64,000 nucleotides of DNA from Burkholderiaceae bacterium (GTDB taxonomy: Bacteria > Pseudomonadota > Gammaproteobacteria > Burkholderiales > Burkholderiaceae_E), in the NCBI GenBank assembly GCA_021463505.1, contig JAJTYR010000004.1, forward strand, positions 1-64,000, in the 5' to 3' direction. Every line of letters starts with the position of its first letter. Positions within the stretch are counted from its first letter, which is position 1. The position numbers were made by a program, and so were the translations under genes. A model generated the notes under the pieces. That model was not told the DNA's origin. It ran no database searches and was given only the letters and a program-made list of their open reading frames with translations. Below are positions 1-64,000 of this stretch, piece by piece.

Positions 1-264
1 TGCCGCTGCCGCGGCGGCCCTGGCCCCGGTGTCGATGGTCGCGATGACCTCGCCGGCCACGACGGTGCTGCCGTCACCCTTGATCACCTGCGCCAGCACG
101 CCGGCAGCCGGCGCCGGCAGTTCGAGCACGACCTTGTCGGTTTCGATGTCGATCAGGTTTTCATCGCGGGCCACCGCCTCGCCGGCCTTCCTGTGCCACT
201 GCAGCAGGGTTGCCTCGGCCACCGATTCCGACAACTGCGGAACCCTGACTTCGATGAGCGCCAT
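1..264 (-). CDS. odhB: Dihydrolipoyllysine succinyltransferase (E2 of 2-oxoglutarate dehydrogenase), N-terminal part
   Basis: Only the first 88 codons are inside the window; the gene runs off the left edge. The visible part is a biotinyl/lipoyl domain with the motif ETDKVVLE, so K44 would carry the lipoyl group. It ends in the start of an alanine-rich linker. The E2 core transfers the succinyl group from the lipoyl arm to CoA. The start ATG lies 27 bases after the odhA stop, and GGAG upstream (read on the minus strand) can serve as ribosome binding site. Immediate proximity to odhA supports the 2-oxoglutarate rather than the pyruvate complex. Confidence 0.93.
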   Translation of the reverse strand, partial: MALIEVRVPQLSESVAEATLLQWHRKAGEAVARDENLIDIETDKVVLELPAPAAGVLAQVIKGDGSTVVAGEVIATIDTGARAAAAAA

Positions 265-291
265 TTGCCTGTTCTCCGGGAGGAATTCGGT

Positions 292-3153
292 TCAGTTCTG
301 TTTGCGGCTGCGCGCACGCGCTTCGCCGAGAGCCGCGGCGAGCAGCTCCTTCTGCTGCGCATAGTGCTTGTCGTAGTAGCCGACCGCCGGCGACGCCGAT
401 GGCGCGCGCCCGGCGTAGCCGAACTTCTGGCCTTCCTTCAGCGCCTCGGCAATGTGGTGCTGCACGTAGAACCAGGCCCCCTGGTTCTGCGGCTCGTCCT
501 GGCACCAGATCACCTGCGTGGCGTTCGGGAATTTCTTCATCTCGGCCTCGAACGCCTTGTGCGCGAACGGATACAGCTGCTCGACGCGCACCAGCGCCAC
601 GTCGTCGAGCGCGCGCTCGCGGCGCGCGGCCAGCAGGTCGTAGTAGACCTTGCCGGTGCACACGACCACGCGCCTGACCTTCTTCGGGTCGATTCCGGCC
701 AGCGTTTCGCCGATCACCGTGCGAAACTCTCCACGGGCGAGTTCGTCGAGCGAGGACACCGCGTCCTTGTTTCTCAGCAGCGACTTGGGCGTCAGGATGA
801 TCAGCGGCTTGCGGAACATGCGGATCATCTGGCGCCGCAGCAGGTGGAAGATCTGCCCCGGCGTGCTCGGTTGGCAGACCTGCATGTTGTGCTCGGCGCA
901 CAACTGCAGGAAGCGCTCGGGGCGCGCCGAAGAGTGCTCCGGGCCCTGGCCCTCGTAGCCGTGCGGCAGCATCAGCACCAGGCCGCAGGCGCGCCCCCAC
1001 TTGGTCTCGCCCGACGCGATGAACTGGTCGATGACCACCTGTGCGCCATTGGCGAAATCGCCGAATTGCGCCTCCCAGATGACGAGCGTGTTCGGGTCCG
1101 ACGACGCGTAGCCGTACTCGAAGGCGAGCACCGCTTCCTCGGAGAGCACCGAGTCGATGACGATGAACTGGCCCTGCTTGTCGGCGACGAACTGCAGGGG
1201 AATGTAGGCGCCCTGGTCCCACTTCTCGCGGTTCTGGTCGTGCAGCACCGCGTGGCGGTGCGTGAAGGTGCCGCGGCCCGAGTCCTGACCCGAAAGGCGC
1301 ACGCCGAAGCCGGACGCGACCAGTGACGCGAACGCCATGTGCTCGCCCATGCCCCAGTCGAGCGCCAGTTCGCCATTGGCCATCGCGCGGCGGTCGTTGA
1401 CCACCCGCTCGACCAGTGGATGCAGCTTGAAGCCCGGCGGCACGGTCGTGATGCGCTCGCCGAGCCGGCGCAGTTCGCCGATCGGCACCGCGGTGTCGGC
1501 GCTGTCGGTCCACTTGCGGTTCAGGAACGGCAGCCAGTCGACCGCGAACTTGCTCTTGAAATTGGTGATCACCGGGTCGATCGCGTGCTTGCCCTCGTCC
1601 ATCGCCGTCCGGAAGCCGGCGATCATCGCCTCGGCATCGGATGCGCGGATCACTTCCTGCGCAATCAGCTTGTCGGCGTAGATTCTGCGGGTGCCGGAAT
1701 GCGTGGCGATCTTCTGGTACATCATCGGCTGCGTGACTGCAGGCGTGTCCTGCTCGTTGTGCCCGAGGCGCCGGAAGCAGACGATGTCGACCACCACGTC
1801 CTTGCGGAAGCGCTGCCGGAAGTCCAGCGCCAGCTGCGTCGCGTAGACCACCGCCTCGGCGTCGTCGCCGTTCACGTGAAACACCGGCGCCTCGATCATC
1901 TTGACCACGTCGGTGCAGTAGATGGTCGAGCGCGTGTCGCGCGGGTCGGACGTGGTGAAGCCGATCTGGTTGTTGATCACGATGTGCACCGTGCCGCGGG
2001 TGCCGTAGCCGCGCGTCTGCGCCAGGTTGAGCGTCTCCATCACCACGCCTTGCCCCGCGAACGCCGCGTCGCCATGCACCAGCACCGGCAGCACGTGGTC
2101 GCCGTTGCGGTCGCCGCGGCGCATCATGCGCGCGCGGCACGATCCCTCGACCACCGGATTCACGATCTCCAGATGCGAGGGGTTGAACGCAAGCGACAGG
2201 TGCACCGGTCCACCCGCGGTGGAGATGTCGCTGGAGAACCCCTTGTGGTACTTGACGTCGCCGCTGGGCAGGTCGTCGGCGTGCCGGCCTTCGAACTCGG
2301 CGAACAGCTCTCCGGGCATTTTGCCCAGCGTGTTCACCAGCACGTTCAGCCGGCCGCGATGGGCCATGCCGATCACCACTTCCTGGATGCCGGCCTGGCC
2401 GGCGCGATGCACGAGTTCGTCCATCGCCGCGATGAAGCTCTCGCCGCCTTCGAGCGAGAAGCGCTTCTGGCCGACGTAGCGCGTGTGCAGATAGCGCTCG
2501 AGCCCCTCGGCGGCGGTCAGCCGGTCGAGAATCCGCTTCTTGCGGTCGGTGCTGTAGCTCGGACGCGCGCGCGTCGACTCGAGGCGTTCCTGGATCCAGC
2601 GCTTCTGCGCCTGGTCGCTGATGAACATGAACTCGGCGCCGATCGACCCGCAATAGGTGTCGCGCAGCGCCTTGACGATGTCGCGCAATGGCGCGTTGTC
2701 GAAGCCGAAATAGGTATTCGCCGCCGAATAGATGTTGGCGTGCTCGCCTTCGGTGAAGTCGTAGAATGCCGGCTCGAGTTCGGGGATCGCCGGGCGCTCA
2801 TGCCGCTTGAGCGGATCGAGGTCGGCCCAGCGCGACCCGAGGTTGCGGTACGCGGCGACCAGCGACTGGACGAAGACCTGCTTGCGCGCGGTGGCCGCGT
2901 CGCCACCCATCATCCGCGGCTGCAGTGTGCCCTCCCGGGCGCGTTCGGCGAACGACTGGACGATCGGTGCGTGGGCAATGTCGCGCGTCTGCGTACTGCC
3001 GTCGGCCGCGGGGACCGCCTGCATGCTGTCGAACCATGCGCGCCAGGCCTCGGGGACCGAACCCGGGTTGTTCAGGTAGTTCTCGTAGAGCTCCTCGACG
3101 TACGGGGCATTGCCGCCGAACAGGTACGAGTTCGACTGGAACGCTTTCATCAT
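292..3153 (-). CDS. odhA: 2-oxoglutarate dehydrogenase E1 component
   Basis: This 953-residue protein has the normal length of the homodimeric thiamine-diphosphate E1 enzyme of the TCA cycle. It decarboxylates 2-oxoglutarate and passes the succinyl group to the E2 lipoyl arm. Seen features include the N-terminal segment SNSYLFGGNAPYVEELYENY that binds the E2 core, the active-site stretch GMAHRGRLNVL, and the cofactor-binding stretches HGDAAFAGQG and NNQIGFTT. The start is a double ATG preceded by AGGTGAAG. The 238 bases upstream, up to the PA2778-type gene, hold no gene and are the likely promoter region. It is transcribed leftwards with odhB. Confidence 0.97.
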   Translation of the reverse strand: MMKAFQSNSYLFGGNAPYVEELYENYLNNPGSVPEAWRAWFDSMQAVPAADGSTQTRDIAHAPIVQSFAERAREGTLQPRMMGGDAATARKQVFVQSLVAAYRNLGSRWADLDPLKRHERPAIPELEPAFYDFTEGEHANIYSAANTYFGFDNAPLRDIVKALRDTYCGSIGAEFMFISDQAQKRWIQERLESTRARPSYSTDRKKRILDRLTAAEGLERYLHTRYVGQKRFSLEGGESFIAAMDELVHRAGQAGIQEVVIGMAHRGRLNVLVNTLGKMPGELFAEFEGRHADDLPSGDVKYHKGFSSDISTAGGPVHLSLAFNPSHLEIVNPVVEGSCRARMMRRGDRNGDHVLPVLVHGDAAFAGQGVVMETLNLAQTRGYGTRGTVHIVINNQIGFTTSDPRDTRSTIYCTDVVKMIEAPVFHVNGDDAEAVVYATQLALDFRQRFRKDVVVDIVCFRRLGHNEQDTPAVTQPMMYQKIATHSGTRRIYADKLIAQEVIRASDAEAMIAGFRTAMDEGKHAIDPVITNFKSKFAVDWLPFLNRKWTDSADTAVPIGELRRLGERITTVPPGFKLHPLVERVVNDRRAMANGELALDWGMGEHMAFASLVASGFGVRLSGQDSGRGTFTHRHAVLHDQNREKWDQGAYIPLQFVADKQGQFIVIDSVLSEEAVLAFEYGYASSDPNTLVIWEAQFGDFANGAQVVIDQFIASGETKWGRACGLVLMLPHGYEGQGPEHSSARPERFLQLCAEHNMQVCQPSTPGQIFHLLRRQMIRMFRKPLIILTPKSLLRNKDAVSSLDELARGEFRTVIGETLAGIDPKKVRRVVVCTGKVYYDLLAARRERALDDVALVRVEQLYPFAHKAFEAEMKKFPNATQVIWCQDEPQNQGAWFYVQHHIAEALKEGQKFGYAGRAPSASPAVGYYDKHYAQQKELLAAALGEARARSRKQN

Positions 3154-3391
3154 GGTTCTTCACCTTTCGGAACGAGTTTCTCGTCAAAGATGCTCGGACG
3201 ACCGCGCTGCGACGGTGCCGACGAACCGCGATCCGGCTTGCGGACCGGCAGTTCGAGATTCAACGGTGGTGGCGGCAGGGGATCAGGTCATGGCGGCACG
3301 TTCTGGCAGGTGCGAGGATGTTACCACCGACGTGCGCCCGGCACCGTTGTGCGGCGACGACCCGCGCCAGGCGCGCACCGCCCGACGGCGC

Positions 3392-4360
3392 TCAGCGCAG
3401 ACGTGTGGCGGTTTCGCGATAGATGGGGAGTCCCGGCCCGCCAATCGAGATCGCCCGCCCGGCGGCCTCGCGCGCGGCTGCGGGCTCGCCGGCACGCGCC
3501 AGCGCCTCGGCGAGATTGTTCCAGCCGTCGGCGAAATCCGGGTGGCGATCCAGCAACTCGCGGTAGGTGCGCACCGCGTCGCCCACCTGGCCGGCCGCCA
3601 GTTGCGCATTGGCGAACGCGAAGGCGTTCAACCGGTCTCCGGGCGTGCGTTCGTGCAGCGTGCGAAAGGCCGCCAGCGCCGCCTCGGGGTCGCTGCGCCC
3701 GAGCGCCACGGCCGCGCGCAGTGCGTCGCGCGCGGCGGCGGCTGCCGGGATGCGCTGCGGGGTGGTGACGACCATCGCCCAGTACCCACCACGCGCCCAG
3801 GTGCGCTCGAAAGTCGACAGCGACATCGCGAGCGATGCGGACTGGCCCGAGTGCAACACGATGCGCCGGGCATCGAGGTCATAGCCGACAATCACCGCGT
3901 AGTGCCAGACCGGCATGATCGACAGGCCCAGGTTCTGGAACACCACCACCGCGTAGCCGTCGGCGACCGCACGCAGCAGCGCCGCGACCTGACCCGGCAA
4001 CGGGATCGCGAGCAGCCCTTCGCGCCGCGGCAGTGCCAGCATCTCGGCCTGCAGCGTGCCCCGGCGGGCGGGAAGGTAGACCTCGTCGCGCAGCGACTGC
4101 AGCGAGCGCCCCCGCCCGATTGCGCCCAGCGCCATCGCCAGCGCGGCCGGGCCGCATTGATCCTCGTCCTGGCCGTGGAACGGCACGTCGGCCACGCGGG
4201 CCTGGCGCGGCAGGCCCGTGGCGAACGCCGCCGGTGTGCCGGCGGGCGCCATCAGGGCCGCGGTCTGCGGCGCGGCGCAGCCGCCGAGCGCGAACACCGC
4301 CACGAGCATCGCGGCGAGCCACGACGCGGCTGCCGCACGCCTGCTGGATCGCGGCGTCAA
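3392..4360 (-). CDS. PA2778-family cysteine peptidase lipoprotein with TPR repeats
   Basis: The 322-residue product begins with a lipoprotein signal (lipobox LGGC, modified Cys28). A papain-like C39-type peptidase domain follows, with DQCGPAALA (catalytic Cys69) and WHYAVIVGYD (His153). The C-terminal part (about residues 225-310) contains TPR-like helical repeats (GDAVRTYRELLDRHPDFADGWNNLAEAL region). C39 peptidases usually cleave leader peptides; the true substrate of this family is unknown to me. Its ATG overlaps the stop of the preceding PA2779-family gene by 4 bases (ATGA), so the two are translationally coupled. It probably acts at the periplasmic face of the membrane. Confidence 0.85.
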   Translation of the reverse strand: MTPRSSRRAAAASWLAAMLVAVFALGGCAAPQTAALMAPAGTPAAFATGLPRQARVADVPFHGQDEDQCGPAALAMALGAIGRGRSLQSLRDEVYLPARRGTLQAEMLALPRREGLLAIPLPGQVAALLRAVADGYAVVVFQNLGLSIMPVWHYAVIVGYDLDARRIVLHSGQSASLAMSLSTFERTWARGGYWAMVVTTPQRIPAAAAARDALRAAVALGRSDPEAALAAFRTLHERTPGDRLNAFAFANAQLAAGQVGDAVRTYRELLDRHPDFADGWNNLAEALARAGEPAAAREAAGRAISIGGPGLPIYRETATRLR

Positions 4361-4749
4361 CGAATCGCGCGCGTGAACGGAAAGACCTTGGTGAAGCCGA
4401 GGATGTCGGTGATCAGCAGCACGATGAAGATCGTGACCAGCGCGCCCACCACCCCGGCGCCCGCCGGCAGCTCGTCGATGCGCGCTGCCAGTTCGCGCAC
4501 CTGCTGGTCATCGAGCGCCTGCACGCGCCCGAGCGCCTGCCGCGGATCGACGCCGAGCGCCTCCAGCCGCGCGCGCACGTCCTCGCGCGCGAGCAGCGCC
4601 TCGAGCACCGTCCGGTCGGAGGCGGGTGTCGCAGCCAGTACCTCCTCGGTGCTCACCACGCGCGCCTGCACCGGCGCGGGCAGCGTGGATGCCAGCATGC
4701 CGGCGGCAACCGCGCCGGCCACCATGCGAACGATACGGCGTTCGAACAT
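4357..4749 (-). CDS. PA2779-family small membrane protein
   Basis: The 130-residue product starts at an ATG preceded by GGAGGGGAACGAG, a strong ribosome binding site, so the longer upstream reading is rejected. It has an N-terminal signal peptide ending near APVQA, and a helical charged middle with LLAREDVRARLEALGVDP. An AGAG-rich turn leads to a single C-terminal membrane helix (about residues 100-120) and a short basic tail. It belongs to the PA2779 family, which co-occurs with PA2778-type peptidases. Function is unknown. The layout (export signal, small soluble part, Gly/Ala turn, membrane anchor) would fit a substrate or partner of the coupled peptidase, but that is inference. Confidence 0.8.
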   Translation of the reverse strand: MFERRIVRMVAGAVAAGMLASTLPAPVQARVVSTEEVLAATPASDRTVLEALLAREDVRARLEALGVDPRQALGRVQALDDQQVRELAARIDELPAGAGVVGALVTIFIVLLITDILGFTKVFPFTRAIR

Positions 4750-4893
4750 CTCGTTCCCCTCCAGGTTGAATTGTGCGATCTCGCCAATGCCGTCGGCACG
4801 GTAGCACCGCCGCGGCGTAACGGGCAAACCGCCGCCCGTCGTACGGTTGCAGGATTCCGACACGACGGCGACCCCGCCCGTCCGGCGGCGCTT

Positions 4894-4920
4894 TTGCCGC
4901 TGCGACGTGCGGAGTAGACT
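4894..4920 (+). promoter_or_regulatory. Possible promoter of korCAB
   Basis: TTGCCG at 4894-4899 and TAGACT at 4915-4920 are separated by 15 bases, ahead of the korC ribosome binding site. The spacing is short, so this is only a weak call. Confidence 0.25.
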
Positions 4921-4990
4921 GACCGCACGGAAAAGACGCTGCTCCGCGCGGGCACGTGACCGATCCGTGCGCTGCACACAGGAGGCGACG

Positions 4991-6820
4991 TTGCAGGCGA
5001 CCGATCTCCGCGACCCCGCTCATTTTCACCGCGTGGTCGACTGCCAGTGGGCGTGTCCGGCCCACACACCGGTCCCCGAGTACATTCGCCTGATTGCCGC
5101 CGGGCGGTATTCCGACGCCTACCTGGTCAACTGGCGCGCCAACGTCTTTCCGGGTGTGCTCGGTCGCACCTGTGACCGGCCCTGCGAGCCCGCCTGCCGG
5201 CGCGGCCGGGTGGAAGCGCAACAGGCGCAGGTGCCCGAGCCCGTGGCGATCTGCCGCCTCAAGCGCGTCGCCGCCGACTTCAAGGACGACATCCGCGAGC
5301 GCCTGCCCAGGCGCGCCATGCGGCCCAATGGAAGACGCGTCGCCTGCGTCGGAGCGGGCCCCGCCTCGCTCACCGTGGCGCGCGACCTCGCGCCGCTGGG
5401 CTACGCCGTCACCGTTTTCGACCGCGACGCGCGCGCCGGGGGCATGATCCGCACGCAGATTCCGCGCTTCCGGCTTCCCGAAGAAGTCATCGACGAGGAA
5501 ACCGGCTACGTGCTCGACCTGGGCGTCGAGTTTCGCGGCGGCACCCCCGTCGAATCGCTGCGCGCACTGCTCGCGCAGGGCTTCGATGCGGTGTTCGTCG
5601 GCAGCGGCGCACCGCGCGGCCGCGACCTCGACCTTCCCGGGCGCGCCGAGGCCGCCGCGCAGATCCACGTGGGCATCGAGTGGCTGGCGTCGGTGTCGTT
5701 CGGCCACGTCGATCGCATCGGCAAGCGGGTGATCGTGCTGGGCGGCGGCAACACCGCAATGGATTGCTGTCGCACCGCGCGCCGCCTGGGCGGCGAGGAC
5801 GTCAAGGTGATCGTGCGCTCGGGCTTCGACGAGATGAAGGCCTCGCCCTGGGAGAAGGAGGACGCGATGCACGAAGGCATCCCGATCCTGAACTTCCTCG
5901 TGCCCAAGGCGTTCGTGCACTCGGAGGGGCGGCTCACCGGCATGCGCTTCGGCAAGGTCGAGGCACGCTTCGACGAGCGCGGACGGCGCAGCCTCGTGCC
6001 CACCGGCGAGCCCGACCAGGTCTTCGACTGCGACGAAGTGCTGATTGCTGTCGGCCAGGAGAACGCGTTCCCCTGGATCGAGCGCGACCTCGGCATCGAG
6101 TTCGGCGACTCCGGGCTGCCGGTCCTCGACCGGGTGTCGATGCAGTCCACGCTGCCACAGGTGTTCTTCGGCGGCGATGCCGCGTTCGGGCCGAAGAACA
6201 TCATCCGGGCGGTGGCCCACGGCCACGAGGCCGCGGTGTCGATCGACCGCTTCCTCGAGGGGGAAGACGTCCGCGTACGCCCGGCGCCGGCGGTCACGAT
6301 CGTCTCGCAGAAGATGGGCATTCATGAGTGGAGCTACGACAACGAGGTCACCCGCGACCTGCGGCACAAGGTGCCGTGGCGCGACGTCAACCAGGCGCTG
6401 CGCGACATCCGCGTCGAGGTCGAGCTCGGCTTCGACGCGAAGACCGCGCTGCGCGAAGCCCGGCGCTGCCTGAACTGCGACGTGCAGACCGTGTTTGCCG
6501 CGAAGCAGTGCATCGAGTGCGACGCCTGCGTCGACATCTGCCCGACCGATTGCATCACCTTCACGGTGCTGCCGGCCGGTGGTGACGAGCGTGCGCTGCG
6601 CGCGAGCCTGCGTGCGCCGGCGCTGAACGACGACCAGCCGCTGTACCTCGCCACCGGCCTGAAGACCGGCCGGGCCATGGTCAAGGACGAAGACGTCTGC
6701 CTGCACTGCGGACTGTGCGCCGAGCGCTGCCCGACCGGCGCCTGGGACATGCGCAAGTACCTGATCGACGTCACCCACGCCGGGCCGGGTTGCCGTGCAC
6801 CTGCAAGGAAGGCCGCCTGA
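4991..6820 (+). CDS. korC: NAD(P)H:ferredoxin-type FAD/iron-sulfur oxidoreductase, KorC-like electron-transfer subunit
   Basis: The protein is related to the small subunit of glutamate synthase but carries extra ferredoxin domains. From the N terminus it has a Cys-rich Fer4_20-type domain (C18, C22, C61, C65, C69) and an FAD-binding Rossmann site (VGAGPASLTVARDL). An NAD(P)-binding site (VLGGGNTAMDCCRT) and two C-terminal 4Fe-4S motifs (CIECDACVDICP and CLHCGLCAERCP) follow. The start chosen is TTG at 4991, because GGAGG lies five bases ahead and similarity begins there; an in-frame start exists further upstream at 4847 but looks non-coding. The stop overlaps the korA ATG (TGATG). It would connect NAD(P) to the ferredoxin clusters of KorAB, as described for the KorABC enzyme of Azoarcus evansii. 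The gene symbol follows that parallel. Confidence 0.78.
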   Translation: MQATDLRDPAHFHRVVDCQWACPAHTPVPEYIRLIAAGRYSDAYLVNWRANVFPGVLGRTCDRPCEPACRRGRVEAQQAQVPEPVAICRLKRVAADFKDDIRERLPRRAMRPNGRRVACVGAGPASLTVARDLAPLGYAVTVFDRDARAGGMIRTQIPRFRLPEEVIDEETGYVLDLGVEFRGGTPVESLRALLAQGFDAVFVGSGAPRGRDLDLPGRAEAAAQIHVGIEWLASVSFGHVDRIGKRVIVLGGGNTAMDCCRTARRLGGEDVKVIVRSGFDEMKASPWEKEDAMHEGIPILNFLVPKAFVHSEGRLTGMRFGKVEARFDERGRRSLVPTGEPDQVFDCDEVLIAVGQENAFPWIERDLGIEFGDSGLPVLDRVSMQSTLPQVFFGGDAAFGPKNIIRAVAHGHEAAVSIDRFLEGEDVRVRPAPAVTIVSQKMGIHEWSYDNEVTRDLRHKVPWRDVNQALRDIRVEVELGFDAKTALREARRCLNCDVQTVFAAKQCIECDACVDICPTDCITFTVLPAGGDERALRASLRAPALNDDQPLYLATGLKTGRAMVKDEDVCLHCGLCAERCPTGAWDMRKYLIDVTHAGPGCRAPARKAA

Positions 6821-8661
6821 TGAAGCGCATCGAAGCCGTCAACGACTTCGTCGTCAAGTTCGCCAACGTCAACGGGTCGGGTTCGGCCTCGGCCAACGAA
6901 CTGTTCGCCAAGAGCATCCTGCGCATGGGCGTGCCGGTGAGCCCGCGCAACATCTTTCCGTCGAACATCCAGGGCCTGCCCACCTGGTACGAAGTGCGCG
7001 TCACGGAAAAGGGCTACCTCGGGCGCCGCGGCGGCGTCGACCTGCTGGTCGCGATGAACCCTCAGACCTGGGACCGTGACCTGGCGGAGATCGAACCTGG
7101 CGGCTACCTGCTCCACGACAGCACGAAGCCGCTGCCGGCCTCGAAGTTCCGCGCCGACGTGCATGCGATCGGCGTACCCCTCACCGCGATCTGCAACGCG
7201 TCGTGGAGCGATCCGCGCGAGCGCCAGTTGCTGAAGAACATCCTGTACGTCGGCGTGCTGGCCGCGCTGGTCGGCATCGACCCGGCAGTGATCGCGCAGC
7301 TCGTGGGCGAGCAATACAGGGGCAAGGAGAAGCTGCTCACGCCCAACCTCGACGCCTTCCGCAAGGGTTTTCACTACGCCCGGGAGCACCTTGACGACGC
7401 GCTCGGGCTGTGCGTGCGGCGCGCAGCCGGCGTCGGCGACCGGATCTTCGTCGACGGCAACGCCGCCGCGGCGCTGGGCTGCGTCTACGGCGGCGCTACC
7501 GTCTGTGCCTGGTATCCGATCACGCCGTCCTCGTCGGTCGCCGAGGCCTTCCAGAAGTACTGCGCGAAGCTGCGCGTCGACCGCGAAAGCGGCGCGAAGC
7601 GCTTCGCGATCGTGCAGGCGGAGGACGAGCTGGCGTCGATCGGCATGGTGGTGGGCGCCGGCTGGAACGGCGCGCGCGCCTTCACCGCCACCTCCGGGCC
7701 CGGCGTGTCGCTGATGACCGAATTCATCGGGCTGGCCTATTTCGCCGAAATCCCGGTCACGATCATCGACGTACAGCGCGGCGGACCATCCACCGGGATG
7801 CCCACGCGCACCCAGCAGGCCGACCTGCTGTCGTGCGCCTATGCCTCGCACGGCGACACGAAGCACGTCCTGCTGTTTCCGGAAGACCCGCACGAGTGCT
7901 TCGAGTTCGCCGCGCAGGCGCTCGACCTCGCCGACCGGCTGCAGACGCCGGTGTTCCTGATGAGCGACCTCGACATCGGCATGAACCAGCGCCTCACGGC
8001 GCCATTCAGGTGGGACGACAGCCGCCGCTACGACCGCGGCAAGGTGATGACGGCGCGCATGCTCGAAGACGGGCGCGACTTCGGGCGCTACCTCGACGTC
8101 GACGGCGACGGCATCCCGTACCGCACCTGGCCGGGCACGCACCCCGCGCGCGGCGCCTATTTCACGCGTGGCACCACGAAGGACGCGCACGCGCGCTATT
8201 CCGAGGCCGGCGCCGACTACGTGGCCAACGCTCAGCGGCTGCTGCGCAAATGGGAGAGCGCGAAATCGCTGGTGCCGGCGGCGATCGAGCGGCGCGCCGC
8301 GCAGCCGGCGTCGGTGGGCGCCATTCATTTCGGCTCGACCAGCCCGGCGATGAGCGAGGCGATCGAGACGCTCGAAGCGCGCTCGTTCGATCTCGACACA
8401 CTGCGCATCCGCGCCTTTCCGTTCGGCGACGAGGTGGCGAAGTTCATCGCGACGCACGCCACCGTGTTCGTGGTCGAGCAGAATCGCGATGCGCAGCTGC
8501 GCACCATGCTGGTCAACGAGCTGGGCGTCGATCCGGCGCGGCTGGTGCCGGTGCTGCACTACGACGGCACGCCGATCACCGCGCGCTTCATCACCGAGGC
8601 GATCGCGGAGCGCCTGTCCGGTGCGAACGTCAAGCCGCTGAAGCGCGGCAAGGTTGCCTGA
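6820..8661 (+). CDS. korA: 2-oxoacid:acceptor oxidoreductase, fused gamma-alpha subunit (probably 2-oxoglutarate)
   Basis: The 613-residue protein fuses a gamma-type domain (about residues 1-190) to the alpha chain. The alpha part has the pyrimidine-domain sequence YPITPSSSVAE, the QAEDELASIGM stretch and the TSGPGVSLM motif. It pairs with KorB to oxidise a 2-oxoacid with CoA, giving acyl-CoA, CO2 and low-potential electrons. The enzyme class is reversible. 2-Oxoglutarate is inferred from the surrounding TCA genes and from the Azoarcus KorABC parallel; pyruvate or a branched-chain 2-oxoacid cannot be excluded. The ATG overlaps the korC stop, and a second reading frame start upstream lies inside korC. 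Confidence 0.82.
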   Translation: MKRIEAVNDFVVKFANVNGSGSASANELFAKSILRMGVPVSPRNIFPSNIQGLPTWYEVRVTEKGYLGRRGGVDLLVAMNPQTWDRDLAEIEPGGYLLHDSTKPLPASKFRADVHAIGVPLTAICNASWSDPRERQLLKNILYVGVLAALVGIDPAVIAQLVGEQYRGKEKLLTPNLDAFRKGFHYAREHLDDALGLCVRRAAGVGDRIFVDGNAAAALGCVYGGATVCAWYPITPSSSVAEAFQKYCAKLRVDRESGAKRFAIVQAEDELASIGMVVGAGWNGARAFTATSGPGVSLMTEFIGLAYFAEIPVTIIDVQRGGPSTGMPTRTQQADLLSCAYASHGDTKHVLLFPEDPHECFEFAAQALDLADRLQTPVFLMSDLDIGMNQRLTAPFRWDDSRRYDRGKVMTARMLEDGRDFGRYLDVDGDGIPYRTWPGTHPARGAYFTRGTTKDAHARYSEAGADYVANAQRLLRKWESAKSLVPAAIERRAAQPASVGAIHFGSTSPAMSEAIETLEARSFDLDTLRIRAFPFGDEVAKFIATHATVFVVEQNRDAQLRTMLVNELGVDPARLVPVLHYDGTPITARFITEAIAERLSGANVKPLKRGKVA

Positions 8662-8671
8662 GGCCCCCGCC

Positions 8672-9727
8672 ATGACCTGGCTGCCCAGACCCGCCCTGCA
8701 CCATCCGAGCCTGCCGAAGAACCGTCTCGGCCTCACGCGCCGCGACTACGAGGGCCGGATCTCCACGCTGTGCGCCGGCTGCGGCCACGATTCGATTTCG
8801 GCCGCCATCGTCCAGGCGTGCTGGTCCCTCGCGATCGAGCCGTACCGCGTGGCCAAGCTCTCGGGAATCGGCTGCTCGTCGAAGACGCCCGATTACTTCC
8901 TGGGCAACGCACACGGCTTCAACACGGTGCACGGGCGGATGCCCTCGGTGCTCACCGGCGCGAACCTCGCGAATCGCGAGCTGATCTATCTCGGCGTCTC
9001 CGGCGACGGCGACTCCGCATCGATCGGGCTGGGCCAGTTCGCGCACGCCATGCGCCGCGGCGTCGACATGACCTGCATCGTCGAGAACAACGGCGTCTAC
9101 GGCCTCACCAAGGGTCAGTTCTCGGCCACCGCCGACCGGGGCTCGAAGAGCAGGCGTGGTGCGGTCAACAACGATCCGGCGATCGACCTCGCGCTGCTCG
9201 CGCTGCAGCTGGGCGCAACCTACGTGGCGCGCGGTTTTTCGGGCGACAAGGCGCAACTGGTACCGCTGCTCGAAGGCGCGCTCGCGCATCGCGGTGCCGC
9301 CTTCATCGATGTGATCAGCCCGTGCGTGGCCTTCAACAACCACGCCGGCAGCACGCGCAGCTACGACCACGTGCGCGAGCACAACGAGGCGCTCAACCGG
9401 ATCGACGTCATCCCGCGGTGCAGCGAGATCACCGCCGACTGCCCGCCCGGCGAATCCGTCGATATCGTCCAGCACGACGGGTCGGTGCTGCGTCTGCGCA
9501 GGCTTGCCACCGGCTTCGACCCCACCGACCGGATCGGCGCGATGAACCAGGTGATGGCCCACCAGGCCATGGGTGAAATCGTCACCGGCCTGCTGTTCGT
9601 CGATGCCGCCGCCGGCGATCTGCACGAAAGGCTCGGCACCCCGGGAACCGCGTTGAACCGGCTCGACGAAGTCGCGCTGTGCCCGGGCTCGGCGATGCTC
9701 GGGAGGATCAACGCCTCGCTCCGGTGA
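8672..9727 (+). CDS. korB: 2-oxoacid:acceptor oxidoreductase, beta subunit (thiamine diphosphate binding)
   Basis: The 351-residue beta chain holds the thiamine diphosphate site: CAGCGHDSIS near residue 30, IGCSSKTPDYF, GVSGDGDSASIG and VENNGVYGLTKGQ. The conserved Cys residues in this part fit the 4Fe-4S ligands of beta subunits. Together with KorA it forms the catalytic unit. The start is the ATG at 8672, ten bases after the korA stop; a TTG at 8654 inside korA is less likely. It ends 30 bases before the convergent gltA gene. Confidence 0.85.
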   Translation: MTWLPRPALHHPSLPKNRLGLTRRDYEGRISTLCAGCGHDSISAAIVQACWSLAIEPYRVAKLSGIGCSSKTPDYFLGNAHGFNTVHGRMPSVLTGANLANRELIYLGVSGDGDSASIGLGQFAHAMRRGVDMTCIVENNGVYGLTKGQFSATADRGSKSRRGAVNNDPAIDLALLALQLGATYVARGFSGDKAQLVPLLEGALAHRGAAFIDVISPCVAFNNHAGSTRSYDHVREHNEALNRIDVIPRCSEITADCPPGESVDIVQHDGSVLRLRRLATGFDPTDRIGAMNQVMAHQAMGEIVTGLLFVDAAAGDLHERLGTPGTALNRLDEVALCPGSAMLGRINASLR

Positions 9728-9757
9728 GGCGTGCCCGCGCGGTGCGCCGTCGCCGGC

Positions 9758-11071
9758 TCACCGCCGCTTCTCCGGCGACGGCCGGACGTCGCGGCGAACG
9801 TGACCGGTGAACAGCTGGCGCGGGCGGCCGATCTTCTGGTCGGGATCGGCGATCATCTCGCCCCACTGGGCGATCCAGCCGACGGTGCGCGCCAGCGCGA
9901 AGATGCAGGTGAACATCTCGGTCGGAATGCCCAGCGCCTTCTGCACGATCCCCGAATAGAAGTCGACGTTCGGGTAAAGCTTGCGCGAGACGAAGTACTC
10001 GTCCTCGAGCGCGATCTTCTCGAGCCTCATCGCCAGTGCGAACAGCGGATCGTCGTGCAGGCCGAGCTCGGCGAGCACTTCATGGCAGGTCTCGCGCATC
10101 AGCCTGGCGCGCGGGTCGTAGTTCTTGTAGACGCGGTGCCCGAAGCCCATCAGCTTCACGTCCGAGTGCCTGTCCTTCACCTGGCCGATGAACTCGCCGA
10201 TCTTCTCGACGCCACCCATCTTCTGGATGTCGTTGAGCATCACCAGGCAGGCCTCGTTGGCGCCGCCGTGCGCGGGACCCCACAGCGTGGCGATGCCCGC
10301 GGCGATGCAGGCGAACGGATTGGCGCCCGAGGAACCCGCCAGCCGCACCGTGGAGGTGGAGGCGTTCTGCTCGTGATCGGCGTGCAGGATCAGGATGCGG
10401 TCGAGCGCGCGCACCAGCACGTCGTTCGGACGGTATTCCTCGCACGGCGTGGCGAACATCATCCGCATGAAGTTCGCCGCGTAGGACAGATGGTTCTGCG
10501 GGTACATGAACGGCTGGCCGCTCGAGTACTTGTACGCCATCGCCACCAGCGTCGGCATCTTGGCGATCAGGCGGATCGCCGAGACGAAACGGTGCTCGGG
10601 GTCGTTGATGTCGAGCGAGTCGTGATAGAAGGCCGACAGCGCACCGACCATTCCCACCAGCACCGCCATCGGGTGCGCGTCACGCCGGAAGCCCTGCAGG
10701 AAACGCGCCATCTGCTCGTGCACCATCGTGTGCCGGGTCACGCGCTGGTCGAAGTCGCGGCGCTGCTCCCCGTCGGGCAGTTCGCCGTTGAGCAGCAGGT
10801 AGCAGGTCTGCAGATAGTCGCAGTGCTCGGCGATCTGTTCGATCGGATAGCCGCGGTACAGCAGTTCGCCCCTGTCGCCGTCGATGTAGGTGATCCTCGA
10901 CTCGCAGGCGGCGGTGGACATGAAGCCCGGATCGAAAGTGAACTTGCCGGTCTGTCCGTACAGCCTGCGGATGTCGATGACGTCCGGGCCCACCGTGCCG
11001 TGGTAGACCGGAAACTCGATCGGCGGCGTGCCGTCCGAGAAGGAGAGCGTGGCTTTGTGCTGGGCGGTCAT
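9758..11071 (-). CDS. gltA: Citrate synthase
   Basis: The 437-residue protein matches the type II (hexameric, Gram-negative) citrate synthase length. It condenses acetyl-CoA with oxaloacetate. Visible active-site regions are [12 protein letters not shown] and [14 protein letters not shown], with the substrate His residues in both. The N-terminal domain with a short beta-rich segment typical of NADH-sensitive enzymes is present. The start ATG is preceded by AAGGAAGAG. It follows sdhE in the leftward operon. It differs clearly from the shorter PrpC in this window, which supports separate citrate and methylcitrate synthases. Confidence 0.97.
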
Positions 11072-11139
11072 TGGACTCTTCCTTGGAGTTGAGGGTCAGG
11101 GTCGCCCCTGGCCCGGACGTTTCATCGTTGCCGCCCCGG

Positions 11140-11412
11140 TCAGACGCTGCGCAGCATCGCGAGCACCCGCTGCGCCCGGGGGCTGGCCGTCCGGTCATCG
11201 AGTTCGCACCGGCCGAGAATCAGGTCGAGCAGTTCGCCGTCGCCCAGATCGAGCAACTGGTCGAGCCCCGCCACGTCGTCGTCGCCCAGATCCGCCCCGA
11301 AGCGATCGAAGAAGCGTGCCATCACCAGGTCGTTCTCGAGCAACCCGCGACGCGCCCGCCAGCGCAGTCGCCGCCGCCGCGCCTCGTCGGCCTGGTGCGC
11401 GCCTCCGGACAT
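11140..11412 (-). CDS. sdhE: Succinate dehydrogenase flavinylation factor SdhE
   Basis: This 90-residue protein is of the DUF339/YgfY family, which helps attach FAD covalently to SdhA. The family-typical RRRLRWRARRGLLENDLVMARF segment (here residues about 13-35) contains the RG-LEND motif. Acidic helices follow. It sits between sdhB and gltA, 29 bases after the sdhB stop, as in many betaproteobacteria. The ATG chosen gives the usual family length. Confidence 0.9.
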   Translation of the reverse strand: MSGGAHQADEARRRRLRWRARRGLLENDLVMARFFDRFGADLGDDDVAGLDQLLDLGDGELLDLILGRCELDDRTASPRAQRVLAMLRSV

Positions 11413-11441
11413 CGGCCCGCGCTTCTGGTGGCGCCCGGCGT

Positions 11442-12200
11442 TCAGACCGAGCGCCGGACCAGCAGGTCCTTGATCTTGTTGATCGCCCGGTTCGGATTCA
11501 GTCCCTTGGGGCAGACGTCGACGCAATTCATGATCGAGCGGCAACGGAACAACCGGTAGGGATCCTCGAGGTCGTCGAGTCGCTCGCTGGTGGCCTGGTC
11601 GCGGGTGTCCGACAGGAAACGGTAGGCCTGCAGCAGACCGGCCGGTCCGACGTACTTGTCGGGATTCCACCAGAACGACGGGCAGGCGGTGGAGCAGCAG
11701 GCGCACAGGATGCACTCGTAGAGCCCGTCGAGCTGCTCGCGTTCCCCGGGCGACTGCAGGCGCTCCTTCTCGGGCGGCGGCGTGTCGTTGATCAGGTACG
11801 GCCGGATCGAGTGGTATTGCGCGAAGAACTGCGTCATGTCGACGATCAGGTCGCGGATCACCGGAATGCCTGGAAGCGGCCGCAGCACGATCGGCTGCTT
11901 CAGGTCGCGCAGGTTGGTGACGCACGCCAGGCCGTTCTTGCCGTTGATGTTCATCGCATCCGACCCGCACACCCCTTCGCGGCACGAACGGCGGAACGCG
12001 ATCGAGTCGTCCTTCACCTGCTTGATGCGCATCAGCGCGTCGAGCAGCATCCGGTCGGTCGGCCCGAGTTCGACCTCCAGATCCTGCATGTACGGCCGCG
12101 CATCCCTGTCGGGGTCGTAGCGATAGATCGAGAACTTCACGATCTGCCTTTCGTGCGCGGCGGGTGCCGCGTTCACCGGAGATTCGACCACTGCGCTCAT
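11442..12200 (-). CDS. sdhB: Succinate dehydrogenase iron-sulfur subunit
   Basis: The 252-residue subunit carries three clusters that pass electrons from SdhA to quinone. The 2Fe-2S ligands are in SCREGVCGSDAMNINGKNG and the Cys after LA. The second and third sets are CILCACCSTACP and CRSIMNCVDVCPKGLNP. It has a short N-terminal extension before the KFSIYRYDPD start of the conserved domain. It lies 34 bases after sdhA in the sdhCDAB operon. Confidence 0.97.
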   Translation of the reverse strand: MSAVVESPVNAAPAAHERQIVKFSIYRYDPDRDARPYMQDLEVELGPTDRMLLDALMRIKQVKDDSIAFRRSCREGVCGSDAMNINGKNGLACVTNLRDLKQPIVLRPLPGIPVIRDLIVDMTQFFAQYHSIRPYLINDTPPPEKERLQSPGEREQLDGLYECILCACCSTACPSFWWNPDKYVGPAGLLQAYRFLSDTRDQATSERLDDLEDPYRLFRCRSIMNCVDVCPKGLNPNRAINKIKDLLVRRSV

Positions 12201-12234
12201 CAGGGCTCCTGCGCTTCGCGATATGTCGGTTGTC

Positions 12235-14025
12235 TCAGAAGGTGCGCGCCTTCGGCTGGAACGTCCCGACGGTCAGCGGGCTGGTGCGCACCGGCTTGTA
12301 GTCGAGGCGGTTGCCGTCGGAGTACCACAGCGTGTGCTTCATCCAGTTGACGTCGTCACGCTCGGGGTGGTCGCGGTGCGCATGCGCGCCGCGGCTCTCC
12401 CTGCGCGCCTCGGCCGAGACGGTGGTCGCCCGGGCAACCTCGATCAGGTTGTGCAACTCGAGCGCCTCGACGCGCGCGGTGTTGAACACCTGCGACTTGT
12501 CCTTCAGGTGCACCGCGTCGACGCGTGCACGCATCGCATCGATGACCCGCACGCCCTCGGCCAGCAGTTCGGTGGTGCGGAACACGCCGCAGTGCGACTG
12601 CATCGCGCGGCGGATATCGTTGGCCACGTCCTGCGTGTTCTCGCCCGAGGTCGATGCGTCAAGCCGCGCGAGTCGCGCAAGCGCGGCGTCGCCGGCGTCG
12701 CGCGGCAGCGGCTTGTGGCCCGCCTGCTTGGCCTTCGAGCCGACGATGTGATTGCCGGCCGCGCGCCCGAACACGACCAGGTCGAGCAGCGAATTGGTGC
12801 CCAGCCGGTTCGCGCCATGCACCGACACGCAGGCACATTCGCCGATGGCGTACAGTCCGCCCACCACGGCATCGGGGTTGCCATTCTCCGGCGCGATCAC
12901 CTGCCCGTGGTAGTTCACCGGGATCCCGCCCATCTGGTAGTGCAGGGTCGGAACCACCGGAATGGGGTCGGTGATCGGGTCGACGTTGGCGAACTTGATC
13001 GCGATCTCGCGGATCGACGGCAGCCGCTTCATGATCGTCTCGGCGCCCAGGTGATCGAGCTTGAGCAGCACGTAGTCGGCGTGCGGGCCCGCGCCGCGTC
13101 CTTCCTTGATCTCCTGGTCCATCGAGCGCGAGACGAAATCGCGCGGCGCGAGATCCTTCAGCGTCGGCGCGTAACGTTCCATGAAGCGTTCGCCCTGCCG
13201 GTTCAGCAGGATGCCGCCCTCGCCGCGCACGCCCTCGGTGATCAGCACCCCCGCCCCCGCCACACCGGTGGGGTGGAACTGCCAGAATTCCATGTCCTCG
13301 AGCGGGATGCCCGCACGCGCCGCCATGCCCAGGCCGTCGCCGGTGTTGATGAACGCATTGGTCGAGGCGGCGAAGATGCGCCCGGCCCCGCCAGTGGCGA
13401 AGACCGTGACCTTCGACTCCAGCACCATCACCTCGCCGGTCTCCATCTCGAGGGCGACCACGCCGACACAGTCGCCTTCGGCGTCACGGACGATGTCGAG
13501 CGCCATCCACTCGACGAAGAACTGCGTGCGCGCACGCACGTTGCGCTGATACAGCGTGTGCAGCAGCGCGTGGCCGGTGCGGTCGGCCGCCGCACAGGCG
13601 CGCTGCACCGGTTTTTCGCCGAAGTTGGCGGTGTGGCCGCCGAACGGGCGCTGGTAGATGGTGCCGTCGGGGTTGCGGTCGAACGGCATGCCGAAGTGCT
13701 CGAGCTCGTAGACCACTTTCGGCGCTTCGCGGCACATGAATTCGATCGCGTCCTGATCGCCGAGATAGTCCGACCCCTTCACGGTGTCGAACATGTGCCA
13801 GTACCAGTTGTCCTCGCTCATGTTGCCCAGCGAGGCGCCGATGCCGCCCTGCGCGGCCACCGTGTGCGAGCGCGTGGGGAAGACTTTCGAGAGCACCGCC
13901 ACGTCGTAGCCGGCCTCGGACAGCTGCAGCGAACAGCGCATGCCGGCGCCGCCGGCCCCGACGATCACCGCATCGAACCTGCGCCGCGGCAGGTTGTTCG
14001 AGAGCTGGTTCAGCACGTCGGCCAT
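12235..14025 (-). CDS. sdhA: Succinate dehydrogenase flavoprotein subunit
   Basis: The 596-residue subunit oxidises succinate to fumarate. The N terminus has the dinucleotide site VIVGAGGAGMR. SHTVAAQGGIGA provides the His (H54) that binds FAD covalently. Active-site regions include FWQFHPTG, the capping-domain arginine region and the C-terminal HGANRLGTNSLLDLVVFGR stretch. The ATG at 14025 is preferred over one 13 codons upstream because it opens one base after the sdhD stop and gives the usual length. Confidence 0.97.
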   Translation of the reverse strand: MADVLNQLSNNLPRRRFDAVIVGAGGAGMRCSLQLSEAGYDVAVLSKVFPTRSHTVAAQGGIGASLGNMSEDNWYWHMFDTVKGSDYLGDQDAIEFMCREAPKVVYELEHFGMPFDRNPDGTIYQRPFGGHTANFGEKPVQRACAAADRTGHALLHTLYQRNVRARTQFFVEWMALDIVRDAEGDCVGVVALEMETGEVMVLESKVTVFATGGAGRIFAASTNAFINTGDGLGMAARAGIPLEDMEFWQFHPTGVAGAGVLITEGVRGEGGILLNRQGERFMERYAPTLKDLAPRDFVSRSMDQEIKEGRGAGPHADYVLLKLDHLGAETIMKRLPSIREIAIKFANVDPITDPIPVVPTLHYQMGGIPVNYHGQVIAPENGNPDAVVGGLYAIGECACVSVHGANRLGTNSLLDLVVFGRAAGNHIVGSKAKQAGHKPLPRDAGDAALARLARLDASTSGENTQDVANDIRRAMQSHCGVFRTTELLAEGVRVIDAMRARVDAVHLKDKSQVFNTARVEALELHNLIEVARATTVSAEARRESRGAHAHRDHPERDDVNWMKHTLWYSDGNRLDYKPVRTSPLTVGTFQPKARTF

Positions 14026-14026
14026 C

Positions 14027-14377
14027 TCAGACGCTCCAGACAATGATGACCGCCCAGCACGCATAGGCGACCAGCAGCACGACCGTAGCCGCCTGCAGGG
14101 CCAGGCGCAGGCCGATCGGCTTGATGTAGTCCATGTAGATGTCGCGCACGCCGACCCAGGCGTGCCAGGTGAGTGCGAGCAGTGCCACCAGGGTCAGCAC
14201 CTTCATCCAGCGCGCGGCGAACAGCCCCGCCCAGGTGCCGTAGTCGAGTTCGGGCAGCGCGAGCAGCGAAACCAGCAACACCACCGTGTAGACGGCCATC
14301 ACCACGGCGGTGAAACGCTGCGCGAGCCAGTCGCGCAGGCCGTAGTGCGCGCCGACGATGATTCGTTTGTCAGTCAT
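14027..14377 (-). CDS. sdhD: Succinate dehydrogenase membrane anchor subunit
   Basis: This 116-residue hydrophobic protein has three predicted membrane helices. The sequence HYGLRDWLAQRF near the N terminus and DYIKPIGLRLALQ before the last helix are typical of SdhD. It helps form the haem b and quinone site with SdhC. The stop lies one base from the sdhA start, and sdhC ends 13 bases upstream. Confidence 0.93.
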   Translation of the reverse strand: MTDKRIIVGAHYGLRDWLAQRFTAVVMAVYTVVLLVSLLALPELDYGTWAGLFAARWMKVLTLVALLALTWHAWVGVRDIYMDYIKPIGLRLALQAATVVLLVAYACWAVIIVWSV

Positions 14378-14390
14378 GGGGCCACCGTGG

Positions 14391-14831
14391 TCAGAACAGG
14401 CCGAACAGCTTCGACCCGAGGATCAGCGTGAGCGCAAGGCTCACCGCCAGCACGATCGCCGCGGTCGTGCGGCCGCCGGCCTTCGTCATCCCGATGTCGA
14501 CGTCCATCAGCAGGTGGCGTACACCGGCACAGAAGTGGTGCAGGTACGCCCAGATCAGCCCGAGCAGCACCAGCTTCGCGAACCAGTTCGAGACCACCGC
14601 GCGGTACGTCTCGAAGCTCAACTCGGAGGTGAGGCTCTGCTGGAACAGGTAGAGCAGGAACGGCAGGCCGACGAGGAACATCAGCGCGCCGCTGATCCGG
14701 TGCAGGATCGAGACCAGCGCCGCGAGCGGCAGCCGGTAACGAAGGACGATATCGCTGACATGGATGTTGCGGAACCGGGGCTTCGTTCCGTGTTGCGGAT
14801 CGCCCATCGATCTGTTCACCGCGTCGGCCAT
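14391..14831 (-). CDS. sdhC: Succinate dehydrogenase cytochrome b556 subunit
   Basis: The 146-residue subunit has three membrane helices. It contains SILHRISGALMF, which includes the conserved Ser and Arg of the quinone site, and LHHFCAGVRHLLMD, which includes the haem-ligand His. The ATG at 14831 is preceded by GGGGGCG; another ATG eight codons further in (14807) is possible and gives a similar length. First gene of the leftward sdhCDAB-sdhE-gltA operon. Confidence 0.94.
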   Translation of the reverse strand: MADAVNRSMGDPQHGTKPRFRNIHVSDIVLRYRLPLAALVSILHRISGALMFLVGLPFLLYLFQQSLTSELSFETYRAVVSNWFAKLVLLGLIWAYLHHFCAGVRHLLMDVDIGMTKAGGRTTAAIVLAVSLALTLILGSKLFGLF

Positions 14832-14860
14832 ATCGCCCCCGTTGATCGCAAAACCCTCGT

Positions 14861-14890
14861 ATTCTGTACCAATTTGGCGCATTGCACCAA
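14861..14890 (-). promoter_or_regulatory. Possible sdh operon promoter with overlapping palindrome
   Basis: Read on the minus strand, TTGGTG (14885-14890) and CAGAAT (14861-14866) are 18 bases apart, about 30 bases upstream of sdhC. The -35 box and spacer form the imperfect palindrome TTGGTGCAATGCGCCAA, and the element ATTGGT is repeated 18 bases apart. A repressor could sit here. Confidence 0.35.
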
Positions 14891-14933
14891 TTGCCCGTTT
14901 CGCGGCGGGGCGTTTCGCGTGCACGCGTCGCGG

Positions 14934-15758
14934 TCAGCTCAATTCGTTGTGGTAGTGATGTCGCCGGGTGACGCAGTAACCGCGGCGCAACTCGACCGGC
15001 TGGCCGCCGTAGGTGTGCGAGATGCGCTCGACCAGCAGCAGCGCCGACCCCTCGGCCACCTGCAGCGTGCGCGCGCGACTGCGGTCGGCGACCACTGCCT
15101 TGAGCCGCTCGATCGCGCCGATCATGCGCACGCCGAACTCGGTCTCGAACAACAGGTAGAGCGGGCCGTGCCAGGCGTCGAGTCGCTCGGCCGAGAGCCC
15201 GCGAAAGCGCGCACCCGGCAACCAGATCTCGTCGAGCACGGCCGGCTCGCCGTCGGCCTCGAGCAGGCGCCGGATCGTGACCACCGCCTCGCCGGCGCGC
15301 AATCCGAGCGCGCGCGCCGCCTCGCTGGGTGCGCGCAGGCGGCGGCATTCCAGCACACGGCTCGTCATGACCATGCCCGGAGCGGCTTCGCCCGCACTGC
15401 CGGCGCCCGGCGAACCGGCACTTGCGCCGGCCTCGTCGGGGCGCAGGCGCAGGAAGCGGAACTGCGTGCGCACCTCGCGGTGCGAAGCGACGAACGTGCC
15501 CCGGCCCTGGCGGCGCACGACGAGATTGGCCGCAGCCAGTTCGTCGATCGCCTTGCGTACCGTGCCCTGGCTCACGCGGTAGCGCGCCGCCAGTTCGACC
15601 TCGCTGGGGATTGCCTCGCCGGGCTTCCACTCGCCCGACTGCAGGCCACGCAGCAGCAACTCGCGGATCTGCCGATACAGCGGGGCGAAGGTCGGCGCCG
15701 CGCCGGCCACGGGGGTTGCACCGTCGTCACGTCGGGCATTGCGGGACGCTTCGTTCAT
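14934..15758 (-). CDS. GntR-family (HutC/UTRA type) transcriptional regulator
   Basis: The 274-residue protein has an N-terminal winged helix-turn-helix (about residues 25-95) with PLYRQIRELLLRGLQSGEW, IPSEVELAARYRVSQGTVRKA and RQGRGTFV. A C-terminal UTRA ligand-binding domain follows, containing LDEIWLPG and LLLVERISHTYGGQPVELR. It is the usual regulator placed between sdh and mdh in betaproteobacteria and probably represses TCA genes in response to a small metabolite; the ligand is not known from sequence. The ATG at 15758 is preferred. A longer reading would include the palindromic operator as coding sequence. Confidence 0.88.
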   Translation of the reverse strand: MNEASRNARRDDGATPVAGAAPTFAPLYRQIRELLLRGLQSGEWKPGEAIPSEVELAARYRVSQGTVRKAIDELAAANLVVRRQGRGTFVASHREVRTQFRFLRLRPDEAGASAGSPGAGSAGEAAPGMVMTSRVLECRRLRAPSEAARALGLRAGEAVVTIRRLLEADGEPAVLDEIWLPGARFRGLSAERLDAWHGPLYLLFETEFGVRMIGAIERLKAVVADRSRARTLQVAEGSALLLVERISHTYGGQPVELRRGYCVTRRHHYHNELS

Positions 15759-15805
15759 GGCGGCGATTGAACCACGTCTGGCGACTCCAAGTCCAGTTAC
15801 ATATG

Positions 15806-15817
15806 TCTTATATAAGA
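15806..15817. promoter_or_regulatory. Palindromic operator between gntR and mdh
   Basis: TCTTATATAAGA is a perfect 12-bp palindrome in otherwise GC-rich DNA, with partly symmetric AT flanks. It ends 12 bases before the -35 box of mdh and lies in the leader or promoter region of the divergent gntR gene. It is the obvious candidate binding site for the adjacent GntR protein. Confidence 0.65.
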
Positions 15818-15829
15818 TATTTATACGGT

Positions 15830-15858
15830 TTGACACTGAGGACGGCCGATCCTAAACT
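15830..15858 (+). promoter_or_regulatory. Sigma-70 promoter of mdh
   Basis: TTGACA (15830-15835) and TAAACT (15853-15858) are separated by 17 bases. The start codon of mdh is 46 bases downstream, after a CGAAAGG ribosome binding site. Confidence 0.65.
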
Positions 15859-15903
15859 ACCAGGCGTCCCCGGTCTTCCCCTCCCCCACGAAAGGTCGCC
15901 CCC

Positions 15904-16887
15904 ATGTCCAAGCCCGCCAAGCGCGTCGCCGTCACCGGCGCCGCCGGCCAGATCGGCTACAGCCTGCTTTTCCGGATCGCCAACGGCGACATGCTCGGAA
16001 AAGACCAGCCCGTAGTGCTGCAACTGCTCGACATCACGCCGGCGCTGCCGGCGGTCAGGGGCGTGGTGATGGAACTCGAAGACTGCGCCTTTCCGCTGCT
16101 CGCGGGCGTGGTGGTCACCGACGATCCGAAAGTCGCCTTCCGCGACGCGGACTACGCGCTGCTGGTGGGTGCGCGCCCGCGCACCAAGGGCATGGAGCGC
16201 AAGGATCTGCTCGAGGCCAACGGCGCGATCTTCACGGTGCAGGGCCGTGCGCTCGACGAGGCCGCGAACCGCGACTGCCGCATCCTGGTGGTGGGCAACC
16301 CGGCCAACACCAACGCCTACATCGCGATGCGCTCGGCGCCGGGACTGCCGAAGAAGAACTTCACCGCGATGCTGCGCCTGGACCACAACCGCGCACTCTC
16401 GCAGGTGGCCGCGCGCATCGGCAAGCCGGTCGACGCGGTCGAGAAGATGGTCGTCTGGGGCAACCACAGCCCGACCATGTACCCCGACTACCGCTTCGCC
16501 ACCGTCGGCGGCCAGTCGGTCAGGTCGATGATCGGCGACGAGGCGTGGAACCGCGACGTCTTCATTCCCACCGTGGGCAAGCGCGGTGCGGCGATCATCG
16601 AGGCGCGCGGGCTGTCGTCCGCGGCGTCGGCTGCCAACGCGGCGATCGACCACGTGCGCGACTGGGCGCTGGGCACCGGCGGCCGCTGGGTGACGATGGG
16701 CGTGCCGTCCGACGGCTCCTACGGCATTCCCGAAGACGTGATCTACGGCGTCCCGGTCACCTGCGCCAACGGCGAGTACACCCGGGTGAGCGGCCTGGAG
16801 ATCGACGAGTTCAGCCGCGCGCGCATGGACCTCACGCTGAAGGAGTTGTTCGAGGAACGCGAAGGCGTCAAGCACCTGCTGGGCTGA
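15904..16887 (+). CDS. mdh: Malate dehydrogenase
   Basis: The 327-residue enzyme oxidises malate to oxaloacetate with NAD. The N-terminal [20 protein letters not shown] is the dinucleotide-binding site of the homodimeric cytosolic-type MDH common in betaproteobacteria. [18 protein letters not shown] holds substrate-binding arginines, and VWGNHSP holds the catalytic His. It opens the rightward mdh-prpBCD-acnA run; prpB follows after 12 bases. Confidence 0.97.
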
Positions 16888-16899
16888 GGTTGGCCCACC

Positions 16900-17778
16900 A
16901 TGAGCACCCCCGGACGCAAGTTCCGCGACGCGCTCGCCGCCGAGCAGCCGCTGCAGGTTCCCGGCGCGATCAACGCCAATCACGCGCTTCTGGCCAGGCA
17001 CGCCGGCTATCGCGCGATCTACCTGTCGGGCGGCGGCGTCGCCGCCGGCTCGCTCGGCCTGCCCGACCTCGGCATCACCGGACTCGAAGACGTGCTGGTC
17101 GACGTGCGCCGCATCACCGACGTCTGCAATCTGCCGCTGCTGGTCGACGTCGATACCGGCTTCGGCGCCTCGGCGTTCAACGTCGCGCGCACCACGAAGT
17201 CGCTGGTCAAGGCCGGCGCAGCCGCGATGCACATCGAGGACCAGGTGGGCGCGAAGCGCTGCGGCCACCGGCCCGGCAAGGAGATCGTCAGCCAGGACGA
17301 AATGGTCGACCGCATCAAGGCGGCCGTCGACGCCCGTACCGACCCCGACTTCTTCGTGATGGCGCGCACCGACGCGCTGGCGGTCGAGGGGCTCGAGCGC
17401 GCGATCGAGCGCGCGGTGGCCTGCGCCGAGGCCGGTGCCGACGGCATTTTCCCCGAGGCAATCACCGAGCTGTCGATGTACCGGCGCTTCGCCGACGCGG
17501 TGAAGGCCCCGGTACTGGCCAACATCACCGAGTTCGGCCAGACGCCGCTGTTCACCGTCGACGAGCTGCGCGGCGCCGGTGTCGCGATCGCGCTCTACCC
17601 GCTGTCGGCATTCCGCGCGATGAACAAGGCGGCCGACAACGTCTACCGCACGCTGCGCCGCGACGGCACGCAGCAGGCGGTGGTGCCGACGATGCAGACA
17701 CGCCAGGAACTGTACGACTCGATCGGTTACTGGGACTACGAGCGCAAGCTCGACGCACTGTTCGCGCGCCCGAAGTGA
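16900..17778 (+). CDS. prpB: 2-methylisocitrate lyase
   Basis: The 292-residue enzyme cleaves 2-methylisocitrate to pyruvate and succinate, the last step of the methylcitrate cycle. It has the isocitrate-lyase superfamily catalytic motif KRCGHR (Cys121), the metal-binding VDVDTGFG stretch (about residues 82-89), and [16 protein letters not shown] near the N terminus. The length matches PrpB and not isocitrate lyase (over 400 residues). Start ATG is 12 bases after mdh. Confidence 0.95.
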
Positions 17779-17800
17779 GCGCGCCCCAAACGGAACGACC

Positions 17801-18958
17801 ATGAGCAACGAGACGCAGAGCGCCGGCTTCAAGCCGAAAAAGTCGGTCGCGCTTTCGGGAGTCACCGCCGGCAACACCGCGCTGTGCACCGTCGGTCGCA
17901 CCGGAAACGACCTGCACTACCGCGGCTACGACATCCTCGACATCGCCGAGGCCGCCGAGTTCGAGGAGATCGCGCACCTGCTGGTGCACGGCAAGCTGCC
18001 CAACCGCGCCGAACTGGCCGGCTACAAGGCGAAGCTGCGCGCGCTGCGCGGGCTGCCGGCGAACGTGAAGGCGGCGCTCGAATGGCTGCCTGCTTCGGCG
18101 CACCCGATGGACGTGATGCGCACCGGTGTTTCCGCGCTCGGCTGCAACCTGCCCGAGAAGGACGACCACAACCTCGCCGGGGCGCGCGACATCGCCGACC
18201 GGCTGATGGCCTGCCTGGGCCCGATGCTGCTCTACTGGTACCACTACTCCACCAACGGGCGGCGCATCGAGGTCGAGACCGACGACGACTCGATCGGCGG
18301 CCACTTCCTGCACCTGCTGCACGGACGCGAGCCCCCGGCGCTGTGGGTGCGCGCGATGCACACGTCGCTGATCCTGTACGCCGAGCACGAGTTCAATGCG
18401 TCCACCTTCGCCGCCCGCGTGATCGCCGGCACCGGCTCGGACATGTACTCGTCGATCGCCGGTGCGATCGGCGCCCTGCGCGGCCCGAAGCACGGCGGCG
18501 CCAACGAGGTCGCCTTCGAGATCCAGAAGCGCTACGACACGCCCGACCAGGCCGAGGCCGACATCCGGCGCCGCGTCGCCGAGAAGGAGGTCGTGATCGG
18601 CTTCGGGCATCCGGTCTACACGGTCTCCGATCCGCGCAACAAGGTGATCAAGGAAGTCGCGCGCAAGCTCTCGAAGGACGCCGGCAACACGAAGATGTTC
18701 GACATCGCGGATCGGCTCGAGCAAGTGATGTGGGACGCGAAGAAGATGTTCCCGAACCTGGACTGGTTCAGCGCGGTCAGCTACCACATGATGGGCGTGC
18801 CCACCGCGATGTTCACGCCGCTGTTCGTGATTGCGCGCACCTCGGGCTGGTCGGCGCACGTGATCGAGCAGCGCGTCGACAACAAGATCATCCGGCCGAG
18901 CGCGAACTACGTCGGTCCCGAGAACCTGAAGTTCGTGCCGCTCGACAAGCGCAAGTAA
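17801..18958 (+). CDS. prpC: 2-methylcitrate synthase
   Basis: The 385-residue protein is a short citrate-synthase homologue that condenses propionyl-CoA with oxaloacetate. It keeps the active-site stretches GPKHGGANE and [13 protein letters not shown]. It starts with [17 protein letters not shown], typical of PrpC. Its position between prpB and prpD makes the assignment firm. It lies 22 bases after prpB, with an RBS-like GGAACGACC. Confidence 0.95.
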
Positions 18959-18998
18959 CCGCATCCCCGGAACCTTCACTTTCACGGAAACACGCAAC

Positions 18999-20450
18999 AT
19001 GGGCGCCGCCATTCCCGCCAGCCGGCCGAAGCCGGACAAGGTCCTGGTCGACATCGTCGACTACACGCTGAAATACAAGGTGCGCAGCAAGGAGGCGATC
19101 GAGACCGCGCGCGCCTGCCTGATCGACACGCTCGGCTGCGGGCTCGAGGCGCTGTCGTATCCCGCGTGCACCAAGATGCTCGGGCCGGTCGTGCCCGGAA
19201 CCGTCGTGCCCAATGGCGCGAAGGTGCCCGGCACGCAGTTCCAGCTCGACCCGGTGCAGGCCGCGTTCAACATCGGCGCGATGATCCGCTGGCTCGACTT
19301 CAACGACACCTGGCTGGCCGCGGAATGGGGTCATCCGTCGGACAACCTCGGCGGCATCCTCGCCACCGCCGACTGGCTCAGCCGCACCGCGATCGCGGCG
19401 GGCAAGGCCCCGCTCACGGTGCGCCAGGTGCTCGAGGCGATGGTCAAGGCGCATGAGATCCAGGGCGTGATCGCGCTGGAGAATTCGTTCAACCGCGTCG
19501 GCCTCGACCACGTGGTGCTGGTCAAGGTGGCCTCCACCGCCGTCTGCGGCATGCTGCTGGGCCTGTCCCGCGACGAACTGATCAACGCGGTCTCGCTCGC
19601 CTGGGTCGACGGCCAGTCGCTGCGCACCTACCGGCACGCGCCCAACACCGGCAGCCGCAAGAGCTGGGCGGCGGGCGACGCCACGAGCCGCGCAGTGCGC
19701 CTGGCGCTGATCGCGCGCACCGGCGAGATGGGCTATCCGTCGGTGCTCACCGCGAAGACCTGGGGCTTCTACGACGTGCTCTTCAAGGGCAGGGAGTTCA
19801 GCTTCCAGCGCCCGTACGGCAGCTACGTGATGGAGAACGTGCTGTTCAAGATCTCGTTCCCCGCCGAGTTCCACGCGCAGACCGCGGTCGAGTGCGCGAT
19901 GGCGCTGCACGGCGAGCTGAAGAAGGCCGGCCGCTCGGTCGACGACATCAGGAAGATCACGATCCGCACGCACGAATCGGCGATCCGCATCATCGACAAG
20001 AAGGGCCCGCTCGACAACCCGGCCGACCGCGACCACTGCATCCAGTACATGGTGGCCGTGCCGCTGATCTTCGGTCGGCTCACCGCCGGGGACTACGAAG
20101 ACGGGATCGCCGCCGATCCGCGCATCGACGCGCTGCGCGCGAAGATGACCTGCGTCGAGGACAGGCAGTTCAGCCAGGACTACCTCGATCCGGACAAGCG
20201 CTCGATCGCCAACGGCATCACGATCGAGTTCGCCGACGGCAGGAAGCTGAAGGAAGTCGTCGTCGAGTACCCGATCGGTCACCGTCGCCGCCGCAAGGAA
20301 GGCATCCCGGTGCTGGTCGAGAAGTTCCGCACCAACCTCGCGCGGCGCTTCCCGGCGAAGCAGCAGCAGCGCATTCTCGGGGTCTCGCTCGACCAGAAGG
20401 CGCTCGAAGTGATGCCCGTCAACGAATACGTCGACCTGTACGTCATCTGA
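18999..20450 (+). CDS. prpD: 2-methylcitrate dehydratase
   Basis: The 483-residue protein is an MmgE/PrpD family enzyme, cofactor-free, that dehydrates 2-methylcitrate to 2-methyl-cis-aconitate. Family-typical sequences are [36 protein letters not shown] and [19 protein letters not shown]. The length matches the E. coli PrpD type. No acnD or prpF is present here, so the following aconitase probably hydrates the methylaconitate. Confidence 0.94.
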
Positions 20451-20475
20451 AGACCCAATTCCGGAGAGGTCCAAC

Positions 20476-23175
<2,700 letters not shown>

Positions 23176-23183
23176 ACGGCACT

Positions 23184-23216
23184 GCGGACGGACCGGCCGG
23201 CGGCCGGCCCGTCCGC
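23184..23216 (+). terminator. Strong hairpin after acnA, no T tract
   Basis: GCGGACGG (23184-23191) pairs with CCGTCCGC (23209-23216). After one mismatch, CCGGCC pairs with GGCCGG around a three-base loop. It begins nine bases after the acnA stop. There is no run of T afterwards, so it may be a weak terminator or an mRNA 3' end stabiliser. Confidence 0.5.
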
Positions 23217-23265
23217 GATGCGGCGCAGTCGATTACACTTCGGCAGGCATCGAACCGCCGACTCC

Positions 23266-25506
23266 GTGTTCCAGTCCGAACTCACCTCGCGCACCGACGC
23301 CGGCGCCAGCCTGCCGGCGTTCCCGCGGCTGCTGCTGTCGACGGGCATTGCCTTCGTCGCCTGTCTGATCGCGAAACTGATCTCCTTCGGCGCTGTCGAC
23401 CTGCTGCTGATCTGGCCCTGCGCTGGCGTCGCCTTCGCTTTTGCCTGGCGCAACGGCCTGCGCTGGGCGGTGCCTCCGGCGGTTGGCGGGGCCCTGTGGG
23501 CCTGGGTCGAGTTCGGTGCGATCGGGCCGATCTTCGCCACTTTCGCAGCCAGCGTGGCCGGGCCGATGCTGGGCGTGGCGGCCCTGCGCCGACTCGACCA
23601 CTGGAAGCCGGCCGAGTATCGCCTCGAGGCCGCGGTGCGCTTCGCGGGCGTGATCGCATTGCTGTCAGCGCCGGTCGACGCACTGCTGGCGACGGCCGGC
23701 CTGCAGTGGAGCGGGCTGGTCGCCACGGCTCACCCGGCGCACCAGTTCATGGCCTGGTGGCTGATCGACGCGCTGGGCATCCTGCTGGTCGCGCCGGCCC
23801 TGCTCGCGTGGATGGGGGAGTCGCTCGCCGAAGCCGAGCCGGGCCTGTCGCAGCGCGCACTGGTCGACGCGCCGGCGTTCTTCCTCACGCTGCTGGTGAT
23901 CGCCACCGGCGTGCTGGTGACGCTGTTCGGCCAGCAGAGCTACGCCTACGCGCTGGCGTTCCTCTACTTTCCGATCGTCGCCTGGACTGCGATCCGGATG
24001 AGCGAGCGCGCCACCGCGCTGTCGCTCGCGGCCACCGCGATTCCGCTGCTGATCGCGCGCGCCCACCAGGTGGCCCAGGCGCACGACGACGTCTTCCGCG
24101 CACTCGAGGCCTCGGTACTGGTGTTCTCGGCCGTCATCGTCGCGCTGATGCTGCAGGCCGTGGCCACCGACCGCCGTTTCGCGCTCGCGCGCGTCGCGCA
24201 GCAGGCACGCCAGGACATGTCGACCGGACTCCTCAACGACCGCGGCCTGATCGCCGAGATCGGCGAACGCCTGTCCATGCCCACACGCCCCGACTACGGG
24301 CTGATCGGCGTGCACATGTCCAACTTCGACACGCTGAACGACCTGTGCGGCCCGCTGCAGGCCCTGCAACTCGAGCAGGACGTTTCCGCGCTGCTGATGC
24401 GCCAGCCTGGCGCGAAGGCCGCCGCGCGGCTGTCGGCGGGTCGCTTTGCGCTGCTGATCGAGGCCGAATCGGTCGCCGAGGTGCGCACAGTCGCGCGCGA
24501 GCTCTACTCCCAACTCAACGGCCAGTTGTTCAAGACCGAACACGGCAGCGTGAGACTGCAGCTGTGCGTGGGCGGCCTGCTGGTGGACCGGCACGCGCTG
24601 ATCAACAGCGAAGACTGCCTGATGTCGCTGTCCGACGCGATGGCGATCGCCGCCAGCGTACGCGACCCGCAGCTCTTCGTCGAGCCGCTGTCGCAGACGA
24701 TGATCGACGCGCGACGCGCCCACCAGGGCAAGATCGAGCACATCCGCGAAGCCATCCGCGACAAGCGCTTCGAGTTGCACGCGCAGCCGATGATCGATCC
24801 GGACGCGCCCGAAGGGATGCTCTCCTACGAGGTGCTGATCCGCCTGCTCGACCGCGGCGGCGGATTGATCCGCCCGCCCGAGTTCCTGTCGCTGGCGGTG
24901 CAGGCGCAGATGACGCCGACGATGGACCGCGGCGTGATCCGCCAGATCTTCTCCTGGCTCGCCGACCACCCCGAGGCGCTGGCACGCACCTGGAAGTGCT
25001 CGATCAACCTGTCGGGACTCACGATGGGCGACGGCACGATCGCCGGCTTCATCCGCGAACAGCGCGCGCTCCACGCGATTCCCGCCGACAAGATCGTCTT
25101 CGAGATCACCGAGAGCGAGGCGATCCGCAACCCGGCGGCTGCCTCGCGGCTGGTCGATGACCTGAAGGCAGAGGGTTTCGGTATCGCGCTCGACGACTTT
25201 GGTACCGGACTCGCCACCTTCGAGTACCTGAAACGCTTCCCGCTCGACTACCTGAAGATCGACGGTTCGTTCATCCGCAACCTGGTGACGAATCCGATCG
25301 ACGAGGAAATCGTCCTGTCCACGGTGCGCGTGGCGCGGCGCCTGAACATCCGCACGGTGGCCGAGCACGTGCACAACCAGGACACGCTGGACCGGCTCAC
25401 CGACATCGGCGTTGCCCACATTCAGGGCGACTGGATCGGCCGGGCGGCACCGCTCGAGCAGTTGTTCGCAGCGCCCGCGCGACGCGCCAGCCGCTCGTCG
25501 GCTTGA
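23266..25506 (+). CDS. Membrane-anchored EAL-domain protein with degenerate GGDEF domain, probable c-di-GMP phosphodiesterase
   Basis: About 280 N-terminal residues form a MASE1-like set of membrane helices. A GGDEF domain follows in which the signature has become SAGRF, so cyclase activity is not expected. The C-terminal EAL domain keeps catalytic residues: EVLIR in place of EAL (about residue 520), INLSG, FEITESE, DDFGTG, DYLKIDG, TVAEHV and IQGDW. It probably degrades cyclic di-GMP. The GTG at 23266 was chosen because an ATG 16 codons earlier (23218) touches the hairpin after acnA. A TACACT box at 23234-23239 between them could be a promoter element. The start is uncertain. Confidence 0.8.
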   Translation: MFQSELTSRTDAGASLPAFPRLLLSTGIAFVACLIAKLISFGAVDLLLIWPCAGVAFAFAWRNGLRWAVPPAVGGALWAWVEFGAIGPIFATFAASVAGPMLGVAALRRLDHWKPAEYRLEAAVRFAGVIALLSAPVDALLATAGLQWSGLVATAHPAHQFMAWWLIDALGILLVAPALLAWMGESLAEAEPGLSQRALVDAPAFFLTLLVIATGVLVTLFGQQSYAYALAFLYFPIVAWTAIRMSERATALSLAATAIPLLIARAHQVAQAHDDVFRALEASVLVFSAVIVALMLQAVATDRRFALARVAQQARQDMSTGLLNDRGLIAEIGERLSMPTRPDYGLIGVHMSNFDTLNDLCGPLQALQLEQDVSALLMRQPGAKAAARLSAGRFALLIEAESVAEVRTVARELYSQLNGQLFKTEHGSVRLQLCVGGLLVDRHALINSEDCLMSLSDAMAIAASVRDPQLFVEPLSQTMIDARRAHQGKIEHIREAIRDKRFELHAQPMIDPDAPEGMLSYEVLIRLLDRGGGLIRPPEFLSLAVQAQMTPTMDRGVIRQIFSWLADHPEALARTWKCSINLSGLTMGDGTIAGFIREQRALHAIPADKIVFEITESEAIRNPAAASRLVDDLKAEGFGIALDDFGTGLATFEYLKRFPLDYLKIDGSFIRNLVTNPIDEEIVLSTVRVARRLNIRTVAEHVHNQDTLDRLTDIGVAHIQGDWIGRAAPLEQLFAAPARRASRSSA

Positions 25507-25516
25507 GCGGTCGCTG

Positions 25517-26128
25517 TCAGCCGGCGAGCCAGCGCTCGAGGTCCGGCTTCTCGTCCACGTCCCAGAGCGTGCGCAGTTGCGACCACCGCACGCCGCTCTC
25601 CTGGAGGCGCCGCCGCGTCGCGGCCATCAGCGTATCGCGCCCCCAGGGCATGTCGTCGAACAGGTGAGCGATGCGGCGGCTGAGCCCCACCAGCGCATAG
25701 CCGCCGTCCTCGGTGGGGCCGAACACCGCGTCGCGCTCGCGCAGGGCGGCGAAGGCGTCGTGCAGATCGTTCGTCGACAGTGCGACGACGTCGCTGCCCA
25801 CCAGCACCGGCACCCGCGCCTCGTCGAGCGCACGCGCCAGCGCCGTTTCGATCCGCTCGCCCGGCGAGACGCCGACCTGGACGGCGAGCGCGAAACCGTG
25901 CGCGGCGGCCAGTCGCGCGCACTCGCCGTCGCGGTCGTCACCAAGGATGCACAACTCGGCTTCGAGCGCCGGCGCTTGCACCTGCGCCGCACGAACCACC
26001 GCCAGCGTGTCACGCAGCATCGTCCGGTAGTGGGCGAGCGCGGCGGCGTCACCGACGGTACGCGCCAGGCGCGTCTTGACCTCGCCGGCACGCGGCACGC
26101 GGGCGAAGACGATGATCCGCGGATTCAT
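25517..26128 (-). CDS. DUF2064 / TIGR04282-type glycosyltransferase-like protein
   Basis: The 203-residue protein begins with IIVFARVPRAGEVKTRLAR, the nucleotide-sugar binding pattern of GT-A-like DUF2064 proteins. GSDVVALS in the middle holds the acidic pair, and EDGGYALVGL is the family signature. Members next to arsenic genes have been named arsenosugar glycosyltransferases, but no arsenic gene is present here. It may instead modify a phospholipid or another acceptor. It is convergent with the EAL gene, with 10 bases between stops. Confidence 0.8.
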   Translation of the reverse strand: MNPRIIVFARVPRAGEVKTRLARTVGDAAALAHYRTMLRDTLAVVRAAQVQAPALEAELCILGDDRDGECARLAAAHGFALAVQVGVSPGERIETALARALDEARVPVLVGSDVVALSTNDLHDAFAALRERDAVFGPTEDGGYALVGLSRRIAHLFDDMPWGRDTLMAATRRRLQESGVRWSQLRTLWDVDEKPDLERWLAG

Positions 26129-26532
26129 GGGGGGCGATTCTCGCCAACGACGATTCGGGCAGCCGGGGCAGAAGACGGCGGCGGTGGCTGGACGCGGCCG
26201 GCATTATGACATCGGTACACCTGCGCGACGCTCGCCTGGCTCGCGGTATATTGCGACGGGCCGACGCAGCAAACGTGCAGCGGATCATCCGGGATCAGGC
26301 GCCCGATGGCAGATCCAGGCATTACAGGTTCGATCATGACGGCGGATGTGGCGACAACGGGTGATCTCCAGACGCTGGAAACCCCGATGACGGCCACGCT
26401 GGAGGTCGTGCTGCACCAACACCGCTCGCCCGCGTGGCCCGCGGCCGGAACTTCCACCCGCTTCATTCACCCGCAGGCGGCCCGGCAGCGGGGCCCCATG
26501 CCATGACCCGCAAAGCACAGGAAGGGAACGAC
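26129..26532. other. Gene-poor stretch upstream of the SDR gene
   Basis: No recognisable gene is seen in these 404 bases. They must hold the promoters for the divergent DUF2064 and SDR genes. TATATT at 26247-26252 is the best -10-like box on the plus strand, but no good -35 box fits it. A 66-codon open frame (26306-26506) ends by overlapping an ATG at 26503, but it matches nothing I know. Confidence 0.4.
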
Positions 26533-27303
26533 GTGTCCGGCATCGAAGGCAAACACTGCGTGCTGACCGGCGGCGCCGGCAGCATCGGCCTGGCATCCGC
26601 CCGCCAGCTGCTTGCGCGCGGCGCCACGGTATTCCTCGTGGACCGCGACCCGGCGCTGCTCGATGCGGCGCGCCAGTCGCTCGTGGCCGATGGCTACGGC
26701 GCACGCATCGGCAGCGCCGCCGCCGACGTCAGCAACGCCCGCCAGACCCGGGACTACCTGGCGCAGGCGGTGGCGCGCGCCGGCCCGATCGATTTCCTCT
26801 TCTGCAACGCCGGCATCAACGGCGCGATCGTGTCCGTCACCGATTATCCGGACGCGCTGTTCGACGCCGTGATGGCGGTGAACGTGCGCGGTACCTTCCT
26901 GGCACTCAAGCACGGCCTGCCACAGATGCGCGACGGTGGCAGCGTGCTCGTGACCTCCAGCGTCATGGGCGTCACCGCCGACCCGGGCGTGAGCGCCTAT
27001 GCAACCTCCAAACACGCGCTGATCGGCCTGGTGCGCGTGGTCGCGAAAGAGGCCGCTGCGCGCGGTATCCGGGTCAACGCGCTCGCGCCGGGGCCGGTGG
27101 GCAACGCGTTCCAGGACGACATCGAGCGCCGACTGAGCCAGGTCGTGGGACGCGACGCCACGCGGATGCTCGACGAGGCGATCCCGCTGCATCGTCACGC
27201 GCAGCCCGACGAGATCGCGCGGATGGTGGTCTTCCTCGCGAGCGCCGACAGCAGTTTCTCCACCGGCAGCGTGTTCATGGCCGATGGCGGCATGCACATC
27301 TGA
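26533..27303 (+). CDS. Short-chain dehydrogenase/reductase
   Basis: The product of about 256 residues is a classical SDR. It shows the cofactor motif TGGAGSIGLA near residue 10, FCNAGINGA (NAG motif) and the catalytic SAYATSKHA (Tyr and Lys) with an upstream Ser. The C terminus FMADGGMHI is typical. NAD is favoured by the Asp in VDRDPA. The GTG at 26533 has the strong ribosome site AGGAAGGGA ahead; an ATG ten codons upstream (26503) is the alternative. The substrate is unknown; as part of the catabolic region it likely oxidises a secondary alcohol. Confidence 0.85.
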   Translation: MSGIEGKHCVLTGGAGSIGLASARQLLARGATVFLVDRDPALLDAARQSLVADGYGARIGSAAADVSNARQTRDYLAQAVARAGPIDFLFCNAGINGAIVSVTDYPDALFDAVMAVNVRGTFLALKHGLPQMRDGGSVLVTSSVMGVTADPGVSAYATSKHALIGLVRVVAKEAAARGIRVNALAPGPVGNAFQDDIERRLSQVVGRDATRMLDEAIPLHRHAQPDEIARMVVFLASADSSFSTGSVFMADGGMHI

Positions 27304-27316
27304 CGTGCCATCTGCG

Positions 27317-28774
27317 TCAGGCGCCCGGCACTTCCCCGGACAGCACGAGCTCCAGGCGTTCGGCGAGGCGCGTCGCCAGCGCCATCACGGTCAACGACGG
27401 ATTGACCGAGAGCGTTCGCGCAAGCAGTGACGCATCACCGACGAACAGACCCTTCACGTCGTGCGACTCGCAGTGGCGATCGACCACCGATCGCAGCGGG
27501 TCATCGCCCATCCGGCAGCCACCCTGCGTGTGCGTCGAGATGAGGCCGGTCCAGCAGACCTTCTTCGCACCCGCGGCCCCGAGTGCCTCGCGGCTGAAGC
27601 GCAACGCGCCATCGAGCCGTGCGCGCTCGGAAGGCTGCAGGTCGACCTCGATGTGCTCGCCTCCGTCGTTGTCGATGCTCACCGATGCGTTGTTTTCGTC
27701 GTTCACCATCGCGAGCAGGCCGTTCCAGTGCCGGTAGGCACGGACCGTCTCGACCAGTCGCGGCCCCCACAGCGGTCCGTTCGCGTCGCGCACGGTGGTG
27801 GCGAAGGCAATCGGGTCCATGATCGTCGAAGCCTCGATCACGAAACCGCCCGCATCGTCGGTCTGGAACTTCATGCAATGCGCGGTGATCGGATAGACCC
27901 GGTGCGCGTCCTGCGGATCGTCGAACAGACCATAGACGAGCCGCAGCGGATGCAGGCCGACATGCCGGCCGATCGCAGGGTTGGCCAGGCCGGAGCGCAG
28001 CAGCAGTTGCGGCGAATTCAGCGCGCCGGCGGCGACGACGACGAAGCGCGCGCGCGCAGCGTGCCGCTCGCCGGCAGCGTCGACGTACGCGACGCCGCGC
28101 GCCCGTGGCCCCCCCGGCGCGTCCGCGACGAGCACCCGTTCGACGCGCACGCCGGTACGCACTTCGAGCAGATCGCGCGACAGTGCCATGGCGATGTAAG
28201 TGTTCATCGTCGACTTGCCGCCGTCGGTGGGACACCCCTGCAGGCAGGACCCGTAGCTCATGCACCGCGCATCGGTGTACGAATGCACCGGCTGGAGTTC
28301 GGCGCCGAGCGCGCGGAATCCAGCCTGTACCGTGTGAACGCAGTTCTCCCAGTCGCCGCGCTCGCGCACGCCGAGCAGGTTCTCGACCCGCGTGTAGTAC
28401 TCGTCGAGATCGGCCAGCGCGAACGGTTCGCCGCGATCGTTGGTCAGGCCGCTGGCGGGATGCCACTTGGCGATGTCGCGCTCATGCGCGCGCAGCGCGA
28501 CCTTGGTGTTGATCGTGGTCGAGCCGCCGACGCATTTCCCCGAGAGAAAGATCATCGCGTCACCGCCGGGCAAGGCCGCGAAACGCAGCGGCCAGTAGAG
28601 GTCGTGCGTGGCCTTCGCCTCCCAGCGCCGGAAGTGCCCGGACGTGAGGTGGGGCCCGGCTTCGAGGAGCAGCACCTTGCGCCCGCACTGCGCGAGTTCC
28701 CCGGCGACGACGCCGCCGCCGGCGCCCGATCCCACCACGATCACGTCGAACCCGACGTCGGAACCGGCGTTCAT
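27317..28774 (-). CDS. GMC-family FAD oxidoreductase (gluconate/fructose dehydrogenase-like)
   Basis: The 485-residue flavoprotein begins with the FAD-binding VIVVGSGAGGGVVAGEL. It has CVGGSTTINTKVALR in the flavin-attachment region. The C-terminal active-site sequences are THTQGGCRMGDDP (His) and NPSLTVMALATRLAERL (Asn). Members of this branch oxidise polyols, sugars or alcohols and pass electrons to a cytochrome or quinone. The start at 28774 overlaps the stop of the upstream small gene by four bases, so the two form a pair. No signal peptide is evident. Confidence 0.85.
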   Translation of the reverse strand: MNAGSDVGFDVIVVGSGAGGGVVAGELAQCGRKVLLLEAGPHLTSGHFRRWEAKATHDLYWPLRFAALPGGDAMIFLSGKCVGGSTTINTKVALRAHERDIAKWHPASGLTNDRGEPFALADLDEYYTRVENLLGVRERGDWENCVHTVQAGFRALGAELQPVHSYTDARCMSYGSCLQGCPTDGGKSTMNTYIAMALSRDLLEVRTGVRVERVLVADAPGGPRARGVAYVDAAGERHAARARFVVVAAGALNSPQLLLRSGLANPAIGRHVGLHPLRLVYGLFDDPQDAHRVYPITAHCMKFQTDDAGGFVIEASTIMDPIAFATTVRDANGPLWGPRLVETVRAYRHWNGLLAMVNDENNASVSIDNDGGEHIEVDLQPSERARLDGALRFSREALGAAGAKKVCWTGLISTHTQGGCRMGDDPLRSVVDRHCESHDVKGLFVGDASLLARTLSVNPSLTVMALATRLAERLELVLSGEVPGA

Positions 28775-29148
28775 GGCTGTCCGATTCCAAGCCAGGACCA
28801 GTCGCGCCCGAGATCGACCGCGCGCGGCGGCTGGAAGCCGATCACGGCCCACGCGCCCGGTCCGTGCCGGCCCGGGGCGACGAAGTCGCTGTAATACGCC
28901 TCGATGGCAAGCGCGCGCACGAGGGCGAACCCGGGCGTGCGTTCGTGCCGGGCCAGCGCTTCGGGCGTGGCGGCAGCCGACAACGCGTCGATCGCGCGCA
29001 ACGCATCAGCGCGTGCAGCGGCGGGCATCGCGGCCAGGACTGCATCGATGTAGATCGCCGGGCCGATCCGCGCAGAGCCCGGCACGATCAGCTCGCACAG
29101 GACCTCCAGGGTGCCCGCACGTTGCGTGTCGAGGACCCGAAGAGTCAC
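28771..29148 (-). CDS. Small partner subunit of the GMC oxidoreductase (gluconate 2-dehydrogenase subunit 3-like)
   Basis: The 125-residue protein is mostly alpha-helical, with LVRALAIEAYYSDFVAP and GAWAVIGFQPPR near the C terminus. This resembles the end of gluconate 2-dehydrogenase subunit 3 proteins, which accompany GMC catalytic subunits. The 4-bp overlap with the GMC gene supports a complex. The family often has a Tat signal, but none is seen here if the GTG at 29148 is the start. That start is inferred from where the protein-like composition begins. Assignment is moderate. Confidence 0.6.
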   Translation of the reverse strand: MTLRVLDTQRAGTLEVLCELIVPGSARIGPAIYIDAVLAAMPAAARADALRAIDALSAAATPEALARHERTPGFALVRALAIEAYYSDFVAPGRHGPGAWAVIGFQPPRAVDLGRDWSWLGIGQP

Positions 29149-29186
29149 CTGCCGTCCTCCGATGCCCGCCACCGCGCGCCAGCACC

Positions 29187-29216
29187 CTTGTGACAGCGCT
29201 CGCGCAGCGGTAGGAT
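29187..29216 (+). promoter_or_regulatory. Possible promoter and autoregulatory site of the AraC-type gene
   Basis: A CTTGT...AGCGCTCGCGCA element (29187-29206) resembles the CTTGTCCGAAAGCGCATCGCGCA element in the shared promoter at 38.1 kb. TAGGAT (29211-29216) follows as a -10-like box, 21 bases before the start codon. Confidence 0.35.
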
Positions 29217-29237
29217 CGCGTGCCGAGGAGACGAGAA

Positions 29238-30188
29238 ATGAAACGCGAAGCGTTCGATACCCGCTCGCAACCGGAGGCGGCGCGTGTCGGTTTCTGGGAG
29301 CAGTCGACCCGGCGCTACTTCGGGCCGCTCGGCACGACGAACCTGGCGCCGCACGAATTCGAGGGGCGCTTGCTCGTCTATCACGCCGGCCCACTGCGTC
29401 TGTACACGATCGACGCGAGTGCGCACCGCATCGTGCGCGACCACGCCGGGATGGGCGATGCGGCCGACAGTTACAAGCTGCTCCTGCAGTTGCGCGGCGA
29501 AAGCGAGATCGAGCAGGGCGATGTCCGCGTCACGCTCAGAGCCGGCGACTGGAGCCTGTACGACCCGCGGGTTCCCTACTCGATCACGTCGCGCGAGGCG
29601 CTGCAGCACATGGTGGTGCACATTCCGCGTGAACGCCTGCGATGGCTGCCGGTGCCACCGCTGCACACCTGCGAGCCCGCCGACTCCGACCTGTCGAGCC
29701 TCTACAGCGTGCTGTCGAGTTTCCTTGCGTCGCTCTCCTCGCAACTCGAAACGCTGCCCGACGGCTGCGGAACCACGGTCAGCGAGGCGGCACTGGCACT
29801 GCTCGCCTCGACGCTTCAGGCCCGTCGCAGCGGCGCATCCGGGCCGCCGCCACTGCCGGAGGTGCTGCGCGTGCGGGTACGCCAGTACATCGAATCGCAC
29901 CTGGCGGACGATGATCTGACGATCGAACGCATCGCGCGCGACCTGCGCTGCTCGAAGCGCTACCTGCATCGCGTCTTCGAAGGCGGGGACATCACGGTCG
30001 AGCGCTACATCTGGCGTTTGCGCCTGTTGCGTTGCCGGCAGGCGCTCGAACGCAATGGCGCGGCGGCCGGTTCGATTTCGGCGACCGCCTACCACTGGGG
30101 CTTCAACAGCACCGCGCATTTCTCGCGCCTGTTCAAGGCACAGTTCGGCGTCACGCCCAGCGAGTTCGTGCGATCGCGCCCGCACTGA
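29238..30188 (+). CDS. AraC-family transcriptional regulator
   Basis: The 316-residue protein has an N-terminal beta-rich sensing domain of the AraC_binding_2 type (about residues 20-190; YKLLLQLRGESEIEQGD). The C-terminal double helix-turn-helix includes DLTIERIARDLRCSKRYLHR and AYHWGFNSTAHFSRLFKAQF, the classical AraC signature. The ATG is preceded by GAGGAG. It lies between the GMC pair and the catabolic operon and is the likely activator for the divergent operons whose promoter region contains AraC-like paired sites at 38.1 kb. Confidence 0.9.
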   Translation: MKREAFDTRSQPEAARVGFWEQSTRRYFGPLGTTNLAPHEFEGRLLVYHAGPLRLYTIDASAHRIVRDHAGMGDAADSYKLLLQLRGESEIEQGDVRVTLRAGDWSLYDPRVPYSITSREALQHMVVHIPRERLRWLPVPPLHTCEPADSDLSSLYSVLSSFLASLSSQLETLPDGCGTTVSEAALALLASTLQARRSGASGPPPLPEVLRVRVRQYIESHLADDDLTIERIARDLRCSKRYLHRVFEGGDITVERYIWRLRLLRCRQALERNGAAAGSISATAYHWGFNSTAHFSRLFKAQFGVTPSEFVRSRPH

Positions 30189-30258
30189 ACCGGCGGCGGA
30201 CCGCAGTGGGCGAGACGACCACGCGCGCGTCGCGCGCCTGCGCGCGGGCGTGCCGCCG

Positions 30259-31467
30259 CTACTTGCCACGCTGGTCCCAGCCCGGAGCGAGCCTGAGTTT
30301 CCAGCCGCCCTGCCGTGGCGGGTAGACCAGTTCGAGCTTGCCGTTCCACCACTGGTTGGCGGTGCTCGTGATCAGCCCCAGGCCGGCCGGGTCGAAGGTC
30401 ACGTCACCCTGCACCGTGCCCTTGAACTCACGGCCGGCGATCGCCTCGCGTATCGTCTTCGGATCGAGCGATCCGGTCTTCTCGATCGCTTTCAACAGCA
30501 CCTGCGCGTTGGCGTAGAACATGCCGACGACGACGCTCCCCTTGCCCTTGTCCTTCATGTAGCGCTCGCCCAGCTCCCTGGCACCCGGGTACGGCAGGTC
30601 CATCGACCAGAACCCGTCGGCGAGGATGTAGTTCGAGTCGGCACCGAGTGCCTCGTGAAACTCGTTGGTCCAGGTCCCCTTCCAGCCGTGCAGGTACGGA
30701 ACGCTGAAGTTCTGCTCCTTCATCTGGCGCACGAGGGTGATCGCGTCGGTGGGGTTGCCGAACAGCAGCAGCGCGTCGATGCCCTTCGCCTTCATCTTCA
30801 GGATGTACGACGAATAGTCCTTGGCCCCCATCGCCCACGGCTCGTCCATCGCGAACTTCACCTTGTGCTTCTGCGCCATCGCCTTGAAGGCGCCGCCGAA
30901 GCCCTGCCCGTCGGGCGAGTCTTCCATCACGAGCGCCGGGTTCTTCGGTCGCTCGTTCTCCGGCATCGACTGCCAGATCCTGAACGGAACCTCGGCGCCG
31001 CCACCGGCGTCGTAGAAGAACAGCGCCGACCACTTGAACTTTTTCGGCGTCCACATGTGCGGCCACATCGTGGTGATCATGTAGAACTTCCGGTACTTCT
31101 CGGCCGCCAGCGCGCCGGCCATGTTCAGGTCGCCACCGTGCGTCGACAGCAGCAGGTTGACCTTCTCGATCTTGATCAGCCGCTCCATTGCGTCGGTGAC
31201 CTTCGCCGGATCGCTCTGGTCGTCGGCGATCACCAGGCGCACCGGCAGCTTCCTGTTCGCCTCCTTGACGAAGATGCCGCCCTTCGCGTTCACGTCGGCC
31301 ACGGCGCGCTCGTAGGACCACTTCTGGTCGAGACCGTCGGGCGCCAGCAACCCGGTCATCGAGATCGGTGCCCCGATCACGATCTCCTTCGGTGCGGCGG
31401 GCGCCGCCTGCCACAGTGCCGCGCTCGCCACGAACGCGGCGGCCTTCCACCAGCCTCTCGTCTTCAT
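30259..31467 (-). CDS. Periplasmic substrate-binding protein of a Liv-type ABC transporter
   Basis: The 402-residue protein has a clear signal peptide (cleavage near AAPAAP) followed by a Peripla_BP_6 domain starting EIVIGAPISMTGLLAPDG. It binds the transported compound and delivers it to the LivHM-like permeases. It is the last gene of the leftward operon and its ATG overlaps the livM stop by four bases. The ligand is not known; linkage to aldehyde and GMC dehydrogenases suggests a catabolic substrate rather than leucine. Confidence 0.88.
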   Translation of the reverse strand: MKTRGWWKAAAFVASAALWQAAPAAPKEIVIGAPISMTGLLAPDGLDQKWSYERAVADVNAKGGIFVKEANRKLPVRLVIADDQSDPAKVTDAMERLIKIEKVNLLLSTHGGDLNMAGALAAEKYRKFYMITTMWPHMWTPKKFKWSALFFYDAGGGAEVPFRIWQSMPENERPKNPALVMEDSPDGQGFGGAFKAMAQKHKVKFAMDEPWAMGAKDYSSYILKMKAKGIDALLLFGNPTDAITLVRQMKEQNFSVPYLHGWKGTWTNEFHEALGADSNYILADGFWSMDLPYPGARELGERYMKDKGKGSVVVGMFYANAQVLLKAIEKTGSLDPKTIREAIAGREFKGTVQGDVTFDPAGLGLITSTANQWWNGKLELVYPPRQGGWKLRLAPGWDQRGK

Positions 31468-32492
31468 GCTCGTCTCCCTGGTTGTGCCCCGTCCTTCAGG
31501 GGCTGTTCGATGTCGCGCAGCAGCCGCTTCACCCCGGTCATCCGGCGAAGCGCGCGCCCCCCGCCCGCCATGCGCGCGCGCAGGATTCCGTTGGGCATGA
31601 AGATCATCACCAGGATGATCATCGCGCCCGAGAGGATCGGGTGCGCGGCCGGCAGCCAGAGCGTCGCCGCCGAGAACACGGCGGTCATCACGAACGCGCC
31701 GAGTACCGGGCCGAGCACCGTGCCGCTCGATCCCATCACGCACATCAGGACCGGATACAGCGTCCAGTTCAGGTTGAGGAACCCGACCGGACTCACCGCA
31801 AACACGTAGAAGGCGTAGAGGCTGCCCGCCAGACCAGCCATGAAGGCGCCGATCGAAAACGCCAGCACCTTGAACCACAGCACGCTCACGCCGCTGGCCG
31901 CCGCTGCCATCGGGTCCTCGCGCACCGCCATCAGCGCCAGCCCCAGCCGCGAGCGGGAGATCGCCCATACTGCGCCGGTGGCTGCGACCGCCAGTCCGAG
32001 ACCCACCAGGTAGTGCGGCGCCAGCGTGTCGAACACCGCGGGAGACATCGAGATGCCGAACGATCCGCCGGTGACGCTTCCACCCTTGACGAGCGCCACG
32101 CGCACGATCTCGCCGAACCCGAGCGTGCCGAGCGCGAAGTAGTCGCCGGCCAGCTTCGAGAGCAGCGGCACGCCGATCGCCGCGGCGCAGAGCGCGGCGA
32201 CGACGCCGGCGGCCAGCATCGCGAGCGGATTGAAGTAGAAGGTCTCGTCCGAAAGCAGGCGCGTCGCCACGATCGCCGTGGTGTACCCGCCGATGCCGAA
32301 GAACGCGTGCTGCGCCAGGCTGATCTGCCCCGCGTACCCTGCGACGAGGTTCCAGCTCTGCGCGAGCACGATGTGGACGAACACGAGGAACAGGTAGAAC
32401 GTGCCGTAGTGATCGAGCGCTCCCGGAACGAGCGGCACGCAGGCCAGCGCCGCGAAGAACGCAACGAGCAGGGCAAGTTGCCGCGCGGACAT
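31464..32492 (-). CDS. Branched-chain-type ABC transporter permease (LivM-like)
   Basis: The 342-residue integral membrane protein has about nine helices. It contains WNLVAGYAGQISLAQHAFFG and the conserved loop GLALMAVREDPMAAAASGV, typical of LivM. It pairs with the LivH-like protein encoded four bases upstream. The C terminus carries a basic cytoplasmic tail. Confidence 0.9.
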   Translation of the reverse strand: MSARQLALLVAFFAALACVPLVPGALDHYGTFYLFLVFVHIVLAQSWNLVAGYAGQISLAQHAFFGIGGYTTAIVATRLLSDETFYFNPLAMLAAGVVAALCAAAIGVPLLSKLAGDYFALGTLGFGEIVRVALVKGGSVTGGSFGISMSPAVFDTLAPHYLVGLGLAVAATGAVWAISRSRLGLALMAVREDPMAAAASGVSVLWFKVLAFSIGAFMAGLAGSLYAFYVFAVSPVGFLNLNWTLYPVLMCVMGSSGTVLGPVLGAFVMTAVFSAATLWLPAAHPILSGAMIILVMIFMPNGILRARMAGGGRALRRMTGVKRLLRDIEQPLKDGAQPGRRA

Positions 32493-32496
32493 CGAC

Positions 32497-33387
32497 TCAG
32501 ACCTTCTTCACCGAACGCACGAACAGGCCCTCGGGGCGGAACATCAGCACCAGCAGGAACACGAGATAGCCGGTCGCATCGCCCCAGCCGGGAATGAAGA
32601 ACGACGATCCGCTCTCGATGACCCCGAGCATCAGGCCGCCGGCGAGCGCACCGCCGACGTTGCCCAGACCGCCAAGCGCGAGCGCGATCAGCGCCTTCAG
32701 GCTGAACAGGAACCCGAAATACGGATCGATCGCGTAAGTGCTCGCCAGCGTGCAGCCAGCCACTCCGGCGAGCGCGATCCCGACGGCGAACGCGACCGTG
32801 TTGACGCGATGTGGCGAGATTCCCACCAGCGTCGCCGCGGTCATGTTCTCGGAGACGGCGCGCACGGCCTTGCCGACCAGCGTGTGTCGCAGGAACAGCG
32901 CGACGATCGCGGTAGCGAGCAGCGCGACCACGAACGCGATCGAGCGCGTGACCGAGATCGGCATGCCGGCGGCCTGCACGCTCGTCGCTGTATAGCTGGT
33001 CGTGATCGAGCGCGGATCCGGCGTCCACGCCACCGACATCAGGCTCTCGAGCATGAACATCAGCCCCACCGCGATGAGCAGCGAAGTGTTCTTGTCTTCG
33101 AGCGCCGCGGCGCGCCGGAACAGCAGCTGGTAGATCGCCGCGCCGACGGCAAGCGAAACCGGCACGAGCGCGATCATCGTCACGTACGGATCGACGCCGA
33201 GCAGCGTGAACGCCCAGTACGCCGCATAGCCGGCGAGTACGATCACCGCGCCCTGCGCGAGAAAGACGATGCGCATGGTCCCGAAGATCAGACTCAGCCC
33301 GATGGCGGCCACGCCGTACATCGCGCCGAACAGCAGCCCGTTGACGAGCAGCTCGCCGACCAGCCGGAAGGAGAGAATGTCGAGCAT
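32497..33387 (-). CDS. Branched-chain-type ABC transporter permease (LivH-like)
   Basis: The 296-residue membrane protein has about eight helices. LLFGAMYGVAAIGLSLIFGTM at the N terminus and TLVGKAVRAVSENMTAATLVG in the cytoplasmic loop are LivH signatures. The ATG at 33387 lies two bases after the livF stop; a TTG two codons upstream would overlap that stop. Confidence 0.9.
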   Translation of the reverse strand: MLDILSFRLVGELLVNGLLFGAMYGVAAIGLSLIFGTMRIVFLAQGAVIVLAGYAAYWAFTLLGVDPYVTMIALVPVSLAVGAAIYQLLFRRAAALEDKNTSLLIAVGLMFMLESLMSVAWTPDPRSITTSYTATSVQAAGMPISVTRSIAFVVALLATAIVALFLRHTLVGKAVRAVSENMTAATLVGISPHRVNTVAFAVGIALAGVAGCTLASTYAIDPYFGFLFSLKALIALALGGLGNVGGALAGGLMLGVIESGSSFFIPGWGDATGYLVFLLVLMFRPEGLFVRSVKKV

Positions 33388-33389
33388 CG

Positions 33390-34112
33390 TCAACCCAGGC
33401 TTCCGATGTAGGCCTTGCGGATCGCGGGGTCGTCGAGCAGTGCGCGCGCGCTGCCCTGCATCACCACGCGACCGGTCTGCAGCACGTAGGCCCGATCGGC
33501 GAGCTGCAGGGCCTGGTGGATGTTCTGCTCCACGAGCAGGATCGTCACCCCTTGCGCGTTGAGCGTGCGAACCAGCTCGAACATCGCGCGCACGACGATC
33601 GGACTCAGGCCGAGCGACGGTTCGTCGAGAATCAGCAGTGCCGGGTTGGCCATCATCGCGCGCCCGATTGCCAGCATCTGCTGTTCGCCGCCGCTCAGCG
33701 ATCCGGCCCTCTGATGGCTGCGCTCGCGCAGGCGCGGAAACATCGCGTAAGTGCGCCCGAGCGACTCGCGCATGTGCGCGCGCTGCTTTCCCGGATACGC
33801 GCCGAGTTCGAGGTTCTCGAGCACCGTCATCTGCGCGAACAGCCCGCGCCCCTCGGGCACGTGCGAGATCCCGAGCGCGACGATCTCCTGCGGGGCCACC
33901 CCGCGGATCGAACAGCCGCGAAAGGCTATCTCGCCGCGCGTGGCGCCGGCGAGCCCGGAAACCGCCCTGAGCAGCGTCGACTTGCCGGCGCCGTTGGCGC
34001 CGACCAGCGCGACGATCGTGCCCTCCTCGACGTGCAGGTCGACGTCGAACAGCACGCGCGCGTCGCCGTAGCGGACATCAAGCGCGCTGATCTCGAGCAG
34101 GCGTTTCGCCAA
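33390..34112 (-). CDS. Branched-chain-type ABC transporter ATPase (LivF-like)
   Basis: The 240-residue ATPase has Walker A GANGAGKST, signature LSGGEQQMLAIGRA, Walker B LLILDEPSLGL and the LivF-specific VEQNIHQAL. It appears to start at TTG 34112, preceded by GAGG, because no ATG or GTG occurs before the conserved domain begins. It overlaps the end of livG by 35 bases. Confidence 0.88.
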   Translation of the reverse strand: MAKRLLEISALDVRYGDARVLFDVDLHVEEGTIVALVGANGAGKSTLLRAVSGLAGATRGEIAFRGCSIRGVAPQEIVALGISHVPEGRGLFAQMTVLENLELGAYPGKQRAHMRESLGRTYAMFPRLRERSHQRAGSLSGGEQQMLAIGRAMMANPALLILDEPSLGLSPIVVRAMFELVRTLNAQGVTILLVEQNIHQALQLADRAYVLQTGRVVMQGSARALLDDPAIRKAYIGSLG

Positions 34113-34836
34113 GATAGGCCTCGATGACTCTCGGGTTGGTGACGACTTCGGCCGGCGTTGCGTCGGCGATCTTCTCGCCGTGATCGAGCACGACGACCCG
34201 GTCGCAGAGCTTCATGATTGCGTCGACCCTGTGTTCGACCCACAGCACGCAGATGCGCAGTTCGTCGCGAATGCGCCGGATCGTGCCGGTCATCTGTCCG
34301 ATCTCGGCGGCATTCAGCCCGGCCATCGGTTCGTCGAGCAACAGGACGGCAGGCTGCGTGGCGAGCGCACGGGCGAGCTCGAGCAGGCGCCGGTCCGACA
34401 GCGTCATGTGCGCAGCCAGTCGCGCGCCCTGGGCACCGAGCCCGACTCGTTCGATCGCCTCGTGCGCGACGCGCACGGCATCGGAGCGACCGCCGGAGCT
34501 GGCCTCCGGGCGGCCGTAGACGGCGCCGACCAGGACGTTCTGAAGGGCGGTCATCCTCTGGAATGTGCGCACGAGCTGGAAAGTGCGCGCGATGCCCAGC
34601 CTGCAGATACGTTCGGGCCGAAGGCCGGAAATGCGCTGGCCATGCAGCCGCACCTCGCCCCGGTCGGGTCGGTAGATCGACGTGACAACGTTGAAGCAGG
34701 TGGACTTGCCGGCGCCGTTGGGCCCGATCAGTCCGACGATCTCGTTGGCCGCCACCGAAAAATCGATGGCCTCGAGCACGTGCAGGCCGCCGAAGGACAC
34801 GCCGACTCCATCGAGGCGCAGGACTTCGGCATTCAC
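34078..34836 (-). CDS. Branched-chain-type ABC transporter ATPase (LivG-like)
   Basis: The 252-residue ATPase has Walker A GPNGAGKST, a LivG-type insert RTFQRMTALQNVLVGA, the signature-like LSDRRLLELARALA and Walker B VLLLDEPMAGL. The GTG start at 34836 overlaps the upstream GMC stop by four bases (GTGA). The signature is LSDRR rather than LSGGQ, which is common in LivG-type proteins. Confidence 0.88.
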   Translation of the reverse strand: MNAEVLRLDGVGVSFGGLHVLEAIDFSVAANEIVGLIGPNGAGKSTCFNVVTSIYRPDRGEVRLHGQRISGLRPERICRLGIARTFQLVRTFQRMTALQNVLVGAVYGRPEASSGGRSDAVRVAHEAIERVGLGAQGARLAAHMTLSDRRLLELARALATQPAVLLLDEPMAGLNAAEIGQMTGTIRRIRDELRICVLWVEHRVDAIMKLCDRVVVLDHGEKIADATPAEVVTNPRVIEAYLGETPARDQRA

Positions 34837-36506
34837 CGGGCAACCCCCATCGTGCCCGCAGCCCCCCGCGCAGCCGCGACGGTGTCCGGCACCGCCGACG
34901 CGTCGGGAACGCCTTCCAGCAGGAACTGCGCACAGCGCTCGGCGATCATGATTGTCGGAGCGTTCGTGTTGCCGCCGGGCAGCGCGGGCATCACCGAGGC
35001 GTCGGCGATGCGCAGTCCCGCGAGGCCACGCACGCGCAGGCGCGCGTCGACGACCGCCAACGCATCGGCACCCATGCGACAGGTACCCGCCGGATGATAG
35101 ACGGTCTTCGCCCGTTGCCGCACGTAGGCTTCGACTGCGGCGGCGTCGAAGGCCTGCGTGGCCGACGGCTCGAGTTCGGCGCTCACCAGCCGTTGCATCG
35201 CCGGCGCGCGCAGGATCCGGTGCGCCAGCCGCACGCCGCGCACCAGCGTGTCGACGTCTTCCTGCGCGCTCAGGTAGCCCCCATCGAAGCGGATCGGCTC
35301 CATCGGATCGGGGCTCGACAGGCCGACGCGACCGCGCGAGTGCGGCCGCAGGAAGCACGGATTGATCGACAGCCCGTGTCCCGGGTGCGGCTCGCGATCG
35401 ACGTCGCCGACGAGCACCGGCAGCACGTGGAACTGAAGGTCGGGGCGCCCTTCGCCGCGCGTGTCCACGAAACCGCCGCATTCGACGACGTTCGACGAGA
35501 GCAGTCCGCCACGCGTGGCGAACCAGCGCAATCCGTGCCAGAGCGCGCGCACACCGGTGTCATTGCCGGCGAGGCTGTGGGCGCGCCGCGAACGCCCGTA
35601 GACCCCCACCTCGAGATGGTCCTGGAAGTTCTCTCCGACGCCGGGAAGCTCGTGCACGACCGGAATGCCGAAGCGCTGCAACGCGGGCCCGGGCCCGATT
35701 CCCGACAGCTGGAGGATCTTCGGTGTCGCGAGCGCGCCCGCGGCAAGCACGATCTCCGAGCGTGCGGCGGCAACGTGCTCGCTGCCGTCGTCGGCACGCC
35801 ACGCGGCCGCGCGCGCCCGCCCCGCTTCGCAGTGCACGCGCAGCACATGCGCACCGGTGCGCACCGAGAGATTGGCTCGGTCGCGTACCGCCCGCAGAAA
35901 ACTCGACGCCGTGCTGTCGCGGCGGCCGCGGAACGTGGTGGTCTGGTAGAAGCCGACGCCATCCTGCCGCTCGCCGTTGAAGTCGTCGTTGCCCGGAAGG
36001 CCGATTTCGCGCGCCGCAGCCACGAAAGCGCGGCACAGCGGATGGCGATGGCGCGGATCGCTCACGTGCAGCAGGCCCTGATTGCCGTGCAGGGGCGCGC
36101 CCAGACGCTGGTTGCACTCGGAGCGCACGAACACGGGCAGTACGTCGCGCCAGCCCCACCCTGGGCAGCCAGCGTCGCGCCAGCCGTCGTAGTCGGACGG
36201 CGTGCCACGCATGTAGACCATCGCGTTCACCGAGCTGCCGCCGCCGAGCGTGCGTCCCTGCGGCACGTAGAGCGTGCGTGCACCGGCGTGCGGCTGGGGT
36301 TCGGTGCGGTAGACCCAGGTGCGCGCGGTGCCGATCAGGCGAACGAAGGTCGCGGGCATCCGTACGAACCAGGTGTCGTCGGGCGGCCCCGCCTCGAGCA
36401 GCAGCACGCTGCGCCCGGCGAGCGCAAGTCGCGCGGCGACCACGCAGCCGGCGCTGCCGCCGCCGACGACGACGTGATCGAAAGTCTCGTGGGGCCGAAT
36501 CGTCAT
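34833..36506 (-). CDS. GMC-family oxidoreductase (choline/alcohol dehydrogenase-like)
   Basis: The 557-residue flavoenzyme starts with the FAD site VVVGGGSAGCVVAARLA. It contains GGGSSVNAMVYMRGTPSDYDGW, the GMC signature GALATPKILQLSGIGP, and the active-site sequences YHPAGTCRMG (His) and GGNTNAPTIMIAERCA (Asn). Such enzymes oxidise primary alcohols (choline, alkanols, PEG-type ethers) to aldehydes. The start overlaps the aldehyde dehydrogenase stop (ATGA), which implies consecutive alcohol and aldehyde oxidation. The exact substrate cannot be read from sequence. Confidence 0.9.
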   Translation of the reverse strand: MTIRPHETFDHVVVGGGSAGCVVAARLALAGRSVLLLEAGPPDDTWFVRMPATFVRLIGTARTWVYRTEPQPHAGARTLYVPQGRTLGGGSSVNAMVYMRGTPSDYDGWRDAGCPGWGWRDVLPVFVRSECNQRLGAPLHGNQGLLHVSDPRHRHPLCRAFVAAAREIGLPGNDDFNGERQDGVGFYQTTTFRGRRDSTASSFLRAVRDRANLSVRTGAHVLRVHCEAGRARAAAWRADDGSEHVAAARSEIVLAAGALATPKILQLSGIGPGPALQRFGIPVVHELPGVGENFQDHLEVGVYGRSRRAHSLAGNDTGVRALWHGLRWFATRGGLLSSNVVECGGFVDTRGEGRPDLQFHVLPVLVGDVDREPHPGHGLSINPCFLRPHSRGRVGLSSPDPMEPIRFDGGYLSAQEDVDTLVRGVRLAHRILRAPAMQRLVSAELEPSATQAFDAAAVEAYVRQRAKTVYHPAGTCRMGADALAVVDARLRVRGLAGLRIADASVMPALPGGNTNAPTIMIAERCAQFLLEGVPDASAVPDTVAAARGAAGTMGVAR

Positions 36507-38041
36507 ACCGCCATGCAGACGCTCTTGAGCTCCGTGAACGACTCGACCGACGCGCGCCCCAGATCGTGCCCGACACCGGACTGGCGCATGCCTCCGAAAG
36601 GCAGCGCGTTGTCGAGCACGTTGTGCGAATTGACCCAGACGATGCCGGCGTCGAGCCGTGGAACGATGCGGTGGGCCGCCGACAGACTCCTCGTCCAGAC
36701 GCTCGCCGCCAGCCCGTAGCGCGTGTCGTTGGCCAGCCGCACCGCTTCGTCGACGTCGTCGAAGGTGGTCGCAGTGAGTACCGGGCCGAACACCTCCTCG
36801 CGCGACACCGAAGTGCGCGCCGAATCGTCGACGAAGATCGTCGGCTCGACGAACCAGCCAGCCTCGCCCGCGCGCACCCCGCCGGTGGCGAGCGTCGCGC
36901 CATCGAGGCGGCCGCGCTCGATTGCACGCATCACGCGCTCGAAATGGTGCGCCGACACGAGCGGACCGAGTTGCGTGTCCGGATCGAACCCCGATCCGAT
37001 GCGCAGCGCGCGCGCCGCGCGCACGAGTCGCCCGAGCAGGCGATCACGGACCCGACGCTGCACCAGCAGGCGCGAACTGGCCGTGCACACCTGTCCCTGG
37101 TGCAGGAAGATGCCACCGCAGATGCCCTCGGCCGCCTCGTCGAGATCGGCATCGTCGAGCACGATCGCCGGCGACTTGCCGCCCAGTTCGAGCGTGAAGC
37201 GCGCCAGGTTCTCGATCGCGCTGTGCCCCACCCGCTTGCCGGCTTCGGTCGACCCGGTGAACGAGATCCGACGCACCTGTGGATGAGCGGCCAGCGCAGC
37301 CCCCACCTCGGCGCCGCCGGTCACCACGTTGAGCGCGCCCGCCGGAAAGCCGGCCTCGATCGCCAGTTCGGCCAGACGCAGCGCCGTGAGCGGCGTCTCC
37401 GCGGAGGGCTTGAGCACCACCGTGCAGCCCGCAGCGAGCGCCGGCGCGACTTTCCACAGGGCAATCGCCAGCGGGAAGTTCCACGGCACGATGGCCGCGA
37501 CGACGCCAACCGGCTCGCGTCGCGTGAAGGTGACCCATTGCCGGCCAGGAATCCGGATCGAGTTGTCGATCGTCTGTCCCTCGAGCTTCGTTGCCCAGCC
37601 GGCCATGTAGCGGACGAACTCGGCGCCCCCCTCCACGTCGATGCGGCGCGCCACGCTTCTCAACTTGCCGCCCTGAAGCGTCTCGAGCGCGCTCAGTTCC
37701 TCGCCGTTGGTGCGCACGAGTTCGGAGAGCGCACACAACATCCGCTCGCGATCGGCCGGGCGCAGCCGCCTCCAGTTCGAGCGCTCGAAGGCCATTCGCG
37801 CCGAAGCGACCGCCACGTCGACGTCCTCGGCACTGCCCTCGGCAGCCTCGGCGATCGTCAACTCGGTGGCCGGATCGACGATCCGGCGGTAACGCCCCGC
37901 GCGCGGCACCTGCGAGGCGCCGTCGACGAAGTGGCCGAGCCGCCCGCGCAGCAGCAGCGGAATGCGTTCGAGCTGTTCGCGCGAAGCTCTGCGCAGATCG
38001 GATCCGGCGGGCGTGCCCAGGCCCGGGTTCAGGCTTGCCAT
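36503..38041 (-). CDS. NAD(P)-dependent aldehyde dehydrogenase
   Basis: The 512-residue enzyme is of the betaine-aldehyde/phenylacetaldehyde dehydrogenase type. It shows WNFPLAIALWKVAPALAAG, FTGSTEAGK, LELGGKSP (catalytic Glu285) and GQVCTASSR (catalytic Cys319). It would oxidise the aldehyde made by the coupled GMC enzyme. It is the first gene of the leftward operon. No ribosome binding site precedes the ATG, and the proposed promoter lies so close that the mRNA may be nearly leaderless. Confidence 0.92.
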   Translation of the reverse strand: MASLNPGLGTPAGSDLRRASREQLERIPLLLRGRLGHFVDGASQVPRAGRYRRIVDPATELTIAEAAEGSAEDVDVAVASARMAFERSNWRRLRPADRERMLCALSELVRTNGEELSALETLQGGKLRSVARRIDVEGGAEFVRYMAGWATKLEGQTIDNSIRIPGRQWVTFTRREPVGVVAAIVPWNFPLAIALWKVAPALAAGCTVVLKPSAETPLTALRLAELAIEAGFPAGALNVVTGGAEVGAALAAHPQVRRISFTGSTEAGKRVGHSAIENLARFTLELGGKSPAIVLDDADLDEAAEGICGGIFLHQGQVCTASSRLLVQRRVRDRLLGRLVRAARALRIGSGFDPDTQLGPLVSAHHFERVMRAIERGRLDGATLATGGVRAGEAGWFVEPTIFVDDSARTSVSREEVFGPVLTATTFDDVDEAVRLANDTRYGLAASVWTRSLSAAHRIVPRLDAGIVWVNSHNVLDNALPFGGMRQSGVGHDLGRASVESFTELKSVCMAV

Positions 38042-38050
38042 ATGCAACGC

Positions 38051-38197
38051 ACTGTACGTCGCCCCCCCTGGTGCCGCTTGTCCGAAAGCGCATCGCGCAT
38101 TGCACCGCGGCGCACGCCGGTGTGGCGCAGTGGTGCGCTTTCGGTGCACGCACAGTGCGCGCTCGGACAAGCCCGCGGGCGCGTGCACAACTAGACT
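38051..38197. promoter_or_regulatory. Divergent control region with symmetric AraC-type half-sites
   Basis: Site A CTTGTCCGAAAGCGCA (38077-38092) and site C (38156-38171, inverted) match at 14 of 16 positions. Site B, TGCGCTTTCGG (38134-38144), lies 22 bases from C in the same orientation. A degraded partner of A ends 22 bases from it at 38114. The -10-like boxes TACAGT (minus strand, 38051-38056) and TAGACT (plus strand, 38192-38197) each lie 20 bases beyond the outer site edge, so the outer sites would touch the -35 positions. This is the geometry of AraC-type activation. Confidence 0.6.
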
Positions 38198-38244
38198 GCG
38201 ACGCAATCGTTCCGACCGGCCCGTCCGGCGAGGAGCCGCACCCC

Positions 38245-39033
38245 ATGGACACTGCCCGTCCCACCGACTGGAAGAACTACGAGGACTTCGCAGCCGGCAT
38301 CGCCACCAACCGGCTGCCCGCCAGCGACGCGTGGGTCGGACGCACGTTGCGCCTGCGCTTTGGCGATCGCACCCTCGAACTGCAGCCGCGCGAGCGCCAC
38401 CTCGCAACGTGGCACGACGACCGCGGCTCCGGCGTCGACTGGTACGAGGCGATCGAACTGGCTCCGGACCTGCACTTCGTCGACCTGACCTTCGCCAGCC
38501 GTCCGACGGTCTCGCTCACGCTCGTCTTCGACACGGCAACGCGGCGCGCGCTGGCGATCGAGACGCGCGTACGCGAGGCCGCCGAGGCGTCCGGCGAACC
38601 GCGCCCCGTGCAGAGCTTCACGGCCGGCGTCTTCGGTGACGACGCATCGGCCGCCACCGGCCTCGTGCCGGCGCCCACGCGCGACCTGATCGGGCTGCGC
38701 ACACATCAGGTCTACAGCCCCCGACACACCTACGAGCACACCTACCTGAACTCGCAGCGCTACGCCTGGCAATGCCTGGTCGGCGTGCAGCGCGGCCAGG
38801 GCGACGTCGACCTCGCCAGCTATTACAGGTTCGCCGAGAACCGCTACGTGTTCGCGTTCCGCGAGTTCCTGATCCCGGTTGCATCGGTCTTCTTCTTCGA
38901 CTTCGAGCGCATGCGCTCGACCGGCAAGTTCCTCGGAATCACAGGTGACGGCACGATCGCCAACAACCCGGCCGGTGCATTCCTGCGCAAGGTCTCGATG
39001 ACCTTCTATCCGTCGGAAGCGCAGCCAGTCTGA
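38245..39033 (+). CDS. moaF: MoaF-family protein
   Basis: The 262-residue protein has a MoaF N-terminal domain (about residues 1-115; RLRFGDRTLELQP, HLATWHDDRGSGVDWYEAI). A MoaF C-terminal domain follows (QSFTAGVFGDD, YSPRHTYEHTYLNSQRYAWQ). Both look like lipocalin-type beta barrels that could bind a small ligand. MoaF was named from the monoamine regulon of Klebsiella; the common label molybdenum cofactor protein F is doubtful. GAGGAG precedes the ATG. It opens the rightward moaF-SnoaL-amidase operon. Confidence 0.82.
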   Translation: MDTARPTDWKNYEDFAAGIATNRLPASDAWVGRTLRLRFGDRTLELQPRERHLATWHDDRGSGVDWYEAIELAPDLHFVDLTFASRPTVSLTLVFDTATRRALAIETRVREAAEASGEPRPVQSFTAGVFGDDASAATGLVPAPTRDLIGLRTHQVYSPRHTYEHTYLNSQRYAWQCLVGVQRGQGDVDLASYYRFAENRYVFAFREFLIPVASVFFFDFERMRSTGKFLGITGDGTIANNPAGAFLRKVSMTFYPSEAQPV

Positions 39034-39069
39034 CCCCGGCACCCGCCACCCCGACTCGAGTCGCCTCCC

Positions 39070-39459
39070 ATGCGCATCCCCCGCGAAGTCGTCCAGGCCC
39101 ATTACGAGGCCGCCGCCACCGGCAATCTCGACGCGATGCTCGCCGACCTCGCCCCCGGCGCACGGTGGACCGAGGCGGCCGGATCCCCGCTCGCCGGCAC
39201 CTGGATCGGGCGCGAGCAGATCGTCGAGCGCGTGTTCGCGCCGATCGCGCGCGAATGGGAGGGCTACCGCTTCGAGCTCGAACGCCTCGTGGCCGATGGA
39301 CGCTGGGTCGTGGCGCTCGGTACTTACTCCGGAACGTATCGCCAGACCGGCAAGCCGATGCGCACACGCGTCGTGCACGCGTGGGAAATCGTCGACGGGG
39401 AGATCGTGCAGTTCGAGCAGTTCGTCGACACACAGAGCATGCGACAGGCCATGGCGTAG
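39070..39459 (+). CDS. SnoaL-like / NTF2-fold protein
   Basis: The 129-residue protein has the NTF2-like pattern: an N-terminal helix pair (VVQAHYEAAATGNLDAMLADL), then WTEAAGSPLAGTWIGREQIV, and strands ending with VHAWEIVDGEIVQFEQFVDT. Such proteins bind or isomerise small hydrophobic or polar molecules. No assured catalytic residue can be named. It lies 36 bases after moaF and 9 bases before the amidase. Confidence 0.8.
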   Translation: MRIPREVVQAHYEAAATGNLDAMLADLAPGARWTEAAGSPLAGTWIGREQIVERVFAPIAREWEGYRFELERLVADGRWVVALGTYSGTYRQTGKPMRTRVVHAWEIVDGEIVQFEQFVDTQSMRQAMA

Positions 39460-39468
39460 CATCGGGTC

Positions 39469-40974
39469 ATGATCGACCCGCGCGATCCGGCACCCCCGGC
39501 TCCCACCTCGCGTATCGGCATCCGCCCGTCACCTTCGAGCGAACTCGCCGCGCTCGGCCTGTGCCGGGCCGCCGAGGCCATTGCGCGTGGCGAAACCAGC
39601 TGCGTCGACTACGCGCTCGCGCTGCTCGCGGCCATCGAGCGCACGCGATCGACCAACGCGTGGCTGCACGTCGACGCCGGACGCCTGCTCGAGGCGGCCG
39701 CGCACGCCGACGACCTGCGCGACGGGTGCGGCCCGCTCCACGGCGTGCCGCTCGCCCTCAAGGACAACATCGACGTCGCCGGTGTGCCGACGACCGCGGG
39801 CAGCCCCGCCCTGAGAGCGCACGTGCCGCGGCGCGACAGTGTCGTGGCGCAGCGCCTGCTCGAAGCCGGTGCGTTGGTGCTCGGCAAGACGAACCTGCAC
39901 GAATTCGCGCTCGGCGTCACCTCCGACAACGCGGCGTTCGGTGCCGTACGCAACCCGCATGCGCCCGACCGGATTGCCGGCGGTTCGAGCGGTGGCGCAG
40001 CCGCCGCGGTGGCCGCGTTCGCCGCGCCTGCCGCGATCGGCACCGACACCGGTGGCTCGATCCGGATTCCGGCGGCACTGTGCGGCGTCGTCGGCTTCCG
40101 GCCGAGCACCGGCCGATGGCCGACCGACGGGATCGTGCCGCTTTCGTGGACACGCGACACACCGGGGCCGATCGCGCGCAGCGTGGCGGACTGCGCGCTG
40201 CTCGACGCGGTGGTCGTCGGCGGCGTCGTGCATCACGCTCGCGCACGCGCAGCACACGGTGCCGGCGCCACCACACCCGGTGCCGCGCGGCTTCGCGAAT
40301 TGCGGGTCGGGTTGCCGCCGCAGCGTTTTCTGGCCCCGCTCGACGCCGGACTCGCCGAGGTCGTCGACGCGGCACTCGCATGCTTGCGGGCAGCCGGCGC
40401 CACGCTCGTGCCCTGCGAGATCGACGACGTCGACGCACTCACGCACGCAACCGGCATGACGATCGCGCAGCACGAAACGCCACAGGCATTGCGCGCCTAT
40501 TTCACCCGTCATGCGCTCGCGTTCGATGCCGCAGCGCTCGTCGCGGCGATCGCGAGCCCCGAGGTTCGCGCCGCCTTCGAGGACATCTTCCGCGACAGCC
40601 CGATCCGCGCAAGCACCTACCGGCGCGCGATGCGCGACCTCCGGCCGGCGCTGCAGCGCGCGTGGCAGCGCTGCTTCGAGATGCACCGGCTCGATGTGCT
40701 GCTGTACCCGACGACCGCGCTGCCGGCGGCGCGCATCGGCGAAGAGTTCGTACAGATCGGCAACGAGCGCATGCCGGTGTTCTTCGCATACATCCGCAAC
40801 ACCGAACCCGGAACCGTGGTCGGCGCGCCGGGACTGTCGCTTCCGGTCGGCGCGACGCGATCAGGACTTCCCGTGGGGCTCGCCGTCGATGCGCGACCGG
40901 GCGACGACGGGCATCTGCTGCAGGTGGGAATGTCGCTGGAAGCCTGCTTCACCGCGGGCCCGGCGCAACGCTGA
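39469..40974 (+). CDS. Amidase (amidase signature family)
   Basis: The 501-residue enzyme hydrolyses an amide to acid and ammonia or amine. The Ser-cisSer-Lys triad is visible: Lys98 in PLALKDNID, Ser173 in GGSSGG and Ser197 in TDTGGSIR. Family relatives include indoleacetamide hydrolase and GatA, but gatB and gatC are absent nearby, so a tRNA role is unlikely. Last gene of the moaF operon; it suggests that the pathway substrate or an intermediate contains an amide. Confidence 0.9.
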   Translation: MIDPRDPAPPAPTSRIGIRPSPSSELAALGLCRAAEAIARGETSCVDYALALLAAIERTRSTNAWLHVDAGRLLEAAAHADDLRDGCGPLHGVPLALKDNIDVAGVPTTAGSPALRAHVPRRDSVVAQRLLEAGALVLGKTNLHEFALGVTSDNAAFGAVRNPHAPDRIAGGSSGGAAAAVAAFAAPAAIGTDTGGSIRIPAALCGVVGFRPSTGRWPTDGIVPLSWTRDTPGPIARSVADCALLDAVVVGGVVHHARARAAHGAGATTPGAARLRELRVGLPPQRFLAPLDAGLAEVVDAALACLRAAGATLVPCEIDDVDALTHATGMTIAQHETPQALRAYFTRHALAFDAAALVAAIASPEVRAAFEDIFRDSPIRASTYRRAMRDLRPALQRAWQRCFEMHRLDVLLYPTTALPAARIGEEFVQIGNERMPVFFAYIRNTEPGTVVGAPGLSLPVGATRSGLPVGLAVDARPGDDGHLLQVGMSLEACFTAGPAQR

Positions 40975-40983
40975 TCAGGAAAA

Positions 40984-41018
40984 GCAAAGGGCCAGACCCC
41001 TCGTGAGATCCGGCCCTC
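40984..41018 (-). terminator. Terminator of tRNA-Pro
   Basis: Read on the minus strand, AGGGCC and GGCCCT form a stem, extended by two pairs after one mismatch. TTTGCTTTT follows. It lies just after the 3' end of tRNA-Pro; it may also work weakly for the convergent amidase transcript. Confidence 0.55.
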
Positions 41019-41027
41019 CGGTCCGAT

Positions 41028-41106
<79 letters not shown>

Positions 41107-41205
41107 GCGTCGAAGTATACCAGCGCGCATGCCACCGGCGGTCCGCGCATGCCACACTGCAGGGTCCCGACGCGCGTCGTCCGGCCGCGGCGCAGGAGCC
41201 CTTGC

Positions 41206-43275
41206 ATGGCCATCAGGCGCAGTTCCCCCGCGGACTTCAAGCCCTGCCGGCATCACCCGGTCACTGGCGCGTTCGATGCAATCGTGATCGGATCGGGAAT
41301 CGGCGGCCTGGCAGCTGCGGCGCTGCTCGCAAGATTCGGCGGCAGGAAAGTGCTGGTGCTCGAGCGGCACTACACGCCCGGCGGCTTCACGCACGTGTTC
41401 CGGCGCCCCGGCTACGAGTGGGACGTCGGCGTGCACTACATCGGCAACGTGCGACCCGGGTCGACGCTGCGCGCGGTGTTCGACGTGATCGGCAACGGGG
41501 GCATCGAGTGGGCCGACATGGGCGATGTCTACGACCGCATCGTGATCGGTGAGGACTGCTACGACTTTCCGAAGGGACGCGAGCGTTTCCGCGCCGCGAT
41601 GAAGGCGTACTTTCCCGCGGAGGGAGCGGCCATCGATGCCTGCCTTGTGGCACTGCACGATGCGCTCTCGGGGCTCGACCGCTACATGGCAGCGAAGGTG
41701 CTGCCGGGGACGATCGGGGCGCTGGCGAGCCCGCTGCTCGGGCGCAGGGCGCTGGGCTGGGCGAAGCAGACCACGCGCGAGGTGCTCGAAGGCTTCACGC
41801 GCAATCAGCGCCTGATTGCCGTGTTGACCGGGCAGTTCGGCGACTACGGGCCGCCCCCGGCCGAATCGAGCTTCCTCGTCCACGCGATGATCGCGAGTCA
41901 CTATCTCGACGGGGGCTACTACCCGGTCGGCGGCTCAGGCGTGCTCGTCGATACGATCGTTCCCGGGATCCAGGCAGCCGGCGGACGCCTGCTGATCAAC
42001 GCGAAAGTCGCCGGAATCGTCGTCGAAGACAATGCCGCCGTCGGCGTGAAGATGAAGCTGGACGGGGCGACGATCCGCGCGCCGGTGGTCGTCAGCGACG
42101 CCGGCGTCGTCAACACTTTCGCCCGGTTGCTGCCGCAGGATGCGGCGTCTCGCCACGGCCTGTCACAGGCGCTGGCCACGGTGCAACCGTCGGTGGCGCA
42201 CCTGTGCCTGTACGTTGGCCTGCGCGAGAGCGCACGGTCGCTGCGCCTGCCGCGGGACAACATCTGGCTGTACCCGCACGAAGACCACGAGCGCAGCTTC
42301 GCCGCGGCCAGCAGCGGCCCCGAGACGCCGCTGGCGGCGGTCTTCATCTCGTTTCCGTCCGCGAAGGATCCCGATCTCGAGAGACGCCACCCGGGTCGCG
42401 CCACGATCGACGTCGTTGCCATCGCACCTTTTGCCGGGTTCGAGCGCTGGCGCGACAAGGTCGATTACCATGAGCTTTCGACGCCGCTGACGACGCGACA
42501 CTTCTGCAGCTACGGGCAGGGGGAGATCTACGGCATCGAGCACTCGCCGCAGCGCTTCCGGCAGCGCATCCTCAGGCCGGCGACACCGATACGAGGCCTC
42601 TATCTCACTGGCCAGGACATCGTCACGTGCGGCGTCGGCGGCGCGCTGATGGGCGGCGTGCTGGCCGCCTCCTCGATCCTGCACCGCAACCTGCTGGCCG
42701 CGATCCGCCAGGGCGCGCCGCGCGGGGGGGCGGTGAACGGGAAGCAGACGCGCCGGTCAGCTGAGCAGTTCGAGCGCGCGCATCAGCTCTTTGCGCACCG
42801 CATCGAGTTCCGCACTGTCGGGTGCCGACGCCGCGGCTTGCGGCGCTTCGCTGCCGGCGGCGTCGGCGGGCAGCGCCGGCTCGCGAGACCGGCCGTTCTG
42901 TGCGTTGTCTCCGAGGCGATTGCGCGCGCCGCTGATCGTGAAGCCCTGTTCGTACAGCAGGTCGCGGATGCGCCGCACCAGCAGCACCTCGTGATGCTGG
43001 TAATAACGGCGATTGCCGCGCCGCTTCATCGGGCGCAGCTGGGTGAATTCCTGTTCCCAGTAGCGCAGCACGTGCGGCTTGACGCCACACAACTCGCTCA
43101 CCTCGCCGATCGTGAAATAGCGCTTGGCGGGAATCGGCGGCAGTGGTGCCTTGTGCTCGGACTTGTTCTGCATGCTCGACCGTGCGGGATCGAAGGGCTG
43201 GACGTTCGCGACGCAAACGTCAGTGACCCGCCTCCTCGATCTGCGACTTCAGCTTCTGGCTGGCGTGGAAGGTGA
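41206..43275 (+). CDS. FAD-dependent phytoene desaturase / retinol saturase-like oxidoreductase, probable frameshift at the 3' end
   Basis: From the ATG at 41206 (AGGAG upstream) the protein shows the FAD site [35 protein letters not shown] and the family C terminus [20 protein letters not shown]. Similarity ends near 42720, after about 505 residues. The frame then stays open for another 540 bases, antisense to all of the merR gene and part of ihfA. A run of seven G at 42724-42730 lies at the point of change. With six G the protein would stop at 42736 (509 residues, normal length); with eight it would stop at 42764. The long C-terminal tail is therefore probably not real. The substrate is unknown; relatives act on carotenoids, retinol or polyunsaturated chains. 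Confidence 0.75.
42757..43173 (-). CDS. MerR-family transcriptional regulator
   Basis: The 138-residue protein has an N-terminal MerR helix-turn-helix ([27 protein letters not shown]) and [19 protein letters not shown] in the wing. The short Ala/Pro-rich C-terminal part has no metal-binding Cys. It is the small MerR protein normally placed after ihfA in proteobacteria; its target is unknown. Confidence 0.92.
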   Translation of the reverse strand: MQNKSEHKAPLPPIPAKRYFTIGEVSELCGVKPHVLRYWEQEFTQLRPMKRRGNRRYYQHHEVLLVRRIRDLLYEQGFTISGARNRLGDNAQNGRSREPALPADAAGSEAPQAAASAPDSAELDAVRKELMRALELLS

Positions 43276-43600
43276 CCACGCGTCGAGCCGAGATCGGAAT
43301 CTCCTCACCGGTCTTGGGGTTACGCCCCGGCCGTTGCGGCTTGTCGCGCAACTGGAAGTTGCCGAACCCCGAGAGCTTGACGCTCTCGCCGCGCCCGAGT
43401 GCGTCGCGGATCTCGTCGAAGAAGGTCTCGACCATGTCCTTGGCTTCGCGCTTGTTGAGGCCGACGCGCTCGAACAGCATTTCCGCGAGTTCGGCCTTGG
43501 TCAGCGTGAGCGCCTCGCCTGCCGGGGTGTCCCCGGGCGCCTCGCCCAGGGTATCGGGCACGGCTTGGCCAAACTGGGTCATCATCTCCGCCACTCGCAT
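43220..43600 (-). CDS. ihfA: Integration host factor subunit alpha
   Basis: The 126-residue protein contains the HU/IHF fold: [36 protein letters not shown] and the DNA-intercalating arm [20 protein letters not shown] with its conserved Pro. It bends DNA as a heterodimer with IhfB. It has an N-terminal extension of roughly 30 residues before the conserved start. ATG 43600 is chosen; GTG 43615 and ATG 43585 or 43582 are alternatives. Confidence 0.93.
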
Positions 43601-43630
43601 CGAATCTGCCTGCACGACCTTGGCCGGTAA

Positions 43631-46033
43631 TCAGGAGCCGGAGCGCAGCCTGGCATCGATCGTGCGTCCCAGACAGGCGACGATCGCATCGACCGCGGCC
43701 GCCGCCTCGGCATCGCTCAGCGTGCGACGAGTATCTTGCATCCACAGACGGAAGGCAAGGCTTTTTTCCTTATTTTCCAATCCCTTACCGCGATATTCAT
43801 CGAACAACCTGACGTGTTTCACGATCTGTGCGGCGGGCTCCGAAGCCACCGCCGCAGCGATTTCGGCGGACACGGAGGCCGCTGATCGATCACTGTCGAC
43901 GACGAGCGACAGATCGCGGAGCACCGGTGGGAATTTCGAGACATCTACATGAACAGGAACGATTCGTTCCAGTAACGGCTCCAGGTCGAGTTCGGCAACG
44001 ATTGCCGGCTGCGTCAGTTCGTATTCCTGGACCAGCGCCGGATGGAGCTCACCGAGCCAGCCCAGCGCGCGCGCGCCGATCCGGACGCGCGCGCTGCGCC
44101 CCGGATGCAGCGCCGGGTGGACAGCCGATTCGAACTGGAGCGCCGCGGCGGCGACGGCTTCGAGATCGCCCTTCACGTCGAAGAAATCGACCCTGCGGGC
44201 GGCTGCGCCCCACTGCTCATCGAGTTGCGAGCCAAAGGCCAGCAGACCGAGCCGGCGCGGCTGCGCAACCCCGTGCACCTGTTGCGGCCCCGCAGTGACC
44301 GAAGCGTCGGCGAGGAACACCCGACCCAGCTCGAAGAGCCGCACGCGCGAAGCCTTGCGATTGAGGTTCGCGCGCAGCGTCTCGAGCAGCCCGCCCCAGA
44401 GCGTGGTGCGCATCACGTCCATCTGCGCGGCGATCGGATTCAGCAGGCGGATCGGCTGGCAGCCGCTGAGCCGACGGTCGGATGTACCGGCCACGAAGCT
44501 GTAGTGGATCGCCTCCTGGTAGTCGCGCGCCGCGACCTGTCGCTTCAGCGCGCCGACCGTGCGCAGGGCCTCGGGCACCGGCCGCATCGATACCCCGCTC
44601 TTCGGCGGGCGCAACGGCAGCCGCTCGTAGCCCCAGATGCGGACCACCTCCTCGATCAGGTCTTCCTCGATCTGCAGGTCGAAGCGGTACGACGGCGGGG
44701 TCACCACGAAACGCCCGTTCTCGCGTCGCGCCGGCAGCCGCAGGCGCTCGAAGACCGCGGCGATCTCGGCCTCGGGAATGTCGATGCCGATCACCTTGCG
44801 GGCGCGTGCGATGCGCAGGCTCACCGGCGCGCGCGCTGGCAGTGCGGTGATCGTGTCGTCGAGCGGGCCGGCCTGCCCGCCGCAGATCGCGAGAACGAGC
44901 CGGGTGATGTATTCGAGGTGATCGACGGTGGTGGCAGCGTCGACTCCGCGCTCGAAACGCGCGCTCGCGTCGGTGGCAAAGTTGTAGCGGCGCGAGCGCC
45001 CGGCGATCGCCGCCGGCCACCAGAAGGCAGCCTCGAGATAGACATCCCGGGTGTCACCGGACACGGCGGTGGCCTCACCGCCCATGATCCCCGCCAGGCT
45101 CTCCACCTGACGCGCGTCGGCGATCACACCGACATCGGCTGCGAGATCCACCGTCTGCCCGTTCAGCAGCGCCAGCCGCTCGCCGGCGCGCGCCCAGCGC
45201 ACTTCGAGACCGCCCGCGATGCGATCGAGATCGAAGACGTGCGAGGGCCGGCCGAGCTCGAGCATCACGTAATTCGAAATGTCGACCAGCGCCGAGATGC
45301 TGCGCTGGCCGGCACGCTCGAGGCGCTGGCGCATCCAGGCCGGAGTGGGTGCCCCGGGGTCGACGCCGCGGACCACGCGCCCTGAAAAACGGCCGCACAG
45401 ATCCGGCGCCAACACCCGGACCGGCAGGCGGTCGTCGATCGCGACCGGGGCCGGCTCGAACACCGGCTCACGCAGCGGCGCGCCGGAGATCGCGGCCAGC
45501 TCGCGCGCCACGCCATGGACGCTCATGCAGTGCGCCAGGTTCGGGGTGAGCTTGAGCGTGTAGATCAACTCGTCGAGCGCCAGCGTGCCCCGCAGATCGG
45601 CACCTGCCGGCGCATCGGCCGACAGGGCCATCAGGCCGCTGTGATCGTCCGAAAGCCCGAGTTCGCGCGCCGAGCACAGCATGCCGTGGCTTTCGATTCC
45701 GCGCATCTTCACCAGCTCGATCGCCAGACCGCCGGGCAGCCGCGCACCGGGCAGCGCGCACGGTACGCGCATCCCGACCGCCACGTTCGGGGCGCCGCAG
45801 ACGATCGTACGCAATCGGCCGTCGCCGGCGTCGACTTCGCACACCGACAGCTTGTCGGCATTCGGGTGGCGCGCGACGCTGCGCACTTCGGCGACCACGA
45901 CGCCACTGAAGGGTGGCGCCGCCGGGTGGATCTCTTCGACCTCCAGTCCGGCCATCGTGAGGCGGTCGGCGATTTCCGTGCCGGCCCAACCGGGCGACGC
46001 GAAGCTCCTCAACCAGCTTTCCGGGATACGCAT
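43631..46033 (-). CDS. pheT: Phenylalanine-tRNA ligase beta subunit
   Basis: The 800-residue beta chain has the N-terminal tRNA-binding EMAP-like domain (about residues 40-150), the B3/B4 editing domain, the B5 domain and the C-terminal anticodon-binding FDX-ACB domain (KFPPVLRDLSLVVDSD, LFDEYRGKGLENKEKSLAFRL). It forms the heterotetramer with PheS. It begins 15 bases after pheS. The segment at about 43735-43810 is unusually AT-rich. Confidence 0.97.
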   Translation of the reverse strand: MRIPESWLRSFASPGWAGTEIADRLTMAGLEVEEIHPAAPPFSGVVVAEVRSVARHPNADKLSVCEVDAGDGRLRTIVCGAPNVAVGMRVPCALPGARLPGGLAIELVKMRGIESHGMLCSARELGLSDDHSGLMALSADAPAGADLRGTLALDELIYTLKLTPNLAHCMSVHGVARELAAISGAPLREPVFEPAPVAIDDRLPVRVLAPDLCGRFSGRVVRGVDPGAPTPAWMRQRLERAGQRSISALVDISNYVMLELGRPSHVFDLDRIAGGLEVRWARAGERLALLNGQTVDLAADVGVIADARQVESLAGIMGGEATAVSGDTRDVYLEAAFWWPAAIAGRSRRYNFATDASARFERGVDAATTVDHLEYITRLVLAICGGQAGPLDDTITALPARAPVSLRIARARKVIGIDIPEAEIAAVFERLRLPARRENGRFVVTPPSYRFDLQIEEDLIEEVVRIWGYERLPLRPPKSGVSMRPVPEALRTVGALKRQVAARDYQEAIHYSFVAGTSDRRLSGCQPIRLLNPIAAQMDVMRTTLWGGLLETLRANLNRKASRVRLFELGRVFLADASVTAGPQQVHGVAQPRRLGLLAFGSQLDEQWGAAARRVDFFDVKGDLEAVAAAALQFESAVHPALHPGRSARVRIGARALGWLGELHPALVQEYELTQPAIVAELDLEPLLERIVPVHVDVSKFPPVLRDLSLVVDSDRSAASVSAEIAAAVASEPAAQIVKHVRLFDEYRGKGLENKEKSLAFRLWMQDTRRTLSDAEAAAAVDAIVACLGRTIDARLRSGS

Positions 46034-46048
46034 CGGGGAGGCTCCGCC

Positions 46049-47617
<1,569 letters not shown>

Positions 47618-47815
47618 TTACGCGTACGGCAGCATGGCCTTGACGGCATCGACGTCCGTGTCGTGCACGTGCATCGTTCCCCGCAACTGGCGTTTGTTCT
47701 TGGTGGTCTTCTTGGTGAGGATGTGGCGCTTGAACGCCTGGCCGCGCTTCACGCTGCCCGAGGCGCGCACGCGGAACCGCTTGGCCGCGCCTCTCTTCGT
47801 TTTCATCTTGGGCAT
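47618..47815 (-). CDS. rpmI: 50S ribosomal protein L35
   Basis: The 65-residue basic protein begins [20 protein letters not shown] and contains [20 protein letters not shown]. The length is standard for L35. Confidence 0.98.
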
Positions 47816-47912
47816 GATGGCCCCCTGCCTTCACTTCGATTGCCGCGTCGGGTGTCCGGCAACCTGCCGGCACTTCGGGAACCCGCCTGGCTTGTGTAAC
47901 TGCCTTGCGTGA

Positions 47913-48434
47913 CTACTTCTTCTTCCGTGGCGCGATCACCATGATCATCTGCCGGCCTTCGAGGCGCGGCATCTGCTCGACCAGCGCGAGTTCGTCGAGA
48001 TCGGTGCGCACCCGCTCGAGCAGGCGCACGCCGAACTCCTGGTGCGCCATCTCGCGTCCGCGAAACCGCAGCGTGACTTTCGCCTTGTCGCCCTCTTCCA
48101 GGAATCGCCGCAGGTTGCGCAGCTTCACCATGTAATCGCCCTCGTCGGTCCCAGGCCGGAACTTGACTTCCTTGATCTGGATGACCTTCTGCTTCAGGCG
48201 GGCATCGTGCTGCCGCTTCTGCTCCTGGTACTTGAACTTGCCGTAGTCCATCAGGCGGCAGACGGGAGGGCTGGCCTGCGGCGCGATTTCGACCAGGTCG
48301 ACTTCGGCCTCTTCGGCCATGCGCATGGCCTCCCTCAGGCTGACGATGCCGAGCGGTTCGTTCTCCGTGCCCACGAGCCGCACTTCGGGCACGGCGATCT
48401 CACCGTTGATGCGATGCGCGCGATCGGTAGCGAT
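47913..48434 (-). CDS. infC: Translation initiation factor IF-3, apparent ATC start codon
   Basis: The protein (173 residues) matches IF-3 from [12 protein letters not shown] through [13 protein letters not shown] and [16 protein letters not shown] to the C-terminal [11 protein letters not shown]. No ATG, GTG or TTG occurs at the expected start. The codon there is ATC (48434-48432), with AGGAG eight bases ahead. A rare start codon is known for E. coli infC (AUU), where IF-3 represses its own translation. Same control is inferred here. An upstream ATG-initiated reading of 195 residues is less likely. Confidence 0.93.
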
Positions 48435-48533
48435 GCTGCGTTCTCCTGCGAATGGACAAATACAACGGCCGTGCGACGACACCGACCCGCTCGCGGGCAT
48501 GTCTCGCGTCGCGAAACATGCCGCGCTCGCCGG

Positions 48534-50453
48534 TCATTGCGGGTTGGATCGCTTGAGCGCGACGTCTTCGGAGAGTCGCGCCGCGAACGCCCCGACGTCG
48601 AGGACGCCGGACCCGGCCCCCCCGCGCGCGCGCACGGCCACCGTGCCAGCCTGCCGCTCCTTGTCGCCGACGACGAGGAGATACGGGATCTTCTGCAGGC
48701 TGCCTTCGCGGATTTTATAGTTGATTTTTTCGTTCCGCAAATCGGCCTGCACCCTAAACCCTTGTTTTCTCAATGTTTCCGCAACAGACGTTGCATATTG
48801 CGCCTGCGCATCGGTGATGTTCATGACGACCGCCTGGACGGGGGCCAGCCACATCGGGAGCGCCCCGGCGTGGTGCTCGATCAGGATGCCGATGAAGCGT
48901 TCGAGCGAACCGACGATCGCCCGATGCAGCATCACCGGCACGCGCCGCGTGTTGTCTTCGGCCACGTATTCCGCGCCGAGCCGGCCGGCCATGTTGAAAT
49001 CGACCTGCATCGTGCCGCACTGCCATTCACGGCCGATCGCGTCTTTCAGCGTGTATTCGATCTTCGGGCCGTAGAAGGCCCCCTCGCCGGGCGAGATCGC
49101 GAATTCGCAATCGGCGCGGCGCAGGCTTTCCATCAGTGCCTGTTCGGCGCGCTCCCAGGCTTCGTCGGTGCCGACCCGCTTGTCGGGTCGCGTGGCGACC
49201 TTGTAGAGGATCTGTCCGAAGCCGAAGTCACGGTAGACCGCCTGAAGTTGCGCGGTGAACGCCACGCACTCGTCGAGGATCTGGTCCTCGGTGCAGAACA
49301 CGTGGCCGTCGTCCTGCGTGAACCCGCGCACCCGCATGATGCCGTGCAGCGCACCGGACGGCTCGTTGCGATGGCATTGGCCGAATTCGCCGTAGCGCAG
49401 CGGCAGGTCACGGTACGAGCGCAGATCGGCCTTGAAGATCTGCACGTGCCCGGGGCAGTTCATCGGCTTGAGCGCGTAGTGCCGGTTCTCCGACTCGGTC
49501 GTGAACATGTTCTCGCGGTAGTTCTGCCAGTGACCGGTGCGCTCCCACAGGCTGCGGTCGAGGATCTGCGGCCCCTTGACCTCCTGGTAGCCGCACTCCA
49601 GGTAGACGCCCCGCATGTACTGCTCGATCTGCTGCCACAGCGCCCAGCCCTTCGGGTGCCAGAACACCAGTCCCGGGGCCTCTTCCTGCATGTGAAACAG
49701 ATCGAGTTCGCGCCCCAGCCGGCGGTGGTCGCGCTTCTCGGCCTCGGCCAGCATGTGCAGCCAGGCGTCCTGGTCCTCCTTCTTCGCCCAGGCAGTGCCG
49801 TAGATGCGCTGGAGCATCTCGTTCTTCGAGTCGCCGCGCCAGTAGGCGCCGGCCAGCTTCATCAGCTTGAACACCTTCAGTCGGCCCGTGGACGGCACGT
49901 GCGGACCGCGGCACAGATCGACGAAATCGCCCTCGCGATACAGCGTGATGGGTTCGCCGGCGGGAATCGAGGCGATGATCTCGGCCTTGTACTTCTCGCC
50001 GATCGACTCGAAGAACTCCACCGCCTCGTCGCGATCGCGCAGCTCGCGCACCACCGGCTCGTCCCTGGTCGCAAGCTCGACCATCTTCGCCTCGATGGCA
50101 ACGAGATCTTCCGGCGTGAACGGGCGCTTGTAGGAGAAGTCGTAGTAGAAGCCGTTCTCGATCACCGGCCCGATCGTGACCTGCGCGTCGGGGAACAGCG
50201 TCTTGACCGCCCACGCGAGCAGGTGCGCGGTGGAGTGGCGGATGACCTCCAGGCCATCCGGATCGCGGTCGGTGACGATCGCCACCGTGGCATCGGCTTC
50301 GATGCGGTGCGAGGTGTCGACCAGGCGCCCGTCGACGCGGCCGGCCAGCGCCGCCCTGGCCAGGCCGGCGCCGATCGATACGGCGACGTCGGCGACCGTC
50401 GGCGGCGCATCGAAGCGTCGTTGCGAACCATCGGGCAGCGTGATGACGACCAT
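48534..50453 (-). CDS. thrS: Threonine-tRNA ligase
   Basis: The 639-residue class II synthetase has an N-terminal TGS domain ([16 protein letters not shown]). The editing domain carries [10 protein letters not shown] and the Zn-site region. The catalytic core shows [37 protein letters not shown] (motif 2) and [18 protein letters not shown] (motif 3). The C-terminal anticodon-binding domain ends at 48534. The ATG chosen is the one directly before the TGS domain. The coding segment at 48711-48800 is markedly AT-rich. Confidence 0.97.
48714..48741 (-). promoter_or_regulatory. Possible internal promoter for infC within thrS
   Basis: On the minus strand, TTTGCG (48736-48741) and TATAAA (48714-48719) are 16 bases apart, inside an AT-rich part of thrS about 280 bases ahead of infC. 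Promoters for infC inside thrS are known in E. coli. Confidence 0.4.
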
Positions 50454-50521
50454 GGCGGGCGAACAGGGCGGCCGGCGCGGTAGCCGGTGCGCGGCGCGAT
50501 GTCTGTGGACTGGTAGTTGAT

Positions 50522-50598
50522 TGGTAGGCGCGATTGGACTCGAACCAACGACCCCCACCATGTCAAGGTGGTGCTCTAACCAGCTGAGCTACGCGCCT
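50522..50598 (-). tRNA. tRNA-Val (anticodon GAC)
   Basis: The 77-base gene includes CCA. The acceptor stem AGGCGCG pairs with CGCGCCT. The anticodon loop TTGACAT lies between CCACC and GGTGG, and the T loop is GTTCGAGTC. It reads GUC and GUU codons. It lies upstream of thrS. Confidence 0.97.
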
Positions 50599-50609
50599 GC
50601 AAACGAAAA

Positions 50610-52355
50610 TTATACATCAGGCCGTGTCTGCTCCGAGAGAGCGACGCGCGACAGCCATACCACCGGCACCACGCCGACCAGCACGATCAATAACGCCGGC
50701 AGCGCCGCCTCGGCGAGCCGCTCGTCCGCGGCGAACTGGTAGGTGATCACCGCCAGCGTGTCGAAGTCGAAGGGCCGCAATACGAGCGTCGCCGGCAACT
50801 CCTTCAGGCAGTCGATCGCCACCAGCAGCGCTGCGGCGCCGACGCTGCGGCGCATCAGCGGCCAGTGCACTTCGCGCAGCACTTCGAGGGGTCGGCGCCC
50901 GAGGCTGCGCGCGCTGTGGTCCATCGACGGACTGATGCGTTCGAGGCCCGACTCGACGCCCTGGTAGGCCACCGAGAAAAATCGCACCGCGTACGCGTAG
51001 ACGACCGCGGCCACGCTGCCGCCGGCCAGCAGTGCCGGCGTTCCCAGCCAGCCGGTGAGCGGCGCCAGCATCCGGTCGAGCGCCCCGGAGAGAATCAGCA
51101 GGCCTACGCCGAGCACCACACCGGGCAGCGCGTAGCCGGTATTGGAGAACAACAGGGCGGCGCGCAGCGTCGGCGACGAGGCGACCCGCGCCGAGTACGC
51201 AGCCACCAGCGCGACCGGCAGGACGATCACCGCGCCGCAGGCGGCCAGCAGCGCGGTGTTGCCGATCCAGCGCGGCAATCGCGCATCGAGCGCGCCGCCG
51301 CCGCTGACCCAGGCCCAGGCGAGCAGCGCCGCCGGCAGGACGAAGCCCAGCACCACTGGCACGGCACAGACGAAGGTCGCGCGCCAGGCGGCAACCCCGC
51401 ACAGGCGCCGACGCGGCTCGGGCCGAGGATTGCGCACGTAGAACTGCATCCGCCCGCGCTGGCCGCGCTCGAGCGTGAGCACCGCGATCACGATCACCAG
51501 CAGCATCGCCGACAGCCGCGCCGCCCCGCCGCGGTCGCCCATCCCCTGCCAGGCGCGATAGATGCCCGCCGTGAAGCTGTCGACCGAGAAGTACGCCACC
51601 GTGCCGAAATCGGCCAGCGTCTCCATCATCGCCAGCGCGCACCCGGCGACCACTGCCGGCCTGGCCACCGGCCAGGTGACACGCCACCAGACGAGGCGGC
51701 GAGTCATGCCGAGCGAGCGTGCGGCCTCGGCCAGCGACGGATTGCGGTCGGCGAACGCCGCGCGCGCGAGCAGGTAGACGTACGGATACAGCGCCAGCCC
51801 GAGGAACAACCCCGCCGCCGGCCACGAATGGATGTCCGGAAACCAGTAGTCGCCGACCTCCCAGCCGGTGAGTTGGCGCAGGCCGGTCTGCAGCGGACCG
51901 TAACTGGCGAGAAAATCGGTGTAGGCGTAGGCCATCACGAACGCGGGCGTCGACAGTGGCAGCACGAGCATCCACGCCAGTGCGCGCCGGCCCGGGAACT
52001 CGCAGGCGGCCACCAGCCAGCCGCTGCCCACGCCGATCAGCAGCACCACCGCCAGCACGGCCGCGGCGAGCTTTGCGGTGGTGAGCGTGTAGTGCGGCAG
52101 CACCGTGCCGAACAGGTGCGCGAGCGCTCCGTCGGCTTGCGGGTCGGCCGGCGCGAATGCGAGCCACAGCACCGCGACGATCGGCGCAGCCACCGCGAGC
52201 GCGGCAAGCACCGAGCCGAGGGCGAGCAATCGCGGCGAAAAACCCAGTGAGGGATCGATGCGCAGCCAGCCCCGGGCCGCCGGTGGATCGGCCGGTGCAG
52301 CGGCAGGTCGGTCGACAGCTGAGCCGGTCGATGAACCGGCAGGAAGATTCGGCAC
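50610..52355 (-). CDS. Iron(III)-type ABC transporter permease (FbpB-like)
   Basis: The 581-residue protein is a fused double permease with about 12 membrane helices. Both halves carry a cytoplasmic EAA-type loop: LAEAARSLGMTRRLVWWRVTWP and HSARSLGRRPLEVLREVHWP. This is the FbpB/SfuB layout for ferric iron, although thiamine-type permeases look similar. The start is a GTG at 52355. It is divergent from the ATPase gene, with 48 bases between. No binding-protein gene is adjacent. Confidence 0.85.
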   Translation of the reverse strand: MPNLPAGSSTGSAVDRPAAAPADPPAARGWLRIDPSLGFSPRLLALGSVLAALAVAAPIVAVLWLAFAPADPQADGALAHLFGTVLPHYTLTTAKLAAAVLAVVLLIGVGSGWLVAACEFPGRRALAWMLVLPLSTPAFVMAYAYTDFLASYGPLQTGLRQLTGWEVGDYWFPDIHSWPAAGLFLGLALYPYVYLLARAAFADRNPSLAEAARSLGMTRRLVWWRVTWPVARPAVVAGCALAMMETLADFGTVAYFSVDSFTAGIYRAWQGMGDRGGAARLSAMLLVIVIAVLTLERGQRGRMQFYVRNPRPEPRRRLCGVAAWRATFVCAVPVVLGFVLPAALLAWAWVSGGGALDARLPRWIGNTALLAACGAVIVLPVALVAAYSARVASSPTLRAALLFSNTGYALPGVVLGVGLLILSGALDRMLAPLTGWLGTPALLAGGSVAAVVYAYAVRFFSVAYQGVESGLERISPSMDHSARSLGRRPLEVLREVHWPLMRRSVGAAALLVAIDCLKELPATLVLRPFDFDTLAVITYQFAADERLAEAALPALLIVLVGVVPVVWLSRVALSEQTRPDV

Positions 52356-52403
52356 GGATTGACTGGCACTACAATCGGGGAACGGGAATTATAGGTATTT
52401 GCA

Positions 52404-53546
52404 ATGGCTACGAATCCGCCCGCGCCGTCGGGCACGACCGCACTGCAGGTCGACGACCTGCACGTTGCCTTCCACGACGGCGCGCGCGGCACGGCTCGTG
52501 TGCTCGACGGTCTGGCCTTCGAGTTGCGCGCGGGGGAGATCGGCTGCCTGCTCGGTGCTTCCGGCTGCGGCAAGACCACTGCACTGCGCACGATCGCCGG
52601 CTTCGTACGCCCCGACCGCGGCGCGGTGCGCATCGGCCATCGCTGCGTGGCCTCGCCGCGCGACTGGATCGAGCCGGAGCAGCGCGGCGTCGGCGTCGTC
52701 TTCCAGGACTATGCCCTCTTTCCACACCTCGACGTCGCCGCCAACGTCGCCTTCGGGCTGCGTGCGCGACCGGCCACCGAGCGTCCGACGCGGGTCGCCG
52801 CGATGCTCGAACTGGTGGGCCTGCCCGGTATCGCGCGCCGCTTTCCGCACGAACTCTCGGGCGGCCAACAGCAACGCGTCGCACTCGCGCGCGCACTCGC
52901 TCCGGCACCGTCGATCCTGCTGCTCGACGAGCCGTTCTCGAACCTCGATCCCGACCTGCGCGAGCGTCTCGCGCTCGAGTTGCGCGAAATCCTGAAGCGT
53001 CACGGAACGACGGCGCTGCTGGTCACCCACGACCAGTACGAGGCCTTCGCGCTGGCCGACCGGGTCGGCGTGATGGACGCCGGACACATCGAGCAGTGGG
53101 ACACGCCCTACCGGCTCTATCACCAGCCGGCGACACGGCAGGTGGCCGATTTCGTCGGACTCGGCGCCTTCCTGCCGGGGCGCCTCGAGCATCGTGACGG
53201 CAACACTTTCGTGCACCTCGAACTGGGCACGCTGCCGATCCACGCGCGCACCGACCAGGCGATCGCCGGTGCCAGCGCCAATCTGCGCGGCGAGGTCACC
53301 GTGCTGCTGCGGCCCGACGACGTGATCCACGACGACAGCAGCCCGCTTCGGGCCGAGGTGGTGCGCAAGGCGTTCCGCGGCGCGCAGTTCCTCTACACGC
53401 TGCGCCTGGTCAGCGGCCAGAAGCTGCTCGCCCTGGTGCCGAGCCACCACAATCACGCGGTGGGCGAGCGCATCGGCGTGCGCTTCGACGCCGATCACAT
53501 CGTGACGTTCAGTCCGGAGAGCGGCGCGCGCGCCGTCGGTGGCTGA
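52404..53546 (+). CDS. Iron(III)-type ABC transporter ATPase (FbpC-like)
   Basis: The 380-residue ATPase has Walker [10 protein letters not shown], the Q-loop [14 protein letters not shown], signature [15 protein letters not shown], Walker [12 protein letters not shown] and the switch [14 protein letters not shown]. The C-terminal part (about residues 250-360) is a TOBE-type regulatory domain with [11 protein letters not shown]. It is the energising partner of the divergent permease. The intergenic region is AT-rich just before the ATG, but no clear Fur box is seen. Confidence 0.87.
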
Positions 53547-53599
53547 CGCGGTGCGCAACGCACCGTCCGGCGCGTTCGCACACCGGCGGACAGGTACGT

Positions 53600-54313
<714 letters not shown>

Positions 54314-54347
54314 GATCGAACCGGTACGCCGCGCGTGGCCAGGCCCG

Positions 54348-55118
54348 CTAATCGGCGTTCTCCTCACCCAGGTAGGCGGTCTGCACGTCGGCATTGGCGC
54401 GAATCTGCACGGGCGTGCCGGTGGCGATGACACGGCCATTGACCATCACGGTGATTTCGTCCGAAACGCGGAACACCGCGTCCATGTCGTGCTCGACCAG
54501 CAGGATCGCGTGTTCGGACTTCAGTCCCCCGAGCAGCGACAGCATGCGTTCGGACTCTTCGGCGCCCATGCCTGCCAGCGGCTCGTCGAGCACCAGCACG
54601 CGCGGGCCCGTGGCCAGGCACATCGCGATCTCGAGCTGGCGTTTCTGGCCGTGCGACAGCGTGCCGGCGACGAGGTGCGCCTGCGCCGCGAGCCCGGCGC
54701 GCTCGAGCGCGCGCAACGCCGCTTCCCGGCTCCTCACACACGCGGCAGCCGGGGTGAGCCAGTCGAAGGGACGTTGCATCCGCGCCTGCGCGCTCAACCG
54801 GCAGTTCTCCAGCACGGTGAACGGCGCGTAGATCGTGTTGCGCTGGTAACTGCGGCCCAATCCGGCCTGCGCGCGCCGCGGCTGCGACCACCGCGAGACG
54901 TCCTGCCCGAGCAGTTCCACGATGCCCTCGCTCGCCTGGATCTCGCCGCACAGCAGGTTGATCAAGGTGGACTTGCCGGCACCGTTGGTGCCGATCACCG
55001 CGTGGACCGTGCCCTGGCGTACCGCGACCGACACGTCGTCGACGGCCTTCAGGCCGCCGAAGCTGCGCGAGATGTTGCGCGCGCGCAGCAACACCCCGCC
55101 GGCGCGCGGCTCAGGCAT
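54348..55118 (-). CDS. Liv-type ABC transporter ATPase (LivG-like), second system
   Basis: The 256-residue ATPase has GTNGAGKST, the LivG insert RSYQRNTIYAPFTVLENC, LSHGQKRQLEIAMCLA and VLVLDEPLAGM. EHDMDAVFRVSDEITVM is the switch. Its ATG lies inside the end of the livM-like gene (8-base overlap). Confidence 0.88.
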   Translation of the reverse strand: MPEPRAGGVLLRARNISRSFGGLKAVDDVSVAVRQGTVHAVIGTNGAGKSTLINLLCGEIQASEGIVELLGQDVSRWSQPRRAQAGLGRSYQRNTIYAPFTVLENCRLSAQARMQRPFDWLTPAAACVRSREAALRALERAGLAAQAHLVAGTLSHGQKRQLEIAMCLATGPRVLVLDEPLAGMGAEESERMLSLLGGLKSEHAILLVEHDMDAVFRVSDEITVMVNGRVIATGTPVQIRANADVQTAYLGEENAD

Positions 55119-56106
55119 GGCGCAGCCTGCGCAGACTCGCCACGCGCCTTCCCAGCTGCCGCCCGATTCCGACGATGCCGTCGGGCATCAGCGCGACACA
55201 GGCGATGATCGCGAACCCCAGCATGAGCTGCCAGTGCTGCGCCAGCGCACCGAAGATCGCCTCCGACTGGAACAGCTCCTGCAGCAGCACGAATGCGAAG
55301 GCCCCCACCACCGCTCCACGCAGGCTGCCCAGCCCCCCGAGGATGATCATGATCAGGACCGCGCCCGATTGATGCCAGGACAGCAGTTCCGGGCTCACGA
55401 ACCCGTCCTTCAGCGCGTACAGGAACCCGGCCAGACCGGCGAGCATTCCCGCCAGCACGAACGCGGCGAGCTTGTAGCCGTAAGTGGCGAACCCTACCGC
55501 GCGCATGCGCTGCTCGTTCACGCGAATGCCGGCCAGCGCCCGGCCGAAACGGCTGCGCACGAGAAACGTCAGCAGCACGAAGGTGACGACGAGAAACACG
55601 AGCACGAAGTAGTAGAACGTGTGGCCACTGTCGAGATCGAACGGCTGCCAGCCGCCAATCGACAGAACGGGTCTGAAGTAGACATAGATGCCATCGCTGC
55701 CGCGGCCGAGCGCCGTGTCGTGGAACACGTAGTAGGCCATCTGCGCGAACGCGAGCGTCACCATGATGAAATAGATGCCGCGCGTGCGCAGCGACAGGGC
55801 CCCCACCGCCAGCGCGCAGGCGCCGGCCGCGAGCACCGCCGCCGGCAGCAGCAGCAGCAGCGGGGCGGGGCCGCTTTGCGGCGTGAGCAGTGCCGCGGTG
55901 TACGCGGCAATGCCGAGGAACGCCGCGTGGCCGAAACAGACCAGGCCGGTCTGCCCCACCAGCAATTCGAGGCTGAGTGCGAAGATCGCGAGGATCATGA
56001 TCTTCGTGACCAGGTCGATCGCGAACGTGCCGCCGAACACCGGAAACGCGGCGAGCGCCAGCGCGGCGACGATCGCCGGCACCACGCGCACGCACAGGTC
56101 GTTCAT
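55111..56106 (-). CDS. Liv-type ABC transporter permease (LivM-like), second system
   Basis: The 331-residue membrane protein has SLELLVGQTGLVCFGHAAFLG, RSRFGRALAGIRVNEQRMRAVG and a basic C-terminal tail. These are LivM signatures. It follows the LivH-like gene by 12 bases. Confidence 0.9.
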   Translation of the reverse strand: MNDLCVRVVPAIVAALALAAFPVFGGTFAIDLVTKIMILAIFALSLELLVGQTGLVCFGHAAFLGIAAYTAALLTPQSGPAPLLLLLPAAVLAAGACALAVGALSLRTRGIYFIMVTLAFAQMAYYVFHDTALGRGSDGIYVYFRPVLSIGGWQPFDLDSGHTFYYFVLVFLVVTFVLLTFLVRSRFGRALAGIRVNEQRMRAVGFATYGYKLAAFVLAGMLAGLAGFLYALKDGFVSPELLSWHQSGAVLIMIILGGLGSLRGAVVGAFAFVLLQELFQSEAIFGALAQHWQLMLGFAIIACVALMPDGIVGIGRQLGRRVASLRRLRHA

Positions 56107-56118
56107 CGGGTTCGATTC

Positions 56119-57000
56119 TCAGACCGTGCGGAACAGCCCCTCGGGCCGCCACAGCAGAATCGCCGCCATCAGCAGGTACACCAGTACGCCGGCGGCCTGC
56201 GGGAAGAAGACGGCCCCGAAGGTGTCGACGAAGCCCACCAGCAGCGCAGCCACCAGCGCGCCGCGGATCGAGCCGATGCCGCCGATCACCACCACCACGA
56301 AACAGATGATGAGCACCTGGTTGCCCATGCCCGGATAGACCGACGACACCGGCGCGGCGATCGCACCGGCCAGCGCCGCGAGCGCGACACCAGCCGAGAA
56401 CACCACCCGATAGAGGAACTTGATGTCGACGCCCATTGCCTGGACCATCTCGCGGTTCGAGGCACCGGCGCGCACCGTCATGCCGAGCCGGGTGCGTGTG
56501 ATGACCCAGAACAGCGCAAGCACGACCACCACGCAGACCGCCGAAATGAACAGCCGATAGACCGGATAGGTCATCAGTTCGCCGAGCGGCAGCGTTCCTG
56601 CGAGCCACTCGGGCGCGCGCACGCCGTGCACGTCGTTGTCGACCAGGATGCTGCGGGTCTCCTCGAAAACGAGGATCAGCGCGTAGGTCATCAGCACCTG
56701 CTGCAGGTGTTCACGCTCGTACAGGTAGCTGAAGAAGACCCACTCGAGCAGGTAGCCCAGCGCCACGGAGATCACGATCGACACGGCCAGCGTCGCGAAG
56801 AAGCCGCCGCCCACCGTCTGTTCGACCAGCGGCGCCAGCGCGAACGCCATGTAGGCGCCGATCATGTAGAAGCTGCCGTGCGCCAGGTTGATGACGCCCA
56901 TGATCCCGAAGATCAGCGTGAGGCCGCTGGCGACCAGGAACAGCAGCAGACCGTACTGGACGGCGTTCAGGCACTGAACGAGAAAGACGACCGGATCCAT
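56119..57000 (-). CDS. Liv-type ABC transporter permease (LivH-like), second system
   Basis: The 293-residue membrane protein begins with LNAVQYGLLLFLVASGLTLIFG and has the cytoplasmic loop TRLGMTVRAGASNREMVQAMG. The start lies 104 bases after the stop of the binding-protein gene. Confidence 0.9.
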   Translation of the reverse strand: MDPVVFLVQCLNAVQYGLLLFLVASGLTLIFGIMGVINLAHGSFYMIGAYMAFALAPLVEQTVGGGFFATLAVSIVISVALGYLLEWVFFSYLYEREHLQQVLMTYALILVFEETRSILVDNDVHGVRAPEWLAGTLPLGELMTYPVYRLFISAVCVVVVLALFWVITRTRLGMTVRAGASNREMVQAMGVDIKFLYRVVFSAGVALAALAGAIAAPVSSVYPGMGNQVLIICFVVVVIGGIGSIRGALVAALLVGFVDTFGAVFFPQAAGVLVYLLMAAILLWRPEGLFRTV

Positions 57001-57104
57001 GCGTCAGGGCTCTCAGTACTGCGACCGTCCCACGCAGGGGCCAGCCGTGCAGGCCCGCTGGCGGGCGACACCCGGTCGCACGACAGCGGGCAACCGGCAT
57101 CGAC

Positions 57105-58271
57105 TTACATGCGGCAGCCACGACCCGGATCGGCCAGCGCCTTCACCGCGACACCCTGCACCTGGTTCGCCCTGCCCACGACCTTGCGCAGGTAGATGTC
57201 CTGCACGGGGTTGTGCGACTTCGACAGCGTGAACGCGCCGCGCGGACTGTCGATGCGCGCCCTGGCCATTGCCGCGTACATCGGGTCGCGCCTGCTCAGG
57301 TCGCCCTTGACTGCCGCCAGGCCGGTGGCCAGCAGTTGCGCGGCATCGTAGCCCTGTACCGCATAGACGTCGGGCTGCAGCTTGTAGGCCTTCGCGTAGG
57401 CCAGCCGGAACGCCTTGTCCTTCGCATTGTCCAGCCCGTCGGCATAGTGCAGCGTCGTCAGCAGCCCCTGCGCGGATTCCCCCTGGGCCTCGAGCGTGCC
57501 GTCGGTGAGGAAGCCGGCGCCGTAAAGCGGAATCGTCCTGCCCAGACCGGCGGCCGCGTAGTCCTTGACGAACTTCACCGCGCCGCCGCCGGCGAAGAAC
57601 GTGTAGACGGCATCGGGCTTGAGCGAAGCGATTTCGGTGAGCAGCGCCTGGAACTCCACGTTCGGGAACGGCAGCGTGAGGTCCTTGAGCACCTTGCCGC
57701 CGGCCTTGGTGAAGCTCTCCTTGAAGCCGTTGACACTTTCGTCACCGGCGGCGTATTTCCAGGTGATGGTGACCGCTGTCTTGTGGCCGCGCTTCGCAAC
57801 CACCTCGCCCATCGCGAACCCCGGTTGCCAGTTCGAGAACGAGGTCCGGAAGATGTTCGGCGCGCACATCGGCCCCGTGACCGCGTCGGCACCGGCATTG
57901 GGCACGATCAGCAGCGTGCCGCTGTCCCTGGCCGCCTTGGCCATCGCCATTGCGACGCCCGAGTGGACCGTGCCCACGACCACGTCGACCTGGTCGCGCT
58001 TGATCAGCTTGTTGACGTTGTCGGTGCCCTTGGACGGATCGCTCTCGTCGTCGACCCGCACGAATTCCACCGCCTGTCCGCCCAGTTTGCCGCCGAGCTC
58101 TTCGACGAACAGCCGGAAGCCGTTCTCGATCGCGGTGCCGAGGGCGGCATAGGTGCCGGTATAGGGCAGCATGAACCCGACCTTCACCGGCTTGCCCTGC
58201 GCCGCGGCCGTCCCGGCCATCGTCGCGACCGCCGCGGCGACCGCCAGTTTCACTGCATGTCTCCTGTCCAT
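57105..58271 (-). CDS. Periplasmic substrate-binding protein, second Liv-type system
   Basis: The 388-residue protein has a signal peptide (cleavage near TAAAQG) and a Peripla_BP_6 domain beginning KVGFMLPYTGTYAALGTAIENG. Two Cys residues (one near CAPNIF, one near the C-terminal GRGCRM) are present. Relatives in betaproteobacteria often bind aromatic acids or short organic acids, but the ligand is not determined by sequence. GAGGAG precedes the ATG, and the gene opens the operon. Confidence 0.88.
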   Translation of the reverse strand: MDRRHAVKLAVAAAVATMAGTAAAQGKPVKVGFMLPYTGTYAALGTAIENGFRLFVEELGGKLGGQAVEFVRVDDESDPSKGTDNVNKLIKRDQVDVVVGTVHSGVAMAMAKAARDSGTLLIVPNAGADAVTGPMCAPNIFRTSFSNWQPGFAMGEVVAKRGHKTAVTITWKYAAGDESVNGFKESFTKAGGKVLKDLTLPFPNVEFQALLTEIASLKPDAVYTFFAGGGAVKFVKDYAAAGLGRTIPLYGAGFLTDGTLEAQGESAQGLLTTLHYADGLDNAKDKAFRLAYAKAYKLQPDVYAVQGYDAAQLLATGLAAVKGDLSRRDPMYAAMARARIDSPRGAFTLSKSHNPVQDIYLRKVVGRANQVQGVAVKALADPGRGCRM

Positions 58272-58507
58272 CGAACGATCTCCTCTGCTTGACAAGTGGC
58301 TGGTTCACCCTCGGCCCGGCGGCAACCGCATCGGGAACGCTCGAACCACGACCCCGGAACCATGGCCGACGAAGATTGCGCTGTCGGCCGCACGAGCGCA
58401 ACCACGGGGCTTCCCCGATGCCCCGGGCGCGCGTCGCGTACGCCACATCCGCGATGCTGCTTCGAAAAGGCACGGGAAACCGGTGGGACGCTGCCGCACG
58501 GCGAATC

Positions 58508-58527
58508 GCCGGCCCGGCAGGGCCGGC
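58508..58527 (-). terminator. Hairpin at the start of the second Liv leader
   Basis: GCCGGCCC and GGGCCGGC form a perfect 8-bp stem with a four-base loop. It lies about 40 bases after the DUF1631 stop and within the first bases of the proposed Liv transcript. It may end the DUF1631 transcript; no T tract follows. Confidence 0.4.
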
Positions 58528-58536
58528 GGCGTATGC

Positions 58537-58565
58537 ACCGTAATTCCCTGGTCGGATCGTGTCAA
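58537..58565 (-). promoter_or_regulatory. Promoter of the second Liv operon
   Basis: On the minus strand, TTGACA (58560-58565) and TACGGT (58537-58542) are separated by 17 bases. The binding-protein ATG is about 260 bases downstream, so the leader is long. Confidence 0.5.
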
Positions 58566-58568
58566 GAA

Positions 58569-61100
58569 CTATAGTGCAGATCCGTCGGCGGCGAGCAGGA
58601 AGGCGCGCGCCTGTTCGAAGCGCGTGCGCAACTCCTCCATGCGCAGCGACATCGCGCGACGGTCTGCGTGACGCACCAGCAGCGCGACCGTGTGCCGGCG
58701 GTTGATCCACGCGACCTTCAGATAGGTGCTGCTGGCGTCGCGCGCCACCAGTTCGACCCAGTCGCCGCGCCGGATCTGCGCGAGCGCCTGTGCCGGATCG
58801 AGCGCGCGGCGCTGCGGGCTGGCCGGCAGGTCGCCGAGGTCGAGCGAGTCGAGGATCTCCAGCAGGCGCCGCTCCGTGCCCTCCTGCACGACAGGCGCTG
58901 GCGTTGTCGCCGGGGCAGGCAACGGTGTCGACAGCGGTGGCGGCGGTGGTGGTGCCGACGGCGGTGGCGGCGGCGTGGCAGCGACCGGCGGCGGCGCCGA
59001 CGACGTGGCGGGCGGCGGTTTGTCTTCGGGGGCGATCGCCGTCTCGGCCAGCGGCTGCGCCAGCGTCGGCACCGCGCCCGTGGTGGCGGCACCGGGGCCG
59101 GCATCTGCGCCGTGACCCGCACGCGTGGACGCGCCGCGCTCGCGCTCGCGGCGTTGCATGCGCCTGAGGTGGATCAGGAACAACTCGTCGAAGAACGACT
59201 TGAATTCCTCGTCTTTCGCGCCGATCTCGCGCATACCCTGCGTCATCAGGCGGATCAACGGCGGGATGCGCTGCGCGAGTTCACGGCGGCTGCGCCGCTC
59301 GTCATGCACGTCCAGGCTCCAGAGCAGGTCGTCGACCACCTGAAGCGAAAGCCGGTACTCGGCGCTCTCTTCGCCGTTGCGCAGTGCGGCGGTGCGCATG
59401 TGACGCAGCCAGACGTTGATCACGAAGTCGTGCACCGACTCGGGCGCCCGGTGCCGGACGAGCCGCTCCTCGAGCAGCGCACGCAGCTGCTCGGTGACCA
59501 GCCGCTCGCGCTCGCGGCTCGGGCGGCTGGCGTAGTCGCGACGGTTGCGTCGACCCGGTGTCTCTTCGAGGCTGCGGCGTTCACGCACCACGCGATCGAT
59601 CAGCTGGCCGACGCTGCGCGCGGCACGCGAGTACTCCTTCTCCACCTGCCGGGCCATCACCGCCGAGCGCGATTGCAGCGCACTCGACACGATCTCGACC
59701 GCGCGCACCACGGTTTCGAGACGGCGGTACAGCTCGCTGCCGCGCACGATATCCTCGCCGAACGCGGTCGAGATCGCGCCGAAGTGCTCGATCAGCTTGC
59801 GCAACGAACGCGGATCATCGCCGAGGTAGGCCGGATCGAGCAGCGCCAGCGCGACGGCCGGCTGCTGCAGGCGCCAGACCAGCGGCTTGGCGGCCTCCGG
59901 CAGGCGGCGATCGTCGATCACGTAGTCGAACATGGCCGACACCAGATCGACCACCGCGACCTGCGCCGGCGCGGCACTGGCCTCGCGCATGCGCGTGCGC
60001 ACGTTGCCGAAGAATTCGGCACGCGCCGCCCGGCTGTACGGCATCGCCCCGATCGCGTGCGCAAACGCCACTGCATCGCGCTCGATCTCAACGACCGGCT
60101 GCAGCGCGGGCAGCACCTGCAGGCGCTCGCCCGACGGAGCACCGGCCAATGGCGAGCTGCCGAGCGTCGCCGCGTCGCGCTCGGCCTGCAGCGCGATGCC
60201 CACCGGGCGCGGGACGCCACCGCCACGACGCTCGACGCCGGGCACTCCTGGCAGCGGTGGTGGCGGCGGCGTCGCCGATGCCTCGCCAGCTTCCGGCGAC
60301 GCCGGCATCCGGCCGCCGTGTTCCGGGAGCGTCGGTGCAATCCCGCCGTCGCCGATCCGGTGGGGGTCGGATTCGCCAGCGGTGGCCTCCGCGGTCACAG
60401 GTGGCGCCTGCGGCGGCAGCGACTCCCCGGCCGGCAGCAGCAGTTCCGGCGACTGTGACGGCGGCTGCACCCCGGCCTCGTCGAGCAGCCGATCGGCACG
60501 CCCGATCGCCTCGGCGATCGGTGCCGCCAGCGTCGCCAGCGCCAGTTGCCGCAACGCCGCGCGCAGCCGCGCACCGTCGACGATGCCCGCCAGCGACGCA
60601 ATCGCCGCGCCCGCAAGGGTGCGTGCGCCCAGCGGATTCATGTCGTCGTCGCCCCAGTCGCCAGCGATCACCTGCCGCACCCGTCCCACGTAGCGGGGAT
60701 AGACGGTTCCGGCCTGATCGCGCACTGCGCGCGCAAGGTCGGCGGCCAGGATCTGCGTCTCCAGTTCCTCGTCGTCGATCAGCGCCAGCGCACGCGCATC
60801 CGCATCCTGGTCGGTGCGTCGCGAGAGTTCGAGGCAGCGGGTGGCGCGGCGGGCAAGCGCATCCGCGACCTGTGTCACCCGGGTCGCGCTCTCGCGGCGC
60901 AGCCGTTGGGCGGCGCCCAGCAGCGCCTGGCGATCGTGGCCGTCGATCGCCCGATCGGCGACTGCATCGAGTTCGTCGGCAATCACCGGCAGCGCCTCGG
61001 TCACCGCTGCCGACAGCGCCTCGGCGAAGGACTCGCGGGCACGCGCGAGCAGCAGCGGACGCGGCGGAGGTCTCGGAAGCGAAAGGTCCGGTTCGGTCAT
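58569..61100 (-). CDS. DUF1631 family protein
   Basis: The 843-residue protein matches the DUF1631 family of beta- and gammaproteobacteria. The N-terminal half is alpha-helical and rich in charged residues. A low-complexity, Pro/Ala/Gly-rich linker lies at about residues 205-270. The conserved core includes LVSAMFDYVIDDRRLPEAAKPL and NVWLRHMRTAALRNGEESAEY. A second, strongly Pro-rich linker (about residues 670-750) precedes a C-terminal beta-rich domain with GDWVELVARD and TYLKVAWINRRH, which looks PilZ-like. Function is unknown. The ATG at 61100 was chosen because the protein-like sequence starts there. Confidence 0.85.
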   Translation of the reverse strand: MTEPDLSLPRPPPRPLLLARARESFAEALSAAVTEALPVIADELDAVADRAIDGHDRQALLGAAQRLRRESATRVTQVADALARRATRCLELSRRTDQDADARALALIDDEELETQILAADLARAVRDQAGTVYPRYVGRVRQVIAGDWGDDDMNPLGARTLAGAAIASLAGIVDGARLRAALRQLALATLAAPIAEAIGRADRLLDEAGVQPPSQSPELLLPAGESLPPQAPPVTAEATAGESDPHRIGDGGIAPTLPEHGGRMPASPEAGEASATPPPPPLPGVPGVERRGGGVPRPVGIALQAERDAATLGSSPLAGAPSGERLQVLPALQPVVEIERDAVAFAHAIGAMPYSRAARAEFFGNVRTRMREASAAPAQVAVVDLVSAMFDYVIDDRRLPEAAKPLVWRLQQPAVALALLDPAYLGDDPRSLRKLIEHFGAISTAFGEDIVRGSELYRRLETVVRAVEIVSSALQSRSAVMARQVEKEYSRAARSVGQLIDRVVRERRSLEETPGRRNRRDYASRPSRERERLVTEQLRALLEERLVRHRAPESVHDFVINVWLRHMRTAALRNGEESAEYRLSLQVVDDLLWSLDVHDERRSRRELAQRIPPLIRLMTQGMREIGAKDEEFKSFFDELFLIHLRRMQRRERERGASTRAGHGADAGPGAATTGAVPTLAQPLAETAIAPEDKPPPATSSAPPPVAATPPPPPSAPPPPPPLSTPLPAPATTPAPVVQEGTERRLLEILDSLDLGDLPASPQRRALDPAQALAQIRRGDWVELVARDASSTYLKVAWINRRHTVALLVRHADRRAMSLRMEELRTRFEQARAFLLAADGSAL

Positions 61101-61407
61101 CGACTTCTTCTGGCGCGGGCCGCACAACCCGCGCTCCGGAACACCAGAGCGCGCAGCCGGGCTCGTTGCGACAGGAGCGATGCTATCGGAACCGCTCTGG
61201 CGGATCAGTGAACAAGTTAGCCGGTCGGGTGTCGATTCCTCCGGCATGCGAGCCGAAAGACAGGACTTTCCGCACACGCGCGCACGTGCGGGATGCATTA
61301 CACGCAACGCGCTCGCGATCGCGAGGCCGCTGGCGGCCTTCCGCCAATGCGCCGCCGGGCTTCAGGCCCCGCAACCGGTCCATCGACCGGGCCGCGGGTT
61401 CAGCGGG
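61101..61407. other. Gene-free stretch between the thioesterase and DUF1631
   Basis: No gene or RNA is recognised in these 307 bases. They must include the promoter of the DUF1631 gene (minus strand); no convincing pair of boxes was found. Confidence 0.4.
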
Positions 61408-61830
61408 TCAGGCAACCAGATAGCGCTCGATGCCGGCGCGAAGCCCGGGTGGAAACGACACCGAGCGCAGCGAATCGACATTGGCCAGCACGAGAATGAG
61501 CTGTGCCCGCACCCTCGGCACGCCCCCGGCGACGCCTTCGATCCTCAAGCCCAGCGAACTGCGGCCGATCCGCTGCACCAGAAGCCTCATCGTGAGCATC
61601 TCGCCGATCTTGCTCGGGGACAGGAAATCGCATTCCACGCGCACCATCGGCGTGCCGAGCCGCTGCCCGTAGACCATCTGCGCGTAGTCGTGCCGCAGCC
61701 CGTGGTTGAACCAGTCTTCGACCAGCTCGTTGAACAGGATGAAGTACTGCGGGAAGAAGACGATGCCCGCCGGGTCGCAATGGTGAAAGCGGATCAGCTT
61801 GTCGCGCTCGAATGCCTTGCCTGTGTCCAC
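61408..61830 (-). CDS. Acyl-CoA thioesterase (4-hydroxybenzoyl-CoA thioesterase / YbgC-like)
   Basis: The 140-residue hotdog-fold protein contains IRFHHCDPAGIVFFPQYF, with the catalytic Asp of the 4HBT family, then VRVECDFLSPSKIGE and a C-terminal strand run. It hydrolyses a CoA thioester, most likely an aromatic or short acyl-CoA. The GTG at 61830 has GGAG nine bases ahead; the open frame continues upstream across tRNA-Ser, which cannot be coding. Confidence 0.87.
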   Translation of the reverse strand: MDTGKAFERDKLIRFHHCDPAGIVFFPQYFILFNELVEDWFNHGLRHDYAQMVYGQRLGTPMVRVECDFLSPSKIGEMLTMRLLVQRIGRSSLGLRIEGVAGGVPRVRAQLILVLANVDSLRSVSFPPGLRAGIERYLVA

Positions 61831-61901
61831 GCTGGGTCTCCACCCGGGCGCGGATCCGGTTGAACCCCATGCCGGCCCCGCGCGGGTATTACCGTGCAAG
61901 C

Positions 61902-61992
61902 TGGCGGAAAGGGTGGGATTCGAACCCACGTTACGGTGTAACCGTAAACCGGATTTCGAGTCCGGCGCATTCGACCACTCTGCCACCTTTCC
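61902..61992 (-). tRNA. tRNA-Ser (anticodon CGA)
   Basis: The 91-base gene has the long variable arm of tRNA-Ser and an encoded CCA. Acceptor GGAAAGG pairs with CCTTTCC. The anticodon loop CTCGAAA lies between CCGGA and TCCGG. It reads UCG. Confidence 0.97.
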
Positions 61993-62082
61993 GTGCCTCG
62001 CGCGGGCCGTCGCGCGAAGGCGCGCAGTATAGCAAAGAGCGCCACGACCGGACCGTGCCGACGCGGCGCCGCTGCGCTGCGC

Positions 62083-63489
<1,407 letters not shown>

Positions 63490-64000
63490 TTACCTGCGCG
63501 GTTCGCCTTCACCGGCGTGCGCATCGCGCGCGCGCAGTGCGGCAAGCCTTTCACCGATTTTCGCTTCCAGCCCCCGCTCGACCGGCTCGTAGAAGCGCTC
63601 CGGCTGGATACCGTCGGGGAAGTAGCGTTCGCCAGCCGCGTAACCCCCGCTTTCGTCGTGCGCGTAGCGATAGCCCCTGGCATAGCCCAGTTCCTTCATC
63701 AGGCGGGTCGGCGCATTGCGCAGGTGCATCGGGACCGGCGCCGAGCCGTGCTCACGCACGAAGGCGCGCGCGCGGTTCCACGCAACGTAGACCGCGTTGG
63801 ACTTGGCCGCGCAGGCGAGGAAGACGATCGCCTGCGCGAGCGCGAGTTCGCCTTCCGGCGAGCCCAGGCGCTCGTAGACTTCGGCGGCGTCGAGCGCCAG
63901 CGCGAGCGCACGCGGATCGGCCAGGCCGATGTCTTCGCTGGCCATGCGCACGATGCGTCGCGCGAGGTAGCGCGGATCGGCGCCGCCGTCGATCATCCGC
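63490..64000 (-). CDS. rarA: Replication-associated recombination protein RarA, C-terminal part
   Basis: The 5' part of the gene is beyond the right edge. The visible 170 residues match the C-terminal domains of RarA/MgsA, an AAA+ clamp-loader-like ATPase: [31 protein letters not shown], then [20 protein letters not shown] and the Tyr-rich tail [22 protein letters not shown]. The order rarA-serS is common in proteobacteria. About 105 bases separate it from serS. Confidence 0.93.

Follow-up and report, generated by a model that had tools for sequence, protein, structure and literature searches.

What substrate is handled by a gene cluster that joins an importer to alcohol and aldehyde oxidation in one operon, with MoaF, a SnoaL-like protein and an amidase encoded divergently from it? 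The cluster lies in a 64,000-nucleotide stretch of a Burkholderiaceae genome (contig JAJTYR010000004.1), referred to below as the window. We suggest, with a probability of about two in three, that it is a peripheral side-chain route: a phenylethyl compound would be imported, its side chain converted to an arylacetate, and the product fed into homoprotocatechuate (hpa) ring cleavage.

Two compact divergent operons

The open reading frames confirm a compact minus-strand operon of seven genes and a divergent plus-strand MoaF-SnoaL-amidase operon facing it, with the content and coordinates of the original prediction. The first gene of the minus-strand operon encodes an aldehyde dehydrogenase (ALDH, 36503–38041; PF00171, 554 bits) and overlaps by 4 bp the gene of a GMC-family FAD alcohol dehydrogenase (34833–36506; PF00732 and PF05199). 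The LivG-type ATPase (34078–34836) starts with GTG at 34836, again in a 4-bp overlap with the GMC stop, and the LivF-type ATPase (33390–34112) overlaps LivG by 35 bp, provided that its TTG start is correct. The LivH-type permease follows (32497–33393; 4-bp overlap, provided that the TTG start is correct), then, after a 4-base gap, the LivM-type permease (31464–32492) and, with a 4-bp overlap, a periplasmic binding protein of type 1 (30259–31467; PF13458, 145.6 bits). Tail to tail with the latter, a FeaR-like AraC-family regulator is encoded on the plus strand (29238–30188).

On the plus strand, a two-domain MoaF (38245–39033; PF10703, 88.6 bits, and PF17409, 135 bits, each above its cut-off) is followed by a SnoaL-like (SnoaL_2) protein of the NTF2 fold (39070–39459; PF12680, 73.8 bits) and by the amidase (39469–40974; PF01425, 357.9 bits). 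Two further units flank the cluster: a short-chain dehydrogenase (SDR) on the plus strand (26503–27303), and on the minus strand a second GMC protein (27317–28774) with a small partner (28771–29148) that resembles gluconate-2-dehydrogenase subunit 3, at 23.2 bits slightly below the cut-off of 23.4. The ELGGK and GQxC motifs of the ALDH, YHP and NxN of the operon's GMC and KxN and GGSSGG of the amidase, which we take to be the family motifs of these enzymes, are intact.

A conserved core and lineage-specific additions

Related clusters are found at 44 named loci, mostly from Burkholderiales and Rhizobiales, which were located through two MoaF peptide patterns and thus sample one branch of MoaF. 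Gene counts rest on tblastn with author-chosen identity thresholds of 40–50%; a home-made ORF caller mis-called some genes. The recurring core consists of the GMC protein, a MoaE-type SDR, MoaF and SnoaL, usually accompanied by ALDH, the Liv transporter and a FeaR-like regulator. Among the 33 loci of at least 20 kb, GMC is present in all and SnoaL in 31; of all 44, 42 have the MoaE-type SDR with at least 50% identity. L013 and L014, which are from genomes of the window's own genus, keep the two operons in the same order with 66–91% protein identity, and this, together with the recurrence of the core, argues that the arrangement is not due to chance.

The window itself lacks the MoaE-type core SDR, also beside MoaF, so the SDR step is either carried out by another SDR or not needed here; L013 and L014 each have an extra SDR. 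The SDR at 26503–27303 is not a relocated copy of the core SDR, with 33–38% identity to it and a very long branch in the tree. No counterpart of this SDR (at least 45% identity) or of the second GMC pair at 27317–29148 (at least 40%) occurs in any of the 44 loci, and both are probably outside the system.

The amidase is a lineage-specific addition and not a defining part, as only three of the 44 loci encode it at 40% identity or more. The original prediction leaned towards a system for amide or amine degradation centred on this enzyme. The amidase gene is indeed co-directional with SnoaL, starting 9 bases behind it, it is present in L012 and L013, and its product narrowly misses the cut-off of the indoleacetamide hydrolase model (528.6 against 532 bits), so that it could be an aryl-acetamide hydrolase. 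Its absence from L014, within the same genus, and its rarity among the loci nevertheless make an amidase-centred system very improbable. The idea of a single substrate holds, in the form of one catabolic system that has an importer of its own, but the list of its genes needs pruning: the SDR at 26503 and the second GMC pair are not supported as parts, nor is the amidase as a defining one.

A dedicated importer

The transporter is well conserved in L013 and L014: LivG is 84% and 74% identical, respectively, LivF 79% in both, LivH 86–91% and LivM 79–86%. LivG also reaches 50% identity in 22 of the 33 loci of at least 20 kb. Two types of binding protein accompany the same enzymes and never occur together, type 1 in 22 and type 2 in 8 of these 33 loci, so that 30 carry one or the other. 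Type 1 and type 2 share 31% identity over 86 residues (blastp, E = 1.6e-6) and are thus distant relatives, not orthologues. That either of two distant binding proteins goes with the same enzymes, and never both, supports an importer dedicated to the system. A binding protein specific for branched-chain amino acids would have spoken against such a system; uptake of these amino acids is rejected, as the binding protein scores 62.2 bits against the LivJ-type model, whose cut-off is 477.

Signs of joint control of the two operons

Separate regulation would likewise have counted against a single system. The 203 bp between the operons (38042–38244) contain elements conserved in L012–L014, and an inverted repeat with arms at 38076–38092 and 38156–38172. 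A 16-base motif occurs in one perfect copy toward each operon: TGCGCTTTCGGACAAG on the minus strand (38077–38092), a perfect match to TGCGCNNTCGGACAAG, faces the ALDH operon, and TGCGCGCTCGGACAAG on the plus strand (38156–38171), also a perfect match, faces the MoaF operon. At 38133, 22 bases upstream of TGCGCGCTCGGACAAG, there is a related half-site, which forms a direct repeat with a spacing of 22. No third copy exists in the 64-kb window, and around the hpa genes of the same genome the motif has no match with fewer than three mismatches. The shared motif and the conserved region suggest that the two operons are controlled together and not separately.

FeaR is the best family match of the AraC protein (PRK09685, 170.7 bits; cut-off 199 not reached). 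The regulator at the equivalent place in L014 is 70% identical, and two regulators of L062 are likewise nearest to FeaR and below the cut-off. We propose that the AraC protein regulates both operons through the shared region, the link between regulator and motif being our inference.

Enzyme families and the proposed route

The best NCBIfam match of the ALDH is StyD (NF045735, 634.9 bits; cut-off 850 not reached) and its best match in the PDB is the phenylacetaldehyde dehydrogenase 4o5h. From these matches we predict that it works like the StyD phenylacetaldehyde dehydrogenase, although the cut-off is not reached. The GMC protein scores 528.9 against PRK02106 (cut-off 605 not reached); its best solved match is choline dehydrogenase, 9lq0, followed by a chloramphenicol oxidoreductase, 8b7s. 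The PDB homologues of SnoaL, 3ec9 and 3grd, are both uncharacterised.

As the GMC and ALDH families are broad and none of the NCBIfam models of ALDH, GMC, AraC and amidase reaches its cut-off, one could think of generic alcohol and aldehyde detoxification or a glycol-ether pathway, beside which an importer for branched-chain amino acids happens to lie. The importer is however part of the same tight operon, and nearly all of the longer loci carry one of its binding-protein types. These facts, and the context of FeaR, StyD and hpa, make such a generic role very unlikely.

It is the nearness of the ALDH to StyD and of the regulator to FeaR, together with the hpa neighbourhood described below, that favours a phenylethyl substrate; the same features probably speak against the polyethylene-glycol and alkanol pathways to which the original prediction compared the gene set. 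We infer the following order of steps. The Liv-type ABC transporter would take up a phenylethyl-type compound, most likely para-hydroxylated, for instance an arylethanol (tyrosol, hydroxytyrosol), an aryl glycol or an aryl-ethanolamine derivative. The GMC flavoenzyme would oxidise the side-chain alcohol to an arylacetaldehyde, and the StyD-like ALDH would convert this to an arylacetate. The resulting (hydroxy)phenylacetate would, presumably also in this organism, be hydroxylated to 3,4-dihydroxyphenylacetate, which HpaD would cleave and HpaEFGHI degrade; these enzymes are encoded elsewhere in the genome. Through the shared region, the FeaR-like AraC protein would activate both operons. Side chains that GMC and ALDH cannot oxidise directly may be reworked by MoaF, SnoaL and, in the relatives, the MoaE-type SDR.

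Link to the homoprotocatechuate pathway

The cluster is physically associated with hpa genes on Rhizobium-type plasmids. At least 27 of the 29 plasmid records with MoaF, mostly of one genus, have hpaD nearby, with 60 of 121 hpaD records listed: the distance is 5.7–27.6 kb in 26 of them and about 1.8 kb in the 27th. On the MoaF island of a 28th record lie hpaR, an hpaF-like gene, gabD, an hpaG-like gene, hpaH and hpaI, the intervening stretch being blank in an incomplete table. Two of the 29 need a remark: NZ_CP023000 is absent among the hpaD records listed, which do include a sister replicon from that strain, and CP140838 has no annotation of hpaD itself. In all five plasmid regions that were opened the cluster is beside hpa genes.

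The association is also seen at the level of genomes. HpaD of either type is encoded above its cut-off in 38 of 43 MoaF genomes; HpaD_Fe alone accounts for 15 and performs poorly in Mesorhizobium, and the second family, TIGR02295, was added. In 119 Mesorhizobium genomes, HpaD is present in 27 of 28 with MoaF and in 28 of 91 without it (Fisher p = 1.8e-10, phylogeny ignored). Among 18 genomes of the window's genus, 4 have MoaF, 7 have HpaD and 3 have both, which is no significant association (p = 0.14). For Burkholderiales, the MoaF-positive set comprised the window's own genome, L012–L024, L026 and L053, of which L017 and L023 are titled only Pseudomonadota or Proteobacteria; the MoaF-negative set comprised 57 of 61 relatives, including G056 with its weak MoaF_C match of 23 bits. 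The genome of L013, from the same genus as the window, is without HpaD above the cut-off and has the enzymes, the importer and the amidase.

The window's own genome encodes HpaD_Fe (449 bits, cut-off 316) within an hpaR-G-E-D-F-H-I cluster on contig C58, separate from the window's contig. The window has no hpaD and its cluster no ring-cleavage gene, and of the 44 loci, covered up to 10 kb on each side for both HpaD types, only L055 has hpaD. HpaB was not found on C58 or in the window. The homogentisate route is rejected as an outlet, as no hmgA is found in the 97.7% complete draft.

Association with hpa is not activity, which counts against the proposed route, as do the MoaF genomes without HpaD, the non-significant result in the window's genus, the absence of hpaD from the window and of the motif from the surroundings of the hpa genes, the lack of HpaB on C58 and in the window, the missed model cut-offs and the missing core SDR. 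The substrate could instead carry a different aromatic side chain, as phenylpropanoid alcohols, lignin-derived aryl diols and tropate-like hydroxy acids do, and yield a phenylacetate only incidentally, hpa being one outlet among several and the route through PaaK and phenylacetyl-CoA another. PaaK is above its cut-off in the same genome, five of the 43 MoaF genomes, including that of L013, lack HpaD above the cut-off, and 8b7s, the second-best solved match of the GMC protein, inactivates chloramphenicol, presumably acting on an aryl-propanediol. NTF2-fold lyases, moreover, act on lignin dimers. Given the physical and statistical tie to hpaD we regard this alternative as unlikely, and prefer the phenylethyl route.

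A possible role of MoaF

The name MoaF is misleading in that it suggests the molybdenum cofactor; it derives from the monoamine regulon. A role in that cofactor is rejected, as MoaF sits in a catabolic operon. The original prediction took MoaF as a hint of monoamines, and this points to chemically related compounds, those with aromatic ethyl side chains. The titles and abstract openings of the literature searched contain no description of a MoaF activity or of this gene set, and the wider literature may differ.

The PDB homologue of MoaF, 4q51, is uncharacterised. Four residues of MoaF, Tyr157, Tyr163, Glu164 and Glu207, are invariant. Against the profile of phenolic acid decarboxylase (PAD) the N-terminal domain scores 37.6, and the highest of 100 column shuffles reaches 21.5; the C-terminal domain scores 17.5, below the shuffled maximum of 27.2, though the alignment is in the expected register. 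In a profile comparison, the 30-sequence alignment A2 gives no match to PAD, and the PDB profile match to a PAD, 8adx, is not significant (E = 0.6). It can be speculated, as a long shot, that MoaF is an enzyme and not an accessory protein: a calycin-type relative of PAD that would use the para-hydroxyl group to form a quinone methide and remove the benzylic hydroxyl of aryl glycols or aryl-ethanolamines, yielding the arylacetaldehyde directly. If so, MoaF could be the gene for synephrine dehydratase (EC 4.2.1.88), to our knowledge an orphan reaction with no gene assigned, and MoaE and SnoaL might handle stereochemistry or tautomers.

One branch of MoaF is now tied to fixed partners (GMC, MoaE-type SDR, SnoaL and importer) and to a single pathway of ring cleavage, which narrows the search for its reaction to a few phenylethyl compounds. 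In the form of plant phenylethanoids and biogenic amines, these are common in soil and the rhizosphere, and the clusters reside on many rhizobial plasmids. The comparison with relatives suggests that the cluster trims plant- or neurotransmitter-like aromatics ahead of ring breakdown, which gives MoaF a job that can be tested.

Comparison with known systems

On plasmid pTC2 of Paenarthrobacter aurescens (L064), a kinase/phospholyase pair (5g4i) and a MoaF share one 25-kb stretch. Genes for an APH-type kinase and a class III PLP enzyme accompany MoaF on L062 and pTC2 and, by annotation, also on L091 and L093; their presence on L062, pTC2 and L091 counts in favour of the phenylethyl route. The best solved match of the L062 PLP enzyme is phospholyase 5g4i, itself the pTC2 protein. 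A literature on phenylethanolamine kinase and phospholyase exists. The pair is not found in the 64-kb window by tblastn, and it is a companion module, distinct from the window's system.

In the moa regulon of Klebsiella aerogenes, MoaE, an SDR, is likewise followed by MoaF. In the relatives, the core SDR is homologous to MoaE (50–52% identity in the three loci compared), and in an SDR tree with many unresolved forks the sequences from Klebsiella and Azoarcus are placed within those of the core. In L066, moaE-moaF is flanked by arylsulfatase genes and by one that carries the annotation monoamine regulon regulator. However, this MoaF is just 30% identical, no GMC, Liv transporter or SnoaL is annotated in the 16.7 kb of L066, and the window has no MoaE at this place.

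The hpa meta-cleavage pathway adjoins the cluster on Rhizobium-type plasmids and is encoded in the same genome, but on another contig, and the cluster, having no ring-cleavage gene, would be peripheral to it. The phenethylamine (feaR-feaB) and styrene (StyD) systems share with the window a FeaR-like regulator and a phenylacetaldehyde-dehydrogenase-like ALDH, both below their cut-offs. In contrast to these systems, neither an amine oxidase nor a styrene gene is among the genes described in the window, and the first step would here be the oxidation of an alcohol by the GMC enzyme.

Gene organisation and control region

The genes in the original prediction are borne out as open reading frames at the coordinates that it gave, and the minus-strand genes form a run with short overlaps or gaps. 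This operon contains an aldehyde dehydrogenase (ALDH, 36503-38041), a GMC oxidoreductase (34833-36506), LivG (34078-34836), LivF (33390-34112), LivH (32497-33393), LivM (31464-32492) and a periplasmic binding protein (30259-31467), and an AraC-type gene (29238-30188) lies tail to tail with the last of these. In the opposite direction run MoaF (38245-39033), a SnoaL-like protein (39070-39459) and an amidase (39469-40974). Directly behind the amidase is a tRNA-Pro (41028-41104), followed downstream by a flavin amine-oxidoreductase-like protein (41197-42903). The window has a GC content of 68.5% and belongs to a 3.58-Mb draft genome in 120 contigs; the nearest named relatives with this cluster are Burkholderiales metagenome assemblies.

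The two operons are separated by 203 bp (38042-38244), with common elements kept in three relatives from the same genus. The motif TGCGCNNTCGGACAAG has two perfect copies in the 64-kb window, both inside this region and one facing each operon. Ahead of the MoaF-facing copy, at a distance of 22 bases, there is a related half-site; this spacing is usual for AraC-family sites. At three mismatches the motif has 10 matches in the window, fewer than the shuffle mean of 16; it is therefore the perfect pair and its conservation that carry the argument. The prediction treated both operons as one system, against which separate regulation would speak; a perfect copy facing each operon argues instead for joint control, and the AraC protein may bind the motif.

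Compared with their closest NCBIfam models, the ALDH scores 634.9 bits against StyD phenylacetaldehyde dehydrogenase (cut-off 850), the AraC-type regulator 170.7 against FeaR (199), the amidase 528.6 against indoleacetamide hydrolase (532) and the binding protein 62.2 against the LivJ type (477). As no cut-off is reached, these are pointers and not names.

A recurrent gene set

A MoaF alignment scan with one genome per species gave 44 named loci, chiefly from Burkholderiales, Mesorhizobium and Bradyrhizobium; as two peptide patterns were used, one branch of MoaF was sampled. Of these loci, 33 span at least 20 kb. All 33 have GMC; a core SDR occurs in 32, SnoaL in 31, an ALDH with at least 45% identity in 25 (32 if every ALDH above 100 bits is counted) and an AraC/FeaR-like match above 60 bits in 24. 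A binding protein is present in 30, in two types (22 and 8 loci) that never occur together and share 31% identity over 86 residues.

The core recurs in other genomes. Of the remaining predicted genes, the amidase is found in 3 of the 44 named loci; none of the 44 has the window SDR (26503), the second GMC or its small partner. The second GMC and this gluconate-2-dehydrogenase-subunit-3-like partner (27317-29148) appear to form a two-subunit dehydrogenase of their own. In the three same-genus relatives, the core SDR, homologous to Klebsiella MoaE, is located between ALDH and MoaF. The window lacks it there but retains the shared promoter elements at 38042-38244, which looks like gene loss; the ten best matches in its own genome are 31-38% identical. 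With the core widespread, its SDR absent here and the amidase rare, the window cluster is a somewhat reduced form of this recurrent set, extended by a lineage-specific amidase.

Next to the Acidovorax soli cluster (L026, 482-6382) are a TPP enzyme, which we take to resemble benzoylformate decarboxylase, and three genes, each coding for some 350 residues; the two of these searched against Pfam have no match at E 1e-5.

In MoaF, 28 residues are invariant in nine members (29-69% identical to the window protein), including Tyr157, Tyr163, Glu164, His165, Arg206 and Glu207, and by sequence these have the look of an active site. In a profile comparison the N domain resembles phenolic acid decarboxylase, scoring 37.6 (100 shuffles: mean 12.1, maximum 21.5). 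Aligning the C domain places Glu207 opposite the invariant Glu64 of the decarboxylase, at a score of 17.5, below the shuffle maximum of 27.2. There is a low probability that MoaF acts on the side chain by para-quinone-methide chemistry. A MoaF promoter plasmid is listed in work on a LuxR solo (PMC8546723), and PMC11540253 uses the name for something else.

Linkage to homoprotocatechuate genes

The hpa genes encode degradation of 3,4-dihydroxyphenylacetate (homoprotocatechuate). MoaF, 52-58% identical, occurs on 29 Rhizobium-type plasmid records. The five regions opened (L061, L062, L063, L091 and L093) have SDR-MoaF-NTF2 accompanied by AraC genes, a Liv importer, ALDH and hpa genes; GMC is present in L062, L063 and L091 and not annotated in L061 and L093. 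By position, among the hpaD matches listed, the gene for the ring-cleavage enzyme lies 5.7-27.6 kb from MoaF in at least 26 of the 29 records, which are mostly from one genus and not independent; in those 26, about two would be expected within 28 kb if placement were random. A 27th record, NZ_CP084753, has hpaD at about 1.8 kb, in CP140838 hpa genes other than hpaD share an island with MoaF, and NZ_CP023000 is absent among the matches listed. Of the 44 named loci, which reach at most 10 kb to either side, one (L055) contains hpaD. A 4-hydroxyphenylacetate hydroxylase adjoins the cluster in L061; none was found on C58, the contig with hpa genes in the window's own genome. HpaD types of both family models, TIGR02298 (HpaD_Fe) and TIGR02295, occur in different lineages sharing the same MoaF cluster (L081 9548-10396, L061-L063 and L055).

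At genome level, HpaD exceeds the cut-off of either model in 38 of 43 MoaF genomes (all but that of L047), 15 by TIGR02298 and 26 by TIGR02295. The five without are those of L013, L016, L025, L052 and L053; L016 is a fragment at a contig edge, and the L052 genome scores 199 bits, below the cut-off. Of 119 Mesorhizobium genomes, 28 have MoaF, 55 have HpaD and 27 have both (Fisher p = 1.8e-10). In Burkholderiales, HpaD_Fe is present in 13 of 16 MoaF carriers versus 11 of 57 non-carriers (p = 9e-6), and in the window's own genus alone HpaD is present in 3 of 4 versus 4 of 14 (p = 0.14). The own genome has HpaD within hpaR-G-E-D-F-H-I on C58 and also PaaK, while a search for HmgA gave no match. 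PMC3053370 describes hpa as a route for 3- and 4-hydroxyphenylacetate in B. xenovorans LB400.

The MoaF neighbourhoods of L062 and of pTC2 of Paenarthrobacter aurescens (L064) encode an APH-type kinase together with a class III PLP enzyme, as do, by annotation, those of L091 and L093. The best solved match of the L062 PLP enzyme is the phospholyase 5g4i, which matches the pTC2 protein over the full 446 residues (989 bits). Judging from the families, this pair could convert aryl-ethanolamines to arylacetaldehydes, which fits islands gathering several entry routes for phenylethyl compounds. Genes for Tm-1-like (UPF0261) proteins, HAD hydrolases and further class III aminotransferases recur near MoaF clusters in L023, L024, L062 and L091.

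Proposed pathway

We suggest, with a probability of about two in three, that the cluster is a peripheral side-chain route feeding the homoprotocatechuate pathway; our confidence is tempered by the within-genus test and by how few of the named loci contain hpaD. The Liv transporter would import the substrate, GMC would oxidise the side-chain alcohol and ALDH would make the arylacetate, whose ring would be degraded by way of homoprotocatechuate, with cleavage by HpaD. In clusters that have the amidase, this enzyme could supply that arylacetate by hydrolysing an arylacetamide. The scheme has at its centre three proteins that it does not account for: MoaF, SnoaL and the SDR. No description of the gene set was found in the literature searched, as judged from titles and abstracts. 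The cluster is real and conserved and most likely encodes a peripheral pathway, apparently undescribed, that acts on aromatic ethyl side chains; it is not a categorically new system.
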